From Marinobacterium litorale DSM 23545 (GTDB taxonomy: Bacteria > Pseudomonadota > Gammaproteobacteria > Pseudomonadales > Balneatricaceae): a stretch of 52,704 bases of DNA. Location: contig NZ_AUAZ01000027.1 of NCBI RefSeq assembly GCF_000428985.1, forward strand, positions 1 to 52,704, written 5' to 3'. Below the pieces are notes generated by a model. That model made no database searches, was not told the DNA's origin, and worked only from the letters and a program-made list of their open reading frames with translations. Below are positions 1 to 52,704 of this stretch, piece after piece. The translations under genes and the position numbers were made by a program. Every line of letters begins with the position of its first letter. Position 1 is the stretch's first letter.

Positions 1-186
<186 letters not shown>

Positions 187-194
187 AACAAAAA

Positions 195-214
195 GCCGGG
201 CTAAAAAGCCCGGC
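195..214 (-). terminator. Rho-independent terminator of the glyA-sox-purU operon
   Basis: A perfect 8-bp stem (GCCGGGCT, 195-202; AGCCCGGC, 207-214) with a 4-nt loop lies 27 bases past the purU stop. On the minus strand the stem is followed by a T-rich tract (the A run at 191-194 plus nearby bases). It closes the six-gene operon. Confidence 0.85.
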
Positions 215-241
215 CAAAAACAACAAAACGACGATCAGTCA

Positions 242-1108
242 TCAGTTACTAAAGACAACGGTGCGTTTACCGCTGAGGAAGACACGCTTTTCGACGTGGT
301 AGCGCACTGCGTTAAACAGGGTGATGCGCTCGATATCCTGCCCTTTCGAAACCAGGTCTTCCGGGTAGTGGGCGTGGTCCACGGGCTGGATCCCCTGGGT
401 GATAATTGGCCCTTCGTCCAGATCGTTGTTGACGTAGTGCGCTGTAGCACCCACCATTTTTACACCCTTCTCCCAGGCCTGATGATAAGGGCGCGCGCCC
501 TTGAAGCCCGGCAACAGGGAGTGGTGAATATTAATCGCCCAGCCATCGAGCTTTTCACACATCTCCGGTGAAAGTACCTGCATGTAGCGGGCAAGCACGA
601 CCAGATCGATATCGTACTGGTCAAGCAGATCGAGGATCTGTGCTTCCTGCTTCGGCTTGGTTTCCGGAGTGATCGGGAGATGGTAGTAGGGAATTCCATG
701 CCATTCAGCCAGAGATCTCAGATCCGGGTGATTGGATATGATCACGGGAATTTCGATATCGAGCTGCCCGGTACGGTGGCGGAACAGCAGGTCATTCAGG
801 CAGTGGTCGAATTTGGAAACCAGGATCGCAACGCGTTCGCGATGCCCCGGTGCGGTGAGGCTCCACTCCATGTCGAACTCAGCAGCCCGTGGTGCAAAAC
901 ACTCGTCAAAATGGGACGGTGTAAAGTCCTCACCCTGCGGCTGAAACTCGATACGGATAAAAAACCGTTCGCTGACTCGATCATCGAACGAGTGGATTTC
1001 GTCGATGTAGTTCTTCGACTCCGCCATAAAGCGGGTGACCACATCCACAGTACCAAGACGGCTTGGACAGTGCGCAGTAAAAATCCAGGAATCAGGCAGA
1101 GAACTCAT
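242..1108 (-). CDS. purU: Formyltetrahydrofolate deformylase PurU
   Basis: Hydrolyses 10-formyl-THF to formate and THF, freeing THF for further methyl uptake and feeding formate to formate dehydrogenase. The 288-residue protein has the usual two parts: an N-terminal ACT-type domain (about 5-85) and a formyltransferase-fold domain (about 90-285). The catalytic triad of the family is visible as Asn193 and His195 in [12 protein letters not shown] and Asp231 in NNDLDEGP. An AAGGAG ribosome site precedes the ATG. It is the last gene of the glyA-soxBDAG-purU operon, matching the Pseudomonas order glyA1-soxBDAG-purU2, but no fdhA follows: a terminator comes directly after. The role in disposing of C1 units from sarcosine is inferred from this context. 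Confidence 0.95.
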
Positions 1109-1181
1109 CGCTATCTCCTTTGGGAAAAGGGCAAGCCGGGCCGGTAAAACTCAGGCTCTTAACCCGGCTCGCCTAAAACGC

Positions 1182-1844
1182 TTAGCTTTTGATTACCAGC
1201 CCGTATTCACGGCTGGCATCCTGCAGCCAGAGCCACAGGTAATCGGCAAAGCTACGACGAATAACCAGTTCCCAGGTATCTTCGCTGCTACGGCGGACCA
1301 GCGCGGTGCTCTTGGCAAACACGGAACCGGCCACTTTACCGACCGGGAACTGACTCGGATGAACATCCAGCGCGGTGCTCTTTTTAAGCACATCAATGGC
1401 GTTGGGTCCGGACAGTTCCAATATAGTCTGTCCACCGCTGACGTTGACCACCGAATAGTGGCCTTCGATTGCAGCGCGCAGACCGCGCTCCACTTCAAAC
1501 GCCTGATCACCCGGCAGCACGACCAGCCACTCATCCGGGCTGATCCAGCGAACGGACACACTGCCCTTCTCAACCGACGTCAGCGGTTGGGTCGGCAGCG
1601 CCACCCCAAGTACCGCTTCACAGCCGCTCATGAAGCTCTGGTTGTCCTGGGATCCACGCAGTGTCAGGTGGCCCAGCAGCTTGAGTTCACGCAGCAGGAC
1701 ACCGCCGGCGCGCGGGTTGCGCGCCGCCAGCTTGTCCATTTCCGCATGGTACAGCGGGGACTCGGCGCGCACGTCGCGTCCCGGCAGCTGGTTCATAACC
1801 GCCACAGTGGCGACTTCGTTTTCCGGTGCAAGTGTCTCAGACAT
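1182..1844 (-). CDS. soxG: Sarcosine oxidase gamma subunit SoxG
   Basis: Gamma subunit of the cytoplasmic heterotetrameric sarcosine oxidase, which oxidises sarcosine to glycine and moves the methyl group onto THF. The 220-residue protein has the GcvT/YgfZ-like fold expected for SoxG, recognised from segments such as VRWISPDEWLVVLPG and the C-terminal YLWLWLQDASREYGL. It has no catalytic motif of its own and is a structural partner of SoxA. Its start overlaps the soxA stop by 8 bases, which suggests translational coupling. purU follows after a 73-base gap. Confidence 0.93.
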   Translation of the reverse strand: MSETLAPENEVATVAVMNQLPGRDVRAESPLYHAEMDKLAARNPRAGGVLLRELKLLGHLTLRGSQDNQSFMSGCEAVLGVALPTQPLTSVEKGSVSVRWISPDEWLVVLPGDQAFEVERGLRAAIEGHYSVVNVSGGQTILELSGPNAIDVLKKSTALDVHPSQFPVGKVAGSVFAKSTALVRRSSEDTWELVIRRSFADYLWLWLQDASREYGLVIKS

Positions 1845-4800
1845 TCTGACGCTCCCCTTTCGGATCGAGGAAGATCGGGCTGCAGATTTCAGCTTCGATC
1901 ACGCGGCCGTCGGCCAGCGGGTAGTAAACGGATTCGCCCATGCGGTCGTGACCGCCTTTAATGACGCCCAGTGCGATACTGCGGCCCAGGTTGGCACTCC
2001 AGTAACTGGATGTAACATGGCCCAGCATCTTCATCGGAATCGGCTGATTCGGATCATCAACAGCCTGGGCTCCTTCCGGCAGTACCGCCTTTGGATCCTT
2101 CGGCTTGAGGCCCACCAGCTGCTTGCGATCCTTGCGAACACAGTCCTCACGAACCATGCCGCGCTTACCGATGTAGCTGAACGGCTTGTTGTTGGAAACA
2201 CACCAGCTCATGCCCAGGTCGATCGGCGTCACGGAGCCGTCGGTATCCTGACCGGCGATGATGAAACCTTTCTCGGCACGCAGAATGTGCATGGTTTCAG
2301 TGCCGTACGGCGTCAGGTTGTACTTGGCGCCGTGCTCGAACAGTTTTTCCCAAACGTGCATGCCGTAGTTGGCCTGAACGTTGATCTCGTAAGACAGCTC
2401 ACCGGTGAAGGAGATACGGAAGACGCGGGCCGGGACGCCAGCCACGGTGCCTTCACGCCAGTCCATGAACTTGAAGCTATCCTTGTCCAGATCGATATCA
2501 TCACACAGCTCGGACAGCAGCTTGCGGCTGTTCGGTCCGGAGATCGTCATGGTCGCCCAGTGATCGGTGACGCTGGTGAAGTACACCTCCAGCTCCGGCC
2601 ATTCGGTCTGATGATAAAGCTCCAGCCACTCCAGAACGCCAGCAGCACCGCCGGTGGTGGTGGTCATGACGAAGTGGTTTTCGCCCAGGCATGAGGTCAC
2701 ACCGTCATCGAACACCATGCCATCTTCTTTACACATCAGGCCGTAACGGCACTTGCCAACAGCCAGTTTGGCCCAGGCATTGGTGTAAACACGGCCCAGG
2801 AACTCACGCGCATCCTTACCCTGAATGTCGATCTTACCCAGGGTAGACGCATCGAGGATCCCGACGCTCTCGCGGGTTGCGGTGCATTCACGATCCAGTG
2901 CCTGCTGCATGGTCTCGCCCGCTTTCGGGAAGTACCAGGGACGCTTCCACTGACCCACGTCCTCAAACTTGGCGCCGTTCTCCAGGTGCCACTTGTGCAT
3001 GGCGGAGTAACGCTTCGGATCAAACAGTTCGTTGCAGTTTCGGCCCACAATGGCACCGAAGCTGATCGGCGTGTAGTTGGGACGGAACACGGTTGTGCCG
3101 GTATCCGGTATGGTCTTGCCCAGCACTTTGGCGGTGATCGCCATGCCGTTGATGTTACCCAGCTTACCCTGATCGGTACCGAAGCCCATGGCGGTGTAAC
3201 GCTTAACGTGTTCGATGGACTCGAAACCTTCACGGGTCGCCAGCTCAATACCGGCTGCGGTTACGTCGTTCTGGTAGTCCACAAACTGCTTCGGCGCACG
3301 GCTGGTCGGCTTGGTATGCGGGATATGGAACAGCGCCATCGGCGTTCCTTCACGCACAGTGCGCACATTCGGCAACTGGGTGTCGGCAGCGGTCAAGCCC
3401 AAACGGCTTGCAGCCTCTTTACCGGCCTTAACGCCCTCAGCCAGCACTTTATCCAGCGCGTAGGTACCGTTGATACCACCGGCTGTAAGCTGTTTCTGAA
3501 CTGTCGCACCCGGTACGAAACCGATAATTTCGTCGTTCCAGACCGGACGGCTGCCGGTATGGCAGGACAGGTGTACAACCGGGCTCCAACCACCGGAACT
3601 GGCCACGGTATCGCAGCTCAGATGCTGTACTTTGCCGGTGACCTTCTCGCCCTTGGCGTCGATGGAACCAACGGAAACACCGCTGACACGCTTCTTGCCT
3701 TGAACGTCGATCACGGCACTGCCGGTGACAACCTTGATACCGCGCTTGCGTACCGCTTCGATACGCTCGCCCTGCGGGTTAGCACGGGTATCGACCACGG
3801 CCACCACTTCACGACCGGTATCCGCCCAGTCCAGAGCGGTCTGGTACGCGGTATCGTTGGTGGTCATCAGAACCAGCTTGTTACCCGGTACCACGCCATA
3901 GCGATTGATATAGGTCGAAACAGCGCCTGCGACCATGCAGCCCGGCACATCGTTGTTACCGAATACCAGCGGACGCTCGTGCGCGCCGGTAGCCAGAACA
4001 ACCCAGTGCGCACGTACACGATGCATCCGCTGACGGATCTGGCCTTCCGGCGCTTTATCAGCGATGTGATCGGTACGACGTTCATGAATGGTCAGGAAGT
4101 TGTGATCATGGTAGCCGTTCACGGTGGAACGCGGCAGCATCATCACGTCCGGCATCTTAGCCAGCTCGTCAACGATCTCCGCCGCCCAGTCAGCCGCCGG
4201 CTTACCACCGATACGCTCACGACTGGAGAGCAGGTGACCACCAAACTCGTCCTGTTCATCAGCAATAATAACGCGCGCGCCGCTGCGGGCGGCCGTCAGC
4301 GCAGCCATCAGGCCCGCGGCACCACCGCCCACAACGAGAACGTCGCAGTGCTGGTTCATGTTGTCGTATTCGTCCGGGTCATTGACCAGCGGAGCACGAC
4401 CGAGGCCAGCTGCCTTGCGAATAAATTTCTCATAGGTTTCCCACATGGATTGCGGGAACATGAAGGTCTTGTAGTAGAAGCCCGGAGGCATCATTTTACC
4501 ACCGACCTTGCCAAACGCGGCCATCATGTCGGACTCGGCGCTGGGCCAGCCGTTGGTCGCGCTGCACACCAGTCCGTCGAACAGCTCCTGCTGAGTTGCG
4601 CGCACGTTCGGCACCTGGGTCGCTTCGGTCGCACCCACCTGCAGAACTGCGTTTGGCTCTTCAGCACCGGCAGCGACGATACCGCGCGGACGGCTGTATT
4701 TGAAACTACGACCGACGATATCAACGCCGTTGGCCAGCAGTGCAGATGCAACGCTGTCGCCTTTGTAGCCTTTGTACTGACGACCGTTATAGGTAAAGGT

Positions 4801-4857
4801 CAACGCCTTGGAACGGTCGATGCGGCCTCCTGACTGGAGGCGGTTTTTCTGGCTCAT
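1837..4857 (-). CDS. soxA: Sarcosine oxidase alpha subunit SoxA
   Basis: Large subunit of heterotetrameric sarcosine oxidase. At 1006 residues it has the family's usual length. Domains in order: an N-terminal ferredoxin-like fold without iron-sulphur cysteines (about 15-110), a dinucleotide-binding domain with the GGGAAG motif at 177-182, an NAD-binding/FAD-related region to about 580, and a C-terminal GcvT-like aminomethyltransferase half (about 620-1000) that receives the methylene group and forms 5,10-methylene-THF. The C-terminal half contains the EMHILRAEKGFIIAGQDTDG block typical of this family. soxD lies 12 bases upstream and soxG overlaps its end. Confidence 0.96.
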   Translation of the reverse strand: MSQKNRLQSGGRIDRSKALTFTYNGRQYKGYKGDSVASALLANGVDIVGRSFKYSRPRGIVAAGAEEPNAVLQVGATEATQVPNVRATQQELFDGLVCSATNGWPSAESDMMAAFGKVGGKMMPPGFYYKTFMFPQSMWETYEKFIRKAAGLGRAPLVNDPDEYDNMNQHCDVLVVGGGAAGLMAALTAARSGARVIIADEQDEFGGHLLSSRERIGGKPAADWAAEIVDELAKMPDVMMLPRSTVNGYHDHNFLTIHERRTDHIADKAPEGQIRQRMHRVRAHWVVLATGAHERPLVFGNNDVPGCMVAGAVSTYINRYGVVPGNKLVLMTTNDTAYQTALDWADTGREVVAVVDTRANPQGERIEAVRKRGIKVVTGSAVIDVQGKKRVSGVSVGSIDAKGEKVTGKVQHLSCDTVASSGGWSPVVHLSCHTGSRPVWNDEIIGFVPGATVQKQLTAGGINGTYALDKVLAEGVKAGKEAASRLGLTAADTQLPNVRTVREGTPMALFHIPHTKPTSRAPKQFVDYQNDVTAAGIELATREGFESIEHVKRYTAMGFGTDQGKLGNINGMAITAKVLGKTIPDTGTTVFRPNYTPISFGAIVGRNCNELFDPKRYSAMHKWHLENGAKFEDVGQWKRPWYFPKAGETMQQALDRECTATRESVGILDASTLGKIDIQGKDAREFLGRVYTNAWAKLAVGKCRYGLMCKEDGMVFDDGVTSCLGENHFVMTTTTGGAAGVLEWLELYHQTEWPELEVYFTSVTDHWATMTISGPNSRKLLSELCDDIDLDKDSFKFMDWREGTVAGVPARVFRISFTGELSYEINVQANYGMHVWEKLFEHGAKYNLTPYGTETMHILRAEKGFIIAGQDTDGSVTPIDLGMSWCVSNNKPFSYIGKRGMVREDCVRKDRKQLVGLKPKDPKAVLPEGAQAVDDPNQPIPMKMLGHVTSSYWSANLGRSIALGVIKGGHDRMGESVYYPLADGRVIEAEICSPIFLDPKGERQNV

Positions 4858-4869
4858 TCTTTCCGCTCC

Positions 4870-5157
4870 TTAACCCTTGGCAACCACTTGGGGCTGCTCG
4901 CCGATCTTGTAAACTTCTTTGATCTCGTAGCTGACCGTGTCGCGGGTCACATTGAAAAACTTGCGACAGCCGGTGCTGTGATACCAAAGCTCGTGATGCA
5001 GACCGCGTGGGTTCTTGCGGAAGAAGACGTAGTTGCCCCACTCTTCATCGGTGCAGTTATCCGGATCCGCCGGACGGGCGATGTGCGCCTGTCCCTTGGC
5101 GTGGAACTCTTCTTCTTCGCGATGCTCGCGGCAGTGCGGACAGTAGATATAAAACAT
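4870..5157 (-). CDS. soxD: Sarcosine oxidase delta subunit SoxD
   Basis: Small zinc-binding subunit of heterotetrameric sarcosine oxidase, 95 residues as usual. The zinc ligands expected for the family are in place: Cys6 and Cys9 in YCPHC near the N-terminus, and His60 and Cys64 in WYHSTGC. The GNYVFFRKNPRGLHHELW segment is diagnostic of SoxD. The gene sits 11 bases after soxB and 12 bases before soxA, within the sox operon. Confidence 0.95.
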   Translation of the reverse strand: MFYIYCPHCREHREEEEFHAKGQAHIARPADPDNCTDEEWGNYVFFRKNPRGLHHELWYHSTGCRKFFNVTRDTVSYEIKEVYKIGEQPQVVAKG

Positions 5158-5168
5158 CTGTTACCCCC

Positions 5169-6422
5169 TCAGTGAGCAACGCCGGCGGCGCCGTGTTCAT
5201 CGATCAGCGCGCCGTTGTGGAAACGGAACATGGAGAACGGCTTGGCCAGCGGGTGCGCCTCACCTTTCGCCAACGTGGCGGCGAAGACGTTGCCGGACCC
5301 CGGAGTCGCCTTGAAACCACCGGTACCCCAACCGCAGTTGAAGAACAGGTTCTCAACCGGCGTATCGGAGATAATCGGGCACGCATCCGGGCAGGTGTCG
5401 ACGATACCACCCCACTGACGGTTCATGCGCACGCGGCTGAACTGCGGGAACAGCTCCACGATCGCCTGCAGCGTATGCTCGATCGTCGGGTAGGAACCGC
5501 GCTGGCCATAGCCGTTGTAACCATCAATACCGGCACCGATGACCAGGTCGCCTTTATCGGACTGGCTGACGTAACCGTGTACGTGGTTGGACATAACTAC
5601 AGTGTCGAGGCACGGCTTGATCGGCTCAGACACCAACGCCTGCAGCGGGTGCGATTCCAGCGGCAGCTCAAAGCCCGCCATCTTGGCCATCACACCGGAG
5701 TTACCGGCAGTCACACAACCAACCCGGTCAGCCATGATGTCGCCGTGGCGATTGGTTTTCACGCCTACGATCGCGCCATCTTCGATAATCATATCGACGA
5801 CTTCGCACTGCTGGATCAGATCCACGCCATAGCTGTCAGCACCGCGGGCGAAGCCCCAGGCCACGGCATCGTGACGTGCAACACCGGCACGCGGCTGCCA
5901 GGACGCACCCAGTACCGGGTAACGACGGTTCGCGGAGCAATCCATGTTCGGCACGATCTCCTGTACACCTTTGGTGTCCAGTACTTCACCGTCGATACCG
6001 TTCAGGCGGTTGGCGTTAACGCGACGCTGAATATCACGCATATCCTGCAGCGTGTGACCCAGGTTGAGTACACCACGCTGGGAGAACATGACGTTGTAGT
6101 TCAGGTCCTGAGACAGGCCTTCCCAGAGTTTCATCGCATGCTCATACAGGTGAGCTGCTTCGTCCCACAGATAGTTGGAGCGCACGATCGTGGTGTTACG
6201 GGCCGTGTTACCGCCGCCCAGATGACCTTTCTCGATCACAGCCACGTTAGTGATGCCGTGCTCTTTGGCCAGGTAGTACGCGGTCGCAAGACCGTGACCA
6301 CCACCACCTACGATGATGACGTCATACTTCTTCTTCGGCTTCGGATTGCGCCAAGCCCGCTGCCAGTTTTCGTGATAGCTCAGACTGTGCTTTAACAGTC
6401 CAAATCCTGAATAACGCTGCAT
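5169..6422 (-). CDS. soxB: Sarcosine oxidase beta subunit SoxB
   Basis: Beta subunit of heterotetrameric sarcosine oxidase. It carries the active site where sarcosine is oxidised and electrons pass to oxygen. The 417-residue protein has an N-terminal FAD-binding Rossmann motif (GGGGHG at 39-44, acidic residue Glu64 at the end of the second strand) and the DAO-like fold. His184 in [13 protein letters not shown] is at the place where the family carries the covalently bound FMN; that assignment is by position and motif only. The gene follows glyA by 86 bases, so it may share the glyA promoter. Confidence 0.95.
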
Positions 6423-6508
6423 AACGTCAGCTCCACATTTAATTTGTTACTACCTATGGCACTTATATCGACCATTGCGAGCGGCCCTTAGGCTGCGCAG
6501 AAGGCTTC

Positions 6509-7774
6509 TTAGCGATAGACCGGGAAGTCAGCACAGAGAGCCAGCACCTGCTCTTTCACTTCGGAGATTTTGCTTTCCAGCTTCTTCTCGTTTTCCAGCA
6601 CGTCGAGAATGTCGGCGATCCAGCCTGCCAGGCTGCGGCAGTGGGTTTCCTTGAAGCCACGAGTAGTCACCACCGGAGAGCCGATACGCAGACCGGAAGT
6701 CACGAACGGAGACTGCGGATCATTCGGTACAGCGTTCTTATTTACGGTGATATTGGCGCGACCCAGAGCAGCATCAGCCGCTTTACCGGTCAGCCCCTGC
6801 TTGATCAGACTGAGCAGGAACAGGTGGTTATCGGTGCCGCCGGAAACCACGTCATAGCCACGCTGGATGAATACATCAGCCATCGCCTGCGCATTCTTCA
6901 CAACCTGAGCCTGGTATTCAGTGAACTGGGGATCCAGTGCTTCCTTGAATGCCACCGCCTTGGCTGCGATCACGTGCATCAGCGGGCCACCCTGTCCGCC
7001 CGGAAATACCGCGGAGTTCAGTTTCTTTTCCAGATCCGGGTTGGACTTGCACAGGATCAAACCACCACGCGGACCGCGCAGGGTTTTGTGTGTAGTGGTG
7101 GTAACGACGTCAGCGAACGGCACCGGATTCGGGTACTGACCGGCAGCAACGAGACCGGCCACGTGCGCCATATCGACGAACAGGTATGCACCGACCTTGT
7201 CAGCGATTTCGCGGAACTTGGCCCAGTCAACGATGCGGGAGTATGCAGAGAAGCCAGCCACAATCATTTTCGGCTTGTGTTCAACGGCCAGCGCCTCAAC
7301 CTGCTCGTAATCGATTTCGCCGGTTTCGGCATTCAGACCGTACTGTACGGCTTTGTAGATCTTGCCGGAGAAGTTAACGTGCGCACCGTGGGTCAGGTGA
7401 CCACCGTGAGCGAGGCTCATGCCCAGAACAGTATCGCCCGGCTCGCACAGCGCCATGTAGACTGCGGCGTTAGCCTGAGAACCGGAGTGCGGCTGAACGT
7501 TGGCGTAATCAGAACCGAACAGTTCACAGGCGCGATCGATCGCCAGCTGCTCGACTTCGTCAACGTATTCGCAACCGCCGTAGTAACGCTTGCCCGGGTA
7601 ACCTTCAGCGTATTTGTTGGTCAGTGCGCTACCCTGCGCCTGCATCACGCGCGGGCTGGTGTAGTTTTCCGACGCGATCAGTTCAATATGCTCTTCCTGG
7701 CGCAGGGTCTCGCGGCTCATCGCAGCCCACAGCGCTTCGTCGAAGTCTTGAATTACTTCTTTTTTCGAAAACAT
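6509..7774 (-). CDS. glyA: Serine hydroxymethyltransferase GlyA
   Basis: PLP enzyme joining glycine and 5,10-methylene-THF to make serine and THF. Here it consumes both products of the downstream sarcosine oxidase. The PLP-binding lysine is in [14 protein letters not shown], about residue 230, and LIASENY and YPGKRYYGG are intact. Two ATGs lie 6 bases apart: GAGGAG directly abuts the first (7780) but is 6 bases from the second (7774). I therefore choose 7774, giving 421 residues beginning MFSKKEVI; the longer form would have 423. Its place at the head of a sox operon suggests a betaine-dedicated isozyme; whether the genome has a second, housekeeping glyA cannot be seen here. Confidence 0.95.
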
Positions 7775-7780
7775 CTTCAT

Positions 7781-7972
7781 CTCCTCGAAGGCCGGACCCG
7801 CAGGTCAGGCAAGTCATTCCGGCACTGCCGGAAGGCACGTTTAGTTCTGAGGGATGGTATAGGGCGCGTGCCAGCGTATGATGTTTCCCAACGCCCCGGT
7901 AATGTCGAATTGCGACACGAAAATCGGCATCAGGACAAATCCACTTCTAAAGGAAGATAACGGGAGGTTTCA
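7781..7972. promoter_or_regulatory. Divergent glyA-sox / yghU control region with candidate GbdR site
   Basis: This gap separates the minus-strand glyA-sox operon from plus-strand yghU. An inverted repeat TGTCG-N5-CGACA lies at 7903-7917. Read in the glyA direction the right arm gives TGTCGCAATTCGACA, which shares TGTCGCAA with sites before gbcA and the BCCT gene. A weaker TGTCCTGA lies 20 bases upstream of it in the same orientation. The site is about 138 bases before the chosen glyA start. Assignment to GbdR is inference. Confidence 0.5.
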
Positions 7973-8809
7973 ATGAGTGATCCAACATACACCCCGCCAA
8001 AGATCTGGACATGGGACTCTGCCAGCGGGGGCGAGTTCGCCAGCATCAACCGGCCGGTTGCGGGCGCTACGCACGAGCACACTCTGCCCCGTGGGGATCA
8101 TCCGATTCAACTTTACTCTCTGGCAACACCAAACGGCGTCAAAGTAACCATTATGCTCGAGGAGTTGCTGGCACTTGGTCATCAGGAAGCGGAATACGAC
8201 GCCTGGCCGATCCGCATCACTGAAGGCGACCAGTTTGGTAGCGGGTTTGTGGAGATCAATCCGAACTCCAAAATCCCCGCCATGCTGGATACCAGCATTG
8301 AACCGGCACAGCGGGTGTTCGAGTCCGGCTCGATCCTGCTTTATCTGGCTGAAAAGTTCGGTGCCTTCCTGCCGGACAATCCGGCAAAGCGCACAGAAAC
8401 CCTGAACTGGCTGTTCTGGCAGATGGGCAGCGGCCCCTTCCTGGGTGGCGGTTTCGGTCATTTTTATAACTACGCGCCGGAAAAGTACGAGTACCCGATT
8501 AACCGCTTCACGATGGAGGTAAAGCGTCAGTTGGATGTACTGAACAGGCAGCTTGCTGAGTGTCGCTACGTCGCCGGCGAAGAGTACACCATTGCTGATA
8601 TGGCGATCTGGCCCTGGTATGGAGCCCTGGTACTGGGTCGGCTCTATGGTGCCGGCGAGTTTCTAAGCGTTCAGGACTACCCGCACCTGCAGCGCTGGGC
8701 CAAGGAGATCGATGAGCGCCCCGCTGTTAAACGCGGGCGCCGGGTTAACCGCACCTGGGGAGACCCATCTGAACAGCTGCCGGAGCGCCATTCTGCGTCC
8801 GACTTTTAG
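7973..8809 (+). CDS. yghU: YghU-type glutathione S-transferase (disulfide-bond reductase family)
   Basis: Cytoplasmic GST-fold protein of the YghU/nu class, which uses glutathione to reduce disulfides or organic peroxides. The 278 residues include a family-specific N-terminal extension (about 1-45), a thioredoxin-like domain (about 46-135) with LYSLATPNGVKVTIMLEEL and NPNSKIPAM, and an all-helical C-terminal domain with the DMAIWPWYG block. A GGGAGG site precedes the ATG by about 6 bases. The ABC exporter gene follows after 25 bases, so the two are probably co-transcribed. No link to betaine breakdown is evident beyond proximity. Confidence 0.9.
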   Translation: MSDPTYTPPKIWTWDSASGGEFASINRPVAGATHEHTLPRGDHPIQLYSLATPNGVKVTIMLEELLALGHQEAEYDAWPIRITEGDQFGSGFVEINPNSKIPAMLDTSIEPAQRVFESGSILLYLAEKFGAFLPDNPAKRTETLNWLFWQMGSGPFLGGGFGHFYNYAPEKYEYPINRFTMEVKRQLDVLNRQLAECRYVAGEEYTIADMAIWPWYGALVLGRLYGAGEFLSVQDYPHLQRWAKEIDERPAVKRGRRVNRTWGDPSEQLPERHSASDF

Positions 8810-8834
8810 GCTCATCAACGAGTAGGAGCGCCTC

Positions 8835-10661
8835 ATGCCCCGCGGCTCCCGTCGTGGCCATCACGGCCCGTCAACCAAACAGCCCGTTAACCTGACGGGG
8901 GCCTGGGAGGTTTTCAAAACCATCTGGCCGTACCTGTGGGAGTTTCGGGCTCGCATGGGGTTTGCCTTTATCCTGCTGGTGATGGCCAAGCTGGCGACAG
9001 TCACCATGCCCTGGGCACTGAAGCATATCGTCGATGGGCTGGATCGCACCCAGCAGCAGCTCATTGCGGTCCCTGTGCTGATGCTGGTGTTTTACGGTGT
9101 ATTGAGGTTTAGCGCCGTCTTCTTCAGTGAGGCGCGGGACGCCGTCTTTAGTCGGGTGACAGAGCGCGCCATGCGGCGGATGGTGCTACGTGTCTTCCGT
9201 CACCTGCATGCGCTCGAACTGGAGTTCCACCTGTCACGTCAGACCGGCGGTATCTCACGCGATATTGACCGGGGCGGAAACGGTTTCGGCTTCCTGATGC
9301 GAATGTTGGTATTCAACATCGTCCCCACGCTGATCGAGCTGGCGTTGGTAGCCGGGATTCTGCTGATTAACTTCAGCGCCTGGTATGCACTGATTATCCT
9401 GTTCAGCGTTGGTACCTATATCTACTTCACCGTAGTCACCACCGAGTGGCGTAACCGCTTTGTGCGCGAGATGAACCAGCTTGACTCGGCAACCAACACC
9501 CGCGCCATCGACAGCCTGCTCAACTACGAAACGGTCAAATACTTCAATAACGAAGCCTTTGAAGCCGAGCAGTATGACCAGAACCTGGCGCGCTGGGAGT
9601 CGGCCCGACTGAAAACCCGGCTCACCTTGATGCTACTAAATAGCGGCCAGGCACTGATTATCGCGGCAGGCATGGTGCTGTTGCTCTGGCTGGCCGCATC
9701 GGATGTGGTCAGCGGTGAGATGACACTGGGCTCGCTGGTGATGATCAATGCCTACATTCTTCAGCTGTTCATGCCCCTGAATTTCTTAGGCATGGTGTAT
9801 CGGGAAGTACGCCGGGCGTTAACCGACATCGAAAATATGTTTGCCCTGCTGAAAAAAAGCCCGGGCGTCAGCGACCCGCCCGGTGCACAACCGCTCAAAG
9901 TCAGCCAGGGGGCGATCGAGTTTCGTAACGTAAATTTCAGCTACCATCCGGAACGCCCCATTATTCGTGATCTCAGTTTCCGGGTAGAACCAGGCCAGAA
10001 AGTTGCCATCGTCGGGCCCAGCGGTGCAGGCAAATCCACGCTGGCTCGTCTGCTATTCCGTTTCTACGATCTGAACAGCGGCGAGATCCTGATCGATGGA
10101 CAACCGATTAGCGCGGTAACTCAGCTAAGTCTGCGCAAAGCAATCGGCGTCGTGCCCCAGGACACCGTGCTGTTTAACGACACCTTATTCAGTAACGTGG
10201 CGTATGGCAGGCCCGAGGCGGAACCCGAGGAGGTCGAAGAAGCGATTCAGATGGCCAACTTAGACGCATTTATCCGCGCATTACCCGAAGGCAACCAAAC
10301 CCGTGTGGGAGAGCGGGGACTCAAGGTTTCCGGCGGGGAAAAGCAGCGTGTCGCCATCGCCCGGGTCATTCTTAAAAGGCCCCCCATACTTCTATTCGAC
10401 GAAGCCACATCCGCGCTGGACAGCGCCACCGAACAAGCGATCCTGGGAGCCCTGAATAACCTGGCAAAGCATCATACCAGCTTGGTAATCGCTCACCGTC
10501 TCTCCACCGTGGCCGATGCCGACCAGATCCTTGTTATGGATCAGGGAGAGATCGTGGAACGCGGAACACACCTTCAGTTGCTCGCATTGAATGGCCGCTA
10601 TGCCCAGATGTGGCGGCTACAAAGGGATTATGACGAGCAACCTAAAGATGTGTCGCATTGA
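8835..10661 (+). CDS. ATM1-type ABC exporter (ABCB family half-transporter)
   Basis: Inner-membrane homodimeric exporter with a six-helix membrane domain (about 40-325) fused to an ATPase domain (about 360-600). Walker A is GPSGAGKST at 394-402; the signature VSGGEKQR and Walker B ILLFDEATSALD are intact, followed by an AHRLSTV switch histidine. The motif RAIDSLLNYETVKYFNNE (about 223-240) is characteristic of the ATM1/mitochondrial ABCB7 branch, which in bacteria exports glutathione conjugates or glutathione-metal complexes. It follows a glutathione S-transferase gene by 25 bases, fitting a glutathione-linked detoxification pair; this pairing is inference. Confidence 0.92.
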   Translation: MPRGSRRGHHGPSTKQPVNLTGAWEVFKTIWPYLWEFRARMGFAFILLVMAKLATVTMPWALKHIVDGLDRTQQQLIAVPVLMLVFYGVLRFSAVFFSEARDAVFSRVTERAMRRMVLRVFRHLHALELEFHLSRQTGGISRDIDRGGNGFGFLMRMLVFNIVPTLIELALVAGILLINFSAWYALIILFSVGTYIYFTVVTTEWRNRFVREMNQLDSATNTRAIDSLLNYETVKYFNNEAFEAEQYDQNLARWESARLKTRLTLMLLNSGQALIIAAGMVLLLWLAASDVVSGEMTLGSLVMINAYILQLFMPLNFLGMVYREVRRALTDIENMFALLKKSPGVSDPPGAQPLKVSQGAIEFRNVNFSYHPERPIIRDLSFRVEPGQKVAIVGPSGAGKSTLARLLFRFYDLNSGEILIDGQPISAVTQLSLRKAIGVVPQDTVLFNDTLFSNVAYGRPEAEPEEVEEAIQMANLDAFIRALPEGNQTRVGERGLKVSGGEKQRVAIARVILKRPPILLFDEATSALDSATEQAILGALNNLAKHHTSLVIAHRLSTVADADQILVMDQGEIVERGTHLQLLALNGRYAQMWRLQRDYDEQPKDVSH

Positions 10662-10751
10662 GTATTCTAAAAGACGCTTGAATAAATTATCGCAGCACAT
10701 CACAGACTTAAAATGCACGCATTGATCACAGATTAACCAAGGTACTACGAT

Positions 10752-10931
10752 ATGAAGTGCAGCCACGAAGCCTGTAGTGCGACCGGCCCCATGAGCCCGC
10801 TGTTCCGGGATTTCCAAAACTTTTTGCAGTCCTGCATCGACGAGCTGGATCAGCTCTGCGAACAAGAGGATTCCGCTTCCGCCAATCAACGGTTGAGCGA
10901 GTCGAACGCTGGATCTGACAATGATCGTTAA
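10752..10931 (+). CDS. Possible small protein, 59 residues, unknown
   Basis: A short frame begins with ATG at 10752 and ends with TAA at 10931. An AAGG lies about 9 bases before the start. The product would be acidic, with four cysteines (residues 4, 8, 28 and 37) and a central FRDFQNFLQSCIDELDQL stretch likely to be helical. I do not recognise it. It lies between two convergent genes, in a gap that also contains a terminator for the minus-strand gene, and may be spurious. Confidence 0.3.
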   Translation: MKCSHEACSATGPMSPLFRDFQNFLQSCIDELDQLCEQEDSASANQRLSESNAGSDNDR

Positions 10932-10956
10932 GCGCTGCGAACTCGCAAAGCTCCGC

Positions 10957-10982
10957 AAAAAAGGGGCGTAGAGACCCGCCCC
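10957..10982 (-). terminator. Rho-independent terminator for the diguanylate cyclase gene
   Basis: On the minus strand a GGGGCG...CGCCCC stem (10977-10982 with 10963-10968, 8-nt loop) is followed by six T (the A run at 10957-10962). It lies about 155 bases beyond the stop of the GGDEF gene. The rest of the 10662-11138 gap holds only the doubtful 59-residue frame. Confidence 0.7.
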
Positions 10983-11138
10983 CTGCTTTCCCCTCGTTTC
11001 CCTCAAGCCCTTGAGAGACCGATCCAAACAACTGCCCGACTTTCCCACTCCTTACCAGACCAGGAGGGCGAGGTTTCGAAAAATAACGATATAAAGTGGT
11101 TACAAGATAAAACCTCAGATGCAACCAAGCAGCCCAGT

Positions 11139-12668
11139 TCAGAGCGTATCAGACCAGATCATATAGCGGTTCTTACCGGCCCGTTTGGCGGCATACATGG
11201 CCCTATCGGCCCGCTGCTGCAACACGGAGAAGTCACGGCATTCAGGCCCGGACAAAGCCACACCGATACTGGCGGAGACCTGATCGACCTGATCCTGGCC
11301 CCAGGTCGCATCGCTGATCGCTTCCAGCAGCCGCACGAGCACCCCGGTAACGTCATCCACCGAGTGCAGCTGCGGCATCAGCAGCACGAACTCATCACCG
11401 CCAATACGGGCGGCCACGTCCGCACTGCGCAGACCACAACGGAGTACCTCTGCCAGCTCGATCAGCAGGTTATCCCCACATTGGTGACCAAACCGGTCGT
11501 TGACCTGTTTAAAGTTATCCAGATCCACCACGCAGACCGCACTGAAACTCTTCTGCCGTGCTTCCAAAGCGAAAATCTGCTCCGCCATCTCTTCAATGCG
11601 CCGTCGATTGGCGAGCCCGGTCAAAGGATCAATATGCGCCAGCCGCGACAACTCTGTGTTAGCCAGGCGCAAAGCTGTGGACTGTCGGAAGCTGCGTCCT
11701 ACAGCCAGCACAATCACCAGAGTCAGAGCGACCACCAACCCGGCAAGCAACGCGGGCATTACGCCCAGATGCGGCTGCTCCTCAAACGCGATCTCAAACT
11801 CCCAGTTGTGCCCGCCCAACTCAAGATCAAAGCGATACTCTTGCCCGCTGGGCCAGACAGTCGCCTGCCGCGGGTAGATCTGGACTGCCTGCGGTTCGCT
11901 GATATCCACAAGCCGCATCTGGTACGGCTGCTCCAGAATCGGGTTCAACCGCTCGGTAAGCAGAATTTCCGGGCGCAAAAGCAGCACCAGAAATCCTCTC
12001 AAACGCTCCAGTGTAAAGGGTTCCCCCCCAGCCTCGAAAACCGGCTGAAAGATCGCCACCGCCCAGGGGCCATCACCGTCCTGAACAATTGGAAAGGGGG
12101 GCGTCGTGTACCTTTGCCCCGCCAGGGCGCGCTGAATCGGCCCCGACTCACCGATAAAACGCCAGGTGACATCCAACCCGATCGCCCGGCGATTGAGGTT
12201 CAACGGTTCACTGTACGTTATGGGAAAATAGGTGGGCCGGGCCTGTGCCGGTTGTGAAGAAAGAGACGCGTTATCCAGTTCAAAAATACCGTCGGCTGCC
12301 AAGCCCCGGGCCTGAAGGTCCGCCTCGTGGGCCGGGCGCTGAGCGGCGCCTACCTTCGGAGCCCAATGCACGGCATAGACGTCAATACGCTGGGGTAACA
12401 AGGTACTGGAGAACTGACGATATTCGATATCGGTGACATGTTCGGAGGCCTGAAAAAACGCGGTGTAGGCCTCCAGCACCTGCTCGGCGTCGCCCAGCAG
12501 ATCCTGTGCCCGGAACGCCTGAACCTGAGCCAGCTTACGCAGGTTTGCATCCTGGCGATTCTGCTCCAGAAGACTGGATACGCTGTAAGCCTGCCAGGCA
12601 CCGAATCCACCGGCAACTGCAATCAACAGAAGCAGCCCCAGTTGATAGATCGAGTCGCGGTGTTGCAC
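11139..12668 (-). CDS. CHASE-domain diguanylate cyclase
   Basis: Membrane sensor that makes cyclic di-GMP. The 509 residues show an N-terminal membrane segment (about 8-28), a periplasmic CHASE-type ligand-binding domain (about 60-290) with the VYAVHWAPKV and PITYSEPL blocks, a second membrane segment (about 303-326) and a GGDEF domain (about 340-505). The catalytic GGDEF motif is intact at 423-427, and an RSAD inhibitory I-site lies five residues before it at 414-417, so the enzyme should be active and product-inhibited. The start codon is GTG with AGAGGGG upstream. The ligand is unknown and nothing in the neighbourhood identifies it. Confidence 0.92.
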   Translation of the reverse strand: MQHRDSIYQLGLLLLIAVAGGFGAWQAYSVSSLLEQNRQDANLRKLAQVQAFRAQDLLGDAEQVLEAYTAFFQASEHVTDIEYRQFSSTLLPQRIDVYAVHWAPKVGAAQRPAHEADLQARGLAADGIFELDNASLSSQPAQARPTYFPITYSEPLNLNRRAIGLDVTWRFIGESGPIQRALAGQRYTTPPFPIVQDGDGPWAVAIFQPVFEAGGEPFTLERLRGFLVLLLRPEILLTERLNPILEQPYQMRLVDISEPQAVQIYPRQATVWPSGQEYRFDLELGGHNWEFEIAFEEQPHLGVMPALLAGLVVALTLVIVLAVGRSFRQSTALRLANTELSRLAHIDPLTGLANRRRIEEMAEQIFALEARQKSFSAVCVVDLDNFKQVNDRFGHQCGDNLLIELAEVLRCGLRSADVAARIGGDEFVLLMPQLHSVDDVTGVLVRLLEAISDATWGQDQVDQVSASIGVALSGPECRDFSVLQQRADRAMYAAKRAGKNRYMIWSDTL

Positions 12669-12812
12669 CTGAACCCCTCTGCTCTGCCCGTCCCTGAATG
12701 AGCTTGAATACGCCTTCAGCTAACAGTACAGACGCAAACAGCGGGAATTGCAACGCCGTTGCTGTGCAGGCTTCACGTAAATAGAAGCATCAAATTAAAT
12801 AAGCAGCGTTTA

Positions 12813-12843
12813 TTATTTTAACTTGGCCGCTAAGTTAAAATAA
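12813..12843. repeat. AT-rich 12-bp perfect inverted repeat upstream of the GGDEF gene
   Basis: TTATTTTAACTT (12813-12824) and AAGTTAAAATAA (12832-12843) are perfect arms around a 7-base GC-rich centre. It sits about 145-175 bases upstream of the GGDEF start and about 80 bases beyond the fdsD terminator hairpin. It could be an operator or promoter element for the GGDEF gene. The rest of the 12669-12973 gap shows nothing else that I can assign. Confidence 0.5.
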
Positions 12844-12922
12844 AAGCACCGCATGAGATTAACACCAAGCGACAGAGCCGAATCAAGCAAGCAATGCTGG
12901 CATTGAGGCGGCTGGACGTCAC

Positions 12923-12958
12923 ACGGCCAAAAGACCGCGAGAGCGGCCTTTTGGCCGT
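12923..12958 (-). terminator. Long hairpin ending the fds operon
   Basis: An 11-bp perfect outer stem (ACGGCCAAAAG, 12923-12933; CTTTTGGCCGT, 12948-12958) encloses a smaller CCGC-GAGA-GCGG stem. It begins 16 bases after the fdsD stop. No T run follows on the minus strand, so it may act as a transcript-stabilising 3' end or a Rho-assisted stop. Confidence 0.55.
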
Positions 12959-12973
12959 TACGATGAAGCACGC

Positions 12974-13204
12974 TCAGCTAACCTGAGCGCGCAGTTTCTC
13001 CCCGGCCAGTTTCGCCGCAGGATGCAGCTGTTCGCCCCCTGCTGCGAGGCAGTCAAACAACTGGCCCTTCATCCGGCGCGACCAGAACTTCTTCACATGG
13101 CCTGCCACAATATCCGCAACGGCTGATTCATCGCCGGCGCTGATGTTGTTGAGGGCGATCTGATTGATCATCTGAATCAGATGTTCCTGTTCACTCTGAA
13201 ACAT
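12974..13204 (-). CDS. fdsD: Formate dehydrogenase delta subunit FdsD
   Basis: Small protein of the NAD-dependent molybdenum formate dehydrogenase operon. At 76 residues it matches FdsD length, and the motifs LIQMINQIALN and VAGHVKKFWSRRMKGQ are typical. FdsD is reported to be needed for a fully active enzyme and to associate with the complex; it has no cofactor motifs. Its start overlaps the fdhD stop by 14 bases. It is the last gene of the operon. Confidence 0.9.
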   Translation of the reverse strand: MFQSEQEHLIQMINQIALNNISAGDESAVADIVAGHVKKFWSRRMKGQLFDCLAAGGEQLHPAAKLAGEKLRAQVS

Positions 13205-14057
13205 GTTCGGCTCTCACTAAACGGGGTTCTTTTTCTGTTTCACTGTCCAAGCGACCGGCGTAGATCACATGACGGCCTGGGCGTGCAAATCCGATCAGGT
13301 TCATGCCTGCGCTAGATGCGTGCTCTACGGCCAATGCTGTCGGCGCGGATACGGCAACCAGGCTCGAGATACCGGCTGCATTGCACTTGTTGACCATCTC
13401 GTAGCTGGCACGGCTTGAGATCAGCACAAAGCTCTCGCTGTTTGCAGGATACTCATTGCGGTTCTCGGCACGGGCACCGATCAATTTGTCGAGCGCATTA
13501 TGCCGACCCACATCCTCCCTGAGCAGCAGAATCTTGCCGCTCAGGTCACACAGGGCGGCACCATGCACTGCTCCGGTGACGGATTGCAGCGGCTGGTTCG
13601 CTTTCAGCCCGGACAACGCAAACTCGATGGCCTGACTCTGGGGCAGCGCAACCGCCTCGACCGGTTTAGGTGCATTTACAGCCTGCTGCAGCGACTCTGC
13701 ACCGCAGAGTCCACAGCCGGTGCGACCGGTCAGGTTGCGGCGATGCGCCTTGAGTTTAGCGAAACACTCGCTGGCGATCTCGATATGGAGCTCGATGCCC
13801 AGCGCATGCTCCTCCACCTCGATGTCATAGAGTTGGTCCGGGCGTTCGATAATCCCTTCAGAGAGACTGAACCCAACCGCAAACTCCTCGAGCCAGATTG
13901 GGCTTGCCATCATCACCACGTGGGAGAGGCCGTTGTAAACCAGTGCTACCGCGACCTCTTCCGCCAACAGATCCCGGGTTGTTTCCAACCCGGTTTCCGG
14001 TACAGCGTCGAATCGGCGCTGTACCGGAAAGGCCTTGCAGCCCTTTTGCGCTTTCAC
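13191..14057 (-). CDS. fdhD: Formate dehydrogenase accessory sulfurtransferase FdhD/FdsC
   Basis: Transfers sulphur to, and helps insert, the bis-molybdopterin guanine dinucleotide cofactor of formate dehydrogenase. The 288-residue protein has the family's CxxC pair at Cys115 and Cys118 in RTGCGLCG, plus LREDVGRHNALDKLIG and the ISSRASYEMVNKC block. The start codon is GTG and overlaps the fdsA stop by 4 bases (GTGA), so its translation is probably coupled to fdsA. The gene is often called fdsC in fdsGBACD operons. Confidence 0.94.
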   Translation of the reverse strand: MKAQKGCKAFPVQRRFDAVPETGLETTRDLLAEEVAVALVYNGLSHVVMMASPIWLEEFAVGFSLSEGIIERPDQLYDIEVEEHALGIELHIEIASECFAKLKAHRRNLTGRTGCGLCGAESLQQAVNAPKPVEAVALPQSQAIEFALSGLKANQPLQSVTGAVHGAALCDLSGKILLLREDVGRHNALDKLIGARAENRNEYPANSESFVLISSRASYEMVNKCNAAGISSLVAVSAPTALAVEHASSAGMNLIGFARPGRHVIYAGRLDSETEKEPRLVRAEHVSE

Positions 14058-16930
14058 TTTCCGCCTTCCACAACCGTGCCAGCTTCACGCAGGAACTTCT
14101 GCTGACGCTGGTTGTTGTCCTGGAAGCTTTTCTGCCACTGGGAAGGTTGGCTCACCTTCTCGACCTGAACCGCTGTCACCTTGTACTCAGGGCAGTTGGT
14201 CGCCCAGTCGGAGTTGTCGGTGGTGATCACGTTGGCACCGCTGCCCGGATGGTGGAAAGTGGTGTAAACCACACCCGGCTGCATCCGTTCGCTGATGCGT
14301 GCACGCAGTACGGTCTGGCCGGCGCGACTGGTGATACCGAGCCAGTCGCCGTCGTTGATACCGCGCTCTTCGGCATCGTGCGGATGGACCTCCAGGATAT
14401 CTTCGTCATGCCATACCTGGTTGTCGGTACGGCGTGTCTGGGCGCCCACGTTGTACTGGCTGAGAATACGACCGGTGGTCAACAGCAGCGGGAAGCGGCG
14501 GTTGGCACGCTCGGTAGTTGCCACAAACTCGGTGATGGCGAACTGCGCCTTGCCGATCGGGAAGCTCTCCACGTGCATGATCGGCATACCGATCGGGTTT
14601 TCAGCGTTACACGGCCACTGCAGGCTGCCGTGCTGCTCCAGCTTGTCATAGCTGACACCGGCAAAGCTCGGGGTCAGGGCTGCGATCTCATCCATGATCT
14701 CGGACGGATGGCTGTAGTTCATCGGGTAGCCCAGCGCATTGGACAGCTCGACGGTCACTTCCCAGTCCTCTTTGCCGGCGATCGGCAGCATCACCTTGCG
14801 TACACGGTTGATACGGCGCTCGGCGTTGGTGAAGGTCCCGTTCTTCTCCAGGAAGGTGGAACCCGGCAGCAGCACATGGGCGAACTTGGCCGTTTCGTTG
14901 AGGAAGATATCCTGCACGATCAGGCAGTCCAGGGAGCGTAGCGCTTCCTCCACATGCTGAGTGTTCGGATCGGATTGTGCGATATCCTCACCCTGTACGT
15001 ACATGGCGCGGAAATGTCCGGAGATCGCGGCATCGAACATGTTGGGGATACGCAGTCCCGGCTCATCGTCGATCTGCACACCCCAGGCGGCTTCAAAACG
15101 GCCCCGTGCTGCGGCATCGGAAACATGCTGGTAGCCCGGCAACTCGTGCGGGAACGAGCCCATATCGCAGGAGCCCTGCACGTTGTTCTGACCGCGCAGC
15201 GGGTTAACGCCGACACCGTCACGACCGATGTTGCCGGTGGCCAGGGCAAGGTTGGCAATACCCATCACGGTGGTGGAACCCTGGCTGTGCTCGGTAACAC
15301 CCAGGCCGTAGTAGATCGCTCCATTGGGTGCCTTGGCATAGGCCCGCGCCGCTGCACGGACGGCCTCAGCCGAAACGCCGGTAATCTCTTCCACCGCTTC
15401 CGGCGCGTGACGCGGATCGAGAATAAACTCGCGCCACTTGGCGTAGGCACCATCATCACAACGGCTGGCGATAAACTCGCCATCTTCCAGGCCTTCGGTG
15501 ACGATCACATGCGCCAGCGCGTTGACCATCGCCACGTTGGAACCGGGGCGCAGCGGCAGGTGCATGGAATCACCCAGATGCGGCGTATCCAACAGATCGA
15601 TATAACGCGGGTCGGCCACGATCAGGCTGGCACCTTCGCGCAGACGACGGCGCAAGAGCGAGCCGAATACCGGGTGGGCATCGGTGGGGTTGGCGCCGAT
15701 CACCAGTACACAATCCGCCTTCATAACGGAATCGAATGTCTGGGTGCCGGCGGATTCGCCCAGTGTCTGCTTAAGGCCGAAACCGGTGGGACTGTGGCAG
15801 ACACGAGCACAGGTGTCAGTGTTGTTATTACCAAACGCGGTGCGGATCAGCTTCTGTACCAGATAGGTCTCTTCATTGGTGCAGCGTGAAGAGGTGATAC
15901 CACCCACACTTTCGCGACCGTGTTCAGCCTGGATCTCTTTCAGGCGCTTGGCAGCAAAGCCGATCGCCTCCTCCCAGCTCACCTCTTTCCACGGCTGATC
16001 AATGGCGTCGCGGATCATCGGCGCGCGGATGCGGTCTTTGTGCGTGGCGTAACCGAAGGCGAAACGGCCCTTCACACAGGAGTGACCGTGGTTTGCTTCA
16101 CCGCCTTTGTACGGCACCATACGCACGACCTGATCGCCCTTCATGTCAGCCTTGAAGGAGCAACCGACACCACAGTAGGCACAGGTGGTCACGACGCTGT
16201 GCTCAGGCTGACCCATTTCGATGACGGAGTTTTCCATCAGGGTCGCTGTCGGGCAGGCCTGAACGCAGGCACCGCAGGAGACACACTCGGAGTCGAGGAA
16301 GTCTTCATCCTGACCCGCCACGACCTTGGAGTCGAAACCGCGGCCGTCGATGGTCAGTGCAAAGGTGCCCTGCACTTCCGAGCAGGCACGCACGCAGCGT
16401 GAGCAGACGATGCACTTGCTGGCATCGAAGGTGAAGTAGGGGTTGGAGGTGTCTTTCGGTGCGTCCAGATGGTTCTCGCCATCGAAGCCGTAACGCACTT
16501 CACGCAGACCCACGGCGCCTGCCATATCCTGCAGCTCGCAGTCACCGTTCGCCGGACAGGTCAGACAGTCCAGCGGATGGTCGGAGATATACAGCTCCAT
16601 GATGTTGCGACGCAGCTTGGCCAGCTTGTCGTTCTGGGTGGTCACCTTCATCCCGGCTTCCGCCGGCGTGGTGCAGGAAGCGGGCAAGCCACGGCGACCC
16701 TCGATCTGTACCGCACAGATACGGCAGGAACCGAAAGCGTCCAGGTTGTCGGTGGCGCAGAGTTTCGGAATATTGATATCGGCCAGCGCTGCGGCACGCA
16801 TGACGGAGGTGCCTTCCGGCACACTGATTTCGACGCCGTCGATCTCCAGCGTCACCAGTTTTTCGCTCAGTGACGCCGGAGTACCGTAATCCCGGTTGTG
16901 ATCGAGAGTAGGATCAAAATGCTGCAACAT
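14054..16930 (-). CDS. fdsA: NAD-dependent formate dehydrogenase catalytic alpha subunit FdsA
   Basis: Oxidises formate to CO2 at a molybdenum bis-MGD centre in a soluble complex. Residues 1-958 hold an N-terminal [2Fe-2S] domain (Cys58, 69, 72, 86), a His-Cys3 cluster motif (His118, Cys122, 125, 131), two ferredoxin-type [4Fe-4S] sets (Cys173/176/179/183 and Cys216/219/222/226), a proximal [4Fe-4S] (Cys250, 253, 257, 285), and the molybdopterin domains. Cys379 in CARVCHSP aligns with the metal-ligating Cys/Sec of the family, so this is the cysteine form. The start lies 2 bases after fdsB. It oxidises the formate made by PurU, by inference. Confidence 0.96.
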   Translation of the reverse strand: MLQHFDPTLDHNRDYGTPASLSEKLVTLEIDGVEISVPEGTSVMRAAALADINIPKLCATDNLDAFGSCRICAVQIEGRRGLPASCTTPAEAGMKVTTQNDKLAKLRRNIMELYISDHPLDCLTCPANGDCELQDMAGAVGLREVRYGFDGENHLDAPKDTSNPYFTFDASKCIVCSRCVRACSEVQGTFALTIDGRGFDSKVVAGQDEDFLDSECVSCGACVQACPTATLMENSVIEMGQPEHSVVTTCAYCGVGCSFKADMKGDQVVRMVPYKGGEANHGHSCVKGRFAFGYATHKDRIRAPMIRDAIDQPWKEVSWEEAIGFAAKRLKEIQAEHGRESVGGITSSRCTNEETYLVQKLIRTAFGNNNTDTCARVCHSPTGFGLKQTLGESAGTQTFDSVMKADCVLVIGANPTDAHPVFGSLLRRRLREGASLIVADPRYIDLLDTPHLGDSMHLPLRPGSNVAMVNALAHVIVTEGLEDGEFIASRCDDGAYAKWREFILDPRHAPEAVEEITGVSAEAVRAAARAYAKAPNGAIYYGLGVTEHSQGSTTVMGIANLALATGNIGRDGVGVNPLRGQNNVQGSCDMGSFPHELPGYQHVSDAAARGRFEAAWGVQIDDEPGLRIPNMFDAAISGHFRAMYVQGEDIAQSDPNTQHVEEALRSLDCLIVQDIFLNETAKFAHVLLPGSTFLEKNGTFTNAERRINRVRKVMLPIAGKEDWEVTVELSNALGYPMNYSHPSEIMDEIAALTPSFAGVSYDKLEQHGSLQWPCNAENPIGMPIMHVESFPIGKAQFAITEFVATTERANRRFPLLLTTGRILSQYNVGAQTRRTDNQVWHDEDILEVHPHDAEERGINDGDWLGITSRAGQTVLRARISERMQPGVVYTTFHHPGSGANVITTDNSDWATNCPEYKVTAVQVEKVSQPSQWQKSFQDNNQRQQKFLREAGTVVEGGK

Positions 16931-16932
16931 GA

Positions 16933-18510
16933 TCAGGCCTCCTCCGCCAACGCTTGAGCGTCAGACGCGTTTTTCACAAAATCTTCCCCGAAGTACTTCA
17001 TCGCGCTCTGTACCGGGAAAGGAGTCATGCCGCCCATGGCACACAAAGAGCCATCCAGCATGGTTTCACACAGGTCGGAAAGCAGTTCAAGGTTAGCATC
17101 CACATTCTGACCCGAGCGAATACGGTCGATCACCTCGACACCGCGAGTGGAACCGATACGGCAAGGCGTGCACTTGCCGCAGGACTCGGCAACACAGAAC
17201 TCCATCGAGAAGCGCGCCTGCTCGCCCATGTCGACGGTATCGTCGAACATCACCACGCCACCATGCCCCAGCACCGCACCGACCTTGGAAAACGCTTCAT
17301 AGTCCAGCGGCGTATCCCACTGACTTTCGGGCAGGTAAGCACCCAGCGGGCCACCCACCTGAACCGCACGCAGCGGACGCCCGTTACGGGTACCACCACC
17401 AAACTCGAACATCAGCTCACGCAGCGTCGGGCCGAACGCCAGTTCCACCAGACCGCCCTGCTTCACATTGCCAGCGACCTGAAACGGCAGTGTGCCGCGT
17501 GACCGACCCATACCGCAGTCGGCATAGGCCTGTGCGCCCTTATCGAGGATAAACGGCACAGCCGCCAGCGAGAGTACGTTGTTAACGACCGTGGGCTGAC
17601 CGAACAGACCGACTATGGCCGGCAGCGGCGGCTTGGCACGGACCAGGCCGCGCTTGCCTTCAAGGCTTTCCAGCAGCGAGGTCTCTTCACCGCAGATGTA
17701 AGCGCCAGCGCCGATGCGCACTTCCAGATCGAAGTGGCGGCCGCTGCCGAGGATATCTTCACCCAGCAGGTTGTTGGCGTAGGCGGTTTCGATGGCTGCG
17801 TTCAGGTTCTTGTCCGCCAGCGGGTATTCGGAGCGCAGATAGATGTACCCCTGGGTCGCACCGACAGCAAGGCCGGCGATGGTCATGCCTTCGATCAGCA
17901 TGAACGGATCGCACTCCATCACCAGACGGTCGGCGAAGGTACCGGAGTCACCTTCGTCGGCGTTACAGACGATATATTTCTGCTCGCCTTCGGAGCCCGC
18001 ATCCAGAACCGTCTGCCACTTGATCCCGGTGGGAAAGGCTGCACCACCGCGACCGCGCAGGCCGGATGCTTTTACCGCATCAACGATGCTCTGAGCATCT
18101 AGGTTCAGCGCGTTACGCAGTCCCTTATAGCCATCGTGGGCCTGATAGTCTTCCAGCGACAGCGGATCGGTCACACCGGCACGAGCAAAGGTCAGACGCT
18201 GCTGACGCTTCAGATACGGGATCTCTTCAACCAGTCCCAGCGCCAGCGGGTGCGCGGTTTCACCATTGAAGAACTCGGCTTCGAACAGGGAATCCACATC
18301 CTTCACGGTGACCGGGCCGTAGCCGAAGCGACCGTCCGGCGTATCCACTTCGATCAGAGGATCCAGCCAGTAGAGTGCACGGGTGCCGTTGCGAACGATG
18401 TTCAGCTCGACTCCCTGCTCTTTAGCTTTCGTCTCGATCAAGCGGGCAACGCGGTCCGCCCCCAGTGCCTTGGCAGTGGTGTCGGAGGGAATATAAATAC
18501 GGGTAGCCAT
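16933..18510 (-). CDS. fdsB: Formate dehydrogenase beta subunit FdsB (NuoF-like, NAD-reducing)
   Basis: NADH-forming diaphorase subunit related to NuoF of complex I. The 525 residues comprise an N-terminal thioredoxin-like extension (about 1-110), an FMN/NAD-binding domain with GLRGRGGAAFPTGIKW and CNADEGDSGTFADR, a SLBB-like region and a C-terminal [4Fe-4S] cluster in CGKCTPCRIG. Electrons from FdsA pass through FdsG and FdsB to NAD+. The gene shares one base with the fdsG stop (TAATG) and precedes fdsA by 2 bases. Confidence 0.96.
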   Translation of the reverse strand: MATRIYIPSDTTAKALGADRVARLIETKAKEQGVELNIVRNGTRALYWLDPLIEVDTPDGRFGYGPVTVKDVDSLFEAEFFNGETAHPLALGLVEEIPYLKRQQRLTFARAGVTDPLSLEDYQAHDGYKGLRNALNLDAQSIVDAVKASGLRGRGGAAFPTGIKWQTVLDAGSEGEQKYIVCNADEGDSGTFADRLVMECDPFMLIEGMTIAGLAVGATQGYIYLRSEYPLADKNLNAAIETAYANNLLGEDILGSGRHFDLEVRIGAGAYICGEETSLLESLEGKRGLVRAKPPLPAIVGLFGQPTVVNNVLSLAAVPFILDKGAQAYADCGMGRSRGTLPFQVAGNVKQGGLVELAFGPTLRELMFEFGGGTRNGRPLRAVQVGGPLGAYLPESQWDTPLDYEAFSKVGAVLGHGGVVMFDDTVDMGEQARFSMEFCVAESCGKCTPCRIGSTRGVEVIDRIRSGQNVDANLELLSDLCETMLDGSLCAMGGMTPFPVQSAMKYFGEDFVKNASDAQALAEEA

Positions 18511-19007
18511 TACTGCACCTCCAGCCGTTCGGTACGCAGGCTGTCGACCAGCTCATCAAAGCTCTCCGGCGTCATGCGGGCGTAAATCTCGTCCCCCACA
18601 CGTACAGATGCGCCACAGGAGCAGTTGCCGAGGCAGTAGACCGGTTCCAGCGTTACGGCGCGGTCTGCGGTCGTGCCGTGGTAATCCACTCCAAGAGAGG
18701 CCTTGGCATGGGCCTCAAGTGCACGGGCACCCTGCGCCTGACAGGCTTCAGCCCGGCAGATTTCAACCACATGACGACCGGGCTGCTGAGTGCGGAAGTG
18801 GTGATAAAAGCTGATCACGCCATGGACTTCAGCGCGAGACAAACGCAATGCCGGCGCTATAAGCGCAACCGCCGCTTCGGGTATATAGGCAAATCGATTC
18901 TGAATCGCGTGCAGTATTGGAAGCAGGGCGCCGGGCTTGGATTTCAGCTCATCAATAATGGCGCCAGCCACTTGCGGATCCCAGGGTGCGCTACCGGGGG
19001 TACTCAT
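18510..19007 (-). CDS. fdsG: Formate dehydrogenase gamma subunit FdsG (NuoE-like)
   Basis: NuoE-like subunit with a thioredoxin-fold [2Fe-2S] cluster. The four ligands are Cys84, Cys89, Cys125 and Cys129 in CRAEAC and CLGNC. At 165 residues it is of normal length. It is the first gene of the fds operon; the promoter must lie in the 113-base gap to the divergent regulator gene. Its ribosome site is AGGAGG, close to the ATG. Confidence 0.95.
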   Translation of the reverse strand: MSTPGSAPWDPQVAGAIIDELKSKPGALLPILHAIQNRFAYIPEAAVALIAPALRLSRAEVHGVISFYHHFRTQQPGRHVVEICRAEACQAQGARALEAHAKASLGVDYHGTTADRAVTLEPVYCLGNCSCGASVRVGDEIYARMTPESFDELVDSLRTERLEVQ

Positions 19008-19090
19008 TATTCAACCTCCTGCCACAAATATGCACAAAACTACATATTTAAATGGAAGCATTGCTATTATATTGGGCGTCAAATTACCAT

Positions 19091-19102
19091 TAGACGCGTC
19101 TA
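19091..19102. promoter_or_regulatory. Palindrome in the fdsG / regulator divergent gap
   Basis: A perfect 12-bp palindrome TAGACGCGTCTA lies 19 bases before the regulator's ATG. The surrounding 19008-19120 gap is AT-rich, and a second GGCGTC half-match lies at 19075-19080. Its place suggests an operator for the regulator at 19121, acting on both genes. This is inference. Confidence 0.4.
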
Positions 19103-19120
19103 TTACAAATATGAAATAAA

Positions 19121-20197
19121 ATGCCTATTCATAAGATCAGTATTGTTCCGACCTGGTCCTTTCGCGATCAGAATGGCCGCGAGCTGGACCCCCAACTGTT
19201 TATGCTTTTGCGCCAGATTGAAGCTCAGGGCAAACTGACTGCCGCGGCCAAAACGGCCGGTATCTCCTATCGGCACGCCTGGAACCAACTCAACAAATGG
19301 GCGGATTTTTTCGGTTCGCCACTGGTGGAGCTTGAAAAAGGCCGCGGCGCAAAGCTCACCCCCCTGGGCGACAAACTGCTTTGGGCTGAAAAGCGTGTCA
19401 TCGCCCGGCTGGAGCCTCAGCTCGACAACATTACCTCCGAACTCAATATAGACCTTTCTCGCTTGCTCTCCGGAGTGCGGCCGAGCCTGCGTATGCATGC
19501 CAGCCACGGCTACGCGGTCGAGCTGCTGCCTCAACATGTCCAGGATTTCGAGCTGGACCTGCAATACAAAAACGCCAGGGACGCGCTGGCTTCCCTTACC
19601 CGGGAACAATGTGACCTGGCCGGCTTTCACCTGCCGCTGGGTCAGATTGGCAGACAGATGTCCGAAACCCACTTTCGCTTTCTGAAGCCACGGGCTCATA
19701 GGATCATTCGCTTTATCACGCGCCAGCAGGGGCTGATGGTGGCACCGGGCAACCCGCTCGGTGTGAGCAACCTGCATGACCTGTTCGGTCGCGGTGTTCG
19801 GTTTATCAACAGGGAACCCAATTCGGGCACCCGCTTGCTGCTGGATGCACTGCTGGCTCAGGAGGGACTGGAAAACAGTGAACAGCTTGAGGGCGGTGGC
19901 ACGGAGTTTACTCATTCCGCTGTCGCCGCTCACGTGGCCTCGGCGATGGCCGATGCGGGGTTTGGCGTTCAGGCGGCAGCCAGCCAGTTTGGTCTGGCGT
20001 TTATCCCCTTGGCCCGGGAGCACTATCTGTTCGTCTGCCATCATCGCACCCTGGAACAGCCCGCCTGTCGCAATTTAATCGATTTACTGAGCAGCAATAC
20101 ATTTCGCGAAGCGGTGCACAAGCTACCGGGATATGACGCCGAAGCCTGTGGCAGTGTCATAACCGTTGAGGAGCTGATGGACGGTCTGCCCGGCTAA
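19121..20197 (+). CDS. fdsR: ModE/LysR-type HTH regulator with periplasmic-binding-like domain (FdsR-like)
   Basis: Predicted one-component regulator of the fds operon. The first 110 residues form a winged helix-turn-helix like that of ModE: KLTAAAKTAGISYRHAWNQLNKW followed by LVELEKGRGAKLTPLG. The remaining 240 residues resemble a substrate-binding fold, with NREPNSGTRLLLDALL and FGVQAAASQFGLAFIPL, as in proteins that bind molybdate-like or small ligands. It is divergent from fdsG across 113 bases, an arrangement matching the fdsR-fds regulator layout known from other bacteria. Whether the ligand is formate, molybdate or something else cannot be read from the sequence. Confidence 0.8.
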   Translation: MPIHKISIVPTWSFRDQNGRELDPQLFMLLRQIEAQGKLTAAAKTAGISYRHAWNQLNKWADFFGSPLVELEKGRGAKLTPLGDKLLWAEKRVIARLEPQLDNITSELNIDLSRLLSGVRPSLRMHASHGYAVELLPQHVQDFELDLQYKNARDALASLTREQCDLAGFHLPLGQIGRQMSETHFRFLKPRAHRIIRFITRQQGLMVAPGNPLGVSNLHDLFGRGVRFINREPNSGTRLLLDALLAQEGLENSEQLEGGGTEFTHSAVAAHVASAMADAGFGVQAAASQFGLAFIPLAREHYLFVCHHRTLEQPACRNLIDLLSSNTFREAVHKLPGYDAEACGSVITVEELMDGLPG

Positions 20198-20222
20198 GCG
20201 ATCAGCCAGGCAGACCTCCTGA

Positions 20223-21350
20223 TCAGTATTCGACGACCACGTCACCCTGCGGCACACTGCAGCAGGAGAGGAAGTAACCTTCCGCCACATCTTCATCGGT
20301 GATACCGCCGTTGTGGGACATTTCGATTTCACCGTCAATGCGCTTCACCTTACAGGTACCGCAGATCCCCATACCGCAGGCCTTGGGAATATGCATACCC
20401 AGCTTGGCAGCGGCTGCATGAACGGTTTCCCCCGGTGCGATACGCACGCTCTTGCCGGTCTTGGAAAACTCCACGTTGAACATATCGCTGGCTGCGATTG
20501 CATCCAGGTCTTCCGCCGCCTGCTCGGCGTCCTGAACCGCCTGCTCTTCGACGGTTTCAGGCGTCGCACCAAAGGACTCCTCGTGGTAGTGCTTCATATC
20601 GAAGCCGGCGTCTTCCAGCATGCGGCGAATCGCCTTCATGTAGGGCGTCGGGCCACAGCAGAACACCTCACGCTCCATGAAATCCGGAGCGATCATATCG
20701 AGCTTGATCCGATCCAGAAAACCACGGTAACCCGACCAGGTCTGACCCGGTTCTACCTTCTCGCAGATCAGGTGGAGATCAAAGTTACCGATGCGTGAAG
20801 AGATCGTCTCCAGCTCGCGCTGATAGATAATGTCCTTTGGCGTGCGTGCACTGTGTACGAACACCATATCGATATCCGCGTTGGTGTCGAACGCCCAGCG
20901 GGTCATCGACATGACCGGCGTGATACCCACACCGCCCGAGAGGAACAGTACCTTCTGGGATGGGAAATCGATGCTGTTGAACGCCCCGACCGGACCGTGA
21001 ACCGCCAGCTCGGTGCCTTCCACCATATTATCGTGCAGCCAGTTGGACACCAGACCACCCGGCACCCGCTTCACGGTAATGGAGAAACTGTAAGGCACGG
21101 ATGGCGAGCTCGAGATGGTATAGGAGCGGAAGATCTGCTCACCCTCAATCTCCAGCTCCAGAGTCACAAACTGCCCTGGCTTGAAGAAGAACATGACCGG
21201 CTGCTCAGCCATGAAGCAGTAGGTGTTTACATCCCAGGTTTCCTGAATGACCTTGACACAGCGAACCGCATGGCGGCCGTTGCTCCAGGTCTGGGTTGTA
21301 ACCGGTATGAACGCATCTGCATTGACGATCGATACACTCGGGTTGTTCAT
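20223..21350 (-). CDS. gbcB: Glycine betaine monooxygenase reductase subunit GbcB
   Basis: Flavin/iron-sulphur reductase passing electrons from NAD(P)H to the Rieske oxygenase GbcA, which demethylates glycine betaine to dimethylglycine and formaldehyde. The 375 residues contain an FAD domain with RSYT at 75-78, a nucleotide-binding domain with GGVGITPV at 139-146 and CGPTPYM at 232-238, an acidic Ala/Glu/Asp linker (about 262-288), and a C-terminal plant-type [2Fe-2S] domain with Cys325, Cys330, Cys333 and Cys363. It is divergent from gbcA, while in Pseudomonas the two genes are neighbours on the chromosome. Its 3' end converges on the formate regulator with only 25 bases between. Confidence 0.92.
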   Translation of the reverse strand: MNNPSVSIVNADAFIPVTTQTWSNGRHAVRCVKVIQETWDVNTYCFMAEQPVMFFFKPGQFVTLELEIEGEQIFRSYTISSSPSVPYSFSITVKRVPGGLVSNWLHDNMVEGTELAVHGPVGAFNSIDFPSQKVLFLSGGVGITPVMSMTRWAFDTNADIDMVFVHSARTPKDIIYQRELETISSRIGNFDLHLICEKVEPGQTWSGYRGFLDRIKLDMIAPDFMEREVFCCGPTPYMKAIRRMLEDAGFDMKHYHEESFGATPETVEEQAVQDAEQAAEDLDAIAASDMFNVEFSKTGKSVRIAPGETVHAAAAKLGMHIPKACGMGICGTCKVKRIDGEIEMSHNGGITDEDVAEGYFLSCCSVPQGDVVVEY

Positions 21351-21668
21351 GGCGTTGACATCCTGAAACGGGTGTTGGGTTCACCCCTCTTTAGGGGGTT
21401 GCGTTGTGGAGGCCATTTTCTGAGCAACACCTCTGAACCACTTATTCCTGAGCGACGCGAAATTGTCTCAAAACAACCAAATGGGCCTTTTCGCTACCCC
21501 CCCTGTCTTAAACAGAATTGATTCATGTCGCGAACAGAATATTGCCCCTACAAACTCAGGGGCAGCATTGCCCGCAAGACACCACCCCATGGTCTCAGCA
21601 GACGCGAGCGGGGTATCGGGTCGGTTAAGCGAAGCCCCTTAAAAGGGCACACACCCACTTGCAATGAG
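21351..21668. promoter_or_regulatory. gbcB-gbcA divergent control region with candidate GbdR sites
   Basis: Two direct repeats point toward gbcA: TGTCTTAAACAGAAT at 21504-21518 and TGTCGCGAACAGAAT at 21526-21540. They are 22 bases apart start to start, about two helical turns, a spacing usual for AraC-family activators. A minus-oriented CGTCGC at 21452-21457 faces gbcB. The gbcA leader holds a perfect 7-bp hairpin (TGCCCCT, 21543-21549; AGGGGCA, 21558-21564). No gene is evident in this gap; an in-frame upward extension of gbcA to 21525 lacks family similarity. Confidence 0.6.
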
Positions 21669-22943
21669 ATGACTCAACCCATGACACAGAACGATCTGCT
21701 TAACCTCAGCTATAACAGCCTGGATCAGGCCCGTGAAGAGATGACCGGCATGCTCAACGAGCGTCGTCGCGACTACTCGCTGCCGCAACCCCTCTACAAC
21801 GATCCGCACATGTTCCGGATCGACATGGAAGAGATCTTCCAGAAGGAGTGGCTTTTCGTGGGTATGACCAGTGAAATCCCGACCAAGGGTGACTACTTCA
21901 CGGTCGAGATTGGCCAGAACCCGGTACTGGTGGTTCGCGGTACCGACGGCACCGTCAGCGCATTCCACAACAGCTGCCGTCACCGCGGCTCGCGCATCTG
22001 CTCAGAGCATCGCGGCAAAGTGGCTAACCTGGTTTGCCCTTACCACCAGTGGACATACGACCTGAAAGGCAACCTGCTGTACGCCGGTACCGAGATGGGC
22101 GAAGAGTTCGATATGAAGCAGCACGGCCTGAAAAAGGCACACTGCAAAACGGCAGGCGGCTTTATCTTCGTATGCCTGGGTAAAGAGGAGCCGGAAGGCG
22201 ACTTCGATGAGTTCCTGGCCACGCTGGAAGAGTACATGGAGCCGTACGACGTGGAGAACACCAAGCTCGCCGTCGAATCCAACATGTACGAGAAAGCCAA
22301 CTGGAAGCTGGTCATTGAGAACAACCGTGAGTGCTACCACTGTGAAGGCAGCCACCCGGAACTGCTCAACACCATCCTGGAGTGGGATGACACCAACGAC
22401 CCCCGCGCACCCCAGTCCTTCCTGGACCACTACGCGCGCATGGCCGCCGAGTGGGACGCAGAAGGCATTCCGCACGAGCACAAGAGCTTCGGCGTGCGCA
22501 ACCGTATCGTTCGTATGCCGCTGAAAGAAGGCACGCAGGTCATGACCATCGACGGTCAGGAAGGCTGCAGCAAGCTACTGGGACGAATTAAAAACCGCCA
22601 GCTGGGCTCCATGCGTATCCTGCACCTGCCGAACTCCTGGAACCACATGCAGAGCGACCACTTCATCGTGTTCCGCGTGCTGCCGATCTCTCCCCAGGAA
22701 TCACTGGTTACCACCAAGTGGTTTGTACACAAGGACGCTGTTGAAGGCGTGGATTACAACCCGGAGCGCCTGCGCCAGGTCTGGGATGCCACCAACGACC
22801 AGGACCGTCGCCTGGGTGAAGAGAACCAGCTGGGTATCAACTCGGTCGGTTACGAGCCGGGGCCCTACTCCAAGACGTTTGAGTTTGGCGTTATCAACTT
22901 CCTGGATTGGTACAGCGACACTGTGCTGAAAAACCTCGGCTAA
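21669..22943 (+). CDS. gbcA: Glycine betaine monooxygenase oxygenase subunit GbcA
   Basis: Rieske non-haem iron oxygenase that removes the first methyl group of glycine betaine. From the chosen ATG it has 424 residues. The Rieske cluster ligands are Cys103 and His105 (CRHRGS) and Cys123 and His126 (CPYH). The mononuclear iron site is in NNRECYHCEGSHPE, with His224 and His229 as ligands. The sequence matches Pseudomonas GbcA closely from RRRDYSLPQPLYND onward. The start is uncertain: no strong ribosome site is visible, and the second ATG at 21681 is equally possible. The open frame extends up to 21525, but that part does not look like GbcA. Confidence 0.93.
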   Translation: MTQPMTQNDLLNLSYNSLDQAREEMTGMLNERRRDYSLPQPLYNDPHMFRIDMEEIFQKEWLFVGMTSEIPTKGDYFTVEIGQNPVLVVRGTDGTVSAFHNSCRHRGSRICSEHRGKVANLVCPYHQWTYDLKGNLLYAGTEMGEEFDMKQHGLKKAHCKTAGGFIFVCLGKEEPEGDFDEFLATLEEYMEPYDVENTKLAVESNMYEKANWKLVIENNRECYHCEGSHPELLNTILEWDDTNDPRAPQSFLDHYARMAAEWDAEGIPHEHKSFGVRNRIVRMPLKEGTQVMTIDGQEGCSKLLGRIKNRQLGSMRILHLPNSWNHMQSDHFIVFRVLPISPQESLVTTKWFVHKDAVEGVDYNPERLRQVWDATNDQDRRLGEENQLGINSVGYEPGPYSKTFEFGVINFLDWYSDTVLKNLG

Positions 22944-22974
22944 GAGCTGACCCTCACCGGGAATAGAACACCCT

Positions 22975-23007
22975 AAGCGGGAGCAGGCTAACCAGCCTCT
23001 CCCGCTT
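22975..23007. terminator. Bidirectional terminator between gbcA and the PACE gene
   Basis: A long stem pairs AAGCGGGAG (22975-22983) with CTCCCGCTT (22999-23007), with an inner AGGCT/AGCCT extension and a 4-base loop. It starts 32 bases after the gbcA stop. Its right half falls inside the last codons of the convergent gene that ends at 22988. Confidence 0.7.
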
Positions 23008-23434
23008 CTTGCTTCAGCGGCAATGCCGACGCCGGCAAACCAAATACCCGATCAAAGCCAAGATTGAAAACAAAGGTGTAAACGACAAATACCAGCGTCA
23101 AACCGATATCCAGCAACAACGCCTCCCACCAACTTATGGCAAGCCACCAGGCGATTGCCGGCACCAGCATAATCGTCAAGCCCAGCTCAAACCCCAATGC
23201 ATGCAGCGCTCGCCGTTTGAAACTGCGCCCGCGGACAATCTGCCTCGCCTCCCAGAATTCAAACCCGGTATTCCAGACCAGATTCCAGAGCATGGCGATA
23301 ACCGACGCGCCCACAGCCACGCCACCGGCAAGGGCCGGATCGTGACCCAGCAGGGTGACAAGCACCATACTCAGGCCGATCCCCCCAACCTCAAATACCG
23401 TTACATAGACCAGTTTACGTTTGATGCCCTGCAT
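22988..23434 (-). CDS. PACE-family multidrug efflux protein
   Basis: Inner-membrane proton-coupled exporter of the PACE (bacterial transmembrane pair) family, known for exporting chlorhexidine and similar biocides. From the ATG at 23434 it has 148 residues and four membrane helices formed by two tandem repeat pairs, with GASVIAMLWNLVWNTGFEFWE and the matching WEALLLDIGLTLVFVVYTFVFNLGFD-type second pair. GGGGGAT precedes this ATG; a longer frame from a TTG at 23458 lacks a ribosome site. The gene converges on gbcA. The natural substrate here is unknown. Confidence 0.88.
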   Translation of the reverse strand: MQGIKRKLVYVTVFEVGGIGLSMVLVTLLGHDPALAGGVAVGASVIAMLWNLVWNTGFEFWEARQIVRGRSFKRRALHALGFELGLTIMLVPAIAWWLAISWWEALLLDIGLTLVFVVYTFVFNLGFDRVFGLPASALPLKQEAGEAG

Positions 23435-23564
23435 AGGATCCCCCGGTGAACGAGGCAAATATCCTAAAGGGTCGAAACGCGTGGTGCCAGATAATTGATG
23501 GCAAAAGGAAGGAGATCAAGCATCCCGTGCAGCGAATACTAACCCGGCAGAAGCCAAAAGCGGA

Positions 23565-23586
23565 TGCCGGGAATCCCTTCCCGGCA
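23565..23586 (-). terminator. Hairpin downstream of dctM
   Basis: A perfect 9-bp stem (TGCCGGGAA, 23565-23573; TTCCCGGCA, 23578-23586) with a TCCC loop lies 8 bases after the dctM stop. On the minus strand only a short T tract (CTTTTGG) follows, so termination may be partial. Confidence 0.55.
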
Positions 23587-23593
23587 GTTACAC

Positions 23594-24892
23594 TCAGACG
23601 AATCCGAGCAGACGTGGTAGGAACAGAGACAGTTCCGGTACAAACGTGGTGACCATCATCACCGGCAGCCCGACAAAGGCCATCAGACCAAGCGCCGGCA
23701 TCACGGTTTTATGGATGGATACCTTGCCGATACGACATGCCATATAGAGTATTGGCGCCACTGGTGGACTGTTCGCACCGATAACCACAGAACATGCGAC
23801 GATGGATGCAAAATGCACCGGGTGCACACCACTTTCCACCATCAGCGGCAGGAACAGCGGCGCAACCACAACGGTCACAGACACATCATCCATGATCATG
23901 CCGGCGACGATCAGGAAGATATTCACCACGATCAAAATCAACAGCGGATTCTGGATCAGTGTGCTGACCAGCTCGGTCAGATCCTGTGGAATACGCTCAG
24001 ACGCAAGAATACGGCCGATCATAAAGCTGAACAGCAGAATCAGGATGACAGTACCGGTGGTTTCAGCCGCAGAAACCACACTGCGCGCAAAACGCTTCAG
24101 GTTCAGGTCCTTGTAGACGAAAAACCCGATCATCATAGCGGCAAACGCAGCAACAGCCGCCGCCTCGGTTGGCGTGAAAACACCGCCGTAAATGCCACCG
24201 AGAATAATGATAGGCAGCGACAATGCCGGAAATGCCCTGAAGGTCGCCATCCCCTTGCTCGGCAGTTTTTCAAGACCATCGTTGGCAGCGCTGCTGACTT
24301 CGTCAAAGAAACGCCCAACGCTGAAGCGGTTAGCCAGTATGAGCCCGATAATCAGCAAAATAGCGGGGCCAACGGACGCCGCAAAGCAGGCGGCCACCGA
24401 CTGTCGGGTTACCACCGCAAACAGAATCATAGTGATCGACGGTGGGATTAGAATCCCCAACAGCGACGAGATACCCAACAACGCTGAAGAGTAACTGCGC
24501 GGGTAACCACGTTGCTCCAGCGGCCCGATCATAATCGTACCGATGGAAGCCACGGCTGCCGTAGCCGTACCGGCGATAGCACCAAAGATACCGGACGCCA
24601 TCACCATGGAGGCACCCATACCCCCACGACGTTTTCCGATCATGACCTCTATGAAGTCCACCAGACGCCGGGCGATACCGCCGCTTTGCATCAGGTAACC
24701 CGTCAGTACAAACAGTGGCAGCGCGATCAGAATAACCGAGTCTACCGACCGATACCCCTGCAACATCAGCGTGTTCAGGTTGGCATCATAGGCGTACACC
24801 ATGTAGGCCAACACACCGGCAAATGACCACGCAACGGGGACGCCGATGATCATCAGCAACATCAGCAGTCCAATGGCAATAAAACCTTCCAT
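23594..24892 (-). CDS. dctM: TRAP transporter large permease DctM
   Basis: Membrane subunit carrying the substrate in a sodium-coupled TRAP transporter. The 432 residues have about 11-12 membrane helices and the typical blocks ALPLFVLTGYLMQSGGIARRLVDFI, GISSLLGILIPPSITMI and FTPTEAAAVAAFAA. The gene starts 1 base after the dctQ stop and belongs to the dctPQM operon. Substrate class cannot be read from the permease. Confidence 0.94.
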   Translation of the reverse strand: MEGFIAIGLLMLLMIIGVPVAWSFAGVLAYMVYAYDANLNTLMLQGYRSVDSVILIALPLFVLTGYLMQSGGIARRLVDFIEVMIGKRRGGMGASMVMASGIFGAIAGTATAAVASIGTIMIGPLEQRGYPRSYSSALLGISSLLGILIPPSITMILFAVVTRQSVAACFAASVGPAILLIIGLILANRFSVGRFFDEVSSAANDGLEKLPSKGMATFRAFPALSLPIIILGGIYGGVFTPTEAAAVAAFAAMMIGFFVYKDLNLKRFARSVVSAAETTGTVILILLFSFMIGRILASERIPQDLTELVSTLIQNPLLILIVVNIFLIVAGMIMDDVSVTVVVAPLFLPLMVESGVHPVHFASIVACSVVIGANSPPVAPILYMACRIGKVSIHKTVMPALGLMAFVGLPVMMVTTFVPELSLFLPRLLGFV

Positions 24893-24893
24893 T

Positions 24894-25403
24894 TCACTGC
24901 TCCCCTTTCAGGCGCTTGAGACCGATCAGCGCACAAATAACATCTCGCAGCGCATAACAGCTGCATCCAACGGCGGCCAACATAATCGAGGCCTGCGGCA
25001 ACCAAAGCGGAATTCCCATACCCGGCGTAGACTGAGGCCGGCGCATACCCCAGGCCAACATGCGGTAGGCCAGGACGACAAAGAACACACAAATTAGAAA
25101 GGTAATCACAGAAATCAGTATCTTATGCATTAGCTGGAACCGGCGATCGGTAATCTGCAGCTCCACGAAATCCACCACCAGGTGTTCGTTACGGCGACTG
25201 GCAATCAGCCCCCCGAGCATGTAGAGCCACATCCCGAACAGCATGATCAGCTCCAGCAGGCCGACCACCGACCAGCCGAACACGTAACGTGCCAGTACCA
25301 GAAATAACATCAGACCAACCACTAACATGCTGGCGACAAACGCGGCCGCTTCCAGCAGCCAGCCTACGCGGTGATCCAGTCCGGAAAAAAGCTTGCTGAC
25401 CAT
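24894..25403 (-). CDS. dctQ: TRAP transporter small permease DctQ
   Basis: Four-helix membrane subunit of the TRAP transporter, 169 residues. Helices are visible at about 12-34, 45-66, 90-110 and 130-150, and the RRNEHLVVDFVELQI motif between helices 2 and 3 is typical. It sits between dctP and dctM; a hairpin separates it from dctP. Confidence 0.9.
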   Translation of the reverse strand: MVSKLFSGLDHRVGWLLEAAAFVASMLVVGLMLFLVLARYVFGWSVVGLLELIMLFGMWLYMLGGLIASRRNEHLVVDFVELQITDRRFQLMHKILISVITFLICVFFVVLAYRMLAWGMRRPQSTPGMGIPLWLPQASIMLAAVGCSCYALRDVICALIGLKRLKGEQ

Positions 25404-25424
25404 TTTTTATCCAGCCTTTTAACA

Positions 25425-25449
25425 AACCAGCCCGCAGAGCGGGCCGGTT
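25425..25449 (-). promoter_or_regulatory. Hairpin between dctP and dctQ
   Basis: GCCCGC (25430-25435) pairs with GCGGGC (25439-25444) across a 3-base loop, and AACC/GGTT extend the stem after one mismatch. It lies 24 bases past dctP and has no T run. Such an element commonly protects the upstream mRNA or lowers readthrough, so the binding protein is made in excess of the permease. Confidence 0.55.
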
Positions 25450-25473
25450 GAGGTGAAACAAAAGACTACTTGC

Positions 25474-26481
25474 TTACAGCGGAGTAGCGTTAGAGCGGAT
25501 CGTTTCCATGATTTCCGAGCCGATCTCTTCTTCCATCAGCGGCCATACCTGCTCACGAGCCGCCTTGGCAAACTCACGGATCTGCTCTTCGGACGGTTCG
25601 AAGTACTCCATACCGGCTTCCTGAGCCTTGGCAATGTAGTATTCATCCTGCTCTTTGGCAGCCTTGAACTGGTCGTTCATGATTTCGATTGCAGCTTCGC
25701 TGACCACTTTCTGCTGCTCTTCGGACATGCTCTCCCAGGAGTCCAGGTTCATGGAAAGAACACCGGTCATGAAGAAGTGCTTGGTCTGAACGTAGTAATC
25801 CAGGGAGTCACGGAAGTACTCGTAATCCCAATAGATCACGTTACCGGCTTCACCGTCGACAACACCGGTCTGCAGCGCGGTGTAAACTTCGCCCCAGTCG
25901 ATAGCAGCGGTCTGGTAACCCAGCGCCTGCATGGTCTGCGGAGCCGGGAATACGGTCATGGTACGTACTTTCAGACCATCCGCATCAGCAATGTTGAGCG
26001 CGTACTTGCCGCGGGAACCCACACCGTTAAAACCTTCTGGCCAGGGGCCGAAGAACTTCAGGCCGATATCCTGATAGATGCCGCCCAGCATGTTGTTAAC
26101 CCAGCCGCCCGGGCTGTATGCGTTCAGCGCTTCATCCCAGGACATGGTCATGTAAGGGGTATAGATAACGCCGATACGCTTGTCATAGGACGTCATCGGC
26201 CAGTTCAGCATCACGTCGACGTCGCCCGCCACGTGAAGGTCGAAAACTTCCTGCTGGCCACCCAGTTCGTTCTGGTAGTAAACGCGCGCTTCGATATCGC
26301 CACCGGACTTCTCTTCGATCAGTTTGCCCCATTTTTCCAGAGCGTTACCGGCAGGAGATCCCTTGGTACCGGAGTCCGTAGCCAGCTTCAGAGTCAGAGC
26401 GTGAGCGCTGGTGGTCGCCAGGCAGGCTGCGGTTACAGCAGTCGCCAGCAGGGTTTTCAATTTCAATCCTGTTGCTTTCAT
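25474..26481 (-). CDS. dctP: TRAP transporter substrate-binding protein DctP
   Basis: Periplasmic binding protein of the dctPQM transporter. From the ATG at 26481 it has 335 residues, beginning MKATGLKLKTLLATAVTAAC, a signal peptide ending near AHA at about residue 28. The binding arginine expected for carboxylate ligands is in GLKVRTMTVFPAPQ, about residue 173. A longer frame begins with TTG at 26529 and would spoil the signal peptide. The ligand is unknown; its neighbour upstream is a betaine-type BCCT gene, so a methylamine or carboxylate related to betaine use is possible but not shown. Confidence 0.9.
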   Translation of the reverse strand: MKATGLKLKTLLATAVTAACLATTSAHALTLKLATDSGTKGSPAGNALEKWGKLIEEKSGGDIEARVYYQNELGGQQEVFDLHVAGDVDVMLNWPMTSYDKRIGVIYTPYMTMSWDEALNAYSPGGWVNNMLGGIYQDIGLKFFGPWPEGFNGVGSRGKYALNIADADGLKVRTMTVFPAPQTMQALGYQTAAIDWGEVYTALQTGVVDGEAGNVIYWDYEYFRDSLDYYVQTKHFFMTGVLSMNLDSWESMSEEQQKVVSEAAIEIMNDQFKAAKEQDEYYIAKAQEAGMEYFEPSEEQIREFAKAAREQVWPLMEEEIGSEIMETIRSNATPL

Positions 26482-26550
26482 TGCTTTAAATACCCCTTGG
26501 TTTGTCGTCGATCTCTTGGATCCGGGCAACCGCGATAGCCACCCGTCCCC

Positions 26551-26799
26551 TTAGTGAATTCGCGCGCGTACGTTTTCGACCATCGCCGCCACGCTGGGGA
26601 GCATCAGCCCCCTCGATTCGCGCTCCAGCTCAGACACCATCTGCTTTACAGCAGCGAGTCCGTCCTGCGGCGCCCCTTCGAGCCAATCCTGCAGCTCGTT
26701 TTCAATCAGCGCTGCGTCGGCTCCGACCGGCAGTGCCAGCCCGAGCTCCCGCAAGCGGTTCGCAAAATCCTCAAGGTCGATCAGATCTGCAAACATCAT
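26551..26799 (-). CDS. Small acidic protein of unknown function after the BCCT gene
   Basis: Unrecognised. From the ATG at 26799 it has 82 residues; a TTG at 26826 would give 91. It looks soluble and mainly helical, with many Glu/Asp and Leu residues (LIDLEDFANRLRELGLALP, then ALIENELQDWLEGAP). There is no signal peptide, cysteine pair or membrane segment. It lies 34 bases after the BCCT stop and 69 bases before dctP on the same strand, so it probably shares their transcript. An accessory or regulatory role with the transporter is only a guess. Confidence 0.6.
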   Translation of the reverse strand: MMFADLIDLEDFANRLRELGLALPVGADAALIENELQDWLEGAPQDGLAAVKQMVSELERESRGLMLPSVAAMVENVRARIH

Positions 26800-26833
26800 T
26801 TCGTTTATTTCGCCTCTCTCGAACAACGCTGTA

Positions 26834-28435
26834 TCAGTGCAGGTGCACTTCGGACTTCAGCCCGCGATACAGACTCAGACACATCAGAATCAGGACGACG
26901 GTGAACGGCAGCCCGGTAGTCACGGCACCGGCCTGCAGTGCGACCAGCGCATCGGAGCCGCCGCCCACAAGCAGGGTTCCAGCGATGATGCCCACCAGAG
27001 TCGCCCAGAACAGGCGCTGCGGCATGGGCGCATCGGTTTTTCCGCCGGCAGTGATGCTGTCGATAACCAGAGAACCGGAGTCAGACGAGGTGATGAAGAA
27101 AACCAACACCAGCACGATACCCACGATGGACAGCAAACCGGTCATGGGCAGGTTCTCAAACATCTGGAACATCGCCTGTGACACATCACCGATACCGTTG
27201 GCCAGCGCACCGACGCCATTTGAAGCCTGCTCAATCGCGGTACCACCCATTACACTCATCCACAGCACGGTCACCAGTGTCGGGATCAGCAGCACGGCAG
27301 TGATGAACTCACGCACAGTACGCCCTTTGGATACACGCGCGATGAACATGCCGACAAACGGTGACCAGGAGATCCACCATGCCCAGTAGAAGACAGTCCA
27401 GCCGTGGAACCAGGTAGTATCTTCACGATCGATCCAGCCGGAGAGCGCAACCACATTACCTGCGTAGCTGCTGACCACAGTGCCCATGGTCTTGAAAATC
27501 GCCAGCGTCGGGCCGACCACGATAATCACGGCAATCAGGGCTGCGGCGATAATCATGTTGATGTTGCTAAGCAGTTTGACGCCGCCGTCCAGACCGCGAG
27601 CGACGGAGAACAGGGCAACACCGGTAACGATAATGATCACCGCGACCTGCGTGGAGAGGTCATTGGCGATACCGAAAAGGTAGTTCAGACCACCTGCAGC
27701 CTGCTGGGCACCCAGGCCCAGCGACGTAGCCAGACCAAAGATCGTGGCAAGAACCGCCAGAATGTCGATCAGGTGACCGATCGGGCCCCAGGTGTGACGT
27801 CCCAGCAGCGGATAGAAAGCGGAACGGATGGTCAGCGGCAGGCCCTTGTTGTAGGCAAAGAACGCCAGCGCCAGCGCTACCACGCCATAAATTGCCCAGG
27901 GATGAAGCCCCCAATGGAACATAGTGGCACCCAGGGCCATTGAGGCACCCTCGGGGGTGTTGGCCGGTGCGTTCAGCGGTGTACCGTACCAGTTGGTGTA
28001 GTAAGCCACCGGCTCAGCCACACTCCAGAACATCAGCCCAATACCCATACCCGCAGCAAAAAGCATGGAGAACCAGGAGAGCGTAGAGAATTCGGGCTTG
28101 GCGTTAACGCCACCCAGACGCACACGACCCACCGGCAGGAAAATCAATGCCAGACAGAAAACAACAAACAGGTTACAGCCGATCATAAACAGCCAGTCAA
28201 AATTCTCGATTGACCAGCCGCGTGCGCCTGTCAGCGCCTCCTTTGCACCGCTCGGGAACAGAAGCGTTGCAATAATGAACATCAGTATCAGACCAGCACT
28301 GATACCAAATACCGGGTTATGCACATCAAGCCCCATGAGCTTGACGTTGTCCTGACCGACTTGGTAGTCGGTGTCGTATGCAGCAGTTATCGCTATCGCT
28401 TCCGCTCTAGCTCCCTGTTGATTCACACCTTTCAT
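26834..28435 (-). CDS. BCCT-family betaine/carnitine/choline transporter
   Basis: Secondary carrier for quaternary ammonium compounds, 533 residues with about 12 membrane helices. The glycine stretch is GMGIG at 129-133, the pattern of sodium-coupled members such as BetP, followed by FWSVAEP. The conserved aromatic box is in HGWTVFYWAWWISWSPF (Trp346, Phe349, Tyr350, Trp351, Trp353, Trp354, Trp357). The short C-terminal tail lacks a long regulatory extension. AAGGAG precedes the ATG. Its place in a betaine catabolic region and the shared upstream motif indicate uptake of betaine as nutrient. Choline or dimethylglycine remain possible. Confidence 0.93.
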   Translation of the reverse strand: MKGVNQQGARAEAIAITAAYDTDYQVGQDNVKLMGLDVHNPVFGISAGLILMFIIATLLFPSGAKEALTGARGWSIENFDWLFMIGCNLFVVFCLALIFLPVGRVRLGGVNAKPEFSTLSWFSMLFAAGMGIGLMFWSVAEPVAYYTNWYGTPLNAPANTPEGASMALGATMFHWGLHPWAIYGVVALALAFFAYNKGLPLTIRSAFYPLLGRHTWGPIGHLIDILAVLATIFGLATSLGLGAQQAAGGLNYLFGIANDLSTQVAVIIIVTGVALFSVARGLDGGVKLLSNINMIIAAALIAVIIVVGPTLAIFKTMGTVVSSYAGNVVALSGWIDREDTTWFHGWTVFYWAWWISWSPFVGMFIARVSKGRTVREFITAVLLIPTLVTVLWMSVMGGTAIEQASNGVGALANGIGDVSQAMFQMFENLPMTGLLSIVGIVLVLVFFITSSDSGSLVIDSITAGGKTDAPMPQRLFWATLVGIIAGTLLVGGGSDALVALQAGAVTTGLPFTVVLILMCLSLYRGLKSEVHLH

Positions 28436-29005
28436 GAAGCTCTCCTTCGGACTGTCTTATCGCGCGGAACCTATTCCGTCACGGATATTCTTTCTTTTTA
28501 TTTTGTGCAGTCTCGGGGTGGTGCTGATCAAAATGACCGCAGAAAGCGAGAGGAACTTTCCGTCCGAAAATTCGGACCGGCCACACCCGGCTGCCAAGCC
28601 TCATCCATACTACGAATGCGTGAATTAACTGTTGTCCCCTTAGCGACAGCCAACTGGTGGAATAGCTACTTATTGCGACATGGCGTGAACCACTTATCTG
28701 TTTGCGACACGTTAAAAACCGTCAGCGAGCGATAAAACGGGATTGTCACAGATCTGGAGTAGCGCACTCGAAAATACGCATAAAAACCAAGTCAAAAACC
28801 TGACCGCCGGGTCGGGAAGCCGGATTTTACGGGCACTCGGCGATCTTCAAGCAGTGAATTTCATGCCAAGACGCAGGAAGGGTTTAGCTGCATCCACTGG
28901 ATGGCTAAAGCGCTTGGCGACTGGTGTGGCCAGCCAAAGTGAAGCCAGGTTTGGCGCCGCATATAGTCGACAGCGTCATGCCAAAACAGCGCTATTTCAA
29001 CGCTT
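28436..29005. promoter_or_regulatory. BCCT upstream region with three TGTCGC sites
   Basis: This 570-base gap holds no convincing gene. On the minus strand, in the BCCT direction, three copies of TGTCGC occur: TGTCGCAAACAGAT at 28696-28709, TGTCGCAATAAGTA at 28667-28680 and TGTCGCTAAGG at 28638-28648, spaced 29 and 32 bases. The first is nearly identical to the gbcA site. Short frames here (for example 28434-28628 and 28743-29045, both plus) lack ribosome sites or recognisable domains. Confidence 0.55.
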
Positions 29006-29962
29006 CTACGGCTTCTCCGAGGTGCTTCCATACACCAGCGCATAAAAGCTATTGAGATTAGCCCGGATGTAGTCGAGAAAAGCCTGCATCACCGGCGTGG
29101 GATGTTTGCCTGCCGGGTGAACGGTACACCAGGAGCGACGCAGCGGAAGGCCATCCAGAGAGAGCACCTTCAGCTCATCCAGTCTCAGCTCTGCGGCAAT
29201 GCTCAGCCGGGGCAGTACAGCGACCCCAAGCCCTGCCAGCACACCGTGTTTGATCGCGGCATTGGAACCCAGCTCCATTCTGGGGTTAAGTGTCAGACGT
29301 CGGCTGCGACACCAATCCTCAAGCGCATGCCGGGTACCGGATCCGGGCTCCCGAATTAACAATCCCGCATCAAAGAAGTCCTGCGCAGTCAGCTGGCTAT
29401 CATTCAGCAGAGGATCGTCAGCACGAACCACCGGCACCAGCTCATTATCCAGAAACGGCATACTGGCCAGCGAACGGGAGTCCGGCACCATCCCCATGAT
29501 TACCAGATCGTCGCGGTTTTCATTCAAGCGCTCCACGGCTTGTGCGCGATTGACCACCCGCAGCCGCACATCCACCTGGGTGTACTCCTTGAGAAAACCC
29601 TCCAGCAGATAGGGCACGACGTACTGGGCGGTACTGACGGCTGCAAGCCTTAATTCACCCCGCACCTGCCCCTGAAGTTCATCGAGCTCCATCTGCAGTC
29701 GCTCAAGGTCACCGAACATTGAGCGAACAACGCCGATCACCTGCTCGCCTGCAGCGGTGACGTAAAGACTTTTGCCCACATATTCGAACACCGGTTGCCC
29801 CAGCGCCTGCTCCAACTGGCGGATCTGCGCGCTGACAGCGGGCTGGGTGAGTCCCAGCTCGTCAGCCGCCCGGCTATAGCTCTGCTGCTGATAAACCGCC
29901 TTGAACACCTGAAGCTGGCGAAAAGAGAGACGATTTAGCAACTGGTTAAGGGTGTAAGCCAT
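29006..29962 (-). CDS. pycR: LysR-type regulator PycR
   Basis: Predicted regulator of the divergent pyruvate carboxylase genes. From the ATG at 29962 (318 residues) it has a LysR helix-turn-helix (about 14-35: SYSRAADELGLTQPAVSAQIRQLEQ) and a CbbR-like effector domain with ELRLAAVSTAQYVVPYLL and REPGSGTRHALEDW. A longer frame from a TTG at 29998 is less likely. The order pycR-pycA-pycB is the same as in Pseudomonas. An effector cannot be deduced. Confidence 0.88.
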   Translation of the reverse strand: MAYTLNQLLNRLSFRQLQVFKAVYQQQSYSRAADELGLTQPAVSAQIRQLEQALGQPVFEYVGKSLYVTAAGEQVIGVVRSMFGDLERLQMELDELQGQVRGELRLAAVSTAQYVVPYLLEGFLKEYTQVDVRLRVVNRAQAVERLNENRDDLVIMGMVPDSRSLASMPFLDNELVPVVRADDPLLNDSQLTAQDFFDAGLLIREPGSGTRHALEDWCRSRRLTLNPRMELGSNAAIKHGVLAGLGVAVLPRLSIAAELRLDELKVLSLDGLPLRRSWCTVHPAGKHPTPVMQAFLDYIRANLNSFYALVYGSTSEKP

Positions 29963-29998
29963 GGCTCTGCTCGCTACTCGGGGTTTGTAACGCACCAA

Positions 29999-30018
29999 TC
30001 ATAAGGTAGACCTTATGA
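29999..30018. promoter_or_regulatory. Palindromic operator candidate between pycR and pycA
   Basis: TCATAAGG and CCTTATGA are perfect 8-bp arms separated by TAGA. The site lies 37 bases before pycR and 89 bases before pycA, and contains an ATA...TAT core as in LysR-type boxes. It is the obvious candidate for PycR binding and autoregulation. Confidence 0.6.
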
Positions 30019-30106
30019 CACATAGAAAAAATATCAATTTATCCTTTTTCTCCGACTGTACTACTGTGGATTGATCTGATCGATCCACGCTTCAGGGAGA
30101 AGATCC

Positions 30107-31522
30107 ATGCTGAAAAAGATCCTGATTGCCAACCGCGGCGAAATCGCCGTGCGCATCGTGCGCGCCTGTGCCGAAATGGGCATTCGGTCGGTGGCAATCT
30201 ATACCGAACCGGATCGCTACTCGCTGCATGTAAAGCGCGCCGATGAAGCGCACTACATGGGAGAAGATCCGCTGGCGGGTTATCTGGACCCGCGCCGAAT
30301 CGTCAATCTGGCGGTGGAAACCGGTTGCGACGCCATCCATCCCGGTTATGGCTTCTTATCCGAAAACAGCGAATTTGCTCGCATCTGCGCCGAGCGCGGC
30401 ATCACCTTTATCGGCCCCAAAGCCGATGTTATCGCCCGGATGGGTGATAAAACCGCGGCTCGCGCCAGCATGATCGCAGCCGGGGTACCGGTAACGCCCG
30501 GTTCCGAAGGTAACCTGGCGGACCTTGATGAAGCGCTAAGAGTAGCCGACTCCATCGGTTATCCGGTCATGCTCAAAGCCACATCCGGCGGCGGCGGGCG
30601 CGGTATCCGTCGCTGCGACAGTGCTGCCGAACTCAAAACTCAGTACCCGCGGGTTATCTCCGAAGCAACCAAGGCGTTCGGCTCAGCCGAAGTCTTCCTG
30701 GAGAAGTGCATTGTCGATCCCAAACATATCGAAGTGCAGATTCTGGCTGACAGCCAGGGCAGCGCGATTCACCTCTATGAACGTGACTGCTCAATTCAGC
30801 GCCGCAACCAGAAGCTGATCGAGATCGCTCCCAGCCCTCAGCTGACACCGGAGCAGCGCAATTACGTGGGTGACCTGGCCGTGCGTGCAGCCAAGGCCGT
30901 CGGGTACGAAAATGCGGGTACGGTTGAGTTCCTGGTCACCGGCAATGAAATCTACTTCATGGAGATGAACACCCGGGTTCAGGTGGAGCACACCATTTCC
31001 GAACAGATCACCGGCGTAGATATCGTCCGTGAGCAGATCCGCATCGCCTCCGGTTTGCCGCTGAGTTACCGCCAGGACGATATCAGCCATCGCGGCTTTG
31101 CCCTGCAGTTCCGTATTAATGCCGAGGACCCGAAAAACAACTTCCTGCCCAGTTTCGGCCGTATCACCCGTTATTACGCGCCCGGTGGCCCGGGCGTGCG
31201 CACCGATACGGCGATCTATACCGGTTACACTATCCCGCCCTACTTTGACTCCATGTGCCTGAAGCTGATTGTCTGGGCACTGAACTGGGAAGAGGCATTG
31301 GATCGGGGCGCCCGGGCACTGTCCGACATGCGGGTACAGGGGGTCAAAACCACTGCGCGCTATTACCAGGAGATCCTCAACGATCCCGATTTTCGCAGCG
31401 GTGAGTTCAACACCAGCTTCGTCCCCAATCATCCGCAACTGCAGAACTATTCGGAAAAGCGGGACCCCAGCGAGATCGCCCTGGCCATAGCCGCCGCCAT
31501 TGCGGCCCATGCCGGCGTATAA
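30107..31522 (+). CDS. pycA: Pyruvate carboxylase subunit A (biotin carboxylase)
   Basis: ATP-dependent carboxylation of biotin on PycB. The 471 residues have the normal biotin carboxylase layout: N-terminal ILIANRGEIAVRI, an ATP-grasp domain with the GGGGRGIR loop (about 163-170), and the catalytic EMNTRVQVEHTISEQITG block with Glu and Arg residues intact. With PycB it makes oxaloacetate from pyruvate, refilling the TCA cycle. It could in principle serve another carboxylase, but pycB lies 24 bases downstream and the pair matches the two-subunit pyruvate carboxylase of Pseudomonas. Confidence 0.93.
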   Translation: MLKKILIANRGEIAVRIVRACAEMGIRSVAIYTEPDRYSLHVKRADEAHYMGEDPLAGYLDPRRIVNLAVETGCDAIHPGYGFLSENSEFARICAERGITFIGPKADVIARMGDKTAARASMIAAGVPVTPGSEGNLADLDEALRVADSIGYPVMLKATSGGGGRGIRRCDSAAELKTQYPRVISEATKAFGSAEVFLEKCIVDPKHIEVQILADSQGSAIHLYERDCSIQRRNQKLIEIAPSPQLTPEQRNYVGDLAVRAAKAVGYENAGTVEFLVTGNEIYFMEMNTRVQVEHTISEQITGVDIVREQIRIASGLPLSYRQDDISHRGFALQFRINAEDPKNNFLPSFGRITRYYAPGGPGVRTDTAIYTGYTIPPYFDSMCLKLIVWALNWEEALDRGARALSDMRVQGVKTTARYYQEILNDPDFRSGEFNTSFVPNHPQLQNYSEKRDPSEIALAIAAAIAAHAGV

Positions 31523-31546
31523 ACCGTCGCGATAAGGAGAGATTCG

Positions 31547-33343
31547 ATGAGCAAGATAAACGTTACTGATGTCATTCTGCGCGATGCCCACCAGTCCCTG
31601 ATCGCGACCCGCATGCGTACCGAAGATATGCTGCCGATCTGTGACAAGCTGGATCGGGTTGGTTTCTGGTCGCTGGAAGTCTGGGGCGGCGCCACCTTCG
31701 ATGCCTGCGTGCGTTTCCTGAAAGAGGACCCCTGGGAGCGTCTGCGCCAACTGCGTAAAGCGCTGCCCAACACGCGCCTGCAGATGTTACTGCGCGGACA
31801 GAACCTGCTGGGCTACCGCCACTACGCTGATGATGTGGTGGAAGCCTTTGTCGCAAAAGCCGCCGACAACGGTATCGATGTATTCCGGGTATTCGATGCG
31901 CTGAACGATCTGCGTAACCTAGAGGTGGCGATCAAGGCGGTCAAGAAAGCCGGCAAACACGCCCAGGGCACCATCTGTTACACCACCAGCCCGGTTCATA
32001 CCGAAAAGCTGTTCGTGAAGCAGGCCAAGGCTCTGAAAAAGATGGGCGCCGACTCCATCGCGATCAAGGATATGGCCGGTCTGCTGACACCCTACGCCAC
32101 CTACGACCTGATCAAAGCGATCAAGGGTGCCGTGGATCTGCCGGTTTTTATCCACAGCCACGCCACCGCCGGTCTCGCCGCCCAATGCCAGCTGAAAGCA
32201 ATTGAAGCCGGTGCCGAGCATATCGATACCGCTATCTCCGCCTTCGCCTGGGGCACCAGCCATCCGGCCACCGAGTCTCAGGTCGCAGCGTTACGCGGCA
32301 CTAAATGGGATACCGGTCTGGATCTGGAACTGCTGGGCGAGATCGCCGATTACTTCCGCGACGTGCGCAAGAAGTACCACCAGTTCGAATCCGAGTTCAC
32401 CCGCGAGGATGTCTCGGTACAGATCAACCAGGTACCGGGCGGGATGATGTCCAACCTGGCGAATCAGCTCAAAGAGCAGAATGCGCTGAGCCGGATCCGA
32501 GAGGTGTTCGCGGAGATTCCCGCTGTCCGCAAGGATCTGGGCTACCCACCTCTGGTAACCCCCACTTCACAGATTGTCGGGACCCAGGCGGTGCTGAATG
32601 TACTGACCGGCGAGCGCTACAAGACGATCACCAATGAGGTCAAACGTTACCTTCAAGGCGGGTACGGCCACCCACCTGCTGACGTGAATGCCGCACTGCG
32701 GACCAAAGCGGTGGGCAAAGAGGAACTGATCGACGGGCGCCCGGCGGACCTGCTCAAACCGGAAATGGCACGCCTGCGCAAAGAGATTGGCGAACTGGCC
32801 CAGAGCGATGAAGACGTGCTGACCTTTGCCATGTTCCAGGATATCGGCCGCCAGTTTCTGGAGGAGCGCGCCGCCGGCACGCTGCAGCCAGAGGCGCTGC
32901 TACCCATCGAGAAAGCCGGACGCTCGGTCGATGAAGGCGTGGCTACCGAGTTCAAGATCGACGTACACGGGGAGACCTACGAGGTCGCCATTACCGGTGT
33001 CGGCGGTCATGAGAGTGGCAAGCGCCACATCTACCTGACGCTGGATGGTATGCCCGAAGAGGTGCTGTTTGAATCTCTCAACAGCTTTACCGGCACCACG
33101 GCGAGCGGCCGTCGCCAGGCGTCGTCTCCAGGACATGTTACCACCGGCATGCCTGGCAATATTGTCGATGTGCTGGTAGCCGTCGGCGACAAGGTCGAGG
33201 CTGGCCAGGCGGTGTTGATCACCGAAGCGATGAAGATGGAAACCGAAATTCAGGCACCGATCTCCGGTACCGTAACAGGCGTACACGTCGACAAGGGCGA
33301 CCGTGTTACCCCGGGTGAGGTACTGGTGGAGATTGAAGCCTAA
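31547..33343 (+). CDS. pycB: Pyruvate carboxylase subunit B (carboxyltransferase with biotinyl domain)
   Basis: Carries the biotin and transfers carboxylate to pyruvate. The 598 residues comprise a carboxyltransferase TIM barrel (about 5-270: VTDVILRDAHQSLIATRMRT, metal-site HSHATAG), a linking helical domain (about 290-460) and a C-terminal biotinyl domain with the lysine in EAMKMET, Lys563. The family also includes the alpha subunit of sodium-pumping oxaloacetate decarboxylase; the pairing with a biotin carboxylase gene and absence of membrane OadB/OadG genes favour pyruvate carboxylase. Confidence 0.92.
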   Translation: MSKINVTDVILRDAHQSLIATRMRTEDMLPICDKLDRVGFWSLEVWGGATFDACVRFLKEDPWERLRQLRKALPNTRLQMLLRGQNLLGYRHYADDVVEAFVAKAADNGIDVFRVFDALNDLRNLEVAIKAVKKAGKHAQGTICYTTSPVHTEKLFVKQAKALKKMGADSIAIKDMAGLLTPYATYDLIKAIKGAVDLPVFIHSHATAGLAAQCQLKAIEAGAEHIDTAISAFAWGTSHPATESQVAALRGTKWDTGLDLELLGEIADYFRDVRKKYHQFESEFTREDVSVQINQVPGGMMSNLANQLKEQNALSRIREVFAEIPAVRKDLGYPPLVTPTSQIVGTQAVLNVLTGERYKTITNEVKRYLQGGYGHPPADVNAALRTKAVGKEELIDGRPADLLKPEMARLRKEIGELAQSDEDVLTFAMFQDIGRQFLEERAAGTLQPEALLPIEKAGRSVDEGVATEFKIDVHGETYEVAITGVGGHESGKRHIYLTLDGMPEEVLFESLNSFTGTTASGRRQASSPGHVTTGMPGNIVDVLVAVGDKVEAGQAVLITEAMKMETEIQAPISGTVTGVHVDKGDRVTPGEVLVEIEA

Positions 33344-33371
33344 AAAGAGCAACTTGGTTGCAATGGAGATT

Positions 33372-33407
33372 GACCCCCGCCGAGGCATCGGTGGGGGTCT
33401 TTTTTTT
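33372..33407 (+). terminator. Rho-independent terminator of pycAB
   Basis: GACCCCC (33372-33378) pairs with GGGGGTC (33393-33399), with further pairing inside, followed by eight T at 33400-33407. It begins 29 bases after the pycB stop. Confidence 0.92.
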
Positions 33408-33467
33408 GTGCAGCCGTCTAGCTCACGAAGACCACCCGAACAAAACCGGCGACAGAAACGACGGGCG

Positions 33468-33495
33468 AAAAAAGCCCCTCTGGGGAGAGGGGGCT
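33468..33495 (-). terminator. Second minus-strand terminator beyond etfB
   Basis: On the minus strand a stem of AGCCCC(C)TCT and AGAGGGGCT with one bulge (33486-33495 with 33473-33481) is followed by six T (A run at 33468-33473). It lies about 300 bases beyond etfB and may back up the nearer terminator. The rest of 33408-33740 shows no gene. Confidence 0.55.
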
Positions 33496-33742
33496 ACAAG
33501 GATTAGAACCGTGAATGCTCCGGGGGTGCACCGGAGACTTGAGGTAAAACCGATATCAGAGGGTAAACCGATACCAGCAACTTGCAGGGGATATATTCCG
33601 CAATCGGCGCACAGAGGTGAGGCTGTCTGGCTTCAGTTGGAATATGTGTCCATTGTCTACTGAACAAACGTCTAACACCTGTTCATGATCGAACCGCGCA
33701 TTGCCATAAACGACACGGTTGAAACGAGTTTCCATCGCCCAC

Positions 33743-33770
33743 AAAAAAGCCAGCGGTATCGACGCTGGCT
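33743..33770 (-). terminator. Rho-independent terminator of the dgc-etf operon
   Basis: AGCCAGCG (33748-33755) and CGCTGGCT (33763-33770) form a perfect 8-bp stem; on the minus strand it is followed by a run of T (A run at 33743-33748). It lies 32 bases after the etfB stop. Confidence 0.85.
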
Positions 33771-33801
33771 TTCCTGAACGTGGGCGCTAAGCAATACCCA
33801 G

Positions 33802-34596
33802 TTAACGGATAACGCCCTCTTCGAGCAGCAGATCAAACACCGCCTGAGCCATTTCGGTGGCGGGCTGATCGCGAAGTACTTTACCGCCGTCGCCGGAGGA
33901 TTTTGCGGTTGCCGCCTTGAATCGATCCGCGGCCGTTTTCGCCTTAACAACCTTGAGTCGTTTCGGACGCTTACGGGCAGGCGCCTCGCTCCACCCCGCT
34001 TTGACGGCATCAGTCACCTCAGCTTGCGCATTCACCGCCGCCAATTCGGCACGGCTGGCTGGGCCAAAGGCGCTCTGACGCGGCGCTTCGGCGGCCATAT
34101 CCACACTGGCCACAAAGGGCAGGGGCACCTTCAGCGAGCGGCGCTGACCACGGGGCAATGCCTGCAACACCTCTGCCTGACCGTTCTCGATAGCAACGAT
34201 CTCCGCCAGACGGGTCACCACCGGCCAGCCGAGGGCCTCGCCCAAGAGGTAGGGAACCATACCGGATGACTCCCCGCTTTCAGCACGCACGCCCGTCAGA
34301 ACGATATCCGGCGTTTCGCCACGCAGATACTGGCTCAAAGCCGGCACCGCATCGGCATTATCGCCTTGGGCAATAATACGCAGCTTTTGTAATCCCATAC
34401 CGGCGTAGGCCCGCAGGGAATCCTCTTCCGGATTACCGGCGTGCAGAACCTCCAGCCCCTTGGGAGCGAGCTTAAGGCCCATTTCCACGGCGCGGGCATC
34501 GGTTTCGGCACGGCGAGCACGGCCGGAACCCGGATGCTTACCCACCGAGATCAGCGCTTTGATGCGAAGATCCGGGAATTTCTTATCAGGCTGCAT
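33802..34596 (-). CDS. etfB: Electron transfer flavoprotein beta subunit, dimethylglycine-linked
   Basis: EtfB-family subunit that, with EtfA, is expected to take electrons released in dimethylglycine demethylation. From the ATG at 34596 it has 264 residues, with the N-terminal KALISVGKHPGSGRARR segment and VLTGVRAESGESSGMVPYLLGEALGWP, typical of the family. GGGGGAG lies 7 bases before this ATG; a TTG at 34602 gives a 2-residue longer frame. A C-terminal Lys/Arg/Ala-rich stretch (about 218-250) is longer than in housekeeping EtfB. It overlaps the etfA end by 11 bases. Confidence 0.88.
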   Translation of the reverse strand: MQPDKKFPDLRIKALISVGKHPGSGRARRAETDARAVEMGLKLAPKGLEVLHAGNPEEDSLRAYAGMGLQKLRIIAQGDNADAVPALSQYLRGETPDIVLTGVRAESGESSGMVPYLLGEALGWPVVTRLAEIVAIENGQAEVLQALPRGQRRSLKVPLPFVASVDMAAEAPRQSAFGPASRAELAAVNAQAEVTDAVKAGWSEAPARKRPKRLKVVKAKTAADRFKAATAKSSGDGGKVLRDQPATEMAQAVFDLLLEEGVIR

Positions 34597-35827
34597 GTTC
34601 AATCTCCCCCTGACGATAAGCCTTAGCCAGACGAATCAGCTCCTGGAGCACATCACCACTATCGGCAATCACACTGAGTGCGGCACGTTTGACCATGTCA
34701 CATCCCACATCGGTATTGATGGCGATAACCTTGTCGCACTGACCAATACCCTGCAGATGCTGGATCGCACCGGAGATACCCACCGCCACGTACACGCGTG
34801 CGGTCACCCAGGTACCGGTCGCACCGACCTGACGGAAACGCGGCATGTAGCCATCGTCCACCGCCACACGGCTGGCACCTTCGGTAGCCCCCAGCAGCTC
34901 GGCTGCCTGGTGGAACTGATCCCAATCCTTCACGCCGTTACCGGCAGAGAGAATGAACTCAGCTTCACCCAGCGGAATCGCATTCGGGTCAACAGCCACC
35001 TGGCCGCAATCGGCAATCTGGACACGGGCTTCAACAGCACCTTCCAGCGCCACCGGCAGGACTTCATGACGGGTTTCGTCGATGGGCTCTGCACACTCTT
35101 CAGCCAGTAGAACAAGACGCGGGGTCTCACGGGTGATATCCAGCGTACCGCCCGCCCCACGGCAGATACTCTGCTGAGCATCCACCTGCCAGGCCTGTGT
35201 TGCCGGACGCTCGCCAATGCGAGCCCCCAGGCGACAGCCCAACTCAAACCCGGCGGCAACACTGTCGGGCAGCAGCCAGTGACGCGGGGCAAACTCTTTT
35301 TCAACCTGCGCCAGCGCCGCCACACGACGCTCCGGCGAGTAGCCCTCGTATTCATCACCATCAAGGTGCAGCAGGCGATCAACGCCCGCTTTATCAAAGG
35401 CCTCTTCGCGATACTCACCGAAGACAACCGCCATCACCGCGCCGGCACCGCCAATTTCGCGGATCAGTTTGTGGGCCTGGCCGAGCACATCACGGTCATG
35501 ACCGCTCAAACGGCCACCGACCATATCGGGCACCACGGCGATGTAGTAATCCGGGTTATCCACCTTATGCAGCGGCAGCACCACCTCTTTGGCACCGGAA
35601 GCGGAACGGCGACCACCGAGGCTTGCCAGACCGTTGCCGTTCATCCGGTCAATGCGCTTGATGCCGTTAGGACCTATAAAACCAACCGCATGCGGGTTAC
35701 GACGGATCAGGCCAGATGGACCGCGAACCTCTGCGGCTGCGGACTGCATGGAGTCATGCAGCGGATGCAGACGGTTGCGTGCGATCCATTCCGCCCGCGG
35801 GTCGCGGCGAATAATATCTTCGCTCAT
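34586..35827 (-). CDS. etfA: Electron transfer flavoprotein alpha subunit, dimethylglycine-linked
   Basis: EtfA-family subunit of 413 residues, longer than housekeeping EtfA (about 310) through an N-terminal extension (about 1-95) rich in Arg and His. The C-terminal FAD-binding domain has VGATGTWVTARVYVAVGISGAIQHLQGI and the VIAINTD block, where FAD phosphates bind. It overlaps the dgcB stop by 4 bases (ATGA). The Pseudomonas dgcAB operon also carries such a pair just downstream; passing electrons between DgcA/DgcB and the quinone pool is inferred. Confidence 0.88.
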   Translation of the reverse strand: MSEDIIRRDPRAEWIARNRLHPLHDSMQSAAAEVRGPSGLIRRNPHAVGFIGPNGIKRIDRMNGNGLASLGGRRSASGAKEVVLPLHKVDNPDYYIAVVPDMVGGRLSGHDRDVLGQAHKLIREIGGAGAVMAVVFGEYREEAFDKAGVDRLLHLDGDEYEGYSPERRVAALAQVEKEFAPRHWLLPDSVAAGFELGCRLGARIGERPATQAWQVDAQQSICRGAGGTLDITRETPRLVLLAEECAEPIDETRHEVLPVALEGAVEARVQIADCGQVAVDPNAIPLGEAEFILSAGNGVKDWDQFHQAAELLGATEGASRVAVDDGYMPRFRQVGATGTWVTARVYVAVGISGAIQHLQGIGQCDKVIAINTDVGCDMVKRAALSVIADSGDVLQELIRLAKAYRQGEIEHAA

Positions 35828-37806
35828 ACAGCCACCTCCCCAGCCTGCTTCTGTTTCGCAGCAGACTTGTTAGCACTCTGCTTACCGGATACCGGCGCGT
35901 CATCCTCGATCAACGCATCGGCCACCAGCTCGGCGATATCCTTCACTTCGGCACGGGGCTCCACCACGCCTTCCAGCATCGCGGTACACTGCTGACAGCC
36001 TACTGCGACCAGCTCGGCGCCCACTTCCTTGATTTCGGCCATACGCATATCGGCGATACGGCGCTCACCCGGAATATCGGTGATCGGAGCACCACCACCC
36101 CCACCGCAGCAGCGGGAGCGGAAACCGGAGCGTTCCATTTCGGCCAGTTTGATCCCCAGCTCACCGAGCAGCTCACGCGGCGAGTCATATTCACCGTTGT
36201 AGCGACCCAGGTAGCAGGGGTCGTGATAGGTCACGGTACCGCCCTTGAACTCTTCCAGATTCAACAGACCCGCTTTAACCAGCTCGTTGATGAACGTGGT
36301 GTGGTGCAGAACGTCGTAGTCCGGCTTCTGACCGGCCGGATACAGCTCCGGATACTCGTTCTTCAGGCAGTGGAAGGCGTGCGGGTCAGTCGTCACGATA
36401 CGGTTGAACTTGTACTGACTGAGCGCCGCGATATTACGCTTGGCCAGGCTCTGGAAGGTGGCATCATCACCCAGACGACGGGCCACGTCGCCGGAGTCGC
36501 GCTCTTCATCGCCCAGCACTGCAAAGTCGACGTTTGCTGCTTTCAGTACTTTCACGAAGGCACGCAGAATACGTTGGCTACGCATGTCAAAGGCACCGTC
36601 GGACACCCAAAACACCACGTCCACTTCTTTCACGTCTTTAAGCACACGCAGATTCTGATCCGCCGCCCAGTTCATGCGGCTGCCCGGATTGAAACCGTTG
36701 GGGTTATCGGTGGCGATCAGGTTATCCAGCACTTCAGCGCCTTTGTTCGGGGTATTACCCTTCTCCAGCGTCAGGAAGCGGCGCATATCGACGATGGCGT
36801 CCACGTGCTCGATCATCATCGGGCACTCTTCCACACAGGCGCGGCAGGTGGTGCAGGACCAGAGTGTATCCGGGCTGACCAGACCTTCGGTGATGGTTTT
36901 GTTCGGGCCGCCTTCAGCCTTGCCGACTTCGATACCCGGGTAAGGGCTGCCGGCGAACTTGGCATCGGAGCCACCGGCCAGACCAACCACCATATCCTGG
37001 ATCAGTTTTTTCGGGTTCAGCGGCTGACCGGCTGCAAACGCCGGACACATCGCTTCACACTTACCGCACTGAACGCAGGCGTCGAAACCCAGCAGCTGAT
37101 TCCATTTAAAGTCAGTGGGCTTTTCCACACCCAGCTTGGACGCAGTCAGATCCACAGCCTTGAGGCCGGTGGAGCGACCACCCCCAAAACGCTCGGGACG
37201 ACGGTGAAAGGCCAGGTGCAGGGAACCGGCAAAGGCGTGCTTCATCGGACCGCCCCAGCCCATGCCGAACACCAGCTCACCCAGCCCCCAAACGATACCG
37301 GCAGCCAGCACCACAGCCAGCACCCAGCCTCCAAAGTTTTCAGGCAGGATACCGGCGGCGGGCAGGGTCGCGATAAAGAAGCTGACAGCAAACATCAGCA
37401 GGCTCTTGGGCAGACGCATCCAAGGGCCCTTTGACAGGCGCGACGGCGGGTTAAGACGACGCTTGAATACGAACAGCGCACCGACAAACATCAGCACCAG
37501 AGCGCCCAGCAGGGCATAGCTGAGCCAGCGGCTTTCAACACCGAACAGGTGCACCGCGAGGATCAGCACCATCGACAGCACGAAGCCACCGGCAGTCGCC
37601 ACGTGAGTCTTGGACATATACTTATCGCGCTCAACCACATGGTGCAGATCCACCAGGTAGCGACGCGGCATCGCCATCAGTCCGGAGAAGAGATTAACCT
37701 TTTCCGGCTGACCGGCACGCCAGAGACTGATCCGCTTGAGCATACCGGCCACAGCCAGCAGCAGCGCAACAGAGAGAAGAACGGGGAGTAACCAATCGAG
37801 GATCAT
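35824..37806 (-). CDS. dgcB: Dimethylglycine demethylation iron-sulphur membrane protein DgcB
   Basis: Needed with DgcA for dimethylglycine breakdown in Pseudomonas. The 660 residues have about five N-terminal membrane helices (within 1-185), two [4Fe-4S] motifs (Cys244, 247, 250, 254 and Cys318, 321, 324, 328), and two C-terminal cysteine-rich CCG-type domains, one with CCGGGGGAP and one with GCQQCTAML. This layout resembles heterodisulfide reductase D or glycerol dehydrogenase C subunits and fits electron transfer to the membrane quinone. It follows dgcA after 186 bases that hold an inverted repeat, and overlaps etfA. Confidence 0.92.
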   Translation of the reverse strand: MILDWLLPVLLSVALLLAVAGMLKRISLWRAGQPEKVNLFSGLMAMPRRYLVDLHHVVERDKYMSKTHVATAGGFVLSMVLILAVHLFGVESRWLSYALLGALVLMFVGALFVFKRRLNPPSRLSKGPWMRLPKSLLMFAVSFFIATLPAAGILPENFGGWVLAVVLAAGIVWGLGELVFGMGWGGPMKHAFAGSLHLAFHRRPERFGGGRSTGLKAVDLTASKLGVEKPTDFKWNQLLGFDACVQCGKCEAMCPAFAAGQPLNPKKLIQDMVVGLAGGSDAKFAGSPYPGIEVGKAEGGPNKTITEGLVSPDTLWSCTTCRACVEECPMMIEHVDAIVDMRRFLTLEKGNTPNKGAEVLDNLIATDNPNGFNPGSRMNWAADQNLRVLKDVKEVDVVFWVSDGAFDMRSQRILRAFVKVLKAANVDFAVLGDEERDSGDVARRLGDDATFQSLAKRNIAALSQYKFNRIVTTDPHAFHCLKNEYPELYPAGQKPDYDVLHHTTFINELVKAGLLNLEEFKGGTVTYHDPCYLGRYNGEYDSPRELLGELGIKLAEMERSGFRSRCCGGGGGAPITDIPGERRIADMRMAEIKEVGAELVAVGCQQCTAMLEGVVEPRAEVKDIAELVADALIEDDAPVSGKQSANKSAAKQKQAGEVAV

Positions 37807-37861
37807 GATGAGCCCTCTTGAATTAACCTAGGCTTGTACGTGGCAGTGAACTGCAAGGAGC

Positions 37862-37966
37862 GGCAAGCAGGTGGTAGCGGGCTGGCCCTCGCCGGCAAGG
37901 ATGCCGGCGTGGAGCCCCCAGGGATGGGTTCACGGCGTGTCAGCACGTGACCACCTGCTTGTTGCC
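37862..37966. repeat. Intergenic inverted-repeat element between dgcA and dgcB
   Basis: CAAGCAGGTGGT (37864-37875) and ACCACCTGCTTG (37950-37961) are perfect 12-bp arms enclosing about 74 bases. The inside holds a perfect 7-bp stem (GCCGGCA, 37891-37897; TGCCGGC, 37902-37908) and a smaller CGTG-TCAG-CACG hairpin. The central GGATGGGTTCACGGCG sequence looks like a dispersed gammaproteobacterial repeat I have seen in other genomes, but I cannot name it. It sits inside an operon and could act as an mRNA processing or attenuation element. Confidence 0.55.
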
Positions 37967-37992
37967 AAACCGCCCAGGCTGCCGCCAGACGC

Positions 37993-40068
37993 TTACAGAT
38001 CCTTGCAGAGTCGCAGTGCGTCGTAGATCGCCGCATGTGTGTTGCGCTGGGACACACAGTCCCCCAGACGCCACAGGATCATGCCGTCGCCAGATTCGGA
38101 TAGCTCTTCACCAAGAATGGGCTGAGGCTTGATATCGAACAGTGCTTCAACGTCGATCTGACCCTTGTTGCGCGACTCACCCTTGAGTTCGTAGTACAGC
38201 GCTTCGTTGGGACGAATACCGTTCTCGACCACGATCTGATCGACAACACGCTCTTCCTGCTGACCGGTGTACTCGTTTTCCAGCAGCGCAACCAGCTTGT
38301 CACCTTCGCGGTATACCTTCTCCAGCATCAGGTCGGAGGTCATGATCACCTCCTTCTCATACAGGCTGCGGTAGTAGGTCGGGAAGGTGGTACCACCGAT
38401 GCCGACACCCGGCTTGATATCGTCGGTAACCAGCTCGACCATGGACCCTTTGGAGGCCAGGTAGTCAGCCGCGGACATCCCGGAGAATTCACAGATGGTG
38501 TCGTAGATCAGGACGTTTTTGCCCGGTTCGACTTTGCCGCTGAGAATGTCCCAGCTGGATACAACCAGACCTTCCTCGGCACCCCAGTGCGGGTTCTGCT
38601 CCAGGAACGGCGTACCGCCGGTTGCCAGGATGCAGACATCCGGCTTGAGGTCACGGATCATGTCAGCGCTGGCTTCGGTACCCAAACGGATATCAACGCC
38701 CAGACGCTCAAGCTCCATTACCATCCAGCGGGTGATACCGGCCATCTGATCACGCTGCGGTGCTTTAGCGGCGATGGTGATCTGACCACCCAGTTCTTCA
38801 GCCTTCTCAACCAGGGTTACGTTGTGTCCACGTTCAGCAGCAACGCGGGCCGCTTCCATACCACCGGGGCCACCACCCACAACAACGACCTTGCGCACAG
38901 GGCCAGTCGTCTTCTCAATGATGTGCGGCAGACCCATGTATTCACGGGACGTCGCCGCGTTCTGGATGCAGAGTACGTCCAGACCCATGTACTGACGGTC
39001 GATACAGTAGTTGGCGCCCACGCACTGACGAATCTGGTCAACCTGATCCATCTTGATCTTGGCAATGAAGTGCGGGTCAGCGATATGTGCACGGGTCATA
39101 CCGACAAAGTCGACATAACCGGCTTCCAGGATACGCTTGGCCTGGTTCGGATCCTTGATGTTCTGCGCGTGGATAACCGGTACGGAAACCACTTCCTTGA
39201 TACCCGCCGCCAGGTGCAGGAACGGCTCCGGCGGGTAGCTCATGTTCGGGATGACGTTGGCCAGGGTGTTGTGGGTATCACAACCGGAGCCAACCACACC
39301 GAAGTAATCGATCAGGCCGGTCGCGTCGTAGTACGCCGCGATCTGCTTCATATCTTCGTGGTTCAGACCATCCGGATGGAACTCATCACCGGTGATACGC
39401 ATGCCGACGACAAAGTCTGGGCCCACCGCTTCACGCACGGCTTTGGCGACTTCCAGACCGAAACGCATACGGTTTTCAAAGCTGCCGCCCCACTGGTCGG
39501 TACGCTTGTTAACACGCGGAGACCAGAACTGGTCGACCATATGCTGGTGCACGGCAGAGAGTTCAACACCGTCGAGGCCGCCCTCTTTCGCACGCACGGC
39601 CGCTTTCGCGAAGTCGCCGATAACGCGCCAGATCTCTTCCTCTTCGATGGTCTTACAGGTCGCACGGTGTACCGGCTCACGAATACCTGAAGGAGACATC
39701 AGATTGGGCCAGTTCTCACCGTCCCAGCGGGAACGGCGCCCCATGTGGGTAATCTGAATCATGATCTTGCCGCCGTGCTTGTGCACAGCATCGGCAAGAT
39801 TCTGAAAATGGGGGATGATACGGTCGGTGGACAGGTTTACCGAGCTCCACCAGCTTTGTGGGCTGTCGATCGACACCACACTGGAACCGCCGCAGATACA
39901 GAGGCCACAGCCGCCCTTGGCCTTCTCTTCATAATACTTGACGTAACGATCGGTGGTCATACCGCCATCGGTGGCATACACCTCGGCATGAGCGGTACTG
40001 ACGATACGGTTACGGATGGTCAGCTTGTTGATGTTCAACGGCTGGAACAGTGCATCGAACTGCGACAT
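37993..40068 (-). CDS. dgcA: Dimethylglycine demethylase flavoprotein DgcA
   Basis: Old-yellow-enzyme/trimethylamine-dehydrogenase-type flavoprotein that demethylates dimethylglycine to sarcosine. The 691 residues include an N-terminal FMN-binding TIM barrel (about 1-340), a four-cysteine iron-sulphur motif region (CVGANYC...C, about 344-366) and a C-terminal FAD/NAD-binding half with VVVVGGGPGGMEAARVAAERG. Ribosome site GGGGTGA precedes the ATG. It follows DUF5943 gene by 76 bases on the same strand, and dgcB is downstream. Confidence 0.93.
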   Translation of the reverse strand: MSQFDALFQPLNINKLTIRNRIVSTAHAEVYATDGGMTTDRYVKYYEEKAKGGCGLCICGGSSVVSIDSPQSWWSSVNLSTDRIIPHFQNLADAVHKHGGKIMIQITHMGRRSRWDGENWPNLMSPSGIREPVHRATCKTIEEEEIWRVIGDFAKAAVRAKEGGLDGVELSAVHQHMVDQFWSPRVNKRTDQWGGSFENRMRFGLEVAKAVREAVGPDFVVGMRITGDEFHPDGLNHEDMKQIAAYYDATGLIDYFGVVGSGCDTHNTLANVIPNMSYPPEPFLHLAAGIKEVVSVPVIHAQNIKDPNQAKRILEAGYVDFVGMTRAHIADPHFIAKIKMDQVDQIRQCVGANYCIDRQYMGLDVLCIQNAATSREYMGLPHIIEKTTGPVRKVVVVGGGPGGMEAARVAAERGHNVTLVEKAEELGGQITIAAKAPQRDQMAGITRWMVMELERLGVDIRLGTEASADMIRDLKPDVCILATGGTPFLEQNPHWGAEEGLVVSSWDILSGKVEPGKNVLIYDTICEFSGMSAADYLASKGSMVELVTDDIKPGVGIGGTTFPTYYRSLYEKEVIMTSDLMLEKVYREGDKLVALLENEYTGQQEERVVDQIVVENGIRPNEALYYELKGESRNKGQIDVEALFDIKPQPILGEELSESGDGMILWRLGDCVSQRNTHAAIYDALRLCKDL

Positions 40069-40144
40069 GGTTCACCCCAACTTTTCTAAGGGCCTGCACC
40101 GGCTCTCGACGGCGCAGGTTTTTGTACTCTTTTGTTTTACTCGA

Positions 40145-40678
40145 TTAGCCGAGCGGAAGGACTTCGAAAATGCCGTAGTCGCAGCCTTCTTCAGCCGCAC
40201 TCTGCGTCTGTTCTGCAACGGTGCGGACCGGGTAACCTAGGCTCTCGGCGATCTGATCCATGGCACCGGCAAACCAGCCGGTGAACATGTAATCAACCTT
40301 GCGGTTTACTTTGCCGTACTGGTAAACGAACGCGGAGTTTTCCAGACGTACGCGGGCAGTACCCTTTTCCAGATCCAGCTCTTCAGTGATGAAGAACCCC
40401 CAGCCACGCTGAGACAGGCGCTTCATGTAGTGATCCCATACATCACGACCTGAAATACCGTGGGCTTCGGCTTCTTTTTCACACCAGTAGTAGGCGGATT
40501 TGTAACCGGCCTTGTAGAGGATCTCGGCATAACGCTCTGCACCGATCTCTTCTTCGATACCCATGTGGTTGTTAACAAAGAAGTGGCGCGGCACATACAG
40601 CATCGGCAGTGCATCGGTGGTCCATACGCCGGTTTCGTCATCGACGAGGATCGGCATTTCAGGTGCATGAGTACCCAT
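40145..40678 (-). CDS. DUF5943 / 4-vinyl-reductase-like protein of the dgc operon
   Basis: The gene order M19-like, this gene, dgcA, dgcB, etfA, etfB matches the Pseudomonas PA5396-PA5401 block, in which the second gene encodes a DUF5943 protein. From the ATG at 40678 it has 177 residues and no signal peptide or membrane helix. An aromatic-rich V4R-like fold is suggested by YKAGYKSAYYWCEKE and GYVRTV-type C-terminal parts. It may bind a small hydrophobic or ligand-like molecule. No enzymatic motif was seen. GGAG lies about 9 bases upstream; a TTG at 40693 gives five more residues. Confidence 0.85.
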   Translation of the reverse strand: MGTHAPEMPILVDDETGVWTTDALPMLYVPRHFFVNNHMGIEEEIGAERYAEILYKAGYKSAYYWCEKEAEAHGISGRDVWDHYMKRLSQRGWGFFITEELDLEKGTARVRLENSAFVYQYGKVNRKVDYMFTGWFAGAMDQIAESLGYPVRTVAEQTQSAAEEGCDYGIFEVLPLG

Positions 40679-40757
40679 TACTTCAAACTCCAACTAAAAG
40701 TATTTGTCTCTGTTAATAACCGCGTTGAAACGTCATGAGCGCCGCAGCCTCTGATCG

Positions 40758-41735
40758 TTATTCGCCCCAGACGTCTGCCAGGACCCGAACCCAGTTCTCA
40801 CCCATGATTTTGCGTACCTGGGTTTCGGTGAAACCACGACGCAGCAGTGCTTCGGTCAGGTTCGGGAACTCACCCAGAGTACGGATACCTTCCGGGTTCA
40901 CGATCTTGCCGAACTGGGTCAGACGACGGGCGTAGCCCTTGTCGTGGGTCAGCCACTCGAAGAACGGCTGGCCATGTCCCTGAGTGAAGTCGGTACCGAT
41001 ACCGATCTGATCTTCACCAACGATATTGAAGACATACTCGATCGCCTCAACGTAATCTTCGATGGTGGAGTTGATGCCGTTCTTGAGGAAGGGCGCGAAC
41101 ATGGTGACGCCGACGAAACCGCCGTGATCGGCGATGAACTTCAGCTCTTCATCGGACTTGTTGCGCGGATGCTCTTTCAGCCCGGAGGGCAGGCAGTGGG
41201 AGTAGCAGACCGGTTTTTTGGACTCGAGAATAACCTCTTCAGAGGTTTTCGCGCCGACGTGAGACAGGTCGCACATAACGCCGACACGGTTCATCTCAGC
41301 CACGATCTCACGGCCGAAACCGGACAGACCACCGTCCCGCTCGTAGCAGCCGGTACCGATCAGGTTCTGGGTGTTGTAGCACATCTGTACCACGCCCACG
41401 CCCAGATCCTTAAAGGTCTGCACGTAACCGATCTGGTCTTCGAACGCATGGGCGTTCTGGAAGCCCATGATGATACCGGTCTTACCTTCTGCCTTGGCGC
41501 GACGGATATCGTCGGTGGTGCGTACTTTCAGCACCAGGTCAGAGTTCTGCTCGATCAGGCCATTCATTTCAACGATGTTGTTGACCGTAGCCTGGAAGCC
41601 TTCCCACACCGACACGGTGCAGTTTGCAGCCGTCAGACCACCACGGCTCATGTCTTCGAAAAGCTCACGATCCCACTTTGCGATCACAAGACCATCGATC
41701 ACGATGGCATCTTTGTGCAGTTCTGCTGCGCTCAT
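40758..41735 (-). CDS. M19 dipeptidase-like protein with altered metal site, first gene of the dgc operon
   Basis: Resembles renal-dipeptidase (M19) amidohydrolases, 325 residues, but the metal site is depleted. The usual N-terminal DGHxD reads D14-G-L-V-I (no His, no Asp). The usual metal-ligand Glu in an EGGHA-type motif is Gln93 in FQNAHAF. His159 (DLSHVG) and His180 (YSHCLPSG) remain, as does RN after them. It can therefore hardly be a normal di-zinc dipeptidase. It is the first gene of the dimethylglycine operon, as in Pseudomonas PA5396, so a role in methylamine metabolism is probable; its chemistry is unknown. Located 79 bases before the DUF5943 gene. Confidence 0.82.
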   Translation of the reverse strand: MSAAELHKDAIVIDGLVIAKWDRELFEDMSRGGLTAANCTVSVWEGFQATVNNIVEMNGLIEQNSDLVLKVRTTDDIRRAKAEGKTGIIMGFQNAHAFEDQIGYVQTFKDLGVGVVQMCYNTQNLIGTGCYERDGGLSGFGREIVAEMNRVGVMCDLSHVGAKTSEEVILESKKPVCYSHCLPSGLKEHPRNKSDEELKFIADHGGFVGVTMFAPFLKNGINSTIEDYVEAIEYVFNIVGEDQIGIGTDFTQGHGQPFFEWLTHDKGYARRLTQFGKIVNPEGIRTLGEFPNLTEALLRRGFTETQVRKIMGENWVRVLADVWGE

Positions 41736-41840
41736 TTTTCCACCTATTCAACGGGTGCTTTCAGTAGCGCTCAGAATAGGGGGAAAGATCACGGGGAATT
41801 GTTCTGAAAGCGTCACTCGACTGGCGTAAAGCGTAGTGAT

Positions 41841-41850
41841 TCGCGACGTC
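41841..41850 (-). promoter_or_regulatory. Candidate GbdR site before the dgc operon
   Basis: On the minus strand GACGTCGCGA (41841-41850) contains CGTCGCGA, one base from the TGTCGCGA of the gbcA site and in the same orientation relative to its gene. It lies about 110 bases before the M19-like start. The match is weaker than at gbcA or the BCCT gene. Confidence 0.4.
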
Positions 41851-41919
41851 AAAAAAGGTTTTCCACAGCCGGCAGGATTTAGTCACGGTAGAGCAGAAAA
41901 AGACCGGATCCTATAACGC

Positions 41920-41954
41920 AAAAAACCGCCGCTACCTCTGGGTAACGGCGGTTT
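41920..41954 (-). terminator. Rho-independent terminator of gbdR
   Basis: AAACCGCCG (41923-41931) pairs with CGGCGGTTT (41946-41954), with an inner TACC/GGTA stem. A run of T follows on the minus strand (A run at 41920-41925). It lies about 20 bases after the gbdR stop. Confidence 0.85.
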
Positions 41955-41974
41955 CGAAAGACCTTTAAACCCGC

Positions 41975-43117
41975 TTACTGAAGGGTTACGGATCCGTAAG
42001 TCGGCTCAAACTGCGCTTCGCTCAGTGCGCGCATCGCCAGCTCGCTGGAGCGACGCTCGCCCTTCTGGTTGAGCCCCGGCAAAGCTGTCGTTACCAGCGG
42101 TGTCAGCGTCTGTGTCCGCTCCTGACTACGCATGCCACTGCGCTCTTCACGTGGCGGAATACCGATATGTTCGCGGTAGCATTTGCTGAAGTGCGGTGTG
42201 GAGACAAAGCCACAGGCCGCCGCGATCTCGATGATCGACATGGAGGTCTGCTTAAGCAGCTGACGCGCACGGAACAGGCGCAGCTTCAGGTAGTACTTCG
42301 ACGGTGAGCACTGCAGATACTTCTGGAACAGACGCTCCAGCTGACGGCGCGAAAGCCCCACATACCCGGCCAGCTCATCCAGCTCGATCGCTTCCTCAAT
42401 GTTGGATTCCATCAAAGAAACCGCTTCAACCAGTTTGGGCTGAGTGGTACCCAGTACATGACGCAGCGGAATACGCTGGTAATCGGATTCATTACGAACG
42501 CGATCACAGATAAACATCTCGGAGATACCGGCAGTCAGCTGGTAACCGAAGTCACGGCGGATCATGTTCAGCATCATGTCCATCGGTACGGTGCCGCCGC
42601 TGCTGGTCATACGGTCACGATCGATCACGAACAGGTGATTGGTGCAGTTAACCTTGGGGTAAGCTTCCTGCAGAGACGCGATACACTCCCAGTGCGCACT
42701 GCAGTCATAGCCGTTCAGCAGGCCCGCTTCTGCCAACAGGTAGGGACCTGTACAAACACCACCAATCAGGATGTGCTTGCGCGCCATCGCCTGTAGCCAG
42801 GAGACCTGACGGCGGGTAAAGCTACGTGTGATGTTAACACCGCCGACAACGATCAGTGTGTCCAACTCGGGAGACTCGGTCATTGAGCTATCCGGTGTGA
42901 TCCGGATACCGTCACTGGCCATAACCGCTTCACCGTCTTCGGTGAGGGTGTGCCAGTTATAGAGCTCCTGCCCGCTTAGCTGATTCGCCATACGCAACGG
43001 CTCCACCGCCGACGCCAAAGCGATCATGGTGAAGTTGTTCAGCAACAGAAAACCGATGCTGCGGGTTTTGTTCTTTGCAGTTGAGCCCTGAAAAGAAGAA
43101 GAGTTGTTCTCAGACAT
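41975..43117 (-). CDS. gbdR: GlxA-family regulator GbdR of glycine betaine catabolism
   Basis: AraC-type activator that in Pseudomonas responds to glycine betaine and dimethylglycine and switches on gbc, dgc and sox genes. The 380 residues have an N-terminal DJ-1/PfpI-like sensor domain (about 18-215: IGFLLLNNFTMIALASAVEPLRMAN, GGVCTGPYLLAEAGLL) and a C-terminal double HTH of AraC type (about 235-330: LDELAGYVGLSRRQLERLFQKYL and SIIEIAAACGFVSTPHFSKCYREHIGIPP). An unusual 45-residue tail rich in Arg, Ser and Thr follows the HTH. It lies downstream of a serine dehydratase gene, as gbdR does next to sdaB in Pseudomonas. Confidence 0.92.
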   Translation of the reverse strand: MSENNSSSFQGSTAKNKTRSIGFLLLNNFTMIALASAVEPLRMANQLSGQELYNWHTLTEDGEAVMASDGIRITPDSSMTESPELDTLIVVGGVNITRSFTRRQVSWLQAMARKHILIGGVCTGPYLLAEAGLLNGYDCSAHWECIASLQEAYPKVNCTNHLFVIDRDRMTSSGGTVPMDMMLNMIRRDFGYQLTAGISEMFICDRVRNESDYQRIPLRHVLGTTQPKLVEAVSLMESNIEEAIELDELAGYVGLSRRQLERLFQKYLQCSPSKYYLKLRLFRARQLLKQTSMSIIEIAAACGFVSTPHFSKCYREHIGIPPREERSGMRSQERTQTLTPLVTTALPGLNQKGERRSSELAMRALSEAQFEPTYGSVTLQ

Positions 43118-43424
43118 TTTACGCTAACCCCATGTTTACCTATTGGGGCACTAGCAACCGCTGTGCCTTTTATATTTATATTTGGTCGTATCTGAGTCGG
43201 CGTGTCGCAAATAGATATGCGGATGCCGGGTTAGACCCAATTAGCTCCAAATCACGCGAAAAGCAGCTCTCACGGGCACTACAGACATGCGCACTATAGT
43301 TGAATCTGTATTAAAAGCGACCCCCCTGATGTCGTTTTTTGCACCTTTTTTTTACACAAACGGTCCAAATGAGGGCGCCTCATCTGGACCATTTGATCAG
43401 GTATTTTGAAATAAAACTGTATAA
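43118..43424. promoter_or_regulatory. sdaA-gbdR gap: motif and hairpin
   Basis: TGTCGCAAATAGAT lies at 43203-43216 on the plus strand, about 90 bases before gbdR and in reverse orientation to it. The motif is close to the gbcA and BCCT sites, so GbdR may control its own gene. Near the sdaA end, GGTCCAAATGAGG (43362-43374) and CCTCATCTGGACC (43378-43390) form a 13-bp hairpin with one G-T pair and a 3-base loop, a possible 3' end for sdaA transcripts, though no good T run follows. Confidence 0.5.
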
Positions 43425-44822
43425 TCAACACTCAACGGCGTTAACAGCAATCTCGATATCATTGACCGCAAGACCACCCCGAGAAGTCTCTTTATATTTG
43501 TCCTGCATGTCTCGGCCAGTGTCGCGCATGGTACGGATCACCTTGTCGAGCGAGATGAAATGCTCACCATCACCCCGCAGGGCCATCTGAGCGGCGTTAA
43601 TCGCCTTCATGGCGGCAATGGCATTACGCTCGATGCAGGGCACCTGAACCAGACCCGCAACCGGATCACAGGTCAGCCCCAGGTTGTGCTCCAAGGCTAT
43701 CTCTGCGGCGTTTTCCACCTGCGCTGGCGTACCACCAAGTACCTCAGCCAGACCCGCTGCCGCCATTGCACAGGCAGAACCCACCTCACCCTGGCAGCCT
43801 ACTTCGGCCCCTGAGATCGAAGCGTTTTTCTTACACAGCGCACCAATAGCCGCAGCTGCCAACAGGAAGCGCATCACATCGTCGTCGGACGCCTGATCCT
43901 TGAAGCGCATGTAATACATCAATACCGCCGGAACAATGCCTGCCGCACCATTAGTGGGCGCAGTAACCATACGACCACCGGCCGCATTCTCTTCATTCAC
44001 CGCAAGCGCATAGAGGTTCACCCAATCCATGGCACTTAACGTGGAGCTGATCACATTGGCGTTAGAGGCCTGGTTCAGAGACTTATACAGCGAGGGCGCA
44101 CGACGGCGCACATTCAGACCGCCTGGAAGAACCCCCTCGTTTTCCAACCCGTTGGCGATACACTCCTGCATCGCTTTCCAGAGCGAATCGATACCCGCTC
44201 TGATTTCAGACTCCTGGCGCCAGACTTTTTCGTTCTCAAGCATCAACTCACTGATCGAAAAACCTTCACGGAGACAGATTTCGAGCAGCTCACGGGCACT
44301 GTTAAAGTCGTAAGGCAATTTAACCTGAGGCACCAGATGTGCTTCGCTGGTCGCTTCACTTTCATTAAGAACAAACCCCCCGCCAATTGAGTAGTAGGTC
44401 TGTTTCAGGCCGATCTCTTCACTCACCCATGCCGTCAGCGTCATCGCATTGGGGTGGTAAGGCAAGACTTCATCCAGGAACAGCATGTCGCGATCCCAGT
44501 CGAATTCAACGCCCATATCGCCGCGCAGCGGCAGGTAGCCTGACTCCATCACCGCTTTAACAGCGGGCCCGACCGAGCGAGGATCCACTGTTTCGGGCGA
44601 CTCGCCCATCAAGCCCACCAGCGTGGCCAGATCGGTGCCGTGGCCTACGCCCGTGGCACTGAGTGATCCGAACAGTTCAATCGAGATACGGGTAACGGAT
44701 GCAGTAACGCCGGCTTCGTCGAGTTCCTCCAGGAACCTGTTAGCCGCACGCATCGGGCCAACTGTATGTGAACTTGAAGGCCCCACCCCAATCTTGAACA
44801 GATCAAAAACACTAATACCCAT
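43425..44822 (-). CDS. sdaA: L-serine ammonia-lyase (iron-sulphur type)
   Basis: Converts serine to pyruvate and ammonia, here draining serine made from betaine-derived glycine. From the ATG at 44822 it has 465 residues; GAGGTG lies 4 bases upstream. A longer frame to 44897 adds 25 residues with no family similarity. Blocks typical of the single-chain enzyme are [13 protein letters not shown] at the N-terminus, [16 protein letters not shown] and [28 protein letters not shown], with cysteines for a [4Fe-4S] cluster in the C-terminal half. In Pseudomonas the gene beside gbdR is named sdaB; the two symbols are interchangeable here. Confidence 0.93.
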
Positions 44823-45344
44823 GACACACCTCGACCGAACCGGCCTTTGCTGGAAAAACACTGCAGGGATTATCAGGGTGACCGGGGCAAACCACATGTC
44901 GTACAGCGACGCCTGTAGATGCGAAATCGACTTACATTCTCTGACACCTTTTCTGACTCTTCGATCGAAAAACGCTCCTCATGATCAAAACGCACAAAAA
45001 GCGCGTTAAATTTTTAAAGGTATTAATGACTTTAAACTTCAGAATAGAAAATGACGTCTTTAGCATGAAGTCATTACCAGCTGAGGTGACCTGAATTTAA
45101 AAACATCACCAATCCGGCTTGCTATCCAAAACAATAAAAACGGAAATTGCTATGAGAATATTCATAAAAAACCTACCGCCCATCTCTAATTTTCATCACA
45201 TAAACCAACAAATCTGCACTACCACACCCACGTTAAATTCCTGTTACAGAAAGTAGTCACAAATTTAATCGCTTCGAAACAGGAATGTCATAAAGCGAAA
45301 CTAACATGCGCCCGAAATCAAACACGAAACGGTTTGGACAGGTA
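44823..45344. other. AT-rich gene-free region between sdaA and the DUF2057 gene
   Basis: No gene can be supported in this divergent gap of about 520 bases. It is clearly richer in A and T than the coding sequence on either side and should hold the promoters of sdaA and the DUF2057 gene. No clear operator was found; TGTCGC does not occur in the gap. The frame 44623-45009 is a shadow of sdaA extending into it. Confidence 0.5.
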
Positions 45345-46016
45345 ATGTCGACTAAAAGTTTAGTATTTTTTTTCCTGGCTGTTATGACCCCCGTTATCGG
45401 GCAGGCTCAGGTACAAATTAAACTGGACCCGACCATCAAGGTTCATGTGGTGAATGAAGCGCCGGCAGAGCAGTATCTGTCCGCCCAGCAGGCACGCCTT
45501 GAGCTCCCGAATGGTGAGCATCAGCTGGTTATCGAGAAGGTTGTGCGTCTTCGCGATGCGGCGGACGAATCTTTTCTGGATAGCAGCGACGCGTTGATCC
45601 TGCTGTTTAATGCAAGCGATGAGCAGCTCACCCTGGAAACCCCAGCCGTTGATACCCGGTATGAACTTAAAACGTTCAATCGTAAACCAAAGGCTTACCT
45701 ACTGGATGCCAACGGCAATAAAAAAGACCTTAAAATCGATACGCTTATTAAGGAAGGCTTTCAGCTGGACCGGAATTATATAGCAGAGATCCAAGCGTAT
45801 AACCAAACCGAATCGAAAGCTGCTCTCGAAGAAAACCAATCAGAACCCGCTTATACCTTTAATGAAAGTAATAAGGGGTCATCTGTTAATGGTCAGATAG
45901 TTCAACAAGAAAAAGCTGATCAAAAAATCGTCAGCCAGATGCTGGAATACTGGTATCAAAAAGCTGACGAGCAGACTCAGCAACGTTTTAAATCCTGGAT
46001 AAATCAGACTCATTAA
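45345..46016 (+). CDS. DUF2057 family (YccT/CsgI-like) secreted protein
   Basis: Predicted periplasmic protein. From the ATG at 45345 it has 223 residues: a signal peptide ending near GQAQ (about residue 22), then the DUF2057 domain with PNGEHQLVIEKVVRL and a C-terminal QMLEYWYQKADEQTQQRFKSWI, which strongly matches the YccT family end. The frame may extend to 45306, adding 13 charged residues. E. coli YccT is linked to curli biogenesis as CsgI; no curli genes are in this window. The porin gene follows 37 bases later. Confidence 0.87.
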   Translation: MSTKSLVFFFLAVMTPVIGQAQVQIKLDPTIKVHVVNEAPAEQYLSAQQARLELPNGEHQLVIEKVVRLRDAADESFLDSSDALILLFNASDEQLTLETPAVDTRYELKTFNRKPKAYLLDANGNKKDLKIDTLIKEGFQLDRNYIAEIQAYNQTESKAALEENQSEPAYTFNESNKGSSVNGQIVQQEKADQKIVSQMLEYWYQKADEQTQQRFKSWINQTH

Positions 46017-46053
46017 TCCTGCAATCATTGCGTCCCAATATGGAGTTCGATTC

Positions 46054-46977
46054 ATGAAAAAGCTTACTTTGGCCGTAGCCATCTCCGTTGCCGCCGGTTC
46101 TGCCAGCGCTGCTACCATCTACGAAGGTAAAGGCTTCACCTACAAACTGAACGGCGACCTGCAGGTTCAGCTGCGTCAGGACGTGGGTAACGACCAGAAC
46201 CCGGAAATCGAGTTTGATGACCTGGAACTGAAAAACTACGTGAGCTACGAGCTGTCCGACACTCTGACCGCTTTCGGCCGTGTCGACTTTGGCTTCAAAG
46301 ACGCTGCGGAAGACAAGCAGGACGGAAGCGACCTGGAAGAAGCGTACCTGGGTCTGGCTTTCGGCAACACATCTGTGTCTTTCGGTAAGCAGAACTTCGC
46401 TTCTGACGAGTTCGGTATCGAAGAAGCGTACGAAAACACCCTGGACGAAGACCGCTTCGACGCCATGGGCACCGACGGTGACGACACCATCCGTGTTGAC
46501 GTTGAGCTGAGCAATGTTTACCTGGTCGCTTCTTACGAAATGGAAGCTGAAGGTGAAGCGAGCGAAAACGGCGAATACTTCGACCTGTTCGCATCCACCG
46601 AGATCTCTGGCCTGACTCTGGCTGCAGCCTACCAGGACATGACTCCGTCTGTCGGTGCTGACTCCGAAGAAACCTGGGGTGTGAGCGCGTCCTACGACGC
46701 CGGTGTCGCCACCATCGCCGCTGACTTCAGCACCACCGAAGATATCGCTGACCAGTACAACCTGGCTGCCACCTTCGCTGCTGCCAAGACCACCAAAGTT
46801 GCACTGGGTATGACCAACATCGAGCCGGAAAGCGGTGATGACGTGACCGAGTGGTACGCCAACGTGACTTACAAGTTCCCGACCCAGAAGAACGTCAGCC
46901 TGATCGCTGAAATCGCCGATACCGACGAAGACGACTCTGACATGGGTTACCTGGCCGGTATGCGCATCAAGTTCTAA
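46054..46977 (+). CDS. Acidic outer-membrane porin (general porin family)
   Basis: Outer-membrane beta-barrel channel. The 307 residues begin with a signal peptide (about 1-20, ending SASA) and then alternate short hydrophobic strands with very acidic loops, ending in a C-terminal phenylalanine (GMRIKF), the usual outer-membrane insertion signal. Blocks such as YVSYELSDTLTAFGRVDFGF and GNTSVSFGKQNF are porin-like. The protein is rich in Asp and Glu, as is common for marine bacteria, and its codon use is unusually uniform (GAC/GAA, CTG), suggesting strong expression. Substrate range is unknown. Confidence 0.88.
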   Translation: MKKLTLAVAISVAAGSASAATIYEGKGFTYKLNGDLQVQLRQDVGNDQNPEIEFDDLELKNYVSYELSDTLTAFGRVDFGFKDAAEDKQDGSDLEEAYLGLAFGNTSVSFGKQNFASDEFGIEEAYENTLDEDRFDAMGTDGDDTIRVDVELSNVYLVASYEMEAEGEASENGEYFDLFASTEISGLTLAAAYQDMTPSVGADSEETWGVSASYDAGVATIAADFSTTEDIADQYNLAATFAAAKTTKVALGMTNIEPESGDDVTEWYANVTYKFPTQKNVSLIAEIADTDEDDSDMGYLAGMRIKF

Positions 46978-47029
46978 TGATGCCCAGCCGACTCCCCTTC
47001 CCCCTTCAGGTGGAGTCGGCTGACCTGCT

Positions 47030-47806
47030 CTACTCAGGCCGACAGGATGTCGGCTTTTTTTCGTCTGGACCTACCCCTGTCTGAACCTGCCCCTGCTTGT
47101 TGTCCTGCAACCAGGAACCGATCACCGTCGCCACTGATTCCGGCTGTTCCATGGTGCTCATATGGCCGGACTGTTCAATCACGCTCAGCTGCGCCTGCGG
47201 TGCCAACACCTGCATCGCTTCATGCTGGGAAACCGGGCTCCAGGCATCCTCACGTCCGCAGACCAGTAATGTGGGACATTGGAGCGTTTCGAGTACCGGA
47301 GTGGCATCCGGGCGGCTCAGCAGCGCACGAATCTGCGCTTCGAATATCTCGGGCGTTTTGCGTTCGATCATCTGCAGAATCGACTCGACCAACGGGGCAT
47401 CTTCCAGCCGGTCCGGATGGACCATCCCCTGCAGCCAGGTCCACCCCATGGCACGCATCCCCTGTTCACGGGCCAGCGACAACAACGCCATCCTTTTCTC
47501 TCGCTCGCTGTCACCGGCGTCTCCCGGCGCTCTCGCCGTATAGCCGGTATCCATCAGAACAAGCCTTTGCACCCGCTCCGGCGCGTATCGACAGACTTCC
47601 ATCGCCACGCGTCCTCCCATGGAGTGCCCGATCAGCGTGAATGAGTCAGGCGTGTCTTTCAGAACAGCCCGGGCCATCGCTTCGATAGAATCGGCAGCGC
47701 CATAATCCACAACACGACAGCGCTGCGCCGGGAGCCCCGGAATCACCGGCTCCCAAACCGCCGCATCACACAATAGACCGGGTAAAAGCAAGATATCGGG
47801 ATTCAT
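47030..47806 (-). CDS. Alpha/beta-fold hydrolase
   Basis: Soluble hydrolase of unknown substrate, 258 residues. The catalytic triad is clear: Ser62 in GHSMGG, Asp187 in GREDAWSP and His215 in SGHMSTME. It lacks a signal peptide. The C-terminal tail after about residue 238 (GQVQTGVGPDEKKPTSCRPE) is unlikely to be folded and overlaps the porin terminator. It lies 37 bases downstream of vanR on the same strand, so an esterase role on vanillate-type or feruloyl esters is possible but not shown. Confidence 0.87.
   Translation of the reverse strand: MNPDILLLPGLLCDAAVWEPVIPGLPAQRCRVVDYGAADSIEAMARAVLKDTPDSFTLIGHSMGGRVAMEVCRYAPERVQRLVLMDTGYTARAPGDAGDSEREKRMALLSLAREQGMRAMGWTWLQGMVHPDRLEDAPLVESILQMIERKTPEIFEAQIRALLSRPDATPVLETLQCPTLLVCGREDAWSPVSQHEAMQVLAPQAQLSVIEQSGHMSTMEQPESVATVIGSWLQDNKQGQVQTGVGPDEKKPTSCRPE
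47038..47061 (+). terminator. Porin terminator inside the hydrolase 3' coding end
   Basis: GCCGACA (47038-47044) pairs perfectly with TGTCGGC (47048-47054) around a GGA loop, followed by seven T (47055-47061). A second perfect 10-bp stem lies just before it (AGCCGACTCC, 46986-46995; GGAGTCGGCT, 47012-47021). The T run encodes the lysines near the C-terminus of the convergent hydrolase. Confidence 0.88.
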
Positions 47807-47843
47807 GGATTATCCTGAGTTATCAGATTAAAAAGCATTCGCC

Positions 47844-48569
47844 TTACAGATCCTCGACACCGATCACCCGTAACGACTCGCAGTCATCCGGCATCCCCTT
47901 TTCATTGAAGATCTCGGCATAGCGCAGCGTGGCGTTGGCGTGTTCACGCATGATCGATTCCGCACGGGCGCCCTGGCGGCGGGTGATTGCATCAAAAACC
48001 GCATGATGCTGCATATGGGCGAAGTTAAAACGCCGGTACTCCTGCTTGAGCTGAGTACGGTCGATCGCCAGCGAGCTGACCGACGCGAACGGCATATGCT
48101 CATTGCGCTGCATGGCCGAACTGATCGCCGGGTTGCGACTCGCCTCAATCACAATCGAATGAAAACGGCGGTTAAGATCATGATAGGCCTCCAGATCCTC
48201 TTCGGTGACATAGCCTTTATCAAACAGCTCATCCCCCCACGCCAGACACTCGACCAGGCCCTGACGCTGCGCTTCGGTTAAGCCGTTCTCGGCGGCCTGG
48301 CGCGCGGCCAGCCCCTCTAACGCCCCCCGCACCTCAACAGCCCCGCTGATCTCCTCCCGGGTCACCTGACGCACGCGGTAGCCGCGTCGCTCAAGCTTGA
48401 TCAGCAACCCCTCCTGCTCAAGTGCCCGAAACGCAATCCGTACCGGTGTGCGCGAAACACCCAGCCGCTCAGCGGTCGGTATCTCGGCGATACGCTCCCC
48501 TGCTGCCAGCTCACCGGAGATGATCATCTGCCTTAATGTGCTCAGTACCCGCTGACCCGCTTTGCTCAT
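47844..48569 (-). CDS. vanR: VanR, GntR-family repressor of vanillate demethylase
   Basis: Represses vanAB until vanillate is bound. The 241 residues show an N-terminal GntR winged helix (about 8-70: GERIAEIPTAERLGVSRTPVRIAFRALEQEGLL) and an FCD-type ligand domain with the usual metal-site histidines (YHDLNRRFHSIV, HHAVFDAI). It is divergent from vanA with 302 bases between, where four operator copies lie. The assignment rests on the operator and the vanA neighbour. Confidence 0.9.
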   Translation of the reverse strand: MSKAGQRVLSTLRQMIISGELAAGERIAEIPTAERLGVSRTPVRIAFRALEQEGLLIKLERRGYRVRQVTREEISGAVEVRGALEGLAARQAAENGLTEAQRQGLVECLAWGDELFDKGYVTEEDLEAYHDLNRRFHSIVIEASRNPAISSAMQRNEHMPFASVSSLAIDRTQLKQEYRRFNFAHMQHHAVFDAITRRQGARAESIMREHANATLRYAEIFNEKGMPDDCESLRVIGVEDL

Positions 48570-48871
48570 GACCCGCTCACCGTATTGGATTCAGTTTCCG
48601 GCAGATTGTACCAAATTGGATCCAATTGGAATGATTCAGGACTGTTCAATCTCGGCACAGCACCATCAGACTGAAAAATCGCAAGCCCACCCAATCATTA
48701 AATCTTTGTTCTAAAAAGACTTTATACATAATTGATAGGCAATACCAATCAGACACACATAAGACAGTCAAAAAATACAATGGATCCAGTATGGAGTTTT
48801 AAAGACCATATAGGGCAATATTTATATCAAATTGGATCCATTAATAAGAATTTTAAGCCAAGGAGTCTGAG
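48570..48871. promoter_or_regulatory. vanR-vanA control region with four VanR operators
   Basis: The palindrome ATTGGATCCAAT, which is the known VanR operator of Caulobacter, occurs exactly at 48615-48626, within the perfect 14-bp AATTGGATCCAATT. Near copies are ATTGGATTCAGT (48584-48595), AATGGATCCAGT (48779-48790) and ATTGGATCCATT (48831-48842), with 10, 10 and 11 of 12 bases matching. Two lie near vanR and two near vanA, so both genes are probably repressed. Confidence 0.85.
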
Positions 48872-49927
48872 ATGTTTCCGAAAAACTGCTGGTACGTCGC
48901 CTGCACCCCCGATGAGTTCGCCGAAAAGCCCTTGGGCCGCCAAATCTGCGGCGAGCAGATCGCCTTCTACCGAGACCAGGATGGCAAAGTCGCCGCAGTG
49001 GAAGATTTCTGCCCGCATCGCGGGGCTCCGCTTTCTCTGGGTTACGTTGAAGACGGTCAGCTCGTATGCGGTTACCACGGCCTTAAAATGGGCCGTGATG
49101 GCAAAACCACGTCCATGCCCAAACAGCGTGTTGGTGGCTTCCCCTGCGTGAAAAGCTACCCGGTGGCGGAGCGCTATGGCTTTGTCTGGATATGGACCGG
49201 CGATGCAGAAAAAGCCAACCCGGACGATATCCCCCATCTGGAGTGGGCCGTCAGTGATGAATGGGCCTACGGTGGTGGCCTGTATCACATCAATTGCGAC
49301 TACAAGCTGATGATCGATAACCTCATGGACCTGACCCATGAAACCTACGTGCACTCCACCAGCATCGGCCAGAAAGAGATCGATGAAGCTCCGGTCAGCA
49401 CCAAGGTGGTCGATGGCGAAGTTCGCACCTCGCGCTTTATGGATAACGTCACCGCGCCGCCATTCTGGCAGGGCAACCTGCGCACCAAAGGCTTGCCGGA
49501 TGACCAGCCCGTGGATCGGTGGCAGATCTGCCGTTTCACACCGCCCAGCCATGTACTGATCGATGTGGGTGTCGCCCTCGCCGGTCATGGCGGACGCGAA
49601 GCCCCGGCCGACAAGCGGGTTAACAGTATCGTGGTGGACTTTATTACGCCGGAAACCGAAACCAGCCACTGGTATTTCTGGGGTATGGCCCGAAACTTCA
49701 ATCCGCAAGACGAAGCACTGACCGATGCAATTCGCGAAGGTCAGGGGGGCATCTTTGCCGAGGATCTGGAGATGCTGGAGTGCCAGCAGGCCAATCTGAC
49801 CCGGTTCCCCGAGCGTAAACTGCTCAAGCTGGATATCGACGCCGGCGGCGTCCAGGCACGGCGCATGATCGACAAGCTTCTCAAAGAGGAAGCGGGGGAG
49901 ATCAGCCTGAAAAGCGTCAGCGCCTGA
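48872..49927 (+). CDS. vanA: Vanillate O-demethylase oxygenase subunit VanA
   Basis: Rieske oxygenase that demethylates vanillate to protocatechuate, releasing formaldehyde. The 351 residues have Rieske ligands Cys47/His49 (CPHRG) and Cys66/His69 (CGYHG) and the mononuclear iron ligands in NLMDLTHETYVH (His156, His161). The whole protein resembles Pseudomonas VanA (AVEDFCPHRGAPLSLGYVE, DRWQICRFTPPSHVLI). AAGGAG lies 7 bases before the ATG. Confidence 0.94.
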   Translation: MFPKNCWYVACTPDEFAEKPLGRQICGEQIAFYRDQDGKVAAVEDFCPHRGAPLSLGYVEDGQLVCGYHGLKMGRDGKTTSMPKQRVGGFPCVKSYPVAERYGFVWIWTGDAEKANPDDIPHLEWAVSDEWAYGGGLYHINCDYKLMIDNLMDLTHETYVHSTSIGQKEIDEAPVSTKVVDGEVRTSRFMDNVTAPPFWQGNLRTKGLPDDQPVDRWQICRFTPPSHVLIDVGVALAGHGGREAPADKRVNSIVVDFITPETETSHWYFWGMARNFNPQDEALTDAIREGQGGIFAEDLEMLECQQANLTRFPERKLLKLDIDAGGVQARRMIDKLLKEEAGEISLKSVSA

Positions 49928-50026
49928 TCAACGCCCTGATTGAACAATCGGCACATCCGGGTTGGGTGACACGGATGTGCCGAATAATAACAACACGGCC
50001 CGCTGTGGGGGCCGGGAGACTATGCT

Positions 50027-50980
50027 GTGATCGACGTAAAGATCGTACGCAAAGAGTACGAAACCGAAGATATCTGCCTGTTGGAGCTGGTTCGAACCGA
50101 TGGCGGTGCATTACCGGCCTTCAGTGCCGGAGCCCATATCGACCTGCACCTGCCCGGTGGCCTGATACGCCAATACTCCCTCTGCAACCATCCGGGCGAT
50201 ACCCACGCCTACGAAATTGGCGTGCTGCGCGACCCCGACTCCCGCGGCGGCTCCATCGCCATCCATGATCAGCTCAACGTGGGTGACCAGATCACCATCA
50301 GCGAGCCCCGTAACCTGTTCCCGCTGGAGCATAGCGCCCAGAACCACCTGCTGATCGCGGGCGGTATCGGCATTACCCCGATACTGTGCATGGCCGAGCG
50401 GCTCAGCCATCAGAGCGCTGCTTTTCAGATGCATTACTGCGCGCGCACGCCCGAGCAAACCGCCTTTCGCAACCGCATTAGCGCCAGTGAATTCAGTGAC
50501 CGGGTCCAGTTCCATTACAGCCGTACCGAACCTGCATCACGTATGGACACAGCCGCCTTACTGGCTGAACAGCCCGCTGGGACGCACCTGTATGTCTGTG
50601 GACCCAACCCGTTCATGGACCACGTGCTGGAGACCGCCCGAGCTGCAGGCTGGGCCGAGGAGCGCCTGCACCGCGAGTACTTTGCCGCCGACCACAGCGG
50701 CGAAGGCGAAAACAGCAGCTTCGAAATCCAGCTTGCCAGCAGTGGTGATGTAATCGAAATCCCGGCTGACCGCTCCGCGCTAGAGGTGCTGCTGGATCAT
50801 GACATCGATATCCCCTTCGCCTGTGAAGAGGGCGTGTGTGGCAGCTGCGCGACCCGCGTACTGGAGGGGGAACCCGATCATCGCGATGTGTTCATGACCC
50901 CGGACGAGCACGCCTCCAACAATGAGTTCGCACCCTGCTGTTCGCGCGCAAAAAGTAAACGACTGGTATTGGATATCTGA
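50027..50980 (+). CDS. vanB: Vanillate O-demethylase reductase subunit VanB
   Basis: Reductase passing electrons from NADH to VanA. The 317 residues have an FMN/FAD-binding domain with RQYSLCN at 48-54, a nucleotide domain (AGGIGITPIL at 111-120, CGPNPFM at 191-197) and a C-terminal [2Fe-2S] domain with Cys266, Cys271, Cys274 and Cys304. The start codon is GTG at 50027, with GGGAG upstream; the ATG five bases earlier is out of frame. It follows vanA by 99 bases. Confidence 0.93.
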   Translation: MIDVKIVRKEYETEDICLLELVRTDGGALPAFSAGAHIDLHLPGGLIRQYSLCNHPGDTHAYEIGVLRDPDSRGGSIAIHDQLNVGDQITISEPRNLFPLEHSAQNHLLIAGGIGITPILCMAERLSHQSAAFQMHYCARTPEQTAFRNRISASEFSDRVQFHYSRTEPASRMDTAALLAEQPAGTHLYVCGPNPFMDHVLETARAAGWAEERLHREYFAADHSGEGENSSFEIQLASSGDVIEIPADRSALEVLLDHDIDIPFACEEGVCGSCATRVLEGEPDHRDVFMTPDEHASNNEFAPCCSRAKSKRLVLDI

Positions 50981-51025
50981 GCAACACCTTCAAACCAACC
51001 CATAACAATAAGACAGGAAAACCCA

Positions 51026-52060
51026 ATGAAGATTAAAAAGCTGACCGGTGTAATCGCCACCTCCGCCGCACTGATGATCGGCGCCCAACCCATAGCCAAT
51101 GCAGCGGAGTACACACTACGCTTTGGTCATATCTGGCCCGCTGTTGCCGGCACCCACAAAAATATCTTCCAGCCCTGGGCTGACCAGGTGGAGAAGGAGT
51201 CGGGAGGCCGCATTGCAGTGGAGCTCTATCCATCCGGCACCCTGTCAAAGCCGCCGGCTCAGTATGAAGCGGTCAAGAACCGCATCATGGATGTAACCGC
51301 CACCGTTCAGGGCTACTCCGCCAACCGCTTCCCACTGACTCAGGTGGTCGAGCTACCGGGCGTTGTCAAAACAGCAGTGCAAGGCTCCTGCGTTATCCAG
51401 GGCCTCTATGATGAAGGCCTGATCGCCTCAGAATATGAAGACACCCACCCGTTGTTTTTCTTCACCCACGGTCAGGGCCACCTGCACTCCACCGACAAAC
51501 TGGTGAAAACCCCGGAAGACCTCTCCGGCATGCGCATTCGCCGCCCCACCACCGTGGTGGGCGATATGCTCTCTCGCCTGGGTGCCCAGCCGGTGGGTAT
51601 GCCTGCACCGGAGACCTACACCTCGGCCCAGCGCGGTGTAATCAACGGCATCATGTTCCCCTGGGAGGGGCAACTCTCCTTCCGCCTGAACGAGCTGACG
51701 CCTTATCATACCGAAGTCGGCGGCCTCTATTCGCTGTCGTTCATCACCACCATGAACAAAGACGTATACGAGCAGATGCCTGAAGACCTCAAGGCCGTTA
51801 TCGACAACGCCTCCGGTCAGACCTGGGCGAAGATTGCCGGTGTTAACTACGACAACTCCGATAAAATCGGCCGCCAGCAGGCGATCGACGCCGGGGATGA
51901 GATCTACGTAGTGGAAAACGGCGCCGAAAACCCGGCCTGGAAACCGGTACTGGATCAGGCCACCGAAGCCTATCTGGATAGCCTGGAAGAGAAAGGCCTG
52001 CCGGGACGTGAAGTGTATGCGCGAGCGCTTGAGCTGAGTGGAAGCTGCCCAACGGAGTGA
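51026..52060 (+). CDS. dctP: TRAP transporter substrate-binding protein, orphan, vanillate-linked
   Basis: Periplasmic binding protein of the DctP family, 344 residues with a signal peptide (cleavage near residue 27, ANA-A) and a ligand-binding Arg172 in SGMRIRRPT. It lies 45 bases after vanB and probably shares its promoter, suggesting that it takes up vanillate or a related aromatic acid. No dctQ or dctM gene follows before the IS element. They may lie beyond the window or have been cut off by the insertion. Confidence 0.88.
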   Translation: MKIKKLTGVIATSAALMIGAQPIANAAEYTLRFGHIWPAVAGTHKNIFQPWADQVEKESGGRIAVELYPSGTLSKPPAQYEAVKNRIMDVTATVQGYSANRFPLTQVVELPGVVKTAVQGSCVIQGLYDEGLIASEYEDTHPLFFFTHGQGHLHSTDKLVKTPEDLSGMRIRRPTTVVGDMLSRLGAQPVGMPAPETYTSAQRGVINGIMFPWEGQLSFRLNELTPYHTEVGGLYSLSFITTMNKDVYEQMPEDLKAVIDNASGQTWAKIAGVNYDNSDKIGRQQAIDAGDEIYVVENGAENPAWKPVLDQATEAYLDSLEEKGLPGREVYARALELSGSCPTE

Positions 52061-52120
52061 TTTTTTGTTGTTCCGCCGGCGGGCGTGGTGCTCGTCGGCC
52101 CTCATTTCGCCGGGTGGCGA

Positions 52121-52152
52121 GTTAAGGGACTTGTGCGGACAAGTCCCTTAAC
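52121..52152. repeat. Perfect 14-bp inverted repeat downstream of dctP
   Basis: GTTAAGGGACTTGT (52121-52134) and ACAAGTCCCTTAAC (52139-52152) pair perfectly around a GCGG loop. It begins 60 bases past the dctP stop. No T run follows, so it is not a classical terminator. It may be a transcript end, an intergenic repeat or part of an attachment-like site. Confidence 0.6.
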
Positions 52153-52218
52153 AATCCCAAACCGCCCCTCAGTTTGATCGGCTACGCCGATTCCCCTGTG
52201 CTTCTCGACCGAAAGAGC

Positions 52219-52270
52219 GGGACAGGAAACTCGCTCCTTCGTCACTCAAACAACCTGTCCCTTATTTTTC
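52219..52270 (+). terminator. Terminator-like stem before the IS element
   Basis: GGGACAGG (52219-52226) and CCTGTCCC (52254-52261) are perfect 8-bp arms 27 bases apart, followed by a T-rich TTATTTTTC. It could end the van operon transcript or be part of a dispersed repeat. It lies just before the IS left end. Confidence 0.4.
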
Positions 52271-52360
52271 TTTAAGTCTGCGATGCTTGTAGTGGTTGTA
52301 GTGGTTCAATGATTCCGGACACCCAGATAGGTGGTAACCTTGCCACCCAAGAGGTGTTCA

Positions 52361-52669
52361 ATGAAAAAACAACGTCGTTCCTTTACGCCCGAGTTCAAGC
52401 TGGAAGCCGCTAGTCTTGTACTGGATCAGGGCTATTCCATCGCTGAGGCCTGCCGGTCACTTGGTATCGGTGATACCGCACTGCGTCGGTGGGTGGATCA
52501 GTTACGTGCCGAACGTGACGGGGAAACGCCCGCAAGCAAAGCTATGACGCCCGAGCAGAAGCGCATCCAGGAACTGGAAGCCAGGGTTAAACGCTTGGAG
52601 CAAGAAAAGGACATATTAAAAAAGGCTTCCGCTCTCTTAATGTCAGACGAGTTCAAACGTATGCGCTGA
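52361..52669 (+). CDS. IS3-family transposase OrfA
   Basis: DNA-binding part of the transposase, 102 residues from the ATG at 52361 (GAGGTG 4 bases upstream). It has an N-terminal HTH typical of IS3 OrfA (SFTPEFKLEAASLVLDQGYSIAEACRSLGIGDTALRRWVDQL) and a C-terminal leucine-zipper-like coiled coil (ELEARVKRLEQEKDILKKASALL). It ends with an in-frame stop unless the ribosome slips back at the A6G. Confidence 0.9.
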   Translation: MKKQRRSFTPEFKLEAASLVLDQGYSIAEACRSLGIGDTALRRWVDQLRAERDGETPASKAMTPEQKRIQELEARVKRLEQEKDILKKASALLMSDEFKRMR

Positions 52670-52704
52670 TAGACCGTTTGAGAGAGTTAAAGCCTGTTGA
52701 TCTG
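52618..52704 (+). CDS. IS3-family transposase OrfB, 5' part reached by -1 frameshift, truncated by window end
   Basis: The slippery sequence AAAAAAG lies at 52618-52624 near the end of orfA. Reading one base back gives GFRSLNVRRVQTYALIDRLR and onward to ELKPVDL at the window edge with no stop. This is the typical start of an IS3 OrfB, which carries the DDE integrase domain. The catalytic residues lie outside the window. Confidence 0.8.

Follow-up and report, generated by a model that had tools for sequence, protein, structure and literature searches.

A probable GbdR half-site shared by the glycine betaine genes of Marinobacterium litorale

Glycine betaine abounds in the sea as an osmolyte, and the betaine locus of Marinobacterium litorale DSM 23545 raises the question of whether its breakdown genes share a DNA sign through which one regulator could act on them. 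The window analyzed here is a whole stretch of 52,704 nt (GCF_000428985.1, contig NZ_AUAZ01000027.1, positions 1-52,704, forward strand), in which a first-pass annotation had noticed the word TGTCGC(A/G)A before five betaine-related promoters and read it as the half-site of GbdR. A single protein of the genome passed the NCBIfam cut-off for GbdR, and its gene lies in the window:

41975..43117, minus strand: gbdR, AraC-type regulator and proposed binder of the sites (NF052371, 606 bits, cut-off 480)

Searching with the GbdR model also revealed a second, full-length GbdR-like protein (265 bits, 37% identity), encoded on contig 1 beside creatininase and BCCT genes. For Pseudomonas, a passage of PMC12093977 gives glycine betaine and dimethylglycine as GbdR inducers and states that gbcA, gbcB, dgcAB and soxBDAG require GbdR. 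Most likely, the betaine-breakdown genes of the window stand under a common sign that would let GbdR switch them on jointly. As the first-pass annotation proposed, the shared word very probably represents the half-site of GbdR, given the one GbdR over the cut-off, the GbdR-type targets downstream and the occurrence of like sites in Pseudomonas (8/8 gbcB-gbcA gaps).

Candidate operators in the betaine cluster

Two consensus-free motifs were learned from other genomes, one from gbcA/gbcB gaps (gap motif) and one from gbdR upstream regions (gbdR-upstream motif; 72 of 80 loci used, eight near-duplicates being dropped), with the window's own copy removed from both sets. Both motifs turned out to be the same word and agreed with the window sites, the BCCT, gbcA, gbdR and dgc sites being among the best window matches of each. 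The log-likelihood of the de novo motif was 278.7, vs 63-77 in three shuffled sets. The sites and the promoter-like elements beside them were as follows:

7891..7917, minus strand: glyA-sox site TGTCGCAATTCGACATTA (7900-7917) with partner GGGCGT (7891-7896; N15); scores 11.2 (gap motif) and 11.0 (gbdR-upstream motif)
21440..21457, minus strand: gbcB site CGTCGCTCAGGAATAAGT, 86 bp from the gbcA site
21504..21543, plus strand: candidate gbcA operator, TGTCTT (21504-21509)-N16-TGTCGC (21526-21531) within TGTCGCGAACAGAATATT; gap-motif score 21.5
21564-21569, plus strand: -10-like AGCATT of gbcA
28607-28612, minus strand: -10-like TAGTAT of the BCCT gene
28631..28648, minus strand: BCCT near site TGTCGCTAAGGGGACAAC, closest to the promoter; gap-motif score 12.1
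28663..28680, minus strand: BCCT middle site TGTCGCAATAAG; low motif score of 0.8
28683..28709, minus strand: BCCT far site TGTCGCAAACAGATAAGT (28692-28709) with partner TCACGC (28683-28688; N15); scores 24.0 (gap motif) and 20.7 (gbdR-upstream motif)
41773-41778, minus strand: -10-like TATTCT of dgc
41798..41836, minus strand: candidate main dgc operator, CTACGC (41831-41836)-N15-TGACGC (41810-41815), the latter within TGACGCTTTCAGAACAAT (41798-41815); scores 17.3 (gbdR-upstream motif) and 10.7 (gap motif)
41841..41848, minus strand: dgc string of the first-pass annotation, CGTCGCGA; scores -0.9 (gap motif) and 1.9 (gbdR-upstream motif)
43203..43229, plus strand, reversed relative to gbdR: gbdR site TGTCGCAAATAGATATGC (43203-43220) with partner TGCCGG (43224-43229; N15); scores 19.6 (gap motif) and 17.2 (gbdR-upstream motif)

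The sites took the form of direct repeats, mostly TGNCGC-N15-NGNCGN. In alignments, CG half-sites separated by N15 were kept at the BCCT far site (TGTCGC-N15-TNNCGC in 4/4), glyA (TGTCGC-N15-NGRCGT in 7/7), gbdR (TGTCGC-N15-NGNCGG in 6/6) and dgc (NNNCGC-N15-TGNCGY, together with AGAACAAT, in 10/10). The arrangement before gbcA was NGTCTY-N16-TGTCGY in 6/6 genus members, so that the distal half-site has no CG in Marinobacterium and the spacer is N16 throughout. The BCCT transporter gene carried three sites, two more than had been noticed; CGCCATGTCGCAAT of the middle site, and TGTCGC of the near site together with the -10 block, were each kept in 4/4.

The gbcB site at 21440-21457 on the minus strand had been overlooked by the first-pass annotation. 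Its window score was weak (2.9), GCGAC and AATTGTCT were kept in 6/6, and its 86-bp distance from the gbcA site was repeated in 4/4 Marinobacterium and 2/2 Halomonadaceae loci. Like paired sites were present in the gbcB-gbcA gap of 8/8 Pseudomonas genomes other than P. aeruginosa, with scores of 20.1-21.8 on the gbcB side and 7.5 on the gbcA side.

At dgc, the earlier string CGTCGCGA was present and correctly oriented, but it lies at 41841-41848 rather than 41842-41849, and it is not the main site, which is 33 bp nearer the gene. The 21-bp partner CG was found in 20/20 dgc loci having the main site, vs GTCGC at the CGTCGCGA offset in 9 of these 20, four of the nine being Vibrio or Vibrionaceae. 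On these low scores and this conservation, CGTCGCGA was set aside as the main site and may be at most an accessory half-site.

The remaining strings, at 21526-21540 (gbcA, plus strand), 28696-28709 (BCCT, minus), 7903-7917 (glyA, minus) and 43203-43216 (gbdR, plus, reversed), were confirmed in position and orientation. The earlier statement that the word points along transcription except at gbdR thus holds as to orientation; the direct-repeat arrangement, the gbcB site, two of the BCCT sites and a sigma54-type promoter of gbdR had escaped it.

The glyA-sox site is a variant sub-type, with CGACAT where the other sites have AGATAA, and it also forms an inverted repeat, TGTCG-N5-CGACA. We are less sure of it as a GbdR operator, and another regulator might use the sub-type. 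For some sites, above all this one, binding by another GATase1-AraC protein is an alternative that we consider unlikely; a candidate would be the contig 1 paralogue (SouR-, CdhR- or ArgR-like), the signal being sarcosine, creatine or arginine. This paralogue might even own all of the sites. The full length and gene neighborhood of this paralogue are in keeping with such a role, as is the consistent difference of the glyA site from the others (7/7). In addition, GbdR, CdhR, SouR and ArgR are said in part of PMC5806209 to bind very similar sites, and the P. aeruginosa sox genes are stated in a passage of PMC12093977 to require SouR as well. However, the best match in the neighborhood of the paralogue scored 8.6, which is not strong (scan with an earlier motif version), and site placement tracks the betaine genes. 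The ARG box of AraC-type ArgR in Pseudomonas, TGTCGCN6GNAA in tandem boxes about 21 bp apart (a section of PMC10963909), wants G at position 13, and this G was present in 0 of the 3 strong window sites, those of gbcA, BCCT and gbdR having A. BCCT alone has AA at 15-16, and the same section describes the G as less kept, which softens the mismatch.

Frequency of the shared word

The plain 8-mer TGTCGCRA had 9 matches in the window vs 5.1 expected, a count reached in 7 of 100 shuffles and high against the genome's own rate (Poisson P 0.0005). Genome-wide it occurred 193 times in 4.38 Mb, and the same word read backwards was commoner (457); the 8-mer was rejected as the carrier of the claim because it is too common. 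The 13-mer TGTCGCRAAYAGA had exactly three matches in the 4.38-Mb genome and none backwards; all lie in the window, preceding gbcA, the BCCT transporter gene and gbdR. This rarity is partly circular, because the 13-mer was built from these very sites. With one mismatch, 10 further places appeared vs 16 for the backward control, indicating that these are background, and with up to three mismatches the window count was at chance level (40 seen, 38 expected).

In eight genus genomes, 7 of the 9 places of the 13-mer precede gbcA, BCCT or gbdR (backward control, 3). Across 60 family genomes, TGTCGCRAAYAGNTAA had 15 places and none backwards: 10 in the gbcB-gbcA gap, 2 before BCCT and 3 before unrelated genes. 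Such a place was found in 10 of 35 family genomes with a GbdR over the cut-off vs 1 of 25 without (Fisher P 0.02). A wider 16-mer, TGTCGCNNNYRGRHAA, had 3 matches in its own genome (one of them BCCT) vs 4 for the backward control and was discarded.

In 397 kb of background, the gap motif had about 12 matches at >=11.5, which corresponds to 1.6 in a stretch as long as the window. Against this, the weaker glyA, dgc and near BCCT sites (10.7-12.1, gap motif) were not exceptional, and these sites therefore rest on conservation; gbcA scored 14.1 under the gbdR-upstream motif, lower than eight background matches. The 8-mer shuffles and the three-mismatch count would suit chance similarity among common GC-rich words. 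For the gbcA, BCCT, gbdR and main dgc sites, however, chance is refuted by the de novo motifs from other genomes, the conserved islands and the genome-wide placement, and as a general explanation we hold it to be extremely improbable. The word itself is real on the independent support of the de novo motifs and of conservation in relatives, although the lineages of these relatives are not independent of one another.

The reversed site upstream of gbdR

The reversed gbdR site lies about 35 bp upstream of a promoter-like element of another type, matching the sigma54 consensus, GG-N10-GC within TGGCACN5TTGCW:

43153..43168, minus strand: sigma54-type promoter of gbdR, AGGCACAGCGGTTGCT; 10 of 11 consensus letters, kept in 6/6 aligned

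The scan background was 7 places at 10 letters in 397 kb. A sigma70 promoter for gbdR from TATAAATAT was dropped, since the sigma54-type element scores better. Farther upstream, conserved blocks were present at about 43280-43345. Among 80 relatives, across genera, the gbdR-upstream site was reversed in 28 and forward in 3. The sigma54 scan took in 16/25 Halomonadaceae and 21/22 other Oceanospirillaceae loci; in the scanned Halomonadaceae (16/25), those with reversed sites had no detectable sigma54 promoter.

The placement of the reversed site ~35 bp upstream of the sigma54-type element makes autoregulation by GbdR, perhaps repression, plausible, and the site probably lets GbdR control its own gene. 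The earlier suggestion of autoregulation stands in outline, the reversed site recurring across genera, but the promoter that it had missed changes how autoregulation would work. That the site instead works for a divergent gene, or is a remnant from one, is improbable in our estimate. At two loci (L007 and L014), fdhA (formaldehyde dehydrogenase, TIGR02819, 754-756 bits) is divergent about 400 bp upstream of gbdR, and TGTCGCAACCAG sites face it 276-286 bp before gbdR. By contrast, the window holds no divergent gene that the reversed gbdR site could serve: sda lies upstream here and in five close Marinobacterium species, on the same strand as gbdR, yet the site is invariant among them, and in three loci of Halomonadaceae (L061, L065 and L076) the longest frame upstream of gbdR shares its direction.

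Proposed wiring and known systems

From the sequence, conservation, spacing and promoter-like elements observed, we infer the binding protein, its inducer and the sign of each effect as follows. GbdR, an AraC-type activator, would bind TGNCGC-like half-sites repeated in the same orientation at a distance of 21-22 bp, which is roughly two turns of the helix. Its sites before gbcA, gbcB, BCCT and the dgc operon, and with less certainty the one before glyA-sox, face the gene. The -10-like elements of gbcA, dgc and BCCT begin 36-38 bp past the last TGNCGC, suggesting that GbdR would adjoin sigma70 RNA polymerase there and recruit it. On the reversed repeat, GbdR would more likely tune its own gene, perhaps hindering an enhancer loop, than activate it in the usual way. 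We are quite confident in this proposed reading of the shared word as one half of a GbdR operator wired in this manner. More tentatively, in Marinobacterium and Vibrio, GbdR on a reversed direct repeat between sigma54 promoter and enhancer might hinder the loop and give negative feedback on betaine catabolism; a single AraC-type protein would in that case be an activator at sigma70 genes and a brake on its own sigma54 gene, the difference being marked by site orientation. With this operator map, the switch between keeping and burning glycine betaine becomes directly testable.

The GbdR operator had been known from Pseudomonas; the analysis extends it to the betaine cluster of Marinobacterium and gives the exact coordinates there, one site being corrected and others added. 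Hampel et al. 2014 is reportedly the primary paper on the P. aeruginosa GbdR regulon. The title of Sanchez et al. 2017, as cited in PMC13415123, describes a sigma54-dependent gbdR promoter of P. aeruginosa, naming NtrC/CbrB, IHF and BetI and not GbdR. The window gbdR is likewise preceded by a sigma54-type element, with a GbdR-type site immediately upstream of it. In our scan, 0 of 9 other Pseudomonas loci had a sigma54-type element scoring >=9, so a common origin of the two promoters is unproven.

The window sites resemble the ARG box in their TGTCGC start and ~21-bp tandem spacing, as given in PMC10963909 in part, but they differ in having YAGA and, at position 13, an A, and in being associated with betaine genes. 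They share a direct half-site repeat with a 15-bp spacer with the CdhR operator of P. aeruginosa, GGTCGC-N15-GGTCGC; CdhR, a relative of GbdR, governs carnitine catabolism, unlike the window system. Passages of PMC5806209 give this operator and say that GbdR binds sites very similar to those of CdhR and needs CG. The P. aeruginosa GbdR regulon has the same regulator by NCBIfam equivalog, the targets gbcA, gbcB, dgc and sox, and CG-containing direct-repeat half-sites, according to parts of PMC5806209 and PMC12093977. Unlike it, the window gbcA uses N16, a BCCT transporter gene with three sites lies inside the cluster, and a reversed site, present at 0 of 9 Pseudomonas loci, precedes gbdR. The window probably holds a GbdR regulon of a further genus, one that may be wired differently at the regulator gene.

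Rarity of the word and placement of learned motifs

The window, one of 64 contigs (contig 26) making up a 4.38-Mb genome, encodes a GbdR that is 89-92% identical to those of five named species of Marinobacterium (M. lutimaris, M. mangrovicola, M. lacunae, M. ramblicola and M. zhoushanense), which places the source in that genus or very near it. The window's genes are listed below; two of them we take to be dgcA and dgcB, after Pseudomonas, from family and gene order.

Genes in the window
1837-4857, minus strand, soxA
5169-6422, minus strand, soxB
6509-7780, minus strand, glyA
20223-21350, minus strand, gbcB
start about 21681, plus strand, gbcA
26834-28435, minus strand, BCCT transporter
35824-37806, minus strand, dgcB
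37993-40068, minus strand, dgcA
40758-41735, minus strand, M19 dipeptidase
41975-43117, minus strand, gbdR
43425-44897, minus strand, L-serine ammonia-lyase (sda)

The first-pass annotation had placed motif strings before gbcA, BCCT, gbdR, glyA and dgc and read them as a GbdR half-site. Four of the five were located correctly, and the fifth (dgc) was shifted by one base. The 8-mer TGTCGCRA (R = A/G) occurred nine times in the window versus 5.1 expected, a count reached by 7 of 100 shuffles; set against the genome's own rate (193 in the genome), the window count was high (Poisson P = 0.0005). A 13-mer built from the sites before gbcA, BCCT and gbdR matched 40 times with three mismatches versus 38 expected, which is chance level. 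In the genome-wide search that had been proposed, the exact 13-mer occurred at three places, every one in the window; with one mismatch there were 10 extra places versus 16 for a backward control. Eight genomes of the genus held nine places (three for the backward control), seven of the nine lying before gbcA, BCCT or gbdR. In 60 family genomes, TGTCGCRAAYAGNTAA was found at 15 places (0 backward): ten of them fall in the gbcB-gbcA gap and two precede BCCT; of the three others, one lies before a gene whose product is distantly related to the DMSP lyase DddP (302 bits versus a cut-off of 600). Such a place was present in 10/35 genomes having GbdR over the cut-off versus 1/25 without it (Fisher P = 0.02).

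At locus L165 (genome G048), where the gene after TGTCGCAAACAGGTAA encodes this distant DddP-like M24 protein, a LysR-like frame runs divergently. Two more TGTCGCAA words lie in the window, at 20066-20073 (+), between gbcB and the gene at 19103-20044, and at 4961-4968 (-), between soxB and soxA.

Because the 13-mer was derived from the window, motifs were learned without it. Expectation maximisation on 31 gbcA/gbcB intergenic regions, all from other genomes, yielded TGTCGC.AAtAG.tAAat (log-likelihood 278.7 versus 63-77 in three shuffled sets), and 72 of the 80 gbdR upstream regions yielded tGtCGc.atcAGgca; both training sets hold close relatives and are independent of the window, not of its lineage. 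Six of the seven best window matches to the gbcA/gbcB motif are betaine promoters, the exception being 33698.

Seven best window matches to the gbcA/gbcB motif
28692, BCCT, score 24.0
21526, gbcA, score 21.5
43203, gbdR, score 19.6
28631, BCCT (near site), score 12.1
33698, between convergent genes, score 11.4
7900, glyA, score 11.2
41798, dgc, score 10.7

The four best matches to the gbdR-upstream motif were BCCT (20.7), dgc at 41798 (17.3), gbdR (17.2) and gbcA (14.1), with glyA ranking seventh in the window (11.0). Across a 397-kb score background drawn from this genome, the gbcA/gbcB motif reached 20.4 once and 15.9-17 three times, and 12 matches scored at least about 11.5, or 1.6 per window length, so that the weaker window sites are unexceptional by score; the gbdR-upstream motif reached 17.3 once, with eight matches of at least 14.7. 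With an earlier version of the gbcA/gbcB motif, all but one of the 14 best background matches fell within open frames of at least 100 codons.

Direct repeats at individual promoters

The string originally assigned to dgc scored low (-0.9 and 1.9), against 10.7 and 17.3 for TGACGCTTTCAGAACAAT, 33 bp nearer the gene, which is taken as the main dgc site. Since GTCGC at the original offset is kept in 9/20 loci (five Marinobacterium, window included, and four Vibrio or Vibrionaceae) but missing from the other 11, including M. lutimaris and M. mangrovicola, that string may be an accessory half-site. The BCCT site was retained, not alone but as the farthest from the gene of three sites, each with TGTCGC kept in 4/4. 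The glyA string is present and conserved, but it belongs to a sub-type: 7/7 sequences carry TGTCGCAAATCGACATT apart from single changes, and this sub-type doubles as an inverted repeat. The gbcB site at 21440-21457 (-) scores weakly in the window (2.9), and its core is kept in 6/6; its distance from the gbcA site is 86 bp in the window, 4/4 Marinobacterium and 2/2 Halomonadaceae loci, and elsewhere 83 bp (8/8 Pseudomonas loci), 84 bp (Amphritea) or 107 bp (Vibrio).

Around 152 distinct anchors, CG peaked at -21 (29), +21 (33) and -22 (24); for offsets beyond 8 the mean was 9.3 (s.d. 6.4). Single promoters show further CG peaks, e.g. +32 at gbcA/gbcB and +41 at gbdR, and every one of these peaks is inflated by related sequences. 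The aligned repeats were TGTCGC-N15-TNNCGC at BCCT (4/4), TGTCGC-N15-NGRCGT at glyA (7/7), NGTCTY-N16-TGTCGY at gbcA (6/6), TGTCGC-N15-NGNCGG at gbdR (6/6) and NNNCGC-N15-TGNCGY at dgc (10/10); among 59 dgc loci examined, all 20 having the core carry CG at -21. Visible -10-like elements (TATTCT at dgc, TAGTAT at BCCT, AGCATT at gbcA) begin 36-38 bp past the last TGNCGC. PMC5806209 gives the CdhR site as GGTCGC-N15-GGTCGC, describes GbdR sites as very similar and reports that changing CG abolishes GbdR binding; the window sites have the same N15 direct-repeat arrangement.

The genome encodes one other full-length GbdR relative (265 bits, 37% identity), which could share sites, most plausibly glyA. 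This paralogue, at L124:9402-16002 (contig 1), has genes for creatininase and a second BCCT transporter as neighbours, and may govern creatinine/creatine use. That the sites are instead an ARG box is less likely, the match being imperfect. Motifs from other genomes, family placement and CG direct repeats agree in supporting the half-site reading, and the window sites are very probably GbdR operators in the Marinobacterium betaine cluster, a regulon that is ordinary but well-supported.

The reversed site and sigma54-type element at gbdR

The site pointing away from gbdR recurs as well. When the 250 bp before gbdR were scanned with the gbcA/gbcB motif in 80 relatives (background predicts 0.016 per region), 28 had a reversed site, 3 a forward one and 49 neither at the scan threshold.

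Sites before gbdR by group
Halomonadaceae (25), reversed 18, forward 0
Marinobacterium (12), reversed 3, forward 0
Vibrio (6), reversed 3, forward 0
other Oceanospirillaceae (22), reversed 3, forward 1
enterobacteria (6), reversed 1, forward 2
Pseudomonas (9), reversed 0, forward 0

In the gbdR alignment TGTCGC is conserved in M. lutimaris and M. mangrovicola too, although their sites score under the threshold. Enterobacterial records L005 (titled Serratia rubidaea) and L008-L012 (Pluralibacter, Pantoea) contain much of the same betaine cluster, and their GbdR (74-83% identical) is closer to that of the window than Halomonadaceae GbdR is; horizontal transfer is likely.

Downstream of the reversed site, AGGCAC-N5-TTGCT at 43153-43168 (-) has 10/11 letters of the sigma54 consensus. 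Elements scoring at least 9 on gbdR's strand were present in 10/13 Marinobacterium (window included), 6/6 enterobacterial, 5/6 Vibrio and 1/21 other Oceanospirillaceae loci, and in 0/16 Halomonadaceae loci scanned and 0/9 Pseudomonas loci (within 300 bp). The window's other betaine promoters score at most 7; the 397-kb background holds 86 places of at least 9, seven of them at 10. Further blocks conserved in six Marinobacterium (GRTGCARAAAACG, GGTCGC, CTATAGT), at about 43280-43345 upstream of gbdR, may form an enhancer or another operator.

If bound at the reversed site, some 35 bp upstream of the sigma54-type promoter, GbdR would sit between promoter and enhancer, where it might hinder or help the enhancer loop; we weakly favor hindrance. 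The gene upstream of gbdR is sda, on the same strand, both in the window and in the five closely related species. At loci L007 and L014, fdhA (glutathione-independent formaldehyde dehydrogenase) is divergent, about 400 bp from gbdR, with TGTCGC sites (TGTCGCAACCAG) pointing at it, so the reversed site could serve the divergent gene there; fdhA is a likely further target in both. We regard negative feedback of GbdR on its own sigma54 gene, by hindering the loop in Marinobacterium and Vibrio, as a tentative reading with the odds somewhat against it; the divergent fdhA in two relatives and the missing element in Pseudomonas lower its probability slightly. In Pluralibacter (L008, L012), the sigma54-type element is followed by forward GbdR-type sites, 55-58 bp ahead of the gbdR match, and a protein bound there could block transcription.

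Comparison with known systems

What a specialist may find of interest is the reversed site that recurs at gbdR next to a sigma54-type promoter. No GbdR site at gbdR was described in the titles and abstracts searched, mostly without subscription papers, so novelty is unproven. P. aeruginosa gbdR is reported, in the title of a paper cited by PMC13415123, to be transcribed from a sigma54 promoter controlled by NtrC/CbrB, IHF and BetI; the element has no counterpart within 300 bp in the nine Pseudomonas loci here, which counts against a simple shared element.

In six Halomonadaceae loci (e.g. L060, L061, L065, L076) the reversed site has a second TGTCGC copy of the same orientation 105-107 bp further upstream of gbdR; in L067 this takes the form TGTCGC-N15-TGTCGC, and in L048 and L050 the gap is 66. 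AraC-type systems use looping between sites, which these paired reversed sites of Halomonadaceae gbdR regions recall.
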